This document shows, one piece after another, positions 1 to 40,521 of a DNA stretch of 40,521 nucleotides; the first letter of the stretch is position 1; each line of letters begins with the position of its first letter. The stretch covers positions 1 to 40,521 of the forward strand of contig ONKP01000007.1 in assembly GCA_900318405.1 (NCBI GenBank), given 5' to 3'. Under the pieces are notes generated by a model, which was given only the letters and a program-made list of their open reading frames with translations, had not been told where the DNA came from and made no database searches. The stretch is from an uncultured Eubacteriales bacterium (GTDB lineage: Bacteria; Bacillota; Clostridia; Lachnospirales; Lachnospiraceae). The position numbers and the translations under genes are program-made.

Positions 1-10
1 GATCTGGTAT

Positions 11-18
11 ACCTCCTT
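11..18 (-). promoter_or_regulatory. Shine-Dalgarno of the next gene (probably rplJ)
   Basis: A consensus AAGGAGGT reads on the minus strand eleven or so bases before the window edge. No start codon is visible, so the gene it serves begins just outside. The L10 leader directly upstream makes rplJ the expected gene. Confidence 0.7.
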
Positions 19-168
19 ATAGAATTTGTGTACCAGCGCACGAACTTATGCAATAAAAAACGCATGTCCAAAGACATGCGGAACAATCCTTTTCAGGAAG
101 CTGTCCTCGGCAGGCGCATGCTGTGCTTACGTTCCTTTATGGGAACACCTGCTGTCTTCGGCGCGATA
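19..168 (-). ncRNA. Ribosomal protein L10 leader (rplJ autoregulatory leader)
   Basis: The minus strand carries the two conserved blocks of the Firmicute L10 leader: CCGAAGACAGCAGGTG (146-161) and GCCTGCCGAGG (105-115). Between them lies a GTTCCC/GGGAAC-type arm. In the known family, excess L10 (with L12) binds this RNA and lowers rplJ-rplL expression. Here the leader ends in an intrinsic terminator-like hairpin (61-80), so attenuation is the likely mechanism. It lies between rplA and the expected rplJ, the usual place. Confidence 0.85.
55..80 (-). terminator. Attenuator-type terminator in the L10 leader
   Basis: On the minus strand CGCATGTC-TTTG-GACATGCG forms a perfect 8-bp stem at 61-80, followed by six T (55-60). 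It stands between the L10-binding part of the leader and the rplJ ribosome-binding site, as expected of a conditional terminator. Confidence 0.75.
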
Positions 169-176
169 CAAATTGT

Positions 177-205
177 ATTAAATCACGAGGTGCTATATTT
201 GTCAA
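177..205 (-). promoter_or_regulatory. Sigma-A promoter of the L10 leader/rplJ transcript
   Basis: TTGACA (-35, 200-205), a 17-base spacer and TTTAAT (-10, 177-182) read on the minus strand. Transcription would start near 170, just before the first conserved L10-leader block. rplJ-rplL can therefore be transcribed separately from rplK-rplA. Confidence 0.8.
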
Positions 206-291
206 GGGTGTATTAGAATTTATTCAAATCTGCCGACAGCTATTACGCAACAGGTCTCAAGGGTGGAGGCGTCTGTACTCCGAAACTACTG

Positions 292-329
292 AAAACGGAA
301 CCGCCGCCCGTCAGCAGCAGTCCCGTTTT
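292..329 (-). terminator. Hairpin after rplA, probable terminator
   Basis: A 17-bp stem (AAAACGG paired with CCGTTTT, extended by nine more pairs including G-U) closes on a GACG loop on the minus strand. The run of T is part of the 3' arm rather than a free tail. It follows rplA and precedes the rplJ promoter. Termination strength is uncertain. Confidence 0.5.
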
Positions 330-373
330 CATTCAGTCGGTCTGACGGCTTTGCGCCTGGATCAGACTTATTT

Positions 374-1114
374 TCAATATATCAGCCGACAAGTCTCATA
401 GGGTTGATCCTCACGCCGGGGCCCATTGTTGAAGATACGGAAACGCTCTTCAGATACTGGGCCCATTGTTGAAGATACGGAAACGCTCTTCAGATACTGG
501 CCCTTCAGTGCTGAAGGTCTTGCCTTGTTGATTGCCGCCATCAGTGTCTGGAAGTTCTCATAAAGCTTCGCCTCATCGAAGGAAGCCTTGCCGATGACTA
601 CATGGATGATGTTTGCCTTGTCCAGTCTGTACTCAACTTTACCTGCTTTGATATCGTTGATGGCTTTTGTTACATCCATCGTAACCGTACCGGACTTCGG
701 GTTCGGCATCAGGCCTTTCGGTCCGAGTACACGACCAAGACGTCCTACAACGCCCATCATATCCGGTGTTGCAACAACGACATCAAAATCAAACCAGCCG
801 CCCTGGATCTTCTCTACAAGATCCTGATCTCCTACGAAATCAGCGCCTGCAGCTCTGGCTTCATCAGCCTTTGCGCCCTTGGCGAAAACCAGAACGCGGA
901 CAGTTTTGCCGACACCATTCGGCAGAACGACAGCGCCACGAATCTGCTGATCTGCATGACGTCCATCGCAGCCTGTGCGGATATGCACTTCAATGGTCTC
1001 ATCAAATTTAGCTCTTGCCGTTTTCTTTGCCAGAGCAACTGCCTCTTCCGGCTCGTACAGTTTGCCACGCTCGACTGCCTTGGCAGCCTCCACATAATTC
1101 TTTCCGTGTTTCAT
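374..1114 (-). CDS. rplA: 50S ribosomal protein L1 with frameshifted C-terminus
   Basis: L1 binds 23S rRNA at the mobile L1 stalk and, in many bacteria, represses its own rplK-rplA mRNA. The core is typical ([19 protein letters not shown] and, near residue 205-219, [17 protein letters not shown]). The chosen ATG at 1114 has AGGAGG seven bases upstream; the reading frame is open a little further but without a ribosome site. A perfect 40-bp tandem duplication (421-460 and 461-500) shifts the frame after STMGP. The usual tail, which would read [11 protein letters not shown], is replaced by 27 unrelated residues, giving 246 instead of 230 aa. Removing one repeat copy restores a normal L1 ending at a stop at 382-384. 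Either a true mutation with a dispensable tail or an assembly error. Confidence 0.95.
421..500. repeat. Perfect 40-bp tandem duplication inside rplA
   Basis: Bases 421-460 and 461-500 are identical. Forty is not a multiple of three, so the duplication changes the reading frame. The junction lies at a GGGCCC-like stretch, which could favour slippage or an assembly error. Confidence 0.97.
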
Positions 1115-1260
1115 TATTTTTCCTCCTGTGGTAGTTGCGGGACCTGACGTCCCTTCCACTTTCTCTTATGACGACTGCCCGATACCGTGACGGACGGGCG
1201 GCCGTTTCTGCGGTTCTTCCGTTCCGGCGCTATGCCATCTTTGCGCTTTCAGCGAACGGA

Positions 1261-1686
1261 TTATTCTTCTACAGTGATACCCATGCTGCGGGCTGTGCCG
1301 GCGATCATGCTCATGGCACTCTCAACACTTGCAGCATTAAGGTCAGGCATCTTGGTCTCAGCGATCTCGCGAAGCTGATCCTTCTTCAGAACAGCGACCT
1401 TTGTCTTGTTCGGTTCGCCTGATGCCTTCTGGATTCCGCATGCTTTCTTGATCAGAACCGCTGCCGGCGGAGTCTTCGTGATGAAGCTGAAGCTTCTGTC
1501 GGTGTAAACAGTGATGACAACAGGGATCAGCAGATCGCCTTTGTCAGCTGTTCTGGCATTGAACTCCTTGGTGAACTGTACGATGTTGACACCGTGCTGA
1601 CCAAGGGCCGGGCCTACCGGCGGAGCAGGAGTAGCCTTGCCTGCGGGAATCTGTAACTTAATGTAACCTTCTACCTTCTTTGCCAT
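1261..1686 (-). CDS. rplK: 50S ribosomal protein L11
   Basis: L11 forms the GTPase-associated centre with 23S rRNA and L10/L12. The 141-residue product begins [20 protein letters not shown] and holds the conserved [14 protein letters not shown] segment, matching the family length (about 141). ATG at 1686 is preceded by AGGAGG eight bases away. A GTG three codons earlier overlaps the ribosome site and is rejected as start. It follows nusG by 57 bases and precedes rplA by 146 bases; that gap shows a small GGGAC/GTCCC hairpin but no promoter I would defend. Likely one transcript with nusG and rplA. Confidence 0.97.
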
Positions 1687-1743
1687 TTTCGGCACCTCCT
1701 AATATAATGTGGTATTTGCGGGGATTTTCCCTCCCACCGGCCG

Positions 1744-2274
1744 TCAACCGGCCTTTCGAACCTCTGCGAAGCCAAGTTCTACCGGCGTCGCACGGCCGAA
1801 CATCTCTACAAGGATCGTGACCTTCTGCTTGTTCGGGTTGATCGATGTGATCTTCCCGCTCGCATCTTTCCATGCACCGGCGATCACGACAACCTCGTCG
1901 CCGACCTCAAAATCAACAAGGATCTTCTCCTCAGATTTGACGCCGAGCGGCTCCATATCCGCAGCTGACAGCGGAACAGGTTTGGATCCCGGTCCGACAA
2001 AGCCCGTCACGCCTCTGGTGTTCCGAACAACGTACCAGGTATCATCATTCATGACCATATTCACAAGCACGTATCCCGGATACATTTTCCTCTGGACTGT
2101 GCGTCTGACGTCATTCTTGACTTCGACGACATCTTCCATCGGCACACGCACCTCATGGATCTGCTCTTCCAGATGTCGATTGGTAATCGTCTTCTCAATA
2201 TCGGCTTTTACCTTGTTCTCATATCCGGAATATGTATGAACCACATACCATTTCGCTTCTGATGATTCAGACAT
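1744..2274 (-). CDS. nusG: Transcription termination/antitermination factor NusG
   Basis: NusG binds the clamp of RNA polymerase through its N-terminal NGN domain and regulates pausing, termination and coupling to ribosomes. The 176-residue protein starts MSESSEAKWYVVHTYSGYE (NGN, about residues 9-110, with MYPGYVLVNM) and ends in a KOW domain (about 125-176, VGDEVVVIAGAWKDASGKI). The ATG at 2274 has AAAGGTG eight bases upstream. Fifteen bases separate it from secE, so the two are co-transcribed from the rpmG promoter. Confidence 0.97.
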   Translation of the reverse strand: MSESSEAKWYVVHTYSGYENKVKADIEKTITNRHLEEQIHEVRVPMEDVVEVKNDVRRTVQRKMYPGYVLVNMVMNDDTWYVVRNTRGVTGFVGPGSKPVPLSAADMEPLGVKSEEKILVDFEVGDEVVVIAGAWKDASGKITSINPNKQKVTILVEMFGRATPVELGFAEVRKAG

Positions 2275-2289
2275 CAAATTCACCTTTCC

Positions 2290-2532
2290 TTATTTGATGA
2301 TCAGCTGGATCAGCTGCAATCCCAGATTATCGATGAGTGTGATCAGGAGAACGAGGACTGCAGAAACAGCGACGACAGAGCCTGTCTGTTTTACCAGCGT
2401 CTTCTGGTCTGTCCAGACGATCTTGTCCCATTCGGTCTTGAGCCCTTTGGTCCAGCTGTTCCTTTTATCTTTCTTTTTCTTCACAGCTTTCGTCTGTTTC
2501 GTCTTCTCGACAGCTGTATTGTTATCTGCCAT
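2290..2532 (-). CDS. secE: Preprotein translocase subunit SecE
   Basis: SecE clamps SecY in the membrane translocon. The 80-residue single-pass form is typical of Gram-positives. A Lys-rich cytoplasmic N-terminus (1-35) is followed by the conserved amphipathic KTEWDKIVWTDQKTLVKQT segment and one membrane helix (about 52-78). ATG at 2532 is preceded by GGAG at a suitable distance; an in-frame ATG four codons upstream lacks a ribosome site. It sits between rpmG and nusG, the conserved order. Confidence 0.95.
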   Translation of the reverse strand: MADNNTAVEKTKQTKAVKKKKDKRNSWTKGLKTEWDKIVWTDQKTLVKQTGSVVAVSAVLVLLITLIDNLGLQLIQLIIK

Positions 2533-2575
2533 AATAATCTCCATTCCACTGCCTTTGACAGGCGACACATCCCGA

Positions 2576-2725
2576 TTACTTCGTTTCTCTGTGAACCGTA
2601 TGCTTTCTGCAGAATCTGCAGTACTTCTTCACTTCCATACGCTCAGGATGATTCTTCTTATCCTTCGTCGTATTGTAATTACGGTGCTTGCATTCTGTGC
2701 ACTCGAGTGTAATTCTTGTACGCAT
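2576..2725 (-). CDS. rpmG: 50S ribosomal protein L33
   Basis: This 49-residue gene begins [20 protein letters not shown] and ends HRETK. Cysteines 9, 12, 36 and 39 form the zinc ribbon of the zinc-containing (C+) L33 form. The ATG has GGGAGG nine bases upstream. It is the first gene of the rpmG-secE-nusG transcript, 44 bases before secE. In many Firmicutes a zinc-free paralogue replaces this form under zinc limitation; whether one exists here cannot be seen. Confidence 0.95.
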
Positions 2726-2882
2726 CGACGGTTACCTCCCACACTGTTATTTATTCAGACACTTTTTATACGCAACAAAAAGACCAGATCTGCTTCTTTC
2801 CTGCGCAAGGGGAAACGGTCACGTTAACCGCCTCTTTAAAAAAAGCGTAAAAAAAAAGGACCCGCCTTTCAGTCGCCAATAA

Positions 2883-2911
2883 ACTATAGCATGAAGGGGA
2901 TCCTCTGTCAA
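2883..2911 (-). promoter_or_regulatory. Strong promoter of rpmG-secE-nusG
   Basis: TTGACA (2906-2911), 17 bases and TATAGT (2883-2888) read on the minus strand. Transcription would start near 2876, giving a leader of about 150 bases with two long T runs (around 2838-2857). The remaining 2912-3015 holds the end of the DeoR transcript; I see no canonical terminator there. Confidence 0.85.
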
Positions 2912-3015
2912 GGAGTCATATGTAATTTCTGTTGTCCGAAAAAAGTCGAACAAGCTATGTATTATCAGTCTTTTGCAGACACCAGGCCAGACAACGGGCT
3001 CTGATCATCATGTCC

Positions 3016-3798
3016 TTATTCATGATCCTTTTCGCTGCCAGGATAGATCAGTTCTACACCTGATTTATGGAAGAGTTCTGTCCAGCGATCATCCGGCCTT
3101 CTGTCCGTGATAACCCCGCTGACTTCCTCCACACCTGCCGTGCGGGTAAAAGCCGTACTGTCGAATTTGCTGCCGTCAAGCACCAGATAGCTCTTCGCCG
3201 AGCACTGCAGCGCTTTTTTCTTCATACGGGAGAACGTCTCAAAAGAATCCATGATCCCGCGCTCATAATCAAGGCCCTTACAGGATATGAAAGCCTTGTC
3301 AACGAAATAATTCTCCGCGGTTTCCTCTGCCATGGTTCCGACCAGGGCAAGGTATCCGCTCTTCAGCATGCCGCCCGTGGAGATCAGGTTCCAGTCAGGT
3401 ATCTCCGAAAGCTCGAGAAGGATCTCAATGGAATTCGTGACAACCGTCAGCTTCTGCTTATTCCTGAGTGCCTTGGCGATAAACAGGTCTGTGGAACTGG
3501 CGTCGAGCATGATATGATCGCCGTCGTGCACGAGCTCTGCCGCGATATTTGCAATCTTCTGCTTCTCCGCTACATTTTTTCTGCTGCGAATCGTCAGCGG
3601 CATATCAAAGCCCACATTCTCATTAAGGATTGCGCCGCCATAGCTCTTTGTGGCGTATCCGTCAGCCTCAAGCTTTTCCAGATCCCTTCGTATCGTCTCC
3701 TCAGATACTTTAAACCGATGGCTCAACTCACTGACAACCACACGTTTCTCATCCTGGAGCTCTTCAAGGATCAGATTCCTTCTCTCAAGTGCCAGCAC
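3016..3798 (-). CDS. DeoR-family transcriptional regulator, last gene of the microcompartment cluster
   Basis: DeoR proteins sense phosphorylated sugars. This 260-residue member has the N-terminal winged helix (about 1-57; ERRNLILEELQDEKRVVVSE, then VSEETIRRDLEKLEADGYATKSYGGA) and the C-terminal isomerase-like sensor domain with the family motifs DHIMLDASST and LVGTMAEE. The start is GTG at 3798, with AGGAG seven bases upstream. It lies 45 bases after the PduT-like shell gene on the same strand. In GRM5-type fucose/rhamnose loci a DeoR gene ends the cluster in the same way, so it probably controls the two microcompartment promoters. The effector is likely a sugar phosphate, by inference. Confidence 0.92.
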   Translation of the reverse strand: MLALERRNLILEELQDEKRVVVSELSHRFKVSEETIRRDLEKLEADGYATKSYGGAILNENVGFDMPLTIRSRKNVAEKQKIANIAAELVHDGDHIMLDASSTDLFIAKALRNKQKLTVVTNSIEILLELSEIPDWNLISTGGMLKSGYLALVGTMAEETAENYFVDKAFISCKGLDYERGIMDSFETFSRMKKKALQCSAKSYLVLDGSKFDSTAFTRTAGVEEVSGVITDRRPDDRWTELFHKSGVELIYPGSEKDHE

Positions 3799-3843
3799 GA
3801 TCGTACTCCTGTTCTATTATCAGATATGTATGCAGGCTGCGTA

Positions 3844-4392
3844 TCACAGGATGGTGCGAATGATCTTCTCATCCGGATGTGCGATGACGGAAGAATCGAG
3901 GAACATCCCCTTCTCTCCCGACAGCTGCTTTGCCTTCTCGATGGAAGCTGTTACAGCGGAAACCTCGCCGGTGATGACCATGAATGATTTTCCGCACATA
4001 CCCTTTGCGAGACGAAGCTCAATGACATTGACGATTGCCGTCTTTGCTGCCATATCTGCTGCCTCGATCAGAGAAGCGACATCAAATGTCTCGAGGATGC
4101 CGAGTGCATCGACATGGTCTACTGATGTAGCTCCATAGATTGCGGGGAACAGCGACTCATGCGGATTGCCGAGAACGAAATTATCGATCAGATCATATTC
4201 GTATTCGGTGCTTGCCGCCTCAACTGCGGCTTTAACAGCGCTGAGATCTCCGGTAATGATGGCGATATACTTTCCGGGGCATACCGTCTGCGCTTCGACG
4301 ATATCGACTTCCGAAGTCTTGACCATCTTATCAGCTGCCGTGATGCCGGTCGGTATGCTTTTGAACTCAACCATTCCGATTGCTCTGCTCAT
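3844..4392 (-). CDS. PduT-like tandem-domain (trimeric) shell protein, BMC-T
   Basis: 182 residues with two BMC domains (about 1-90 and 95-182). Trimers of such proteins fill hexagonal sites in the shell. Cys38 (in VEAQTVCPGKY) matches the cysteine that, in PduT, lines the pore and holds a [4Fe-4S] cluster at the trimer axis. Its neighbour 17 bases upstream is the PduS-like flavo-iron-sulfur protein, the usual pairing for moving electrons across the shell to recycle NAD+ or reduce cobalamin. ATG at 4392 has AAAGGA about 12 bases upstream. Confidence 0.93.
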   Translation of the reverse strand: MSRAIGMVEFKSIPTGITAADKMVKTSEVDIVEAQTVCPGKYIAIITGDLSAVKAAVEAASTEYEYDLIDNFVLGNPHESLFPAIYGATSVDHVDALGILETFDVASLIEAADMAAKTAIVNVIELRLAKGMCGKSFMVITGEVSAVTASIEKAKQLSGEKGMFLDSSVIAHPDEKIIRTIL

Positions 4393-4409
4393 TACAGTGC
4401 TCGTCCTTT

Positions 4410-5741
4410 CTATCTCTTCTCGATGCGGATATAATCATCTGTCACATTGGTGACAACGCCGGGAAGGGATGCATGCATGGCAACGCTGAGACCGTCACCT
4501 GGCTTCGCTATCATCTGCCGGTATTCAACCGTATCGCCGATTTTTACAATGGGGATCGCAGGTGCGCCGATATGCTGCCGAAGCATAACGGTAACCGTAT
4601 CCTCCGGCTGCAGTTCATCATCCAGCGGAGCCGGAAGATCATACTTCGACAGTCCGAGACGTGCCATCAGACGCTCCTCTGGAACCTTGCGATACTCTCT
4701 GGATTCACGGACCGGAACTGCCTCAACCTTCGGCGGTTTGATCCCTTTCTTCTTCAGTCCGGCTTTGTATTCACCGATCAGCGTCCTCGGTGCCAGATCC
4801 TGCGGACATGCATACATTTCACACACGCCGCATCCGGAACAGAAATTCGTATTCAGGAACGGATTGAGATCCTGGAAATCAGCATTGGAAGCCGAGCGCA
4901 TGAAACGCGCGGGGTCGATCGGATGACCCAGTGCATGTCTCGGGCACATGTTCGTACATGTCTCACACTGACAGCATATGGATGCCGCCCGCTTCAGATC
5001 AATGGATGTTTTCCGTTTCTTCTTCATGACAACGGGGTGGTCCTGCGGCAGTACGAGGATTGCATTTGTCGTCTTCGTCACACGCCCTGACGGGGGCTGA
5101 ATGCGTCCCATCATGGGTCCGCCGACAAAATAAACCGGATCCTTGCACGTCACATCTCCCGCCAGGTCGACGACAGACTTGAAGCTGCAGCCGACAGATA
5201 CCGGAACCGTAACCGGATGGGTGACCTCACCGATAACCGTCAGATATTTGAAGGTGACCGGCTTTCTCTCCACAACAGCACGGTAAATGTTGTACATTGT
5301 CTCTACATTGTATACAATGCACCCCTGCTCGATGGGAAGTCCGCCGGGACGCACAACACGTCCGGTGCACTCATAGATCAGTACAACCTCATCACCCATG
5401 GGATATACTTCCTGGAGATAGTGAATGTGGATCTCCGGATATTTATCCACTTCTTTCCTGATCGCCGCAATGGCCTCTTTATAGGTTCCCTTGACGCCGA
5501 TCACAGCCTGCTTTGCCCCGGTAACCTGCACAACCATATGCAGACCGGCGATAATCTCATCCGCATGCACCGTGATCAGTCTTCTGTGCGGCTGAAGCAG
5601 GGGCTCACACTCCGCACAGTTTAACAGAATGGTATCTGCATTTTTATTCAGTTTTGCATAGGACGGGAAACCGGCACCACCGGCACCTACGACGCCGCCC
5701 TCACGCAGTCTTTTCTGAAATTCTTCGAAATCAATATCCAT
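4410..5741 (-). CDS. PduS/RnfC-like flavin and iron-sulfur oxidoreductase
   Basis: 443 residues. The N-terminal half resembles RnfC/complex I 51-kDa (GGVVGAGGAGFPSYAK, glycine-rich nucleotide/FMN region near 13-30). Two [4Fe-4S] motifs follow in the middle (CCQCETCTNMCP and CSGCGVCEMYACP) and a SLBB/RnfC-type tail ends the protein. In Pdu compartments PduS supplies electrons, for cobalamin reduction and probably NAD(H) recycling, and docks on PduT. ATG at 5741 is chosen because GGAG stands six bases upstream; an ATG four codons earlier has no ribosome site. No gene for its electron partner is seen. The 76 bases upstream hold direct GTCGGC repeats only. Confidence 0.9.
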   Translation of the reverse strand: MDIDFEEFQKRLREGGVVGAGGAGFPSYAKLNKNADTILLNCAECEPLLQPHRRLITVHADEIIAGLHMVVQVTGAKQAVIGVKGTYKEAIAAIRKEVDKYPEIHIHYLQEVYPMGDEVVLIYECTGRVVRPGGLPIEQGCIVYNVETMYNIYRAVVERKPVTFKYLTVIGEVTHPVTVPVSVGCSFKSVVDLAGDVTCKDPVYFVGGPMMGRIQPPSGRVTKTTNAILVLPQDHPVVMKKKRKTSIDLKRAASICCQCETCTNMCPRHALGHPIDPARFMRSASNADFQDLNPFLNTNFCSGCGVCEMYACPQDLAPRTLIGEYKAGLKKKGIKPPKVEAVPVRESREYRKVPEERLMARLGLSKYDLPAPLDDELQPEDTVTVMLRQHIGAPAIPIVKIGDTVEYRQMIAKPGDGLSVAMHASLPGVVTNVTDDYIRIEKR

Positions 5742-5817
5742 GCACTGCTCCATTCCGGTTATCCGCCGACAGTAAAGGCCGACGGGTTATTTTCTATTTA
5801 AGAATGCTTAACAACCG

Positions 5818-6105
5818 TTATGTGTCTTCTTCTGCGCCGCTTTCAAACACGCCGCCGTCATCGATGATACCCACAATGGCTGCATCCACAGGGGCATCCT
5901 GCATATCCGCTCCGATGCGGGCGGAACTCCCCTGAACTACGATCACATATTCCCCGATACCAGCGCCTACCAGATCTATGGCAATGATCTGACGCGTATC
6001 GGCTGCCATATGACGCAGAGGCTCAACGATCATAAATTTGCTACCGATCAGTTTCTCGCTCTTGCGGGTAGAGATCAGGCTGCCAACGACCTTGCCTGCT
6101 ATCAT
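5818..6105 (-). CDS. Pentameric vertex shell protein (BMC-P, EutN/CcmL family)
   Basis: 95 residues beginning MIAGKVVGSLISTRKSEKLIG, the standard EutN/CcmL start, with the LVGAGIGEYVIVVQGSSAR core. Pentamers cap the vertices of the polyhedral shell. AGGAGG directly before the ATG at 6105 decides the start; the frame is open further upstream but that part does not resemble the family. It is the only BMC-P in the locus, unlike planctomycete-type clusters that encode three. Confidence 0.95.
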   Translation of the reverse strand: MIAGKVVGSLISTRKSEKLIGSKFMIVEPLRHMAADTRQIIAIDLVGAGIGEYVIVVQGSSARIGADMQDAPVDAAIVGIIDDGGVFESGAEEDT

Positions 6106-6341
6106 ATTTCCTCCTACCGGGAAAAAACCATCTGAAATCTTCATGCCCATATCGCATGGCAGATACAAATGCTCTTCCAGTTAATTTCATAAGTTACGAC
6201 ACCGGATGATCTCCGGAATGACAAAAGTACGCAGCCGCAACCGGAACGGGATCTCCCGGTGCACCCGGCTCGGCTGCGATTAAGAACATCTCTGTATCGA
6301 TACCTGATTTCTGTATCTGACAGTTAAGCCTTCCCTGCTTT
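6106..6341 (-). other. 236-bp gap between PduL and BMC-P genes, no convincing gene
   Basis: Every other gap within the aldolase-to-DeoR block is about 105 bases or less. The minus strand has one open stretch (6194-6340) encoding SGIDTEMFLIAAEPGAPGDP-like residues, with no good ribosome site before its ATG at about 6289. GC-rich inverted pieces (CCGG, GCCG/CGGC) occur around 6225-6280. It may be a decayed gene or a structured spacer; I do not call a protein. Confidence 0.4.
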
Positions 6342-6986
6342 TCAGCGGATGATACGTACGGTATCTCCCTGCTTAATACCGGCAGCATTGGCTTCATCGG
6401 TATCGATGTGCATTTCAAGACTGAAGCTCGGATCTACACGGATAACCACATGATTAAAGATCGTTCCGCGTTCATTATCTGCCTTTACAGAAACAATGTC
6501 TCCGTTCTTAAGTCCGGCAGCCTCAGCATCCGCAGGGGTCATGTGAATATGACGCATGGCGACGATGGCGCCCTCCTGCAGATAAAGAGCTCCCTTGGGG
6601 CCAACAATGGCGATCGGAGCGCTTCCCTTCAGATCTCCCGACTGACGGATCGGTGCTTTGATACCGAGCGTGCGGGCATCTGTAGCGGAAATCTCAACCT
6701 GTGTCTTGCTTCTGACAGGTCCGAGAATGCGGACATTTTCGATCGCGCGAAGCTTAAGGCCGACAATCGTAACCTGCTCGTTAGATGCGAACTGGCCGCC
6801 CATCAGATCCTTCTTCTTCGTCAGCTGATATCCCTTGCCGAAAAGAGCCTCTACATGTTCCTGTGTCAGATGGACATGTCTGGCAGATACGCCTACCGGA
6901 ACGAGAAACCCGTTATCGCGTTCTTCGCTCTGATTGATGGCCTCAAAGACCAATCTCGTAATCTCTTCTACCTGATTCTGGTCCAT
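6342..6986 (-). CDS. pduL: PduL-type phosphotransacylase with encapsulation peptide
   Basis: PduL exchanges CoA and phosphate on acyl groups, regenerating CoA inside the compartment and yielding acyl-phosphate for ATP formation. 214 residues: an amphipathic N-terminal helix (QVEEITRLVFEAIN, about 5-18) that serves as an encapsulation peptide, then two beta-barrel PduL domains. Zinc/active-site histidines are visible at 37 and 39 (SARHVHLT), 146 and 148 (MRHIHMT) and 193 (EMHIDTDEAN). ATG at 6986 with AAAGGTG five bases upstream. The N-terminal peptide marks it as the compartment form rather than the cytosolic one. Confidence 0.95.
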   Translation of the reverse strand: MDQNQVEEITRLVFEAINQSEERDNGFLVPVGVSARHVHLTQEHVEALFGKGYQLTKKKDLMGGQFASNEQVTIVGLKLRAIENVRILGPVRSKTQVEISATDARTLGIKAPIRQSGDLKGSAPIAIVGPKGALYLQEGAIVAMRHIHMTPADAEAAGLKNGDIVSVKADNERGTIFNHVVIRVDPSFSLEMHIDTDEANAAGIKQGDTVRIIR

Positions 6987-7017
6987 GACGACACCTTTCT
7001 CCTCTGATAATAAGTCT

Positions 7018-7068
7018 GCGGCAATCGCCGCTTTCGACTACAGCTCAGACGGACAGGAGTTCTGTCCG
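7018..7068 (-). other. Pair of hairpins between shell gene and pduL
   Basis: The gap before the extended shell protein's pduL neighbour holds GCGGC-GATT-GCCGC (7018-7031) and GGACAG-AACTC-CTGTCC with flanking pairs (7050-7068). Neither is followed by a T run. Such structures can set 3' ends by processing, which would keep shell mRNA above enzyme mRNA; this is inference. Confidence 0.45.
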
Positions 7069-7092
7069 CCTGAAGGTTTCTGATCGAATAAA

Positions 7093-7656
7093 TTACTTAT
7101 CCAGATGAGGCAGGATCATCTCAACATCGCTGTGCGGTCTCGGGATGACGTGTGTAGCTACCAGCTCGCCAAGACGGGAAGCATTGTTGCCACCAGCCTC
7201 AACAGCGGACTTAACAGCGCCTACATCTCCACGAACCATAACGGTTACGAGTCCGGAACCGATTCTCTCGGTACCGATCAGGTTAACGTTAGCAGCTTTG
7301 CACATTGCATCGGCTGCCTCAATAGCAGCTACGAGACCTCTGGTTTCAACCATTCCTAAAGCTTCCTGTGACATTGTAGTTTCCTCCTTGACATAGTGTC
7401 TTGCGGGCTCTGCCGCTTTTACTGGTTTATTATCTGCCTTTGTATTCTCCGGTGCGGCTGCGGTGCCTGTTGCTGCGGCCGGAGCCGCTTTGGTAACTGC
7501 TTCCGCTGCCGCTGCGGCCGGAGCCGCTTTGGTAACTGATTCTGTGGCCGTCTTCGCAGGAGCTTCGGGCTTCTTGGATTGCGGCTGCTTCTTTTCTGCC
7601 GCTGCCTGCTGCTGGCCGCCGGCTGCGCCGACTTTTGTCCTCTTTATTTCCGCCAT
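7093..7656 (-). CDS. Hexameric shell protein (BMC-H) with long Ala/Lys/Pro N-terminal extension
   Basis: 187 residues. The last 93 form a canonical PduA/PduJ-type BMC domain ([14 protein letters not shown], pore motif ERIGSGL). The first 94 are low-complexity Ala/Lys/Gln/Pro, with a repeated VTKAAPAAA unit coded by a 28-bp direct repeat. ATG at 7656 has TAGGAG seven bases upstream and overlaps the preceding shell gene by 13 bases. Immediately before the BMC-domain methionine (7374), the linker KEETT is encoded by a full AAGGAGG Shine-Dalgarno at eight-base spacing, so a 93-residue unextended protein is probably also made from 7093-7374. The extension may point to one shell face and tether cargo or neighbours. 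Confidence 0.92.
7383..7389 (-). promoter_or_regulatory. Internal Shine-Dalgarno for the short shell protein
   Basis: AAGGAGG lies inside the reading frame of the extended BMC-H gene, eight bases before ATG 7374. From that ATG the protein starts [13 protein letters not shown], almost identical to the start of the separate shell gene at 8344. Two products from one gene are therefore likely. Confidence 0.75.
7472..7538. repeat. Two 28-bp direct repeats in the shell-protein extension
   Basis: Bases 7472-7499 and 7511-7538 are identical, with a 39-bp period (13 codons). They encode the repeated VTKAAPAAA segment, so the linker seems to have grown by in-frame duplication. Confidence 0.9.
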
Positions 7657-7958
7657 GCGTAATCTCCTACCGTTCTCCATCTGCTTGCGCTCAGTTGAAC
7701 CATTTTGACGATTTCCTCATGGGGGTTCGCGATGACCGCATGCAGCGTAGGTTTTTTAATTCCTTTTTCGACAGCTGCGTCCACAGCCGTCGTCACCGAT
7801 GAGACATCGCCCTCGATGATCAGCGTTACCAGACGACCGCCAAGCTTCCTTTCCCAGGATGCGAGGTTCACGTCTGCAGCCTTGCACATGATGTCTACGG
7901 CATCCATGGCAGCAGTAACGCCTACGATCTCAACGAAGCCATACGCTTTTCCACCCAT
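7644..7958 (-). CDS. Hexameric shell protein (BMC-H), divergent pore
   Basis: 104 residues starting [20 protein letters not shown]. One BMC domain (about 1-88) with an LGGR sequence at the pore loop instead of the usual GSG, then a 16-residue tail ([15 protein letters not shown]) that overlaps the next gene by 13 bases. ATG at 7958 is preceded by AGGA; an upstream in-frame GTG is less likely. Different pore residues from the neighbouring paralogues suggest a different permeant. The 104 bases upstream hold TTGCAG direct repeats but no promoter. Confidence 0.9.
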
Positions 7959-8062
7959 GGTTTCCTGTCCTTCCTGCTGCACAGTTTTCGATGTCTTTCA
8001 GAATATCACCGTCGGTCATTCGCTGCAATTACTGCAACAGGCCCGCGGCTTACTTCTGCAGA

Positions 8063-8344
8063 TTACTCGAGATTGTGCGGCAGAATATACTCAACATCTT
8101 CGTGCGGTCTCGGGATGACATGGGTAGCTACGAGCTCGCCCAGACGGGAAGCAGCTGCGCTTCCGGCCTCAACGGCTGCCTTGGTAGCTCCTACATCGCC
8201 TCTTACCAGAACGGTAACAAGTCCTGATCCGATCTTCTCGGTTCCTACCAGATGAACCTCAGCAGCCTTTGTCATGGCATCGGCCGCCTCGATCGCAGCG
8301 GTAAGACCTCTGGTCTCGATCATTCCCAAAGCTTCCTGTGACAT
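8063..8344 (-). CDS. Canonical hexameric shell protein (BMC-H, PduA/PduJ type)
   Basis: 93 residues: [20 protein letters not shown], pore motif [18 protein letters not shown] and C-terminal [15 protein letters not shown]. It is the standard single-domain shell hexamer, likely the main facet component. It is nearly identical in length and start to the short product of the extended gene at 7093-7374, which points to a recent duplication. AGGAGG lies eight bases before the ATG. Confidence 0.96.
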
Positions 8345-8359
8345 TTTTCTGTCCTCCTG

Positions 8360-8677
8360 TTAAAACTTATCCAGCGCACTGATCTTCAGCATCTTCTCCA
8401 CACCCGGATCATCCGGATTCGGAATGATATAATGCTGAACGACGCCGCTGATTTCATTTGCTTTTTTGATTCCTGCCTCCATAGCCGCCTCAACTTCCGA
8501 TACATTTCCACGGAATTTGATGGTTACCAGAAGCGGAACCGGAAGTTCGTCGGCATGCGCTGGCTTGTTCTTGTCGAACACTTCCAGATGAACATTGGCT
8601 GCCTTGCATCCCGCATCGGCGGCTACAAAAGCACATGTAAGTCCGAATACTTCCAGGATACCAACAGCCTGTGCCAT
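8360..8677 (-). CDS. Hexameric shell protein (BMC-H) with enlarged pore loop
   Basis: 105 residues starting MAQAVGILEVFGLTCAFVAA. The BMC fold is recognisable, but where paralogues have K-I-G-S-G-L it carries a longer stretch (DKNKPAHADELPVPLLV), adding about nine residues and removing the GSG pore motif. The hexamer pore would be wider, or lined by His/Asp/Glu. It is the first shell gene after the alcohol dehydrogenase, and 15 bases separate it from the next shell gene. The ribosome site (AGGAG) is about 15 bases upstream of the ATG, longer than usual. Confidence 0.9.
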   Translation of the reverse strand: MAQAVGILEVFGLTCAFVAADAGCKAANVHLEVFDKNKPAHADELPVPLLVTIKFRGNVSEVEAAMEAGIKKANEISGVVQHYIIPNPDDPGVEKMLKISALDKF

Positions 8678-8709
8678 ATCTGTGCCTGCGCTCCTTTCCT
8701 GTTTCCTGT

Positions 8710-8768
8710 ATTATACACCGGAAACGGCTCAGAATTCCGGTCCGGCAGAATCACATGCATCATGTGAT
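8710..8768 (-). promoter_or_regulatory. Hairpin and possible internal promoter between ADH and shell genes
   Basis: Directly after the ADH stop the minus strand forms ATCACATG-ATG-CATGTGAT (8750-8768). A perfect TATAAT follows at 8710-8715, but no good -35 lies 16-18 bases upstream of it. It could raise shell transcription over enzyme transcription; weak. Confidence 0.35.
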
Positions 8769-10018
8769 CAGTGATTGTTTGTATTGCCGTCGAGCGGAAC
8801 GTTCGTTACGGCAACTTTCAGTCCCTTCTGGGCGAGCGCAAACTCATGCGCCTCATTGATCTTGTTCAGCGGGAATGCGTCGGTGATCAGATCCGTAACA
8901 GGAAGGCCGATCTCCTTTGCTCTCCTCAGGAAGTCAAACGTCGTCGCGTAATCTCTCAGGGTGTATACCCAGGATCCTACAAGGTTGATCTCCTTGGAGC
9001 AGAGATCAAAGTGAGGATTGATCGTAGCGTCGCCGTTGTTGATAAAGAATCCCAGCTCGCAGAGACCGCCGCCGTTGCGGATGAAATGATAGATATTGCT
9101 GTGTGCGATCGGAGAACCCGTGCACTGGAAAGCAAAATCTGCAAGATGTCCGCCGAAAGCGTCCTTCACGGCATTTGCCAGATTGTCAATGCCCTTGTAC
9201 TGCATGAAGTTGACGGTATTCGTAGCGCCCAGTCTCTTTGAGAACTCGAGACGTGACTCATTGCCATCAACGGTTACGATGTTCTCAATGCCCATCGTAC
9301 GAAGTACTGCCACGCAGAGAAGTCCGATCGGTCCGCAGCCCTGTACGCATACGCGGCTGTTGAAGCGGAGAATTCCGGTCGTCTTCGCACGCTCTACAGC
9401 ATGTACAAGAACGGCTGCGGGCTCGATGATGATTCTGCTCTTCAGATCCATGTCGGATACATTGAAGAACGTTGATCCTCTGCTGCCCTTGATAAAAATG
9501 TAATCGGAGAACCATCCGTTGAGATGGGTGTCATCATCCGGAATGAGTCCGTATACATCAGCTGCGCCGACATTCTTTTTGTTCAGATCGAACATCGTGA
9601 TGTCCGGATCATCCTTGAACATCATGCAGGTGACGATCTTGTCGCCGACCTTCACGGGTTTTCCTGCGGAGTCGGTCTTTACGTTCTTGCCGAGCTGTAC
9701 GATCTCGCCGGTGCCCTCATGTCCCAGTGCAACCGGGATGAGGCCGAACGGATCTTTCTTGAACTCATGCTGGTCTGTACCGCAGATACCGGTACCTTCT
9801 ACTCTTACGAGCATATCGTCATCGCCAACCGGTGGAATCGGGAATTCCTTCACATCAAAATGCTGGAGTGCTGTGAGCATAGCTACATGCGCCGTCTTCG
9901 GAACACCTGCAGCAGCACTCGAAGCGCTGTATGAAGAAGCCGGAGCTGCAGATGTGCCGCTCATACCGGCAAGCACCTGTCTGACGATCTCCTCAATATT
10001 CTGTGAATCCATTGCCAT
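8768..10018 (-). CDS. Encapsulated zinc-dependent alcohol dehydrogenase
   Basis: 416 residues of the medium-chain (MDR) family. It probably reduces the short aldehyde to its alcohol (for example lactaldehyde to 1,2-propanediol) and regenerates NAD+ inside the shell. Order: encapsulation peptide (NIEEIVRQVLAGM, about 7-19), a Ser/Ala-rich linker (20-40), then the catalytic domain with zinc ligands Cys79 (GTGICGTDQ), His100 and Glu101 (GHEGTGEI). The Rossmann motif GCGPIG follows. The four-cysteine structural-zinc lobe is absent. ATG at 10018 has AAAGGAG six bases upstream. Most Pdu/Eut loci instead use iron-type alcohol dehydrogenases (PduQ/EutG); a Zn type matches GRM5-like loci. Confidence 0.92.
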   Translation of the reverse strand: MAMDSQNIEEIVRQVLAGMSGTSAAPASSYSASSAAAGVPKTAHVAMLTALQHFDVKEFPIPPVGDDDMLVRVEGTGICGTDQHEFKKDPFGLIPVALGHEGTGEIVQLGKNVKTDSAGKPVKVGDKIVTCMMFKDDPDITMFDLNKKNVGAADVYGLIPDDDTHLNGWFSDYIFIKGSRGSTFFNVSDMDLKSRIIIEPAAVLVHAVERAKTTGILRFNSRVCVQGCGPIGLLCVAVLRTMGIENIVTVDGNESRLEFSKRLGATNTVNFMQYKGIDNLANAVKDAFGGHLADFAFQCTGSPIAHSNIYHFIRNGGGLCELGFFINNGDATINPHFDLCSKEINLVGSWVYTLRDYATTFDFLRRAKEIGLPVTDLITDAFPLNKINEAHEFALAQKGLKVAVTNVPLDGNTNNH

Positions 10019-10034
10019 GTCTTTCTCCTTTCCG

Positions 10035-11426
10035 TTACCGGATGCAGAGGCTGTCTACCATTACGCAGCGTCTTCTCTTCGTAAATGTCCTTGCGCTTGT
10101 AAGGCCTTCACCGGTTCTGGAAGCGATCGTGAAGGTTGCAAATCCCTCACCGCCGTAGCCAAGTGAAGCATAGCTCGGTCCGTTCTTAACCAGAATGGCC
10201 GTATCCATTGCTTTTGCGTACTTGGTGATACGTACGACATCATGAGAATGGATATGTGCGGAATGACGGTTGCCATGCTCAAGCCATACGCATTTCTCAA
10301 GTGCATCATCAAAATCTGTAGCCGGAACGATACCGAGGATCGGCATCATCAGCTCTGTAGCGATCAGCGGGTTCTCTTTCTCGCCGATGAATGTGATGCA
10401 GCGGATATCCGGTCCTACGTTAACACCGATCTTTGCAAGAAGCGTTCTCGCATCACGGCCTACGCACTTACGGTTCAGCTTGCCCTTCTCATCCATAACG
10501 GTGCGGATCAGTGCATCCTGCTCTTCCTTGGAAGCCAGGTAGCATCCCTGCTCGGTCACCATGTAATGAAGAAGCTCATCGACAATGGACTGTACCGCTA
10601 CGATTTCCTTCTCTGCGATGCAGGGGAGGTTGTTATCAAATGTACATCCGTTGACGATATCCTCTGCTGCCTTGCGGATATCAGCGGTCTCGTCAACGAG
10701 TGCCGGAGGATTGCCGGCGCCTGCACCGATGCCTCTCTTACCGGAGGAAAGAACCGCGGTAACTACGCCAGGGCCGCCGGTTGCTACCAGAAGGTTGATA
10801 TCAGGATGTTTCATCATGATACCGCTTGTCTGGAGTGTGGGCTTCTCAACGGTAACGGCGATGTTGTCAGGGCCGCCTGCCTCGAGTGAGCACTCATTCA
10901 TCATATTGATCGCATAGATCGTTGTCTTTACAGCCTGCGGATGCGGGTTGAAAACAACGGTGTTGCCTGCAGCGAACATACCGATCGTATTGCAGAAGAT
11001 GGTCTCCTGCGGATTGGTGCACGGTGTGATGGCACCGATGACACCGAACGGCCCCTCTTCCACAAGGGTCAGTCCGCGATCACCTGAATAAGCTTCTGTC
11101 GTGATATCCTCGGTTCCCGGAATCTTGTCAGCGCAGAGATGATTCTTCAGAATCTTGTGGCCGACATTGCCCATTCCGGTCTCGTCAACCGCCATGCGGG
11201 CCATCACTTCTGCTTCCTGATGGATCCTGCGGCGCATAACCTGAATAACTTTCTCTCTCTGATCCAGCGACATATTGCGGACGATCTGCTCCGATTTCTT
11301 AGCCGCTGCGATCGCATCATTCATATCTGCGAAGATACCATGTTTTCCCTTCGGGGAATCATTGATGCTCATCTTCGCCATGACTTCACGAACGACGCTC
11401 TGTACCATGCTTTCATCAACTGGCAC
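10035..11426 (-). CDS. Encapsulated CoA-acylating aldehyde dehydrogenase (PduP/EutE family)
   Basis: 463 residues. It oxidises the aldehyde to acyl-CoA with NAD+ (from lactaldehyde this would be lactoyl-CoA; from propanal, propanoyl-CoA). The N-terminus is an encapsulation peptide (ESMVQSVVREVMAKM, about 5-19). The catalytic Cys269 lies in DNNLPCIAEKE and the cofactor region shows GVIGAITPCTNP. GTG at 11426 is the start, with AAGGAGG eight bases upstream. It lies 48 bases after the aldolase and 16 bases before the alcohol dehydrogenase; the two dehydrogenases form a redox-balanced dismutation pair. Confidence 0.95.
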   Translation of the reverse strand: MPVDESMVQSVVREVMAKMSINDSPKGKHGIFADMNDAIAAAKKSEQIVRNMSLDQREKVIQVMRRRIHQEAEVMARMAVDETGMGNVGHKILKNHLCADKIPGTEDITTEAYSGDRGLTLVEEGPFGVIGAITPCTNPQETIFCNTIGMFAAGNTVVFNPHPQAVKTTIYAINMMNECSLEAGGPDNIAVTVEKPTLQTSGIMMKHPDINLLVATGGPGVVTAVLSSGKRGIGAGAGNPPALVDETADIRKAAEDIVNGCTFDNNLPCIAEKEIVAVQSIVDELLHYMVTEQGCYLASKEEQDALIRTVMDEKGKLNRKCVGRDARTLLAKIGVNVGPDIRCITFIGEKENPLIATELMMPILGIVPATDFDDALEKCVWLEHGNRHSAHIHSHDVVRITKYAKAMDTAILVKNGPSYASLGYGGEGFATFTIASRTGEGLTSARTFTKRRRCVMVDSLCIR

Positions 11427-11474
11427 GATGAAACCCTCCTTCAGTTGAATTTTTCACGTATGATCAGTTTCTGA

Positions 11475-12317
11475 TCAGTTCATTCCCAGCTGTTCCATAA
11501 CTTTTCTAGTGATCTCAGCAACCTGATCAGCGCTTACGGAATTGTTCTCAGCGCCGTGTGCATAGGTGGAACCTGTGTGCTGGCCAAGGCCGTCATTCTC
11601 GCAGCTGCCGCAGTTATGGCAGTTCAGTGAGCCCTTGTTCTGGCAGAGGTTTGCCGGATGCTTGCCCGGAAGACCCATCTTACGACGAATCTCATACAGT
11701 CTCTGAACAGTAGCCTTGTCGAATTCCTTCGGGCCGCCGAGCTGTTTGCTCTGATACAGCAGCTGTGCGTAGAACTCAACGGACTCCATCTTCATATATG
11801 CGGAAAGCAGATCTGTGGAATAGGTGAGTGCGCCATGGCTCTCCAGAAGTACAGCGTCGAAATAAGGGAGATATTTCTCAACTGCATCCGGGATCTCATT
11901 GGTGGAAGGTGTTCCGTAAGGAGCGATCGGTACGCATCCGAGAGCGATAACAGCTTCCGGCATGATCGGCTGTGTCAGCGGAATGCCTGCAATAGCGAAG
12001 GATGTGGCATATACCGGATGAGCATGAACAACAGATCCTACGTCAGGTCTCTTCTCATATACACGCATATGCATCTTGATCTCCGATGAAGGCCTGAATC
12101 CCGGATTTGCCTGGATTACCTCTCCCTTCTCGTTAACCTTGCAGATGTACTCAGGTGTCATAAATCCCTTTGATACACCGGTCGGTGTGCAAAGGAAGGT
12201 ATGATCATCCAGCTTTACAGAAATGTTGCCATCGTTTGCTGCTACCATGTTACGGTTGTAGATTCTCTTGCCGATGTCGCAGATCTGTTTCTTGATTTCG
12301 AACTCATTTACTGCCAT
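11475..12317 (-). CDS. Class II aldolase (fuculose/rhamnulose-1-phosphate type) with C-terminal encapsulation peptide
   Basis: 280 residues; likely the signature enzyme, splitting a ketose-1-phosphate into DHAP and a short aldehyde. Domain (1-215): catalytic Glu79 (SSEIKMH), zinc ligands His98 and His100 (VVHAHPVY) and His161 (ESHGAL). Then a cysteine-rich segment CX7CX2CX2C (Cys225, 233, 236, 239) and, after a linker, an amphipathic peptide (VSADQVAEITRKVMEQLG, 261-278) that should target it to the shell. Substrate could be L-fuculose-1-P, L-rhamnulose-1-P or 5-deoxyribulose-1-P; sequence alone does not decide. It is the first gene after a consensus promoter. ATG at 12317 has AAGGAGG nearby. 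Confidence 0.93.
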   Translation of the reverse strand: MAVNEFEIKKQICDIGKRIYNRNMVAANDGNISVKLDDHTFLCTPTGVSKGFMTPEYICKVNEKGEVIQANPGFRPSSEIKMHMRVYEKRPDVGSVVHAHPVYATSFAIAGIPLTQPIMPEAVIALGCVPIAPYGTPSTNEIPDAVEKYLPYFDAVLLESHGALTYSTDLLSAYMKMESVEFYAQLLYQSKQLGGPKEFDKATVQRLYEIRRKMGLPGKHPANLCQNKGSLNCHNCGSCENDGLGQHTGSTYAHGAENNSVSADQVAEITRKVMEQLGMN

Positions 12318-12438
12318 TTGATGCTCCTCCTTGATTTATTGGTTCATGTTTCTGCTGCATCTCATTGTAATCCGCCCTGTCTCCTGCGGCAGAACGGGCA
12401 TGTGGATTCATGGATCTTCTGGTGCAAATCCTGTTGTC

Positions 12439-12467
12439 ATTATAGAAGTAGGTATGCAATCTGTCAA
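12439..12467 (-). promoter_or_regulatory. Promoter P1 of the aldolase-to-deoR operon
   Basis: Perfect TTGACA (12462-12467), a 17-base spacer and perfect TATAAT (12439-12444). Transcription would begin near 12432, giving a leader of about 115 bases before the aldolase gene. The +-strand sequence GGTATGCAATCTGTCAA (12451-12467), covering -35 and spacer, is matched at 15 of 17 positions in P2. A consensus promoter on a catabolic operon implies that a repressor holds it off. Confidence 0.9.
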
Positions 12468-12482
12468 TAGATCGACGTTGTT

Positions 12483-12501
12483 TTGTGTTGTTTTATGTGA
12501 G
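12483..12501 (-). promoter_or_regulatory. Operator-like motif upstream of P1
   Basis: CTCACATAAAACAACACAA reads on the minus strand, 15 bases upstream of the P1 -35. It matches 17 of 19 bases of the motif at 16608-16626 near P2, there in the opposite orientation. The AAAACAAC half is repeated (AAAACAACACAAAACAAC). Confidence 0.55.
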
Positions 12502-12503
12502 AA

Positions 12504-12983
12504 TTATGTGGGGTTCACAGGTTTGGATATGACTCTCTCCCACGGCATGACATCTCCCGGCTCCCTCAGATACTCGAGAATATCAGTGACGCCTTCCCCG
12601 GTCTTTGAATCGACAAAAAATATCTTCCGGCACCCGGCCAGTCTGAGCCATCCCTCAGCTCTCCGCACATTGGCGTAAGGATGGTGGATCTTCGTCACGA
12701 TCCCGACGACCTCCCGGTTGCACGCCGCCGTACACCCCGGCGGAAAAAGCGTAAACGGTTCCGTCGACGACAGCAGAAGTCCCACGACATCGGCCTCATA
12801 GGTAAACATGGCCAGAGCGTGCCCCAGCCATTTCGTCTGCGCGTACTCACCCGGCGTATCAATGATCACATCAAAATGATTGACGTACTGCGTCTTGTGG
12901 TATGCGATCTTCTCACCCTTCAGCGCCTGCGTCAGTGTTGTTTTTCCCGCTTCACTCCGGCCCATCAGGGCTATTTTTCTCAT
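12504..12983 (-). CDS. EutP/PduV-like small P-loop protein
   Basis: 159 residues. A P-loop (GRSEAGKTT, 8-16), a DTPGEY switch-II-like motif near 43-48 and a VTK motif in place of NKxD mark the EutP/PduV family. Proposed roles in the family differ: PduV has been linked to filament attachment and movement of compartments, and EutP to acetate kinase activity. Its stop and the next promoter are about 40 bases apart. It overlaps the EutS-like shell gene by one base (TGATG), so the two are translationally coupled, a pairing conserved in eut and pdu operons. Confidence 0.9.
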   Translation of the reverse strand: MRKIALMGRSEAGKTTLTQALKGEKIAYHKTQYVNHFDVIIDTPGEYAQTKWLGHALAMFTYEADVVGLLLSSTEPFTLFPPGCTAACNREVVGIVTKIHHPYANVRRAEGWLRLAGCRKIFFVDSKTGEGVTDILEYLREPGDVMPWERVISKPVNPT

Positions 12984-13360
12984 CAGGTCTTTGTGAGTGG
13001 TACACAGCTGTATCCCAGCTCACCCTCCACATAGTCCAGCACAGCGTGGATCGCGGCTTCCACCTCTGACACCGTGCCCGTGATGATCAGGGTTCCCGAA
13101 AAACGATCGACAAAACCCAGCTGGATGCCGGCGGACTTGGAAGCGATATCTCCCATAATAATAGCCGTCTCGCACGGGGTGACCGTCATGATGCCGATCG
13201 CCGCATTGCCGTAGTCCACCGTCGGATCCAGGCCCAGCTTCGTGTACATCTCCGGCACCGGTCCGGCGATCACATGTGCGAGTGTGATCTGTTTGCCGGG
13301 TACAAGCTCCTGAATGATCCGCTGCTTGGTCTCCGGCGTCATATGATCCGTATATCCCAT
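12983..13360 (-). CDS. EutS/PduU-like circularly permuted shell protein (BMC-H)
   Basis: 125 residues. An N-terminal segment (1-35) that forms the beta-barrel plug in EutS/PduU is followed by the permuted BMC domain (GPVPEMYTKLGLDP, then NAAIGIMTVTPCETAIIMGDIA and LIITGTVSEVEAAI). Such shell proteins are bent or plugged hexamers and are thought to interact with EutP/PduV, its coupled neighbour. AGGAG lies six bases before the ATG. The 148 bases upstream contain nothing I recognise. Confidence 0.92.
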   Translation of the reverse strand: MGYTDHMTPETKQRIIQELVPGKQITLAHVIAGPVPEMYTKLGLDPTVDYGNAAIGIMTVTPCETAIIMGDIASKSAGIQLGFVDRFSGTLIITGTVSEVEAAIHAVLDYVEGELGYSCVPLTKT

Positions 13361-13508
13361 TACTCTCTCCTGTTCATTCTTTCTGCTGCTGTGTCCGGGA
13401 ATGCTGTATAACTTCTGTCAAAAATAATGCCGCTGCGCCGTCCCCGCCGGTGCAGAACTCCGCTCCGGCAGATAAAAAACCTACAGCATGGGCAGCTCAT
13501 TTTTCAGC

Positions 13509-14282
13509 TTACGGAATATAGTGTGTCTCTTCAAAAGGATCCCTGTAGCGCGGCACCTTCCGGTCCGCCTCACCGACGCCGAGGAAATCAAGCATATGCG
13601 CCGGGTCTGCATTGAGGATCAGGCTGCGGGGGAAATTCACCTCTTCGACAACTCTCTCCGCATACGTAAAATCTCCGATATGCGCCGGTCCGTGGCTGTC
13701 GCTGGAAAGGATCACGGGTACCTTCTTCTCCCTGCATGCCTTCAGCATGGCCAGTATGTTCGGCCGCACGTCGCCCCGCCATCCGTCCGGCGCAAGAGAG
13801 GCATTGTTTACCTCGAGTGCGACGCCGTATTCACCGGCTGCTTCCGCCAGGCGGTCATAGTCCAGAGGATAACGTGTGTCATCCGGATGGCCGATAATTT
13901 TTACACAGGGATGGCGCATGGCAAGCGCATAGGCCCGTGTATTGGCTTCCCGGCCTCCCGGCTTCAGGCATCCGTAGTGGATGCTCGCGATCACGTAGTC
14001 AAGATCCTGAAGGATATCGTCCGGCAGATCCAGCCGTCCGTCATAATCCATGATATTGGATTCCGCCCCGAGGCAGACCCGAATGCCGGAACGAAGCCGT
14101 GCCGATTTGGAGATGCCGCGGAAATAAGACGTTGTCCCTGCCGCCATCGTTCCCGGACCGTGATCTGTGATGCCAAGGATCGTCATGCCTTTTGCGGCAG
14201 CGGCCTTTGCCATCTCCGCGATCGTGGCACTCGTCCCGTGACCGCTCGCTATGGTATGCGTATGCATATCGCATGTATACAT
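13509..14282 (-). CDS. PHP-domain phosphoesterase (YcdX-like)
   Basis: 257 residues of the PHP superfamily. Metal-binding motifs are visible in order: DMHTHT near the N-terminus with a following His (SGHGTS), TDHGPG, GAESNI, ASIHYG, GHPDD and SSDSHGP near the C-terminus. These hydrolases act on phosphoesters including sugar phosphates; histidinol-phosphatase and polymerase PHP domains are relatives. The ATG at 14282 (MYTCDMHTHT) has AGGAGG 12 bases upstream. It sits inside the microcompartment cluster but has no encapsulation peptide, so it likely acts in the cytosol, perhaps on an accumulated sugar phosphate. The link is inferred from position. Confidence 0.85.
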   Translation of the reverse strand: MYTCDMHTHTIASGHGTSATIAEMAKAAAAKGMTILGITDHGPGTMAAGTTSYFRGISKSARLRSGIRVCLGAESNIMDYDGRLDLPDDILQDLDYVIASIHYGCLKPGGREANTRAYALAMRHPCVKIIGHPDDTRYPLDYDRLAEAAGEYGVALEVNNASLAPDGWRGDVRPNILAMLKACREKKVPVILSSDSHGPAHIGDFTYAERVVEEVNFPRSLILNADPAHMLDFLGVGEADRKVPRYRDPFEETHYIP

Positions 14283-14436
14283 GATCCTGCTGTTCCTCCT
14301 GTCAGCCCTTCCGAAGTGGATTTTCAGCCGACTGCTGTATCCGGCACGCATTCAATTCTGCAGCCGGAATACTGTACTCAGCGCCGATTCCGTTCTGCAG
14401 CCGGCACGCTGTGTCCGACGCACAGTCCCCGGTCTG
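14283..14436 (-). other. 154-bp spacer with short direct repeats
   Basis: TTCTGCAGCCGG occurs at 14356-14367 and 14393-14404, and CCGGCACGC occurs twice as well. No promoter or gene is evident. Confidence 0.5.
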
Positions 14437-15168
14437 TCAACCGCGGCTCATGACATCGCGCGCCATGATAGCCGCCTGTACGGAAATCGGGCACTGCATC
14501 CGGTAAACCGGCACCCGGTTGATCAGCATATTGATCAGACCGTTTTCCTGCGTTCTGTGCTCATATCCGGCTGCACGGAAAGACTGGTCCGCTGTCAGTT
14601 CCCGTGCTTCCCGCCATGAAATCCTGTGTATTTCCGTCCGCTCCGCCTTGCCGATAAAGCAGACAGCCTGCACCGGCATGCGGATATTCACATTTCGATG
14701 GAATTTACCGTCCCAGGGCGTTCCGTATACATATACGCGATCACCCAGAAAACGGATCAGCGGCTTGTCATCATTGACGATCAGTGCCGCATCGCCGAAA
14801 GCCTTCTTCCACATCGTTGCGTGTGTGGATTTCCCCGAGCCGGAGGGTCCGGAAAAAAGATAGGCCTTTCCGTCCAGAGCCACCGCTGAAGAATGAAAAA
14901 AGAGCACGTCCCGGTACAGGGCCTGCTCACAAAATGCCCGGTAGACTGCGATAGAGGCAAGGTATTCGTCGGGAAACTGCGTTCCCTCCAGACGTCTCTC
15001 TTCATCAATCATCGCCGGCGTCAGCCTCACGATGATATCAGGACGTCCTCTGCCCGGCTCTTCTGTCCGATAAGGCTCCATCTGTTTCTGTATATAAGAG
15101 GAGAGCTCTGCGCCCGCCTGCTCCGTATCAACACCGACCGTCAGATCGGCCAGTCTGTATACCCTCAT
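14437..15168 (-). CDS. HPr-kinase-like ATP-binding protein
   Basis: 243 residues if started at the ATG 15168 (MRVYRLADL); an ATG 11 codons earlier is also possible and neither has a strong ribosome site. The middle shows an HprK/PEP-carboxykinase type P-loop: FHSSAVALDGKAYLFSG, then PSGSGKSTHATMWK and IVNDDKPLIRF. Small proteins with only this kinase core occur beside many unrelated Firmicute genes and their substrates are mostly unknown. Here it lies between the PHP gene and the adenosyltransferase, so it may phosphorylate a small molecule or protein used by the pathway. No HPr-binding N-terminal domain is present. Confidence 0.75.
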   Translation of the reverse strand: MRVYRLADLTVGVDTEQAGAELSSYIQKQMEPYRTEEPGRGRPDIIVRLTPAMIDEERRLEGTQFPDEYLASIAVYRAFCEQALYRDVLFFHSSAVALDGKAYLFSGPSGSGKSTHATMWKKAFGDAALIVNDDKPLIRFLGDRVYVYGTPWDGKFHRNVNIRMPVQAVCFIGKAERTEIHRISWREARELTADQSFRAAGYEHRTQENGLINMLINRVPVYRMQCPISVQAAIMARDVMSRG

Positions 15169-15267
15169 TGACACCGTATCCCGTCTGCACGAACGCTGCA
15201 TCTGTTTCCGATTTCGCCGATGCGGCTTTGACGCATCAGTTCCTGTTTCTGCCGATGCATCTATGCA

Positions 15268-15849
15268 TCAGTTTTCGATCTTCCGTCTGCCGCTGTTTTT
15301 CATGACATCCCGGATAACTTCCTGTCGCACACCCTCGCTGCGGATATTGTCCGCCCGATAATCAGCATACCGCGCTGCGACATATAGAAAATCTGACAGG
15401 CGATTCATGTACTGCATGGCTTTTTTATCCGCCACATACTTCTGCGCCACCACGCGGAAACGCCGCTCGGCACGTCTTGCAATGGATCTGGCCACGTCCA
15501 GTCTCGCCGACTCCTCACATCCGCCGTAAAGGACAAAATCCTTCGGACGCGGGAAAGAATCTTCCATGTGATCGATCCACGCCTCCAGCTGCTCCGTTTC
15601 CTTCTCATCGAAGCGGAATTCCTTCTTCAGCGGGGCCGCAATACCGGACATGATATGCATCAGTGTCTTCTGAATATGCGTCAGCTGAACCCGGAGATCA
15701 TCCTCCGACAAAACCTTCGCAAGTCCTATATGGCTGTTCAGCTCATCAATGGTTCCGAGAAGCTCGATCCTGTCGTCTGTCTTCAGAACACTCTGGCCGT
15801 TCAGCAGCTGGGTTCTGCCGTTGTCCCCGTTCTTTGTGTATACCTTCAT
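15268..15849 (-). CDS. PduO-type cob(I)alamin adenosyltransferase
   Basis: 193 residues. It makes adenosylcobalamin from ATP and reduced cobalamin. The N-terminal TKNGDNGRTQLL matches the ATP-binding loop of PduO-type enzymes, and ARSIARRAERR with NRLSDFLYVAARYAD matches the C-terminal signature. AAGGA lies nine bases before the ATG. Its presence is puzzling because no adenosylcobalamin-dependent enzyme is encoded in the window; it predicts a diol dehydratase or similar enzyme elsewhere. The neighbouring hbpS-like gene corresponds to the C-terminal domain that is fused to this enzyme in full-length PduO. Confidence 0.92.
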   Translation of the reverse strand: MKVYTKNGDNGRTQLLNGQSVLKTDDRIELLGTIDELNSHIGLAKVLSEDDLRVQLTHIQKTLMHIMSGIAAPLKKEFRFDEKETEQLEAWIDHMEDSFPRPKDFVLYGGCEESARLDVARSIARRAERRFRVVAQKYVADKKAMQYMNRLSDFLYVAARYADYRADNIRSEGVRQEVIRDVMKNSGRRKIEN

Positions 15850-15978
15850 TCTCTGCTGTCCTTCAGCAAGTCAAATCGCCGGTATCCTGTTCACCTCAGG
15901 CCTGCTGCATACATCGCAAAGCGATAAAGCAGAAAGCCTTACGTTATATCGTCATATGTGCGCAGCGCACATGTCATC

Positions 15979-16452
15979 TTATTTTCCGGATGTCTGTCCT
16001 GTCATCTCACGGAAAATACGCTCGCCGTATTCCGCAATATCGGCATCCTGTTCTCCGGTGCCGCCGCTTACGCCGAGGCCGCCGACAACCTTATTGCCGA
16101 TCTTCAGCGGAACACCGCCGCCGAAACCGATGATCCGTCCGCGCTCCATGGACTCCAGTCCGTAGAATGTACCGCCCGGCTGTACAAGCTTATGCACCTC
16201 CGTCGTGGGCATTTTTACGGCAACAGCCGTATAGGCCTTCTGCGTCGCAACCTCATAGCTCACCAGAAAAGCATCTTCCATGACATGGACAGCCACCGGA
16301 TTGCCATGCGCATCATCCACAGCGATCACACACGCCATACCCTTGCTGCGCGCATAATCTTCCACGCGTTCCATCAGTTTTTTCGCCGTGCTGAGGGAGA
16401 CCGAGCCCCTGATCTGACTCACGATATTCTCTGCCAGTCTGTTCTCATCCAT
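15979..16452 (-). CDS. HbpS/GlcG-family protein (stand-alone PduO C-terminal domain)
   Basis: 157 residues of the HbpS/GlcG/PduO-C family (VSLSTAKKLMERVEDYARSK, then GRIIGFGGGVPLKIGNKVVGG and VSGGTGEQD). Relatives bind heme or cobalamin, and in PduO this domain is fused to the adenosyltransferase. ATG at 16452 follows GGGAGG by 11 bases. The frame is open upstream to 16596, but that part would precede the P2 transcription start, so it is not coding. First gene of the P2 transcript; 129 bases separate it from the adenosyltransferase. Confidence 0.88.
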   Translation of the reverse strand: MDENRLAENIVSQIRGSVSLSTAKKLMERVEDYARSKGMACVIAVDDAHGNPVAVHVMEDAFLVSYEVATQKAYTAVAVKMPTTEVHKLVQPGGTFYGLESMERGRIIGFGGGVPLKIGNKVVGGLGVSGGTGEQDADIAEYGERIFREMTGQTSGK

Positions 16453-16542
16453 GAAAAATAAAGCCTCCCGTCCAGCATTATATAAACGCTTCGAATCGCC
16501 ATCGGGATCTCCACGCAGAAAATATTCGCAGAATCCCGGATA

Positions 16543-16556
16543 CGGCTTCGAAGCCG
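16543..16556. promoter_or_regulatory. 14-bp perfect palindrome in the hbpS leader
   Basis: CGGCTTCGAAGCCG begins about 13 bases after the predicted P2 start site. It could be an operator or an RNA stem at the 5' end of the leader. Confidence 0.45.
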
Positions 16557-16575
16557 ACAATATCAGACCTTTTTC

Positions 16576-16604
16576 AGTATAGGATGTGGTATGCAAATTG
16601 TCAA
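16576..16604 (-). promoter_or_regulatory. Promoter P2 of the hbpS-to-eutP module
   Basis: TTGACA (16599-16604), 17-base spacer and TATACT (16576-16581). The +-strand GGTATGCAAATTGTCAA (16588-16604) differs from the P1 equivalent at only two positions. Transcription would start near 16569. The shared -35/spacer sequence beyond the promoter hexamers suggests a common regulator. Confidence 0.88.
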
Positions 16605-16607
16605 CAT

Positions 16608-16626
16608 CTCACACAAAACCACACAA
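16608..16626 (+). promoter_or_regulatory. Operator-like motif upstream of P2
   Basis: CTCACACAAAACCACACAA on the plus strand, three bases upstream of the P2 -35. It matches the P1-associated motif at 17 of 19 bases but in the opposite orientation and 12 bases closer to the promoter. Confidence 0.55.
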
Positions 16627-16686
16627 TTTTTCATCCAAATCAACACACAGACCGCATCTGTATTCTGGAGCACGCAACATATCATA

Positions 16687-16741
16687 CAGGTGTCATAAGT
16701 ATGATAACAGGATCGCTACGCGCTGCGCGCTCTCGCGATCC
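16687..16741 (+). repeat. Dispersed repeat, copy A
   Basis: A 55-bp segment starting CAGGTGTCATAAGTATGATAAC and ending in a GC-rich palindromic part (GGATCGC ... GCGATCC). It recurs at 35320-35378 with one substitution and a 4-bp difference. It lies between the epsC terminator and the P2 upstream region. No open reading frame or transposase is attached. Confidence 0.85.
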
Positions 16742-16750
16742 CATGCATAG

Positions 16751-16801
16751 AAAACCGCACGGAAAGCACTGATTGCTGTCATGTGTGCTTCCGTGCGGTT
16801 A
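16751..16801 (-). terminator. Terminator of the lgt-mtnA-cysE transcript
   Basis: On the minus strand ACCGCACGGAAGCAC pairs with GTGCTTTCCGTGCGGT (one bulged base) around a 14-15 base loop and is followed by TTTTC. It follows the serine acetyltransferase gene by about 100 bases and insulates P2. Confidence 0.8.
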
Positions 16802-16903
16802 TGTTGTTTGAAATGTCGACACGCAGGCAGTTTCTGGCGTGCGAAGCACTCACAGAAAACTGTATGGGTGTTTATTGTATGTCCGGTTCCCGCTCAACGA
16901 GAC

Positions 16904-17929
16904 TCAGATCACATAGTCATCAAATTCGTCCTTCTGATTTCCGCCTCTCCTGTACTCGAGCTCGGGTGCACGGCCCATTGCCGTCATGTCTGACGGCACA
17001 GAGCGCACGACAAATGTATTGCCGCCGATCGTAACATTGTCACCGATCACCGTCTCACCGCCCAGAATAGACGTGCCGGAATAAACAGTGACATTGTTGC
17101 CGAGTGTCGGATGTCGTTTCACGCCCTTGAGCTGCTGACCCTTCCGCGTCGAAAGACCGCCGAGCGTCACGCCCTGGTAGATCTTCACGTGATCGCCGAT
17201 GACCGTCGTCTCACCGATGACGATGCCCGTGCCATGGTCAATGAAAAAATAACGGCCGATCTGTGCGCCGGGGTGAATATCGATGCCGGTGTGCGAATGC
17301 GCATATTCCGTCATGATTCTCGGAATCAGCGGCACCTTCAGCTGCCAGAGCTCATGTGCGATCCTGTAAATGGAAATCGCCATCAGGCCGGGATAGCTCA
17401 GGATGATCTCATCATAGCTGTAAGCCGCAGGGTCACCGTCGTAGAAAGCCTGAATATCCGTCGCAAGAACCTCACGCAGATCCGGTATTTTTTCGAGGAG
17501 CTGATTCACGATTTTCTCCGCTCGCTGCAGAAGAACAGACTTGCTGCAGTCCGCACACATCTCATCGGTCCCGAGCGCGATCGCCACCTGCTTGGTCAGA
17601 TGGTACTGAATATACTCGATCTTGTCGCCGACGATATAGCGCACGTATTCTCCACGGATGCGGTTTTCATCGTAATACCCGGGAAAAAGAATCTGGCGGA
17701 TTTTTTCCGTGACATCGATGATCAGATTGCGGTTCAGTATGCTGGAGACGTGCAGCCTTGTGCTGATCGGGTACCGCTCGTAGCTGTCCAGAACAGCCTC
17801 GACCAGCCTCGACGTATTCGTGTCCGGCTCCATGATCTTCTTGTTCTCCATATAACGGTTAAGCTCACCGGTCAGGTTCTGAACGTCATCCGGCCTTTCT
17901 GTTTTCTCAGTTTTTCCTGTATCTTCCAT
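16904..17929 (-). CDS. Serine O-acetyltransferase (EpsC/SatA type)
   Basis: About 341 residues. It acetylates serine with acetyl-CoA, the first step of cysteine synthesis. A long helical N-terminal domain (to about 200) is followed by left-handed beta-helix hexapeptide repeats, with the acceptor region HSHTGIDIHPGAQIGRYFFI and DHGTGIVIGETT, GVTLGG and HPTLGNNVTVYSG. The family of about 300-340 residues with this N-domain is common in anaerobic Firmicutes. ATG at 17929 has AAGGA seven to eight bases upstream; an in-frame GTG at 18013, directly after mtnA, is an alternative without a ribosome site. Last gene of the lgt-mtnA transcript. Confidence 0.88.
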   Translation of the reverse strand: MEDTGKTEKTERPDDVQNLTGELNRYMENKKIMEPDTNTSRLVEAVLDSYERYPISTRLHVSSILNRNLIIDVTEKIRQILFPGYYDENRIRGEYVRYIVGDKIEYIQYHLTKQVAIALGTDEMCADCSKSVLLQRAEKIVNQLLEKIPDLREVLATDIQAFYDGDPAAYSYDEIILSYPGLMAISIYRIAHELWQLKVPLIPRIMTEYAHSHTGIDIHPGAQIGRYFFIDHGTGIVIGETTVIGDHVKIYQGVTLGGLSTRKGQQLKGVKRHPTLGNNVTVYSGTSILGGETVIGDNVTIGGNTFVVRSVPSDMTAMGRAPELEYRRGGNQKDEFDDYVI

Positions 17930-18017
17930 CGCAGCTTCCTTCTGACCTCCGCTCTGTCCCCCTGTTTTCGGCAGCTTTGCTGTCAGCTGCCGGTCTTTGT
18001 ATATCCGTTCCACAGAA

Positions 18018-19118
18018 TTACTGCTGTCTGCCGGCCTCCGCCTTGCGCTCCATCATCTGCTTCAGTGACTCGGTGTAAGGCGCTCTCGCAATACCAAACT
18101 CCGTGACAATAGCCGTGATCAGTTCATGATCCGTCACATCAAAGGCAGGGTTGTAAACCTTCACGCCTTCCGGCGCCATCCTTCTCTTATACCACATTTC
18201 CGTGACTTCATCCGGATTGCGCTGCTCAATGTGGATCTCATCTCCGGTCTTTGTATTCATATCGATCGTAGATGTCGGTGCCATAATGTACATGGGAACA
18301 CCATAGTGCTTTGCAATGATCGCAACGCCGGAAGTGCCGATCTTGTTGGCCGTATCGCCGTTTGCCGCCACGCGGTCACAGCCGACAAATACTGCCTGTA
18401 TTTTTCCCTCTTTCATGAGAGAGGAAACCATGTTGTCGCAGATCACCGTCGTATCGATACCCGAATCCATCAGTTCCCTGGCTGTCAGACGGGCACCCTG
18501 CAGAACCGGCCGCGTCTCGTCGCAGTACACATGAAAACCGTAGCCCTTTTCCTGTCCCAGATACATCGGTGCCGTCGCCATGCCATAGCGCGTCGCCGCC
18601 AGCTTTCCGGCATTGCAGTGTGTGAGCAGTCCGTCACCCGGCTTCACAAGGGTCAGGCCGTACTCGCCGAGCTTATGGCATGCCCGGATATCCTCTTCCT
18701 GAATACGCACGGACTCCTGATGAAGTGCCTCAACCACTTCAGGAAGTGATTTGTCCCGGTTGGCGAGCGCCACTTTATCCATCTGCTTCAGTGCCCAGGA
18801 GAGATTGACCGCCGTCGGGCGGGAAGAATCCAGGTAATCCTCAGCTTTTTTGAACGCTGTGTAAAAATCATCGAAAGAATCCGCCTTCTCCGCGATCTCC
18901 CGTGCTGCCAGATACATGCCGAATCCCGCTGTCACACCGATGGCAGGCGCGCCGCGCACCTGAAGTGTATAGATAGCGTCCCAGATCTGTTTCTGGCTTG
19001 TGAGATGAATCGTCTTTGTCTCATAAGGAAGAAGTGTCTGATCGATGATCACAATAGAATGATCTGATTCATCGAGAGAAACTGTATCGATATCCATAAT
19101 GCTCTGCTTTTCACTCAT
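18018..19118 (-). CDS. mtnA: S-methyl-5-thioribose-1-phosphate isomerase
   Basis: 366 residues. MtnA isomerises 5-methylthioribose-1-phosphate, and in some organisms 5-deoxyribose-1-phosphate, to the ribulose form. Family features: LPYETKTIHL, VRGAPAIGVTAGFG, catalytic Cys168 (LLTHCNAGKLA) and Asp248 (VGCDRVAANGDTANKIGT). GGAGG lies seven bases before the ATG. It follows lgt by 56 bases. In the DHAP shunt the product is cleaved by a class II aldolase; such an aldolase is encoded 5.7 kb downstream in the microcompartment locus, though in a separate transcript. Confidence 0.95.
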   Translation of the reverse strand: MSEKQSIMDIDTVSLDESDHSIVIIDQTLLPYETKTIHLTSQKQIWDAIYTLQVRGAPAIGVTAGFGMYLAAREIAEKADSFDDFYTAFKKAEDYLDSSRPTAVNLSWALKQMDKVALANRDKSLPEVVEALHQESVRIQEEDIRACHKLGEYGLTLVKPGDGLLTHCNAGKLAATRYGMATAPMYLGQEKGYGFHVYCDETRPVLQGARLTARELMDSGIDTTVICDNMVSSLMKEGKIQAVFVGCDRVAANGDTANKIGTSGVAIIAKHYGVPMYIMAPTSTIDMNTKTGDEIHIEQRNPDEVTEMWYKRRMAPEGVKVYNPAFDVTDHELITAIVTEFGIARAPYTESLKQMMERKAEAGRQQ

Positions 19119-19174
19119 TTTTTATCCTCCCGGCGCATGTCCGCCGACCCGTCATTACCTGTTCGTTTCGACGG

Positions 19175-20104
19175 TTACACATCCGTCGATTCGTTGTTAT
19201 CTGTTTTTTCTGCCGCAGCTGCTGTGTCTGTTTCTCCGGCAGCATCTGTGTCCTCCGCTGACGCCTCAGTAACCGCTGTCGCGTTCTCTGCAGCTTCGCA
19301 CTCGCGGATATTTTCAGCCAGCAGCTCCTCCACCAGCCGGCCGTTGTGCCGCTGGACAATCAGAATGATCAGACCGGCAACCGCGGCAAAAATACCGATG
19401 AACTGCGATGTGGAGAGAATGCCGATCTGCCCGCGGATCGTATCGCCACGGAAAAACTCGACAATAAATCTGCCGATACTGTATAACGTCAGGTACAGTC
19501 CGAGAACTTCACCCTCACGTTTCTGCACCTTTTTCTCATACCAGAGCAGTACGAAAAACAGCAGGAAATCGCCCGCACTCATGATTAGCTCCGTCGGGAT
19601 CAGATGCACGTGGTTCGGCGCGAAGGCAGAGTTCGAAAACTCAAGGTAAAACCAGCTGCTGTCCGTCTCCAGTCCGTAGCAGCAGCCTGCGAAAAAGCAG
19701 CCGATTCTTCCGCAGCCCTGGGCAAAAGCAACCGCCGGCACGGCAATATCCATGTATTCCCAGAAATCAACTTTGCGCCATCTGCAGTAGATAATACCAC
19801 CGAGAAGACCGCCGAAAAGGCCGCCGTAGATGACCCATCCGCCGGTAATGGCGCCGGACAGTGTCATGCTCCCATCCATGAGATAGGGAATGATCGTGAC
19901 AATATAGAGAAGTTTCGAGCAGAGATAGCCGAAGAGGATCATAAAAACAGCGAGGCCGAAGATCTCATCGCTCTTCCTCTGTGTCAGTCTCTTTACTTTT
20001 GCGCGATGTGAAGCAATAAAATAAGCGCAGATGATCCCGACTGCCGTCATCACTCCGTACATATGCACGGTAAACGGACCTATGGAAAACAGATCATTGT
20101 ACAT
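19175..20104 (-). CDS. lgt: Prolipoprotein diacylglyceryl transferase
   Basis: 309 residues, polytopic membrane enzyme that attaches diacylglycerol to the lipobox cysteine of lipoproteins. It shows the N-terminal HMYGVM, the GGWVIYGGLFGG segment, and the Lgt signature as QGCGRIGCFFAGCCYG (near 129-144), a variant common in Clostridia. At least six membrane helices are evident. A hydrophilic Ala/Glu/Thr-rich tail of about 45 residues (after VQRHNGRLVEELLAENIRE) is longer than usual. Start: ATG 20104 with AAAGG upstream. Its substrates here include the two lipoproteins at 20237 and 37652. Confidence 0.93.
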   Translation of the reverse strand: MYNDLFSIGPFTVHMYGVMTAVGIICAYFIASHRAKVKRLTQRKSDEIFGLAVFMILFGYLCSKLLYIVTIIPYLMDGSMTLSGAITGGWVIYGGLFGGLLGGIIYCRWRKVDFWEYMDIAVPAVAFAQGCGRIGCFFAGCCYGLETDSSWFYLEFSNSAFAPNHVHLIPTELIMSAGDFLLFFVLLWYEKKVQKREGEVLGLYLTLYSIGRFIVEFFRGDTIRGQIGILSTSQFIGIFAAVAGLIILIVQRHNGRLVEELLAENIRECEAAENATAVTEASAEDTDAAGETDTAAAAEKTDNNESTDV

Positions 20105-20166
20105 ATCGTATCCTTTCCAGACTCTTTTTCACGTTGTGTCAGCATAATCATGCAGTCTCTGCCGTT

Positions 20167-20196
20167 ATGATAACAAAGCCACCAGAAGGCGGGCAA
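20167..20196 (-). promoter_or_regulatory. Probable promoter of lgt-mtnA-cysE
   Basis: TTGCCC (20191-20196), an 18-base spacer and TATCAT (20167-20172) on the minus strand, about 60 bases before the lgt start. The same -35 variant occurs before the PrsA-like gene. Confidence 0.5.
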
Positions 20197-20236
20197 AAAT
20201 GTCCGGGATCTGATGGCAAATCACACAGATAGAACC

Positions 20237-21478
20237 TTACTCTGCCGATGAAGCAGACACACTGCCGGCTGTCGATGAAGCAGATGTGCTGCCGGCTGAG
20301 GACGAAGCAGATGTGCCTGATGTCGATGAAGTTGACGCACTGCCCGAAGTTGACGAAACAGACGTGCTGGCTGATGTCGACGAAACAGCTTCGCTGCCCG
20401 ACGCAGAGGTTGTCGCCGCCTTGACGTTATAGCCGTTTTTATCAGATACCACCAGCTTTGTCCACGGCTTCTCCAATGTCACTGTCGAAGCATTGACCCA
20501 GTCATCCAGCTTGCTCTGATAATTATCCTGCTCTCGCTGGGAGATGATCGTCTGGCGGTTATTTTCCGTAGCTTCATCATCGTGAACCTTGTCCATCCGG
20601 ACAATGTAATAGTAATCGCCGGTATCAATGACACCATCATAGAGCTGGCCGTCAGACAGCGACCTTGCCGCATCGAGCACCTCAGAAGGCATCACATCAT
20701 CATCCTTGTCAAAAGAATATGTCGTGCAGGCGATGTTCGTGGAATCCAGATTTGAAGCGGCCGTCTTCATGTCATAGCTTGCCGGATCGTCAGACTGATT
20801 CGTCATATCCAGAAGTTCCTGCAGCTCATCATGCAGCTGTTTTTTCTCGTCATCGCTTTTTTCCGACTTCGTCATCGTGGAGCTGTCCGTCGTTGTCAGC
20901 GCTGTACGGGCGTATGTAATCGTAGACTCAGCAGCCTCATCATCAGACACATTTTTGTCTGTGTCAGCTACCATCGGATCATACATGAGGCTCTGGATCG
21001 TGGACAGTTCAAGGCAGGTTTTGATGTCATCCTCTGTCGTACCCATGGCATCCAGCGCATCCTGGTTATGCGAATAGGTATAGGAAGCAGCATCATCGAT
21101 CTTCGTCTGGAGATCATCCGGAATCGTCACCTGATACTCATCCGCATGCTGCCGCAGAACGATCGCCTGGATCAGATTCTTCTGCGACGTCTCCTTCAGG
21201 TTATCACCGTACGTCTGCTCCTCGGCAGAAGAGGTAGCCACCTGGTAGACATTATCCCAGATATTGCCGACCGTACCCATGCCGTAGCTCGTCAGAAGGC
21301 TTGTTGTCTCCGCCACCTGATAATTCAGATAAAACGCAGCCGTTCCGAGATTGATCTTCTCATCATTGACCACCATAGCCGTCGCCGAGCCATCCACACT
21401 GCCGCATCCTGCCAGCATGGACCCTGCCAGGCACATCGTAAGCAGTCCGGCAGCAAGTGCCTTATTTCTGTATTTCAT
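20237..21478 (-). CDS. Lipoprotein of the SurA/PrsA foldase type
   Basis: 413 residues. Signal peptide with lipobox LAGC (Cys25), so anchored outside the membrane. The body begins like SurA/PrsA N-terminal domains (MVVNDEKINLGTAAFYLNYQ). It has a region resembling the weak peptidyl-prolyl isomerase part (ARSLSDGQLYDGVIDTGDYYYIVRMDKVHDDE), but no clear parvulin motif. The last 60 residues are almost only Ser, Ala, Thr and Gly in repeats, likely a wall-spanning linker or disordered tail. ATG at 21478 with GGAGG upstream. Role: probably assists folding of secreted proteins. Confidence 0.8.
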   Translation of the reverse strand: MKYRNKALAAGLLTMCLAGSMLAGCGSVDGSATAMVVNDEKINLGTAAFYLNYQVAETTSLLTSYGMGTVGNIWDNVYQVATSSAEEQTYGDNLKETSQKNLIQAIVLRQHADEYQVTIPDDLQTKIDDAASYTYSHNQDALDAMGTTEDDIKTCLELSTIQSLMYDPMVADTDKNVSDDEAAESTITYARTALTTTDSSTMTKSEKSDDEKKQLHDELQELLDMTNQSDDPASYDMKTAASNLDSTNIACTTYSFDKDDDVMPSEVLDAARSLSDGQLYDGVIDTGDYYYIVRMDKVHDDEATENNRQTIISQREQDNYQSKLDDWVNASTVTLEKPWTKLVVSDKNGYNVKAATTSASGSEAVSSTSASTSVSSTSGSASTSSTSGTSASSSAGSTSASSTAGSVSASSAE

Positions 21479-21627
21479 GAAAAAATTCCTCCGTTACCAT
21501 ATTCAATCTGCGGCTGCTTTCACTACAGATCCGAACAACGCATCACGCAGTATTATATGTTTATCACCCACATATACCTGACGCGTGATATTCCGGCATC
21601 TGATCTGAAAAACAGACCGCTTCACCG

Positions 21628-21656
21628 ATTATAGCCTTTTTGCGCGTGCGGGGCAA
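21628..21656 (-). promoter_or_regulatory. Promoter of the PrsA-like gene
   Basis: TTGCCC (21651-21656), 17 bases and perfect TATAAT (21628-21633). This leaves a leader of about 140 bases. The rest of the 292-bp gap to mfd holds short inverted pieces (CACTGT/ACAGTG) but no clean terminator. Confidence 0.7.
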
Positions 21657-21770
21657 CACATAAATAGCTCCAGACCACGCCCGCACAGTTCACTGTTCAG
21701 TTAATGTGACAGTGCAAACGCTTCCGCCCGCCACTGTGTAAGCGCAGGTGCTTCCATCCGCGCGAAATTA

Positions 21771-24700
21771 TCAGCGAGGCAGCATCCGCTGCATATCCTG
21801 CACCAGCGCCTTCGTCTCCTGCAGCACACTCTTCCGCTTCGGCTGCCGCACGGCAGCAGCTGCCGGACCCGCAGCCGTTTTCGCTCCGGCAGCTGTCTTC
21901 GTGCCCGCCGTCTTCAGACCGGGCATCGGACGGCGCATGCCGCGCGGACCTGCCGCTCTTCCCGCACGTACCGGCCGGGCCGGCTGTTTTTCCCGGATAT
22001 ACAGGAAATACGGCGCCTCACCGGGATGAAAGCTGAGCCGTCCGCCATAGGCCGGATCACTCACCATCTCCGGAATCACCGTTCCGTCCAGTTTTGCATC
22101 CTTCAGGAATGTAAACCGGATCTCATCGCCCGTCTGACGAATCTCCGTAATGAAGACGTGGTGCGCCTCCTCCCGGAGAAGCGCGACATCGATCAGGCTC
22201 CGCACCTCTGCCGGCGGTTCACCGAAGCGGTCAAGCAGCTCATCCAGCATGTCTTCCGCCTCCGTCTCGTTCCGGATGGAAGAGATCCTCTTGTAAATAT
22301 CCAGCTTCTGATTTTCTTCCTCAATATAGGTCGAAGGAATATAAGCGGTGACCTGAATATCCACGGAAGTCTCGAATTCCTCCTCCGGCTCGCCGCCTTT
22401 TTCCTCCAGGACAGCCTCACGGAGCATCTTGCAGTAGAGATCGTAGCCCACGCTCTCCATGTGACCGGACTGCTCCGCGCCGAGCAGATTGCCGGCGCCC
22501 CGGATCTCAAGGTCACGCATCGCGATCTTCACGCCGCTGCCCAGATCCGTGAACTCGCGGATCGCAGCGAGACGCTTTTCCGCCGTTTCCTTCAGGACCC
22601 TGTTCTTCTGATACATGAGAAAAGCATAGGCGTTCCGGCTGGACCGTCCCACACGTCCGCGCAGCTGATAGAGCTGGGAGAGGCCGAGCCTGTCGGAATC
22701 GGCGATGATCAGCGTATTCACATTTGGAATATCCATACCTGTCTCGATGATCGTCGTCGAGACAAGCACATCGATCTCCCCGTTGACAAAGCGGACCATA
22801 ATCTTCTCCAGCTGACGCTCATCCATCTGGCCGTGCGCATATTCCACCACCGCATCCGGCACAAGCTCACGGATCCGCTTCGTCATCTCCGCGATGCCGC
22901 GCACCCGGTTGTACACAAAGTAAACCTGTCCGCCCCGCGCGAGCTCGCGGCTGATCGCCTCCCTGGCGATCTCATCGTCATACTCCATGACATAGGTCTG
23001 GATCGGCATGCGGTCGAGCGGCGGCTCCTCCAGCATGCTGATATCCCGGATGCCGATCAGGCTCATGTGGAGCGTCCGGGGAATCGGCGTCGCCGTGAGC
23101 GTCAGAACATCGATGTTTTTACGGAGCTCCTTTATTTTTTCCTTGGAGGACACACCGAAGCGCTGCTCCTCATCAATGATCAGCAGCCCCAGGTCCTTGA
23201 ACTTCACATCGGAGGACAGGACACGGTGGGTGCCGATCAGGATATCGACCATGCCCTTCTCCAGATCCTTCAGCGTCTTATGCTGCTGGGCAGACGACCG
23301 GAAGCGGCTGAGCAGATCGACGCGCACCGGAAAGTCCTTCATTCTCTGCGTGAAGGTGTTGTAATGCTGCTGGGCAAGGATCGTTGTCGGGCAGAGAAGC
23401 ACGACCTGCTTCTGGTTCTGCACGGCCTTGAAGGCGGCCCGGATTGCGACCTCCGTCTTGCCGTAGCCCACATCGCCGCAGATCAGACGGTCCATCACCT
23501 TTCCGCTCTCCATGTCCTTCTTGGTCTCCGCGATCGCGCGCAGCTGGCTCTCCGTCTCCTCGAACGGGAACATCTCCTCGAATTCCCGCTGCCACTCCGT
23601 GTCGGGGTCGTAGCGGAATCCCTCCGCGTTGCTCCGCGCCGCATACAGTGAGACGAGCTCCTTCGCGATATTTTTTACCGCGCTGCGCACCTTCCGCCTG
23701 GACTCGCCCCACTCCCTGCCGCCGAGCGTGCTGATCTTCGGGCGCTGTTCCGAGGCGCCGGAATACTTCTGCAGCAGCTCCAGCTGGGAGGCAGGAATAA
23801 AAAGCGAACTGCCGCCCGCATACTCGATGCGTATGTAATCACGTGTCGTACCGTCGGAGGTGACTTTCTCCATGCCGCGGTAAATACCGATGCCGTGGTC
23901 CTCATGTACGACATAATCACCGACGGAGAGCTCGGAAAAATCGTGAATGACCTTCTGCGCATCCGATTCGGTGCGGGCTGCGGGCTTTTTTCTCACGCGC
24001 TGCGCGCCGAAGATGTCGGACTCCGTGATGACCACGAACTTCTGTAGCGGATACTCAAAACCGCGGGCGATCGACCCGTGCGCCACCATGATTTCGCCAG
24101 GATTCAGCTTCCTGCTTTCATCTTCGCTGAAAAACGCGGAGATGCCGTCTGCAGTCAGATTTTCCGCCAGCCGTATTCCCCTGGATCTCGACGCCGACAG
24201 CAGGATGATGCGGTTTCCGTTGTCCTTCCACCGCTTCAGGTCCTTTTCCAGCATGCCGAACTGATTGTTGTAGGGACTGACGGCCCTCGCCGTCACGGAA
24301 AAGCGGCGCCGGATCTCCATCGGCAGATGGTGCTGCTCCATGAGACAGAGTGCCGTACAGCGCCTGCGCTCCAGATCCGCTGCCAGCATGTCATCGGTGA
24401 TCATCCGGTCTGCCGCCGCCGGATCTGCTTTTCCCTCTTCGGCACGCCGGCGGACAGCCTCCCGGTACTCCTCCGAGATGCTCTTCGCGGCATCCATGAT
24501 CCGCATCGGCTCATCGAGAAAAATAATGCTTCCCTCCGGCAGATAATCCGGGAACGTGTCCGTCAGGCTTTTCTGATCTCTGCCGATCCACTCCGTCGCC
24601 GGAAAAATGCTGATCGCATTCTGTTCACCGAGAGAACGCTGGCTGTCCGGATCAAACGTGCGGATCGTATCCACCTCATCGCCCCAGAGCTCAACGCGCC

Positions 24701-25265
24701 ACGGCTTTTCCTCCGTGAGATCATAGATGTCGAGAATGTCTCCGCGAATCGAGAACTGACCGGCGGCATCCGTCTGCGCCGTCCGCTCATAGCCCATCCG
24801 GGCGAGCACGGCAGCCGTCTTCGTAAGATCCAGCGTGCCGCCTGTCTCAATGCGCAGAATGCTTTTTTCAAACACGCGAAGAGGCAGGAGGTGGTCCATA
24901 CATCCCCCTGTACTGGTGACGATGGTAACATTCTCCTGCTCGATCAGTGCTCTGATAACCTGAATTCTCTGCCTTGTCAGCAGATTTCCCTCGACATCCG
25001 CCCCTTCAAAGAGCAGATCCCTCCGCGGGAAATACATCACATCCGGCGCAAAAAGCTGCATGTCATCAAAGAGCTCACGCGCCTTCTTCTCATTTTCAGA
25101 AACGAGAAGAGATGCGCCGCCCTCCGGGTGAAGGCACGCTGCGAGGTGCGCTTTCTGAGAATCAATACACCCGGATATCTCCGTGATCCCCTTCTCCGCG
25201 CAGCTCTGCAGAATCTCATCCGATTCCACGATCTCCCCGGCCGGAAGCTTCAGTGCTTCTATCAT
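21771..25265 (-). CDS. mfd: Transcription-repair coupling factor
   Basis: 1164 residues. Mfd removes stalled RNA polymerase and recruits UvrA. Order: UvrB-homology region (from about 35), RNA-polymerase-interacting domain near 480-560 ([20 protein letters not shown]), RecG-like motor with Walker A ([11 protein letters not shown]), DEEQRFG box, TATPIPRTL and QLRGRVGRS, then the C-terminal TRCF domain. After it comes an unusual 60-70 residue Ala/Arg/Lys/Pro-rich tail ([20 protein letters not shown] and on) not expected in the family. ATG 25265 has AAGGA nine bases upstream. It follows pth across the 16-bp repeat array. Confidence 0.97.
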
Positions 25266-25267
25266 TT

Positions 25268-25379
25268 CTTCAATTCCTTATGGCTTCAACCCCTGAGTAC
25301 TTCGGTTCCCCGGCACTTCTATTCCTCAAAGCTTCCGTTCTTCAGTGCTTCAGTCTCTCAGTACTCTCATTCCTTATTT
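25268..25379. repeat. Array of seven degenerate 16-bp repeats between pth and mfd
   Basis: On the plus strand CTTC (CTCT in the last) recurs exactly every 16 bases at 25268, 25284, 25300, 25316, 25332, 25348 and 25364. The 12 bases between follow a loose NNTTCCTCAGTA pattern. The array fills the whole gap: unit 1 abuts the mfd start codon and unit 7 contains the pth stop codon. An eighth, weaker unit may extend into pth. No known family comes to mind. Confidence 0.85.
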
Positions 25380-25949
25380 CTCCGGCTTCCGGTTGAACAG
25401 ATTCATCGCCCTGTCCATATCGCCCTGAACGATCAGTTCCACGGCATCGGCGGCATTTTTTTCCGCCTCGTCCACCGCCTTCCGCTCGTCCTTTCCGAAC
25501 GGTGCCAGCACATAATCCGCAAGATCCCAGTTCTCGGGCTTTGCCCCGGTTCCCACGCGGATCCTGGCAAAAGCATCGGTGCCCGTCATGGCTATGATGT
25601 TCTTCATGCCATTGTGGCCGCCGGCGCTTCCTTTTTTCCGGATGCGCAGCTGCCCGGGATCCAGATCGATGTCATCGTAGATGACGATCAGATCCGTCTC
25701 CGGGTTCATCCTGTAATAATCCAGATAGGCGCGGACCGCTTCGCCGGACAGGTTCATATAGGTCATCGGTTTGATCAGAATGCACTTCTGCCCGCCGATG
25801 ACCGTCTTGCCGTAGAGCGCCTTTCGATCCAGGCCGCCGTAGGGCACGTGATAGCGCTCGATCAGTTCATCGATCACCTCAAACCCCACATTGTGTTTTG
25901 TTTTCTCGTATTTGCGTCCCGGGTTCCCGAGCCCTGCGATCAGATACAT
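25374..25949 (-). CDS. pth: Peptidyl-tRNA hydrolase
   Basis: 191 residues. Pth releases peptides from peptidyl-tRNA that drops off ribosomes. The start MYLIAGLGNPGRKYEKTKHN, with catalytic His in KHNVGFEV, the FLLIKPMTYMNLSGEAV-like segment (CILIKPMTYMNLSG), YDDIDLDPGQLRIRKKGSAG and GHNGMKNI are diagnostic. GGGGAGG lies five bases before the ATG at 25949. The neighbour order pth-mfd is conserved in Firmicutes. Confidence 0.97.
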   Translation of the reverse strand: MYLIAGLGNPGRKYEKTKHNVGFEVIDELIERYHVPYGGLDRKALYGKTVIGGQKCILIKPMTYMNLSGEAVRAYLDYYRMNPETDLIVIYDDIDLDPGQLRIRKKGSAGGHNGMKNIIAMTGTDAFARIRVGTGAKPENWDLADYVLAPFGKDERKAVDEAEKNAADAVELIVQGDMDRAMNLFNRKPEK

Positions 25950-26027
25950 GGTGTCCTCCCCTGTACTGTATAAGTCTGCGCGGCGCTCCATGCTCATACC
26001 TGGCCCGACTTCGTCAGACTTATACAC

Positions 26028-26984
26028 TTAGTTGAAGCTCACGGCTTCCACCGCCGGCTTCTCCGCACTCTCGATCCGGATGGCCTGAAATACCGGCTCC
26101 GTGTCTTTGGCCATCGGTACATACTCGTAGCCGACCTTTGCCGTCAGGCGGATCCAGCTTCCCTGCTTCAGCTTCGCCGCGAATTTGCTCTTGCACAGAT
26201 ACCCCATGTACTGCATATCTGCGGCGCAGCAGGTCATGACCTCGCGCGCCGGCATGAAGAATTCGGAATTTTCTTCTCTGCTCTTCAGCACGCGTCCCTT
26301 GAAGCGGACAGTCTTGCCCTTATAACGATCGGGGTTATCCTGCAGATCCACAAAAAAGATGCCGTAATCCGTATCGTCGACGTCGATCACATCCGCCTTC
26401 AGATCGTAAGGCACGGAATCCTGAAAAATATCGATCGGCGCATTGTCCTCTCCGGCGAACTGCACATCCACGGCCGGATTCGCCGCCTTGAAGTTGCGGC
26501 GGAAATTGGCCAGCGGCATATCCGTCGAAGCGCGGTTAAACAGCACCATATCCGCATTTCTGCCCATGGCGCCGAAAAGCGACTGCATATTTTTCTGATA
26601 GACCGTAAACGTCGAAGCATCGATGACAACGATCTGCTGCACGATGCCCCAGCCACGCGGCAGCTTCATCTGCCAGAGCTTGTCCACATCCCAGAGCGGA
26701 TTGAATTCGAGAACGACCCGTCCCGGCTCGTATTTTCTCTGGAACTCACGAAGCCTGTCATAGGAGAATTCCTCCGGCTCCGACACAGTCTCCACCAGCG
26801 TGTGATACTTCAGCAGGTCCTTTTCATCGTATTCCTCTTCGCCTTCCTCCGTATTGATCAGGAGCGTCGGCTCATCGAGCTGGAAATAATCCTGCCGCAT
26901 CGTAAAATTAAGGAAGGTCGTCTTGCCGGCCTCCAGGAATCCCGTAACCACATAAATCGGGACTTCAATTTCTTCTTCATCCAT
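26028..26984 (-). CDS. COG0523-type GTPase fused to a DUF1980/TIGR03943-like domain
   Basis: About 318 residues. The N-terminal domain (1-195) is a G3E-family GTPase: P-loop GFLEAGKTT and VVIDASTF. It lacks the CXCC metal site found in most COG0523 members. The C-terminal part (about 200-318) resembles the partner domain of the YcgQ/YcgR-like permease system (FFVDLQDNPDRYKGKTVRFKGR, then REVMTCCAADMQYMGYLC). That family is linked to metal, probably zinc, homeostasis. ATG at 26984 is favoured by GGTGG five bases upstream; an ATG four codons earlier is possible. It is followed by pth after 78 bases. Confidence 0.8.
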   Translation of the reverse strand: MDEEEIEVPIYVVTGFLEAGKTTFLNFTMRQDYFQLDEPTLLINTEEGEEEYDEKDLLKYHTLVETVSEPEEFSYDRLREFQRKYEPGRVVLEFNPLWDVDKLWQMKLPRGWGIVQQIVVIDASTFTVYQKNMQSLFGAMGRNADMVLFNRASTDMPLANFRRNFKAANPAVDVQFAGEDNAPIDIFQDSVPYDLKADVIDVDDTDYGIFFVDLQDNPDRYKGKTVRFKGRVLKSREENSEFFMPAREVMTCCAADMQYMGYLCKSKFAAKLKQGSWIRLTAKVGYEYVPMAKDTEPVFQAIRIESAEKPAVEAVSFN

Positions 26985-27166
26985 ACAAACCACCATGCCG
27001 GCGCCATACGACGACGGCCTATTCTGTTATGCAACGGTCATGCAGGCTTCGCCCGCATGATCGCATGTATAATACATCACATCTGATAAACCGGCATGCA
27101 CACTGCGCAGGCACATCTGCATGTGTAAAAACATCCGTTTCGCTGCACCGGCGTCAGGCAATGACA

Positions 27167-28249
27167 TCAGGCAATGCCAAAGAGCTCTGCCAGTTTGTCT
27201 TCCTTCAGGTCGGAACCGATGACGCAGATACGACCGGTGTACTCCGGTGCGCCGCTGCGGACATCCGCTTCTTCCGGAACCATGTCGAAATAGATCCAGC
27301 TGCCGTCCTTAGCCTCTACCATGCCCTTCGCACGGAGCACCATGCCATAGGATCTGTCTTCCGACAGTGTCTTCAGGATGCTGCGGATCTCATCCTGTGT
27401 ATACTTCCGGATGGTTTCCTTACCCCAGCTGATGAAGACATCATCTGCGTCATGTCCATGGTGATGATGGTGGTGATGCTCATGATGATCATGTTCATCT
27501 TCATCATGGTCGTGATGATGATGTTCGTCCTCTTCGTCGTCATCATGGTGATGATGCTCGTGCCCGTCCTCACCGTCGTGATGATGGTGATGACAGCACG
27601 CATCGTCATCGTCGTCATCATCATCTGCCGGTGCCGTCAGATCGATTTTTCTGCCCTCCATGGTATCAAGCACTTTCTCTCCGGAAAGCTGCTCCACCGG
27701 CGTCGTGATGATCGTCGCATTCGGATTGATCTCACGGATCATGGCCAGCACTTCCTGCACTTTTTCATCCGTAGCCTTCGGTGTATCCATACGGCTGAGA
27801 ATGATTGTTCCCGCTGCCTCGATCTGATTTTTGAAAAATTCACCGAAATTCTTCATATACATCTTCGCCTTGGTCACGTCGACGACTGTCGTAGCGCTGC
27901 CAATTTCGAGATGTGCTTCTTCTGCATTGCGCTGTACGGCGCGGATGACGTCGGAAAGCTTGCCAACGCCCGATGGCTCGATCAGCACGCGCTCCGGATG
28001 GTACTGCTCCGTCACTTCCTTCAGAGCCGTTCCGAAGTCTCCGACCAGCGAGCAGCAGATACAGCCGGAATTCATCTCACGGATCTCGATGCCGGCGTCC
28101 TTCAGGAAACCGCCGTCGATACCGATCTCGCCAAACTCATTCTCGATCAGAACAACCTGCTGACCCTTGAGCGGACCGGCAAGAAGCTTTTTAATCAGTG
28201 TCGTTTTTCCGGCGCCGAGAAAGCCGGAGATAATATCTATCGTTGCCAT
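27167..28249 (-). CDS. CobW/YeiR-like (COG0523) metallochaperone GTPase with His/Asp tract
   Basis: 360 residues. P-loop GFLGAGKTT (9-17), the metal-binding CXCC motif as SGCICC (Cys63, 65, 66), VVDVT and a CobW C-terminal domain (about 275-355). Between the domains, near 208-266, lies a tract beginning with eight Asp and containing about 26 His, typical of zinc- or nickel-handling members. It likely delivers zinc to client proteins under shortage, but the metal is inferred. AAGGAG lies nine bases before the ATG. The gene starts 1.2 kb upstream of the second COG0523 GTPase. Confidence 0.9.
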   Translation of the reverse strand: MATIDIISGFLGAGKTTLIKKLLAGPLKGQQVVLIENEFGEIGIDGGFLKDAGIEIREMNSGCICCSLVGDFGTALKEVTEQYHPERVLIEPSGVGKLSDVIRAVQRNAEEAHLEIGSATTVVDVTKAKMYMKNFGEFFKNQIEAAGTIILSRMDTPKATDEKVQEVLAMIREINPNATIITTPVEQLSGEKVLDTMEGRKIDLTAPADDDDDDDDACCHHHHHDGEDGHEHHHHDDDEEDEHHHHDHDEDEHDHHEHHHHHHHGHDADDVFISWGKETIRKYTQDEIRSILKTLSEDRSYGMVLRAKGMVEAKDGSWIYFDMVPEEADVRSGAPEYTGRICVIGSDLKEDKLAELFGIA

Positions 28250-28277
28250 ATTGCATCACTCCTTCTGTCTGAAACTG

Positions 28278-28325
28278 ACGGATCCGCCCCGGTTTCCGGG
28301 GTTTCATCCGTTTTCGTTTACGAAA
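28278..28325 (-). promoter_or_regulatory. Structured leader and palindrome before the CobW gene
   Basis: A hairpin (28278-28310: outer ACGGAT/ATCCGT, inner CCCCGG/CCGGGG) lies about 30 bases before the CobW gene. Next to it is an interrupted palindrome, TTTCGT-TT-ACGAAA on the plus strand (28312-28325). The palindrome could be a metal-regulator operator; it is not a clear Zur box. Confidence 0.4.
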
Positions 28326-28326
28326 T

Positions 28327-28356
28327 GGAAGGCGAAGGAAAATTCCTCCGCCTTCC
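28327..28356 (-). terminator. Hairpin after the 78-residue gene
   Basis: GGAAGGCG pairs with CGCCTTCC around an AT-rich centre with further pairs. There is no T run after it on the minus strand. Probably the 3' end of the upstream transcript. Confidence 0.45.
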
Positions 28357-28446
28357 ATAATACATGCAGATCATACCCGCCCGGTCAAAACAGGTCCGGC
28401 CTGTATACGATACCCTGCATCTGCTATCTGATTCAGATAAAGCACA

Positions 28447-28683
28447 TCAGCCCTGAATCATGTACTTCATAAGAATATCTACATCGGAAGGCTCAGAGCA
28501 AACGATCTCGAGCTCCGGAATAGTAGTGCCATTGGAAAAAATATTGGCAAGAGATACATACTGGCTGAGTTTTGACTTAAGGTTCAGTCTGTCGCCCTCA
28601 CCGGTAACCAGCTCAACGCGGCCCTTGCAGGAATCAACAGCCTTGAAGAATCCATCGATATCAGTAATGTTTGTAATCTTCAT
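28447..28683 (-). CDS. Conserved 78-residue protein of unknown function
   Basis: MKITNITDIDGFFKAVDSCK starts a small mixed alpha/beta protein with no signal peptide or membrane segment. Similar small proteins occur widely in Lachnospiraceae and are sometimes misnamed polyA polymerase; no function is established to my knowledge. GGAGG lies eight bases before the ATG. It is transcribed alone from the promoter at 28738. Confidence 0.75.
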   Translation of the reverse strand: MKITNITDIDGFFKAVDSCKGRVELVTGEGDRLNLKSKLSQYVSLANIFSNGTTIPELEIVCSEPSDVDILMKYMIQG

Positions 28684-28737
28684 ATGATTTTCCTCCAAAA
28701 GAAAATGTACTCGTTTTATCCTCCCGGTTTCGCCCGT

Positions 28738-28766
28738 ATCATATCACGGCTTTTTCGAAATGGGAA
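28738..28766 (-). promoter_or_regulatory. Extended -10 promoter of the 78-residue gene
   Basis: TATGAT (28738-28743) with an upstream TG in the extended -10 position and a weak -35 (TTCCCA) 17 bases away. The rest of 28684-28887 shows no gene. Confidence 0.5.
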
Positions 28767-28887
28767 GGATTTTTATAAAAAACATTTGTTTTTGCTTTCT
28801 TAGCCAGGAGACCGTCCATCACTTCGCCGTGACCGCTGTATCCGACCGCGTAGTCACCGCCGGTGTCCGCTGTTCCGGTTTCCGATA

Positions 28888-29961
28888 CTACTGCGTTGTG
28901 CCTGCCGTATCCGTCCCCGTGGTATCAGCCGCACCCGTATTATCTCCCGTTCCTGTGGTATCCGCTGCGCCCGTGTCGCCAGTTGTTCCCGTATCAGCCG
29001 TTCCGGCACCGGTATCTGTGGTATCCTGCGTCTGTGTCGTATCCCAGGTCTGTACAGGCTGAGGCGTCGACGTCGGTGCCGTCGTCACCACTGTGGTATC
29101 CCCTGTCGATCCGTCTGCGGCTTTTCCGTAAATCGTGATCTCACAGATGCAGGTATCGTCATACATCGTACCGGAATACACCTCATCGATGATCGTCTGC
29201 AGGAAGTTTGTGTCCACATCCTCAGAGAATTCCACATACATTACCTGCTTCTCATCAGGAAAATCTACGGTTACTTCCTGACTTCCGAGCTTGAATGTCA
29301 GCTGACTCGGCCGGTTGTTTCTTGTGTAATAGGAAATATCACTGTACCAGTTGCCGAGCTTGAGCGCCATGGCGCGCACCTTGTAGGTCTGATCAAACGT
29401 AAGCGTCACAGACTCCCCGAGACCGGGTCCGTCCACGCCCTCCTGCCAGCTGCTCCAGTCAGCACCGTCATACAGAACATGCGGATCATTATCCACGTTC
29501 TCCTGCTGAATGGTGGATGTAGCCTCAGAGGAAGCAACTTTCACCTGCGAATAACCATCATCCACCAGTTTCTGCAGCGCATCCTCATCTGTGAGGGATG
29601 CTGTCACCGGTGCCGGCGTCGGTGTGCTGACAGATGTCGCCGTGATCGGCTGTACCTGTTCTGCTTCCGCCGATGACGAGGAAGACGAAGAAGACGCCAC
29701 CGCCTCCTCTGTCGGCTTGGGTGTGCTGATAATGGTTACTTTCTGCGGTTCGTTGTCGTTGCTTACCGTATTGCTGAGAAGATTGGAGACGCCATACATA
29801 GCTCCGACGCCGGCCGCGAGAATCACCACAACAAAAAGAATCCCGACGACCAGGATGGATTTCTCCTTGCGCTTCTCTCTTATTTTATCCAGGCGCCGTC
29901 CGCACCTGATACACTTCTGTGCGTTAGACGGATTATCCTGTCCGCAATAAGGACATCTCAT
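28888..29961 (-). CDS. Zinc-ribbon membrane protein with discoidin-like extracellular domain
   Basis: 357 residues. N-terminal zinc ribbon (MRCPYCGQDNPSNAQKCIRC, four cysteines as CX2C...CX2C), a basic stretch, one membrane helix (about 35-58), then an extracellular part. The region around residues 150-270 (DPHVLYDGADWSSWQEGVDG, VRAMALKLGNWYSD, ICEITIYG) resembles galactose-binding/discoidin-like domains. The last 70 residues are Thr/Gly/Asp/Ala repeats (TGAADTTGT-like). Inside-out topology with a cytosolic zinc ribbon suggests a sensor or anchor. ATG 29961 has GGGGAG seven bases upstream. Function unknown. Confidence 0.78.
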   Translation of the reverse strand: MRCPYCGQDNPSNAQKCIRCGRRLDKIREKRKEKSILVVGILFVVVILAAGVGAMYGVSNLLSNTVSNDNEPQKVTIISTPKPTEEAVASSSSSSSSAEAEQVQPITATSVSTPTPAPVTASLTDEDALQKLVDDGYSQVKVASSEATSTIQQENVDNDPHVLYDGADWSSWQEGVDGPGLGESVTLTFDQTYKVRAMALKLGNWYSDISYYTRNNRPSQLTFKLGSQEVTVDFPDEKQVMYVEFSEDVDTNFLQTIIDEVYSGTMYDDTCICEITIYGKAADGSTGDTTVVTTAPTSTPQPVQTWDTTQTQDTTDTGAGTADTGTTGDTGAADTTGTGDNTGAADTTGTDTAGTTQ

Positions 29962-30056
29962 CTGACTGCTCCCCCTTTCGTGCGGAAAACGATCTGGCTC
30001 CCCTTTGTTTTCCACATTTCCTGCAGCATTTCGTATATCCCGTTTCCTGATATGTA

Positions 30057-30085
30057 ATCATAACATTTTTCTTTTATCCGCGCAA
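30057..30085 (-). promoter_or_regulatory. Possible promoter of the zinc-ribbon gene
   Basis: TATGAT (30057-30062) with TTGCGC (30080-30085) 17 bases upstream. The -35 is weak; the position, about 95 bases before the start codon, is reasonable. Confidence 0.45.
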
Positions 30086-30145
30086 TGTCCCGGTTGCGGG
30101 TTGCAGCAATCCGGTCCGGCTGGCCGGAACCGCTCAGATAATGTA

Positions 30146-30175
30146 AGATACAGATGCCCCGAAGCATCTGTATCT
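30146..30175 (-). terminator. Terminator of the two-component operon
   Basis: A perfect 12-bp stem (AGATACAGATGC/GCATCTGTATCT) with a six-base loop, 30 bases after the histidine kinase stop. The minus strand continues TTACATT, a poor T run. Confidence 0.6.
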
Positions 30176-30204
30176 CTGTGCGTCTGAGATAAACAGGCCA
30201 TTTT

Positions 30205-31569
30205 TCATTTTTCCGCCATGCTCTGTGCGCTGAAATGCAGCGTGATCTTCGTGCCCTTGCCGGCATCACTCTCCGTCTCGATCTGCGCGCCGTGAATCGC
30301 CGCGCAGTGTTTCACGATGGAAAGTCCCAGGCCGGTACCGCCGACCGCCTTCGAATGGCTCTTGTCCACACGGTAGAACCGTTCAAAAATACGCTCGACG
30401 TCCTTCTCCGGTATTCCGATACCGGTATCACTCACCTGCAGGTCGACACCGCCCGTCGTCAGATTCTTTTTCACCGTCACAACGGCCTTCCCGCCTTCGC
30501 GGTTGTACTTGATCGCATTGTCCGCGAGATTGTAGATCATCTCGGACAGCAGACGGCGGACGCCACGGATCTCTGCTTTTTCGCCTGCTGACATGAGAAG
30601 GACATCCTTCTTATCAGCAGCATTCTGCAGCACATGGATATTTTCCTGCACCAGGGCGTTGAGATCGACCGTTTCCCATTCATAGGTCACGGATCCGTCA
30701 TCGAGCTGACTCAGCCGTATGATATCATTGACCAGTGTGATCAGGCGGCTCGCCTCGTCATAGATGGAACGGGAGAATTCCTTCACCATATTTTTCGGCA
30801 CACTTCCGTCCATCATCAGCTCGGCAAAGCCGGAAATGGACGTCAGCGGCGTCTTCAGCTCATGGGATACATTCGCCGTGTATTCCCGGCGGTATTTTTC
30901 TGCCCGCTCCATCTCCGTGCGCTGCTGTTCGCGGATCTCGTTCTGCTGTGCCTGAATCTTATCGATCAGTGGTTTCAGTTCCTCATAGGTGGCGTTATTT
31001 CCCGGATGATCCAGGTCGATCTCGTTCAGCGGACGCAGAATGATCTGCGATACTTTCATCGAGAGAAACATCGACAGCAGAACGATAACCATAAACATTA
31101 CGACAGCCGGACGGATCAGTCCCGAAAATACCGCCCAGATGGACTCCTGATCAATAGCCACACGAAGGACTGTGCCGTCGCTGAGTTTTTCGGCGTAATA
31201 TATGGTCTCGATCATCAGTGTGTCAGAACGCCGGACGCTGCTGCCGCTGCCTTTTTTCAGTGCCTGCTGGAATTCTGCCCTGTTGCTGTGATTTTCCATG
31301 GTGTCGACGTTTGCCTGATTGTCATACAGCACTTTTCCGTCTCCGGCAATCCAGGTAATCCTCTTATCTGTTCCGACATCCTCCAGTTTTTTCAGGTAGG
31401 ATTCTCCTGTCTCCTCCACACCGGGGCGGATCATATTTGCCGTCTCCTTCAGTTCGTCTTCGGAACGCCCTTCCATAAACTGGAAAAGCACAAAAGCCGT
31501 AACCACCATCGTCAGAAGGCAGATGATAACAGATATCACAAATGTAGATTTAAAAATTTTCCGGCTCAT
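30205..31569 (-). CDS. PhoR-like sensor histidine kinase
   Basis: 454 residues. Two membrane helices (about 8-31 and 154-172) flank an extracellular sensor domain of about 120 residues. Then come a short linker, the H-box with phospho-acceptor His236 (VSHELKTPLTS), N-box (IYNLADNAIKYN), G1 (DTGIGIPEKD) and G2 (GGTGLGLSIVKHC). The order matches PhoR/WalK-like kinases, but no PAS or clear HAMP domain is seen. ATG 31569 is preceded by AAAGGCGG. It follows the response regulator by 17 bases on one transcript. Phosphate as the signal is inferred from the Pho-box-like promoter. Confidence 0.9.
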   Translation of the reverse strand: MSRKIFKSTFVISVIICLLTMVVTAFVLFQFMEGRSEDELKETANMIRPGVEETGESYLKKLEDVGTDKRITWIAGDGKVLYDNQANVDTMENHSNRAEFQQALKKGSGSSVRRSDTLMIETIYYAEKLSDGTVLRVAIDQESIWAVFSGLIRPAVVMFMVIVLLSMFLSMKVSQIILRPLNEIDLDHPGNNATYEELKPLIDKIQAQQNEIREQQRTEMERAEKYRREYTANVSHELKTPLTSISGFAELMMDGSVPKNMVKEFSRSIYDEASRLITLVNDIIRLSQLDDGSVTYEWETVDLNALVQENIHVLQNAADKKDVLLMSAGEKAEIRGVRRLLSEMIYNLADNAIKYNREGGKAVVTVKKNLTTGGVDLQVSDTGIGIPEKDVERIFERFYRVDKSHSKAVGGTGLGLSIVKHCAAIHGAQIETESDAGKGTKITLHFSAQSMAEK

Positions 31570-31586
31570 CAATAAGAACCGCCTTT

Positions 31587-32432
31587 CTATCCGACATTAC
31601 TTTCCAGTTTATAGCCGATTCCCTTGACCGTCTTGATATAACCGCCCGCCTTGTCGCCGAGTTTGACACGGAGTTTCCGAATATGCACATCGAGTGTTCT
31701 GGATTCCCCGTAATACTCACCCCATACGCGGCTGAGCAGTTCTTCCCGCGGCACGACCCTTCCCTCTGCCTCCAGGAGCGTGATCAGCAGACAGTATTCT
31801 TTATAGGAGAGTTCTACATCCTCGTCATCGGCGCGGATGATGTGACGTCCCGGATCTACATACAGCTTCCCGACCTCGTAGATCTCGCTCTCTTCTTCCC
31901 GTCGGTGGCTCCGACGGAGAACCGCACGCAGCCGCGACGTCAGTTCAACGATGCCGAATGGCTTCGATATATAATCATCAGCGCCCATATCCAGACCGTT
32001 GGCCTTGTCATATTCACTGTCCCGCGCCGTCAGCATGATAACCGGAAGGTTTTCTGTCGCTCTGTTCTTGCGGATCTTTTTCAAAATGGTGAGGCCGTCT
32101 TCTTCCGGCAGCATGATGTCCAGCAGTACAAGTGCCGGTATCTGCTGATCCATCGCCTTGTGAAAGCTCCTCGGCTCGCCGAAACCGCTCACCTCGTAAC
32201 CTTCGCGCTCGAGCGCATAGCTTACCAGTTTTCGGATGTTATCATCGTCCTCCAGAATATAGATCAGCGGCGTTTCCTGGCCGAGAAGCTCGGCTGCGCC
32301 GACCTTTCCGTGATGATTCTCCTCTTCATGGAACTCTTTTTCTTTTTTACCTGCTGTCTTTTCGGCTTTTACTGCTTTTCCGTTCTTCCCCTGACGTCCT
32401 GTCTTCTCTTTGTCCGTATTTTTCTCAGCCAT
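31587..32432 (-). CDS. PhoP-like (OmpR family) response regulator with Lys/Glu-rich N-terminal extension
   Basis: 281 residues, about 50 more than usual. Residues 1-54 form a charged Lys/Glu-rich segment (MAEKNTDKEKTGRQGKNGKA and on). Then the receiver domain (LIYILEDDDNIRKLV; phosphorylated Asp105 in LVLLDIMLPEEDG; Lys in ISKPFG) and a winged-helix DNA-binding domain (VWGEYYGESRTLDVHIRKLR, TVKGIGYKLE). ATG 32432 has GAGG seven bases upstream; starting at the receiver domain would leave no ribosome site. Promoter with TTWACA boxes upstream suggests autoregulation. Confidence 0.92.
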   Translation of the reverse strand: MAEKNTDKEKTGRQGKNGKAVKAEKTAGKKEKEFHEEENHHGKVGAAELLGQETPLIYILEDDDNIRKLVSYALEREGYEVSGFGEPRSFHKAMDQQIPALVLLDIMLPEEDGLTILKKIRKNRATENLPVIMLTARDSEYDKANGLDMGADDYISKPFGIVELTSRLRAVLRRSHRREEESEIYEVGKLYVDPGRHIIRADDEDVELSYKEYCLLITLLEAEGRVVPREELLSRVWGEYYGESRTLDVHIRKLRVKLGDKAGGYIKTVKGIGYKLESNVG

Positions 32433-32497
32433 TGCCTGTCCTCTTTCAATGTAAAGTTTCCGCACGGATTAGCTCTTTCCGCAAGTCCGGAGGTGTT

Positions 32498-32580
32498 TGT
32501 AAACATCTTACTCTATGTAAATTCATTGTAAAGTTTTCACTGTTAACTCCAAAAGTATCAGTGTGTTAACGCAATGTAAA
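32498..32580 (-). promoter_or_regulatory. Six TTWACA boxes (Pho-box-like) and promoter of the two-component operon
   Basis: On the minus strand TTTACA/TTAACA occurs at 32575-32580, 32564-32569, 32541-32546, 32527-32532, 32516-32521 and 32498-32503. Two pairs have exactly 11-base spacing (TTTACA-N5-TTAACA and TTTACA-N5-TTTACA), the arrangement of PhoP boxes in Bacillus. The box at 32527 can also serve as -35, with TAAGAT 16 bases downstream as -10. This fits autoregulation by the encoded PhoP-like protein. Confidence 0.7.
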
Positions 32581-32632
32581 CATTTTCGTTAAAAAAAGCT
32601 TTCGCAGCGACCGGCTCACTTCTCACGTAAAA

Positions 32633-32666
32633 AGAGGGCCGGAGCCTTATACAGGCCCGGTCCTCT
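32633..32666 (-). terminator. Terminator of the GH31 gene
   Basis: AGAGGACCGG pairs with CCGGCCCTCT (one G-U), with an inner GCCT/AGGC, and is followed by TTTTT on the minus strand. It ends the sugar-locus transcript about 30 bases after the GH31 stop. Confidence 0.85.
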
Positions 32667-32695
32667 GCAGTGATCACAATGAAATCCTCCAATTG

Positions 32696-35230
32696 TCATA
32701 TGTTCATGCGCATCTCTCTGCCGTCATAATGCAGGTGTGCGGTCGTCTCGCCGTCGGACACCACGATATCCCGTCCTGCCAGACCGCCGTCAAATGTATG
32801 TGCTGACGAACCGATGGACAGAACGCGCTGCTGCTGATCATATGTCATGTCGATCTGATTGAAGATGCCTTTCTCATAGCCATAGTCATCGCCGGCATCT
32901 TCATACCACAGGAAATGCATCGGCGAAGAAATACTGCCGTGATAAGGATACAGCCGCAGATGAAGTGGAGCGTCTGCCTTTTCTTCGGCATATGTCAGTT
33001 CTTCTTCCATCGGAAGGATACTGCCCTCCCGCACGAATACCGGGATATGCCCGATCGGCGCATCCACCGTGATCTCCTGCCCGCCCGGATAATATTCGCC
33101 GGTGTAATAATCGTACCAGCCGGTTGTTTCTCCTGCATGCAGTGAAGTCCTGCGGCCATCAGCTTTATCTGCTGACACAGCACCTGCCGACGCATCGACT
33201 GCCTGTGCTGTGGTCGGAAGATATACCTTCCAGGTATGCGGCCGGTCGAGCTTTTTTCCGCCGATATCGTAGTACATCGGCTCCGTCACCGGACAGATGA
33301 GCAGGCTGTGACCGAACATGTACTCTGTCCCGCACGCAGCCGCTTTCGGATCTTCCGGGAAATCAAAGAGCAGGCTCCGCATCATGGTGTCGTTCTGCTG
33401 CACGACCTGACCCGCCATCGAATAGATATACGGCATCAGGCAGTAGCGATTCCGGATTGTCTCCGCAAGGGCATCATAGAACATCGTTCCTTTTTCACCG
33501 AACTGCCAGATCTCGCGCGGCGTATCGGTGCCGTGTGAGCGGAACATCGGAAGGAACGAGCCGAACTCAAACCATCTCGTGTACAGCTCGCGGTACGCCG
33601 GATCGTCGACGCCTTCCTCGTAATCGCCGTGCCAGAACCATTTCATGAACGGATCGTTCGCACAGTCGCAGCCTCTGTGTTTCCAGTTTTTATGCACGAC
33701 GAAAAATCCGCCGATGTCAAATGTCCAGTACGGCATGCCGCTCATCGCCATGTTCAGGCCCTCGGCGATCTGCGCCTTCATGACATCCCAGCGCGCAGAG
33801 ACATCGCCGGACCAGAGCATCGTGCCGTATTTCTGGCTGCCGGCATACCCGGAGCGCGTCAGGTTCAGCACGCGCTTATCAGGCGCCGCCTTTCTCTGAT
33901 TTTCAAAAATACCCTCGGCGTGCGCAACGGCATAGAGATTGGCCCTGTCCGCGCCGAGAAACTTCTTGTGTTCCTCTCCTACGAGCCGGAATCTCTCCCA
34001 GGGCTCACGGCGATGCGGACCATTCCAGTCCGGGCCGGAAAAAGGCTCCGTGGAATCGCACCACCAGGAATCAAAGCCGCCGGAGAAAAGCTCCCGCTCG
34101 CACTGTTTCCAGTACAAAGCCCTCGCTTCCTCACTGAAGGCGTCGTATGTTGCGAGATCGTTCAGCATGTGACCGGCCGCCATCATTTCTTCATAATCCC
34201 GTGTGCCGGAATTCATGTTCGGCCATACGGAGACCATGGAATGCACATGCATGTCATGCAGACGACGCGATGCATCCTTCATATCCGGATAGCGTTCCGG
34301 ATCCAGCGTCTTGCAGCCCCAGTCATCCCCCGGCCAGGTCTTCCAGTCCTGTACGACGCAGTCCAGTCCGACGCCGCGCTTACGGTATTCCGCTGCCGTC
34401 TGCACGAGTTCCTCCTGCGACGTATATTTTTCTTTCGACTGGATATAGCCGAAGGCCCACTTCGGCAGCATCGCCGCGCGCCCCGTCAGACGACGAAAGT
34501 CATCCACCAGACCGGCCGCTGTATCCGACGCACAGAAATAGTAGTCCAGCTGTTCCACGGTATCACACCAGAGGTAGGACCCCCGCTCATCGTCATTCCA
34601 GGTCATGAGCGAACCGCAGTCGACGAGAATCGCATAGCCGGCATCCGACATAAAAAATGGAATGGGGATGCGCATATTGTGCTGATAGAGGTACTGCACA
34701 TGGCCGCGATAGTCATAAATTCCCTCTTCTCCCTGCCCGAGACCGTGAATCCTCTCATCGGGTGCGAAGCAGAAGGCAAGCTTGGCGCTGTACGCGCGAT
34801 GGTCTTCCACGGCGTGGAGATTATCAATGAAATTCCGCTCGCCGTCGACCGTTTTGACACGCCGGATCTTCGGTGCTTCGCTTCCCGTCGTCCAGACCAT
34901 GTAAGAGATCTCCGTCAGTTCCTTATCCCCTTCTGTCAGAAGAACTTTTCCGTCCGCGCGGCGGATCCAGACGAAACGCCCGTCTTCGCGATTCACGCGA
35001 AGGGTCAGCCCTTTCGTACTGATCTCTGTGCCGTCTTCCATATCCTTTACTGTCAGCGGAACCTGTGTACGCATGACGCCGATCGGCGATGCATCATTTT
35101 TTTCTTCATGCAGAGAGTATACACAGCGCATTACGCTGTCACTGATGCCGCAGATTCTGAGCACACCCTCGTCGGTGGACAGACGGACTTCTGTGCTGTC
35201 GGCAGATATCTCGTATTTTAAAATCTTCAC
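32696..35230 (-). CDS. Glycoside hydrolase family 31 (alpha-xylosidase/alpha-glucosidase type)
   Basis: 844 residues. Retaining GH31 enzymes remove terminal alpha-xylose or alpha-glucose. N-terminal beta-sandwich (to about 250), then the catalytic barrel with nucleophile Asp392 (SWWCDSTEPFSG) and acid/base Asp476 (LWSGDVSARWD), then C-terminal beta domains. No signal peptide, so it acts in the cytosol on imported oligosaccharides. The WxDxTEP pattern is seen in bacterial alpha-xylosidases, but the substrate is not certain. GTG at 35230 is chosen because AGGAG lies ten bases upstream; the ATG ten codons earlier (35260) has no ribosome site. It follows the permease genes on the same strand after a 300-bp gap. 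Confidence 0.92.
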   Translation of the reverse strand: MKILKYEISADSTEVRLSTDEGVLRICGISDSVMRCVYSLHEEKNDASPIGVMRTQVPLTVKDMEDGTEISTKGLTLRVNREDGRFVWIRRADGKVLLTEGDKELTEISYMVWTTGSEAPKIRRVKTVDGERNFIDNLHAVEDHRAYSAKLAFCFAPDERIHGLGQGEEGIYDYRGHVQYLYQHNMRIPIPFFMSDAGYAILVDCGSLMTWNDDERGSYLWCDTVEQLDYYFCASDTAAGLVDDFRRLTGRAAMLPKWAFGYIQSKEKYTSQEELVQTAAEYRKRGVGLDCVVQDWKTWPGDDWGCKTLDPERYPDMKDASRRLHDMHVHSMVSVWPNMNSGTRDYEEMMAAGHMLNDLATYDAFSEEARALYWKQCERELFSGGFDSWWCDSTEPFSGPDWNGPHRREPWERFRLVGEEHKKFLGADRANLYAVAHAEGIFENQRKAAPDKRVLNLTRSGYAGSQKYGTMLWSGDVSARWDVMKAQIAEGLNMAMSGMPYWTFDIGGFFVVHKNWKHRGCDCANDPFMKWFWHGDYEEGVDDPAYRELYTRWFEFGSFLPMFRSHGTDTPREIWQFGEKGTMFYDALAETIRNRYCLMPYIYSMAGQVVQQNDTMMRSLLFDFPEDPKAAACGTEYMFGHSLLICPVTEPMYYDIGGKKLDRPHTWKVYLPTTAQAVDASAGAVSADKADGRRTSLHAGETTGWYDYYTGEYYPGGQEITVDAPIGHIPVFVREGSILPMEEELTYAEEKADAPLHLRLYPYHGSISSPMHFLWYEDAGDDYGYEKGIFNQIDMTYDQQQRVLSIGSSAHTFDGGLAGRDIVVSDGETTAHLHYDGREMRMNI

Positions 35231-35319
35231 CTGTAAAACACTCCTGTTATCTTTGTTCATGTCAGAATTGTATGAGCTGCGGATTGCTCCGTACTTCGCA
35301 CTTCCGCAATCCTATGATG

Positions 35320-35378
35320 CAGGTGTCATAAGTAAGTATGATAACCGGATCGCTACGCGCTGCGCGCTCTCGCGATCC
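35320..35378 (+). repeat. Dispersed repeat, copy B
   Basis: 59-bp copy of the element at 16687-16741: CAGGTGTCATAAGTAAGTAT, then GATAAC and the GGATCGC ... GCGATCC palindrome. It differs by a four-base AGTA insertion and one substitution. Here the sequence continues into GC-rich noncoding DNA. Confidence 0.85.
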
Positions 35379-35504
35379 TCCCTCAGCTCGGGCTCTCGTG
35401 TGGCTTCGCCCCACTACGCCCTCGCTAAGGGGGCGTGTCAATAAGTCATTCACCCACTTTTGCACAAGTGCAACGTGGGTGATGACTTTTGACACTGTTA
35501 TCAT
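35337..35504. mobile_element. MITE-like noncoding element bounded by inverted ATGATAAC
   Basis: ATGATAAC near 35338-35345 faces GTTATCAT near 35497-35504, enclosing about 166 bp. The inside holds the dispersed repeat and a long imperfect inverted repeat (35435-35495; GTGTCAA ... TTGACAC, TCACCCAC ... GTGGGTGA). No coding potential. It sits between the permease gene and the GH31 gene. Its nature as a mobile element is inferred. Confidence 0.4.
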
Positions 35505-35520
35505 CCTATATATACAATTA

Positions 35521-35552
35521 CAGGCGGAGACAGCGACTGCTGTCCCCGCCTG
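35521..35552 (-). terminator. Stem-loop after the permease genes
   Basis: CAGGCGGGGACAGC pairs with GCTGTCTCCGCCTG (14 bp, one G-U) around AGTC, ten bases after the permease stop. There is no T run, so it may be a partial terminator or an mRNA-stabilising end before GH31. Confidence 0.65.
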
Positions 35553-35562
35553 CATGTGCATA

Positions 35563-36390
35563 TCAGCCCTTCACTGCACCTGCATTGGTACCGGAAACCA
35601 GATACTTCTGTCCGACCGCGTAGATGATCAGTACAGGGATGACCGTCATCACGATATCCGCGAAGATCATGTTCCAGTAACTCGTGTTCCGGCCAAAGAA
35701 CTGGTACACGGACATTGTCACCGGGAAGAGGTTACTCTTCGTGGACAGGTAAAGAGGTGTCATGAAGTCATTCCACACGCCCATGAACTCCAGAATGAAG
35801 CAGGTCACGAGCGTCGGCTTCATCATCGGAGCTGCCACCATAAAAAACATCTGCATCGGACTCGCGCCATCCAGGATTGCTGCCTCATCCATCGACTTCG
35901 GAACCGTCTCCACAAAACTGTAGATCGTGAACACGCAGAACGGAATCATCATGGCTGTATAGACGACGATAATGCCGAGTCTGGTATTCGTGAGATGGAA
36001 CCACTGGAACACGCGGACGAGCGTTACGTAGTTCACAGGGAAAAACAAACCGCAGATAATGAAATAATAGATAAAATTATTGATCTTCGTGCGGTTCCTG
36101 GAGAGCACGAACGAAGCCATCGCGCAGAGCATAACGCCCAGGAAGGTAGCCACACCCGCATAAAGCAGGGAGTTCAGGAGTCCCTTCAGGAGATTCGCCT
36201 TCTGAATGACATCCAGATAGTTGGAAAACTGCCATACATCCGGAAATCTCAGATTCATCCTGGCCGATTCACTTCTCGTCTTAAAGGAGTTGATCACGAC
36301 CATATAGCAGGGCACAAGAACGATCAGGGTAAGCAAAATACATACAATCTGCTTAATGATCGAGGACGGCTTTATTTTTCTCCTTTTCAT
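35563..36390 (-). CDS. CUT1 sugar ABC transporter permease (MalG/GanQ-like)
   Basis: 275 residues with six membrane helices and the EAA loop (SMDEAAILDGASPMQMFFMV) that contacts the ATPase. It ends LVSGTNAGAVKG, the usual MalG-type C-terminus. Its ATG overlaps the stop of the partner permease by four bases (ATGA), so they are translationally coupled. No ATPase gene is nearby; Firmicutes often share one MsmX-type ATPase among such transporters. Confidence 0.95.
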   Translation of the reverse strand: MKRRKIKPSSIIKQIVCILLTLIVLVPCYMVVINSFKTRSESARMNLRFPDVWQFSNYLDVIQKANLLKGLLNSLLYAGVATFLGVMLCAMASFVLSRNRTKINNFIYYFIICGLFFPVNYVTLVRVFQWFHLTNTRLGIIVVYTAMMIPFCVFTIYSFVETVPKSMDEAAILDGASPMQMFFMVAAPMMKPTLVTCFILEFMGVWNDFMTPLYLSTKSNLFPVTMSVYQFFGRNTSYWNMIFADIVMTVIPVLIIYAVGQKYLVSGTNAGAVKG

Positions 36391-37271
36391 GCTGCATCCT
36401 CCTCCTTTGTTCTCATCTGCTTAACGATCAGGAATCCGACAACCGCCGATACGGCGAGCAGCAGAGATGAAAGTGCTGTCGAGACACCGTACTTTCCGCT
36501 GCCGTACAGCTCATATACATACGTTGTGATGACTTCGGTCGCATGACCGGGTCCGCCGTTCGTGAGCACATAGATGATATCGAATACCTTGAGTCCGTAG
36601 GTCACGCCAAATACGACATTGATCATGATCGCGCCGCGCATCATCGGCAGCGTCACATAGCGCAGTCTCTGCCAGAAATTTGCGCCGTCGATCCTCGCCG
36701 CTTCGTAGTATTCCTTCGGAATCGCATTCAGGCCGGCGATGAAGATCGTCATGACATAGCCGATGCCTCTCCAGGCGTCGACCATGTATACGGATTTCCA
36801 CACCACATGCAGATCGGACAGCCACTTCTGTTTGGCAAAGCCCATATGCAGAAAATCCAGTGTGTTGTTCAGAAGGCCGTTGCTGTAATTGAACACCGAG
36901 GTAAAAATCAGTCCGATAACGACGAAGGGAAGAATAGACGGCAGGTAAAATACCGTCCGGTAAAAGTTTTTCCCTCTCACACTCTCCTGCAGAAGAATTG
37001 CCAGAAACAGCGCCGGAATGATCTTCACGATGTTAGAGATGATCGTAAATTTCAGCGTGTTCAGGATACCATTCGCATACTGGCTTTTACCACTGAAGAT
37101 CTCACTGTAATTTTTCAGACCCACGAAGTGCAGTCCGTTCTTCGGCGTCATTCTGCTCCAGTCCGTAAAGGAATAAAACACACCGAGCACAGACGGCAGC
37201 AGGAAGAAAAGTATATAGAGGATCAGAGGAATGGCTACGAACCACCACGGATATACCTTCTTCTTATTCAC
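36387..37271 (-). CDS. CUT1 sugar ABC transporter permease (MalF-like)
   Basis: 294 residues with six membrane helices (YPWWFVAIPLILYILFFLLP at the first) and the EAA loop EYYEAARIDGANFWQRLRYV. It forms the membrane channel with the next permease. The start is GTG at 37271, with AAGGAGG seven bases upstream. It follows the substrate-binding protein gene by 380 bases. Confidence 0.95.
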   Translation of the reverse strand: MNKKKVYPWWFVAIPLILYILFFLLPSVLGVFYSFTDWSRMTPKNGLHFVGLKNYSEIFSGKSQYANGILNTLKFTIISNIVKIIPALFLAILLQESVRGKNFYRTVFYLPSILPFVVIGLIFTSVFNYSNGLLNNTLDFLHMGFAKQKWLSDLHVVWKSVYMVDAWRGIGYVMTIFIAGLNAIPKEYYEAARIDGANFWQRLRYVTLPMMRGAIMINVVFGVTYGLKVFDIIYVLTNGGPGHATEVITTYVYELYGSGKYGVSTALSSLLLAVSAVVGFLIVKQMRTKEEDAA

Positions 37272-37651
37272 GATATTCCTCCTTCGCCATCGTCATCCCT
37301 GTGACCGGTCCGGCAGAAGCCTGCGATCATCACGGCACCGCCTTGTTACCTTCATCAGGGAGATGCATATCTGTATAATCCCATGTGCATCCGTCATCAG
37401 ACTGACCACCCTGTGGCTGCAGCTCAATTTCAGGATACGAAAGGTTTTCTACATAACAGCAGTTACAGAAACAGGGTGGGGCATGCGGGCCGCAGCTGTT
37501 GCAGCCCCATGCCCCGTCCTCATGTCATTCATTCAGATCCTGTACGCATCTCTGCGTCATGCAGAATCTATGTTTCATATTGTGGTTTCAAATTTTTCCA
37601 GACGCTGATGCTGCAGTGCATCAGAGAGACAGTTTTCATATCCTGTCGGCA
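37272..37651 (-). other. 380-bp spacer with hairpin between binding-protein and permease genes
   Basis: The main feature is a stem (37478-37515) with GGGGCATG/CATGCCCC arms and inner pairs. On the minus strand it is followed by ACCCTGTTTCTG, a weak T run. Partial termination here would give more binding protein than permease, as in many CUT1 operons. No gene is seen in the rest. Confidence 0.6.
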
Positions 37652-39160
37652 TCACTGCCAGTTAGAATCGCCCGCTGTGGCAGCCGCCTCAGCACGGTTG
37701 CTGTCCATATTCTTCAGGACATCGTTTGCTTCCATGGAGCCCTGGCAGAAGGAGATCATATCCTCGCCGAACTGCATCCAGTAGTCGTTGGTGTACTTCG
37801 TGCCTGTCTGAAGAACCGGAACGCCCATCTTGTCAGGATCAACGGACTTCATGAATTCTTCCTCTTCCGGCAGCCAGTGCTGTTCGATATCCACATTCAC
37901 GTCAAGGTTGGTGTAGGACGGTGAATTGTCAAGGATCTCCTGCAGACTTTCCGGTGTGCATACAAACTGGAAGAATGCCTTTACGAGATCAGGATCCTGT
38001 GCGCCGCTGTAACCGAACATCGTAGGGCCGGCCGGGTTGGTCGGATACCAGGTGTTGTCGCCGAGCGGGATCAGGAACATGCCGAACTCATCGGAGGTAC
38101 CGGTCTCATCCTGGATCTGTTTGATGAAGGAGGAGTTAGCCATAGCCATTGCACAGGTGCGGTCGCCGAATTCATTGACCAGGTTGCTGGAATCCGTGCC
38201 GATCCAGTCCTCACCGAAATATCCTGCATCGGAGAGTTCCTTGAACTCGTTGAGAACTTCGAGCATCTTCTTGTTGTCAGCAAACGTAGCCTTGTTGGTA
38301 TTCAGGTCATCATAGAGATTCGGGTTGTCCTCGGTATAAACGCCGCCGATCTGGAAGAATGCCAGCTGATGCTGCCAGCCGTCAGCGCCCGGCATGAACC
38401 ACGGCGTGATGCCTGCGTCGGCGATGGTCTTGCAGTCCGCCTTAAACTCTTCGTAGGTCGTCGGAGCTTCCTTGATGCCCAGTTCGTTGAACAGGGTCTT
38501 GTTGTAAACCATCACGTACTCAGGTGAGTTATGCCAGATCTGCAGGCCATAGAGCTTGTCATTGTAAATGCAGGATGCCTGACGGGTTTTCGGCATAACA
38601 TTCTGCCAGTCAGCGCCGGTAAAATCGATGCAGTAGCTCTCAGGATCTACAATCTGAGACTCGATGGCGAACGGGTTGGACTGAATCCAGAAGATATCCG
38701 GGCACTGTCCGTTGGACAGATCGGACTGAAGCACATCACTGTACTGGTCTGCAGGAATCGTCTGCAGATCAACGGTTACGCCGTACGTATCCTCAAATCT
38801 CTTGATCGTCGCGTCATAACGGTTGTCCATCCAGCCGGCGGATACGAGAATACTGAGCGTCTCGCCATCGAACTGCCCATTATTCGGTACCGCCTCTACT
38901 ACAACATTATCGCTGCTGGAAGAAGATGCTGATGTGGATGCAACTTCTTCTGTTGCCGATGTGGCAGCTACTGACTCAGAGGAAGAGGAGCTCTCCTCCT
39001 GGGTGGATTCTGCCGAAGCGGATGACGATGAAGCTGCGGGAGCTGCTGAAGCAGCTGACTCCGCCGCTGCCGATGATGAAGATGAGCTGCTGCCGCAGCC
39101 GGCCAGCATACTGACTGCCATGGCCCCACAAAGAACTGCTGAAACGACTTTCCTTTTCAT
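37652..39160 (-). CDS. Sugar-binding lipoprotein of the CUT1 ABC transporter
   Basis: 502 residues of the extracellular solute-binding family 1. Signal peptide with lipobox LAGC (Cys22), then about 70 residues rich in Ser, Ala and Glu as a flexible stalk. The binding domain follows (LSILVSAGWMDNRYDATIKR, CPDIFWIQSNP, LYGLQIWHNSPEYVMVYNK). AGGAGG lies six bases before the ATG at 39160. With the GH31 enzyme downstream, the ligand is probably an alpha-xyloside or alpha-glucoside oligosaccharide. Confidence 0.95.
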   Translation of the reverse strand: MKRKVVSAVLCGAMAVSMLAGCGSSSSSSSAAAESAASAAPAASSSSASAESTQEESSSSSESVAATSATEEVASTSASSSSSDNVVVEAVPNNGQFDGETLSILVSAGWMDNRYDATIKRFEDTYGVTVDLQTIPADQYSDVLQSDLSNGQCPDIFWIQSNPFAIESQIVDPESYCIDFTGADWQNVMPKTRQASCIYNDKLYGLQIWHNSPEYVMVYNKTLFNELGIKEAPTTYEEFKADCKTIADAGITPWFMPGADGWQHQLAFFQIGGVYTEDNPNLYDDLNTNKATFADNKKMLEVLNEFKELSDAGYFGEDWIGTDSSNLVNEFGDRTCAMAMANSSFIKQIQDETGTSDEFGMFLIPLGDNTWYPTNPAGPTMFGYSGAQDPDLVKAFFQFVCTPESLQEILDNSPSYTNLDVNVDIEQHWLPEEEEFMKSVDPDKMGVPVLQTGTKYTNDYWMQFGEDMISFCQGSMEANDVLKNMDSNRAEAAATAGDSNWQ

Positions 39161-39262
39161 ACCTTTCCTCCTTACAACACCCAACACATTTGTTACTATG
39201 CCCGGCTCCCCTTCCCGGAAGCCGAACCGGTCAGCATTCTTAATTCGTCGAATCGCCGGCCA

Positions 39263-39290
39263 CTTATATGATGATTCTTATTTTATTCAA
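39263..39290 (-). promoter_or_regulatory. Probable promoter of the sugar-transport operon
   Basis: TTGAAT (39285-39290), 16 bases and TATAAG (39263-39268) on the minus strand, about 100 bases before the binding-protein gene. The AT-rich region 39291-39480 upstream is where the AraC regulator would bind; I see no clear repeat there. Confidence 0.45.
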
Positions 39291-39523
39291 TCGAATTGCA
39301 CAATCCATTGCCATTTTTCACCTTTTTCTTGTACTTTTTTCACACATTTCGTAAAACTTTCTGTATTTTTCCTATGGCTATAATAAGAAAAACAAGCGGA
39401 ATCCATCGATCTCCCGGCCGCAGTTTCATCGTCAGAAATGCCTTTAAATATGGGTCTGCGGACTCATTTTCTGCTTTTTCATCAGGTACCCTGCCGGCAA
39501 TTATTTCTTATGAAATTACTCAG

Positions 39524-39577
39524 AAAATAAAACCGGCACAGCGAAGAGGATCAGCCGATCCTCCGTCACTGTGCCGG
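39524..39577 (-). terminator. Terminator of the AraC regulator gene
   Basis: CCGGCACAG/CTGTGCCGG (9 bp) enclosing GAGGATC/GATCCTC, followed by TTTTATTTT on the minus strand. It separates the regulator transcript from the transport operon. Confidence 0.9.
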
Positions 39578-39612
39578 ACCACTTGCGTTTCCGTATATCA
39601 CCGTACTTATTT

Positions 39613-40467
39613 TTACCGCTGCATTCCGCCATATTTTTTCCACAGTCTGTAGAAATTCGACATATTGCGAAAGCCGCACTCTCCGGCGATCTCCGTCATG
39701 CTCATATCTGTCGTCTCCGTAAGTTCCCTCGCCCGGTGAAGTCGGAGCTCCGTCACATACCTGCTGAAACTCTTCCCCAGCGTTTTCCGGAAACACGTGC
39801 TGAAATAATTCGGGCTCATACAGGCTCGCCGGGCCGCCTCTTCCAGTGTCACGCTGCCCGTATATCCGGCGTTGATATAATACAGTGCCGGCTCCAGCCG
39901 CTTGTACATCCGCACCGGGACCGTGTGAAATTCCCTGTCCGGCTCCAGGCTGGCGCGGAAATCATAGTGCCGCACGAGCATTGCGAGAATCCGCATCACG
40001 ATCGCCTTCATCATCAGACGATAACCCGCCTCGCGGAGATTGGATTCCCTGAGGGCCTCCTTCATCAGCTCATGGATCTGCGGCGCGCATCCCGCCGAGG
40101 CGTCGATCCTGTTGCTGAATCCTTCTTCCCTTGCAACAAAAGGTTTCAGATATTCCTCATCCATCGGAACACCCGGCGAGGCGATCAGTTCCTCCGCAAA
40201 CGTCATGACCAGGAGGTCCATCCGTCCCTCTTCCACTTTCCAGCCGTGCGTTTCCGTTCCGTTAAAAATAATAAGGCTGCCCGCCTTCATCCGGTAGCTG
40301 ACCCCGTTGACATAATACACACCCGAGCCCGATTCCACACACGTAATCTCAAGAAAGGGATGCCAGTGAAACACAGCATCTCCGCTCCCATCGTCGTAAA
40401 CCGTCACATTCCTGATGCACATCGGGAATTCAGGATCCAGCTTTGAACTGTCACGCACTATTTCCAT
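39613..40467 (-). CDS. AraC-family transcriptional regulator
   Basis: 284 residues. A cupin-like N-terminal ligand domain (HWHPFLEITCVESGSGVYYV, then IIFNGTETHGW) precedes two C-terminal helix-turn-helix motifs (TLEEAARRACMSPNYFSTCF and MTEIAGECGFRNMSNFYRLW). It most likely activates the adjacent binding-protein/permease/GH31 genes when its sugar is present. The ribosome site before ATG 40467 is weak (GGAAATG, 12 bases away). A TATACT near the window end may be its -10. Confidence 0.93.
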   Translation of the reverse strand: MEIVRDSSKLDPEFPMCIRNVTVYDDGSGDAVFHWHPFLEITCVESGSGVYYVNGVSYRMKAGSLIIFNGTETHGWKVEEGRMDLLVMTFAEELIASPGVPMDEEYLKPFVAREEGFSNRIDASAGCAPQIHELMKEALRESNLREAGYRLMMKAIVMRILAMLVRHYDFRASLEPDREFHTVPVRMYKRLEPALYYINAGYTGSVTLEEAARRACMSPNYFSTCFRKTLGKSFSRYVTELRLHRARELTETTDMSMTEIAGECGFRNMSNFYRLWKKYGGMQR

Positions 40468-40521
40468 CGTCTTATCATTTCCGTCATCGGTGTCTCAAAG
40501 TTCAGAGCAGAGTATACAACC

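Follow-up and report, generated by a model that had tools for sequence, protein, structure and literature searches.

The microcompartment locus described here probably (we put the probability at roughly 0.83) encodes the core and shell of an L-rhamnose/L-fucose (deoxyhexose) compartment of the GRM5/PVM-like kind, whose dehydratases would be supplied from elsewhere in the genome; it is best read as a known kind of system in a rearranged variant. The window, meaning the whole 40,521 bp stretch analysed, spans all of one contig (C33) of a Lachnospiraceae genome. We infer the substrate, the pathway, the packaging of a dehydratase into this shell and the direction of the rearrangement; what the data show directly is gene content, the arrangement of genes in relatives, tag-like sequences, phylogeny and co-occurrence.

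Gene content of the locus

The operon comprises 18 genes around a class II aldolase and runs on the minus strand from about 16452 to 3016. Protein profile scans place secE-nusG-rplK-rplA on one side of it and cysE-mtnA-lgt-mfd on the other, and recover on the minus strand all of the genes named in the first-pass annotation. The features are as follows:

16610-16625, minus: weak operator-like repeat before hbpS (12.6 bits, p 0.054, matrix), adjoining a promoter-like site at 16604-16576
15979-16452, minus: HbpS/DUF336-like gene, hbpS (PF03928, 1.2e-35), in an ORF (15979-16596) readable from 16596
15850-15978, minus: hbpS-adenosyltransferase junction, by gene order the site that the pdu module occupies in L062-L065
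15268-15849, minus: PduO-type cob(I)alamin adenosyltransferase (TIGR00636, 162 bits, cut-off 108)
14437-15201, minus: HprK/ScmC-like protein (NCBIfam ScmC, 9.5e-07, below cut-off; no Pfam match)
13509-14351, minus: PHP-domain hydrolase (PF02811, 2e-14)
12983-13360, minus: EutS/PduU-type shell protein, BMC (PF00936, 1.3e-13; NF012012, 108 bits, below the cut-off of 123)
12504-12983, minus: EutP/PduV-family protein (PF10662, 1.3e-45; TIGR02528, 132 bits, below the cut-off of 138)
12476-12495, plus: predicted DeoR-type operator, a tandem repeat before the aldolase promoter (30.0 bits, 20-bp matrix)
12439-12467, minus: sigma-70-like promoter of the aldolase unit, TTGACA-17-TATAAT (12/12 consensus matches)
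11475-12317, minus: class II sugar-phosphate aldolase (PF00596, 6.5e-47) with a C-terminal encapsulation-peptide-like helix, tail DQVAEITRKVMEQLGM
10035-11426, minus: CoA-acylating aldehyde dehydrogenase, AldDH (NF011927, 638 bits, cut-off 403)
8768-10018, minus: Zn alcohol dehydrogenase (Zn-ADH), candidate lactaldehyde reductase, with an N-terminal tag-like helix (PF00107, PF08240)
8360-8677, minus: BMC-H shell protein (PF00936, 4.6e-21)
8063-8344, minus: BMC-H shell protein (PF00936, 5.8e-30)
7644-7982, minus: BMC-H shell protein (PF00936, 6.9e-20)
7093-7680, minus: BMC-H shell protein with an Ala/Lys-rich N-terminal extension (PF00936, 2.5e-30); a ribosome-binding-like site and a Met lie within the ORF
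6342-6986, minus: PduL phosphotransacylase (NF011652, 271 bits, cut-off 209)
5818-6168, minus: BMC-P vertex protein (PF03319, 1e-27)
4410-5753, minus: PduS/RnfC-like flavo-iron-sulfur protein (PF01512, 7e-44; PF13375, PF13534)
3844-4392, minus: PduT-type tandem BMC protein (PF00936 twice; TIGR02526, 126 bits, below the cut-off of 250)
3016-3798, minus: DeoR-family regulator (PF00455, PF08220)

Homology of hbpS begins inside the longer ORF, at residue 48-49 (L060, L063, L065) or residue 32 (L064), so the ATG near 16452 is its likelier start. The scanned window proteins include no match to a glycyl-radical enzyme (GRE), an activase or a diol dehydratase: an aldolase locus without a GRE or B12-type diol dehydratase gene, as first annotated, is what the window holds, and the contig contains no directly linked dehydratase of the sort that would have spoken against that annotation. 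The dehydratase is absent from C33; it is not absent from the genome.

In the proposed pathway, rhamnulose-1-P or fuculose-1-P would be formed in the cytosol and cleaved by the class II aldolase in the shell to DHAP and lactaldehyde. The Zn-ADH would reduce lactaldehyde, giving 1,2-propanediol, from which a propanediol dehydratase would make propionaldehyde, and the acylating AldDH and PduL would lead on to propionyl-CoA and propionyl-phosphate, with NADH from the propionaldehyde oxidation step feeding the ADH. The dehydratase would be the pduCDE product of contig C32, with its reactivase, and/or the glycyl-radical diol dehydratase of contig C45; the adenosyltransferase, and perhaps PduS, may serve the B12-type enzyme.

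The flanking mtnA gene (18018-19118; TIGR00512, 416 bits) lies about 1.5 kb upstream of hbpS and raises another reading, a 5-deoxyribose/methylthioribose compartment in which MtnA would feed the aldolase to give DHAP and acetaldehyde with no dehydratase needed. mtnA also precedes cysE in L064 and is somewhat enriched in aldolase genomes (14/35 vs 25/115 others, p 0.029). We nevertheless hold this reading to be very improbable: a 12-bp inverted repeat at 16753-16800, with T after it on the coding strand, lies between the two units (with a loop of 24 nt it exceeds what the terminator scan accepts and is missing from its output); G000 and G084 are the only two of the 14 genomes whose listed places put mtnA and the aldolase within 25 kb of each other on one contig; and contig C63 carries a second mtnA accompanied by a class II aldolase of its own, with 117 bp between the two matches. 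Membership of mtnA in the aldolase operon, as in a 5-deoxyribose/DHAP shunt, was accordingly rejected, mtnA being a separate unit whose linkage is rare in the family.

Dehydratase genes on other contigs

The first-pass annotation suggested that the dehydration step might lie "elsewhere" or be absent, and proposed a genome search for pduCDE and the B12-independent diol dehydratase. The profile search supports the former alternative and not the latter, with two unrelated dehydratases on other contigs: B12-type pduC, D, E and G lie on C32 (PduE, at 174 bits, is just under the cut-off of 183), and at the end of C45 stands a GRM5-type glycyl-radical diol dehydratase, represented by its C-terminal part, together with its activase. 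Among 37 PDB sequences the best match of the C45 GRE is the diol dehydratase 5i2a (636 bits), which favours the deoxyhexose reading. Relative to HypD the C45 GRE has an inserted stretch; for an insertion of this sort a targeting role has been predicted (PMC6325248). The C45 GRE gene runs off the end of its contig and no N-terminal half was located, so it may not be whole, which counts against the same reading.

Parts of the aldolase compartment are scattered over four contigs (C33, C32, C45 and C88), and PF00936 genes are confined to C33 and C88. The C32 PduD has an amphipathic, tag-like N-terminus, MQASQELVQKITEEVIRQLQ, and by eye a similar start is present in all 28 PduD rows listed, from 25 genomes. 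Ranked by hydrophobic moment against windows of the same protein, the tag-like segments of PduD, aldolase and ADH are in the top 1.4-2.7%, that of AldDH only in the top 15%. A tag-like PduD in a genome whose PF00936 genes are so confined favours the deoxyhexose reading, in which a dehydratase would be packaged into the window's shell. A CxxCxxC motif in the aldolase tail occurs in only 27 of 80 tails (the window and 79 loci; L135 is too short), and nothing is drawn from it. In the same genome rhaA has a kinase-like neighbour, and inspection by eye of the surrounding 16 kb revealed no aldolase, which also favours the deoxyhexose reading.

Place of the pdu module in related loci

In four near relatives (L062-L065) the order is hbpS, pduC-D-G, adenosyltransferase. 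pduC-D-G likewise precedes the adenosyltransferase in L066, in which hbpS was not detected, and on a separate contig in the genome of L061. In the window and its sister locus L060, which pair with support 100 in the core-gene tree, the module is gone from this junction. In the PduC tree the C32 copy nests among in-locus copies; this and the pairing with L060 favour the deoxyhexose reading. The off-locus PduC of G150 groups with Bilifractor, apart from the window's copy; this counts against that reading, and because of it a single simple move of the module is not supported. Originally the pdu genes probably occupied this junction, and they were probably lost from it in the common ancestor of the window's genome and L060.

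It had been proposed that the genes from hbpS to eutP take the place of the GRE and its activase. This seems unlikely: since the junction is the pdu site of L062-L065, hbpS and the adenosyltransferase look like flanks of a departed module. EutS also precedes the aldolase in many GRE loci, and in C. phytofermentans a PduU-type gene has that position (PMC3557285). The suggested likeness to GRM5 is borne out. Loci that have GRE and activase genes upstream encode aldolase, AldDH, ADH, PduL, PduS, PduT and DeoR proteins about 45-83% identical to the window's (DeoR lowest), in mostly the same order.

A decaying locus, its compartment a relic after loss of the dehydratase module, would also account for the missing module in the window and L060. 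It is the least probable of the readings considered, because all 18 genes are open, with 64-96% identity to L060, strong operator-like and promoter-like sites precede the aldolase, and dehydratase genes are retained elsewhere in the genome, with a tag-like start on PduD.

Co-occurrence across the family

The aldolase is present at at least 69% identity in 35 of 150 genomes of the window's family, a threshold set after viewing the list and including two genomes with fragment hits (G023, G042). PduC, GRE or both occur in 29 of these 35 and in 1 of the 115 others (Fisher values: PduC, 4.8e-9; GRE, 1.9e-20; either, 5.8e-24; a guide only, as the genomes share descent). The six aldolase genomes with neither dehydratase have no shell genes detected beside the aldolase. 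At E 1e-30, 50 genomes were returned; the 15 left out, with best matches of 42-66%, contain neither PduC nor GRE, and in four of them (G085, G105, G003, G060) no shell genes adjoin the aldolase. Aldolase and dehydratase are thus almost inseparable in the 150 family genomes examined, and both the counts and the six exceptions favour the deoxyhexose reading.

These counts bear on the scenario of Erbilgin for PVM loci, a dismutating aldolase compartment in which lactaldehyde would give propanediol and lactoyl-CoA within the shell and the propanediol would be dehydrated outside or excreted. It would suit a locus without a dehydratase and an off-locus pduC without an operator, and it is preferred in the literature (PMC6620236), where Ravcheev et al., from 13 genomes, judged the dehydratase not to be part of the fucose/rhamnose pathway, a conclusion that counts against our reading. 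Even so we consider it unlikely, given the near inseparability of aldolase and dehydratase, the in-locus pdu module of near relatives, and the tag-like PduD in a genome with PF00936 genes only on C33 and C88. The lactoyl-CoA dismutation first proposed for this locus is not needed for its gene set. Published accounts disagree on including propanediol dehydration in the fucose/rhamnose compartment, and the case bears on this dispute.

Predicted regulatory sequences

A 20-bp operator matrix was trained on 67 aldolase upstream regions (79 before removal of near-duplicates), the window included. Matches of at least 20 bits are expected 0.07 times per shuffled window; the aldolase site scores 30.0 bits, its region being in the training set. 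Such matches occur in 47/67 aldolase upstream regions (training set), in 33/40 GRE upstream regions outside the training set (GRE starts estimated, scores without shuffles) and in 0/20 upstream regions of in-locus PduC. Promoter-like sites in the region number 20 vs 13.6 in shuffles.

Co-regulation is supported for the pduC of G150 (22.4 bits, p 0.002) and the GRE of G151 (19.3 bits, p 0.008), and not for the GRE of G150 (7.3 bits, p 0.51). In the window's genome the matrix scan finds no operator before the C32 pduC (7.1 bits, p 0.22), the C88 pair, rhaA, rhaB or fucI, which counts against the deoxyhexose reading; operator co-regulation is unsupported for these and for the C63 operon. No B12 riboswitch reaches Rfam gathering scores in the window, L014, L062, L063, L085 or L171.

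Comparison with known compartments

Like the GRM5 loci of Clostridium phytofermentans and Roseburia inulinivorans, the locus has the aldolase, AldDH, Zn-ADH, BMC-H set, PduL, BMC-P, PduS, PduT and DeoR genes; the class II aldolase occurs with a Zn-type alcohol dehydrogenase, and PduS, PduT (126 bits against a model cut-off of 250) and the DeoR-family regulator with DUF336. GRM5 loci also have DUF336 and PduU-type genes (PMC4207490, PMC3557285, PMC6325248). Unlike them, the locus lacks the GRE and activase (part of a GRE, with an activase, is on C45), and its operon includes adenosyltransferase and HprK-like genes.

The PVM-like loci of Firmicutes (Axen 2014; Sutter 2021) come close to a known type of identical composition when set against published descriptions: as described by Axen 2014, a class II aldolase and DeoR are present and BMC-H genes outnumber BMC-P. 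The window's locus differs in its core alcohol dehydrogenase, which Axen 2014 reports in only one PVM-like locus. In the fucose/rhamnose compartment of Clostridium methylpentosum, B12-type dehydratase genes are reported to be co-localised with the aldolase compartment (PMC6620236); the pairing is similar here, but with the genes distributed over different contigs and a GRE present as well.

PDU loci share PduL, PduS, PduT, EutS/PduU and EutP/PduV types and the adenosyltransferase, and pduC, D, E and G are found elsewhere in this genome. Membership was rejected, as PduC, D and E are only on C32; the locus instead has an aldolase and Zn-ADH core with a DeoR regulator, and no PduB match above the model's cut-off. 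Membership in SPU was rejected as well, DeoC-type aldolase (PF01791) and RpiB (PF02502) not being among the locus Pfam matches.

Microcompartment types are named by their locus enzymes. Judged by its locus alone, this compartment would seem to have no dehydratase, which the rest of the genome contradicts; the same may apply to further loci classed as PVM-like. With full-length GRE as the query, 19 of 80 loci fall into the class without a dehydratase. B12-type dehydratase and GRE both lie beside one aldolase core in seven sequenced loci. The cell might load one shell with one enzyme or the other, depending for instance on its B12 supply or exposure to oxygen, a proposal we make tentatively; if true, the signature enzyme used for typing such loci would be exchangeable cargo. 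For such cargo exchange, genomes that encode the two together are a natural test case: B12-type enzyme, GRE and aldolase occur together in the window's genome and in 8 others among the 150.

Organization of the microcompartment locus

The genome to which the window belongs is 2.18 Mb in length (91 contigs, 91.7% complete), and the window comprises the whole of contig C33. The microcompartment genes form one operon-like array on the minus strand:

about 16452 to 3016, minus strand: operon of 18 genes, in the order hbpS-like, PduO-type adenosyltransferase (ATR), HprK-like, PHP, eutS-like, eutP, class II aldolase, acylating aldehyde dehydrogenase, Zn-ADH, four single-domain BMC shell genes, pduL, BMC-P, pduS, pduT and deoR
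16753-16800: inverted repeat upstream of the operon

The window proteins scanned include neither a glycyl-radical enzyme (GRE) nor an activase or a diol dehydratase, confirming the first-pass annotation of an aldolase-centred locus that lacks a dehydratase gene. It is best read as a rearranged form of a known fucose/rhamnose compartment, with dehydratases encoded elsewhere in the genome. The operon is followed by secE, nusG, rplK and rplA, while cysE, mtnA, lgt and mfd lie beyond the inverted repeat. The window also contains a ribosomal L10 leader (46-179, minus strand) and a Clostridiales-1 RNA (35339-35503, minus strand), both above the Rfam gathering score. The PHP gene (13509-14351, minus strand) is within the operon here; many other loci have it upstream of the aldolase in the opposite orientation.

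Dehydratase and shell genes on other contigs

A genome search for pduCDE and GRE, as proposed in the first-pass annotation, identified PduC, PduD and PduE on contig C32 and part of a GRE on contig C45. That annotation had considered the second dehydration step to be either located elsewhere or absent: the former is supported (C32 pduC-D-E-G, C45 GRE part plus activase), the latter is not, and its interpretation as a whole is partly supported.

PF02286 has a single match in the genome, on C32. Across 17 kb surrounding this match (L014), NCBIfam models identify PduC (962 bits), PduD (264 bits) and the reactivase PduG (910 bits); PduE scores 174 bits, under the cut-off of 183, and a 111-aa ORF at the pduH place has no NCBIfam match at 1e-30. 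This module lies at about 68-73 kb of a 102.6 kb contig, which leaves some 30 kb to the nearer contig end. PduD begins with MQASQELVQKITEEVIRQLQ, which we take to be in the style of encapsulation tags; by eye, similar PduD starts are found in 28/28 rows listed, from 25 genomes. A tmRNA gene (L014 13131-13509) is located about 3.3 kb from the module, a site that might favour insertion.

Three PFL-like matches were found: HypD on C69 (1466 bits), PflB on C34 (1153 bits) and the C45 protein. The last is a C-terminal part of 432 residues at the extreme contig end, followed by the activase; a search of the assembly for the N-terminal half gave no match. Among 37 PDB sequences its best match is the diol dehydratase 5i2a (636 bits), presumably the Roseburia inulinivorans GRM5 enzyme, and it is 58-77% identical to the GREs of aldolase loci. 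Relative to HypD, it carries an inserted stretch. In PMC6325248, GRM3-5 dehydratases are described as devoid of an N-terminal tag, with an inserted segment of about 60 residues for which a targeting role is predicted. Regulator-like and sugar isomerase-, transketolase- and kinase-like ORFs (named from translations) lie near the C45 genes (L018).

Among shell genes, the genome-wide search covered those with PF00936, and matches lie on C33 and C88 only. The two C88 shell proteins share 61% and 62% identity with a shell pair located between hbpS and pduC in a near relative, L062 (next matches listed, apart from self-hits: 31-50%), so this pair seems to be a third dispersed piece of the same set. 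The C88 pair (L015 7381-8088) adjoins a bile-salt-hydrolase-like (CBAH) gene.

Co-occurrence of aldolase and dehydratase

In a sample of 150 genomes of the window's family (Lachnospiraceae, going by the named relatives), 35 encode an aldolase at least 69% identical to that of the window. All 12 genomes with PduC and 26 of the 27 with GRE are among these; nine genomes have both. Either enzyme is found in 29/35 aldolase genomes versus 1/115 others (G119, which has a GRE shell locus without the aldolase). In the six aldolase genomes without a dehydratase, the surroundings of the aldolase that were retrieved (9.6-18 kb) show no shell genes; by eye, the C-terminal aldolase helix is missing in five of the six, and the tail in G090 is tag-like.

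The best 80 loci from a contig scan with the window aldolase were sorted by their dehydratase content (Table).

Table. Dehydratase content of the best 80 aldolase loci.
GRE only: 41
PduC only: 13 (5 upstream of the aldolase, 8 downstream)
PduC downstream plus GRE: 7
Neither: 19

Where at least 9.9 kb is available on both sides, a dehydratase is present in 38/39 of these loci; for the remaining one, L080, a GRE is listed elsewhere in the same genome (G158, C129). The 19 loci with neither enzyme are mostly short on one side, and for 15 of them PduC and/or GRE is found somewhere in the genome. In G154 both were absent from genome searches, and in G157, G164 and G168 the search, which covered PduC only, was without match. 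In L085, L092, L093, L097, L124, L132 and L139 the aldolase core has a GRE on its upstream side and PduC on its downstream side.

Nearest relatives and phylogeny

Gene order was compared in the seven nearest relatives, L060-L066. In L063 and L065 the order is hbpS, pduC-D-G, ATR (pduE and pduH were given no separate score in these gene orders). L062 has its shell pair after hbpS, followed by pduC-D-G and ATR; L064 has the same order with a gap containing unread bases, rather than a shell pair, between hbpS and pduC; L066 has pduC-D-G and ATR, with hbpS undetected within the stretch examined. The L061 contig starts at HprK, and another contig of that genome (L173) carries pduC-D-G, then an ATR-like ORF. 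In the window and its sister, L060, hbpS and ATR directly adjoin (gaps of 129 bp and about 35 bp, respectively). The L060 genome carries its PduC on C100, in other surroundings (L171), with cysteine-metabolism-like genes (named from translations) upstream. In the window genome, pduC is flanked by an RR-PatB neighbourhood; the 6 kb retrieved for that neighbourhood from the L060 genome (L183) contain no PduC. A GRE was matched in the L060 (85%) and L061 (82%) genomes, whereas the L062-L066 genomes gave no match.

A PduC tree was built from 26 proteins. C32 PduC groups with G151, L062 and L064 (98/93), within an eight-row clade (98/95) that also contains L063, L065, L066 and an off-locus G150 copy, which pairs with Bilifractor porci L063 (99/95). 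The core-protein tree (five proteins, concatenated) sets the window and L060 apart (support 100) and joins them to L061-L062-L064 (support 95). Most simply, the in-locus pdu arrangement would be the older one and would have disappeared in the ancestor that the window shares with L060; the module would later have been re-sited or re-acquired.

Predicted pathway

The genome encodes rhaA with a rhamnulokinase-like neighbour (named from its translation) and a fucI-like gene. Inspection by eye of the ORFs in 16 kb around rhaA revealed no aldolase, making the compartment aldolase a candidate for that step; the substrate assignment is otherwise based on the GRM5 model (PMC3557285, PMC6325248). Published views on dehydration in this compartment disagree. 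Ravcheev et al. prefer a dehydration-free route on the grounds that PduCD occurred in 10/13 genomes and was co-localised in 6/13 (PMC6620236). The present counts speak for including a dehydratase in the pathway. Earlier publications describe GRM5 loci, PVM-like loci and a single B12-type case with co-localised genes (PMC4207490, PMC8217296, PMC8156839, PMC6620236). Among the papers listed by literature searches, no title or abstract opening mentions off-locus or double dehydratases for the aldolase compartment, which is a limited negative.

The genome has two mtnA genes, at window 18018-19118 (minus strand) and in the L170 5228-7594 region on C63. The latter is just ahead of a class II aldolase, with FucU-, DhaK-, DhaL- and transporter-like ORFs (named from translations) nearby, and looks like part of a 5-deoxyribose or methylthioribose operon.

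Promoters, operator and a BMC-H extension

The following features were identified within the operon region:

16604 to 16576: promoter-like site ahead of hbpS, 11/12 matches
12476-12495: tandem repeat just ahead of the aldolase promoter
12467 to 12439: promoter-like site ahead of the aldolase, 12/12 matches
7093-7680, minus strand: BMC-H gene with N-terminal extension

The operon is likely to comprise two transcription units; the whole region contains 20 promoter-like sites versus a shuffle mean of 13.6. The tandem repeat is a member of motif TGTTGTTTTnTGTTGTTTT, which scores at least 20 bits upstream of the aldolase in 47/67 training regions and upstream of GRE in 33/40 loci that were not in the training set. 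Tandem repeats of this kind are the usual operators of DeoR-family regulators, and the window DeoR would bind this predicted operator.

The extension of the BMC-H gene is Ala/Lys-rich, about 100 residues long, and followed by an in-frame ribosome-binding-like sequence and an internal Met. A strict pattern identified 50 BMC-H cores in 43 of 81 sequences (the window and the best 80 loci); the extension is in frame at 22 of the 50, each of which also carries the ribosome-binding-like sequence. The gene may specify two protein forms, in an arrangement that we take to resemble PduB/PduB'.
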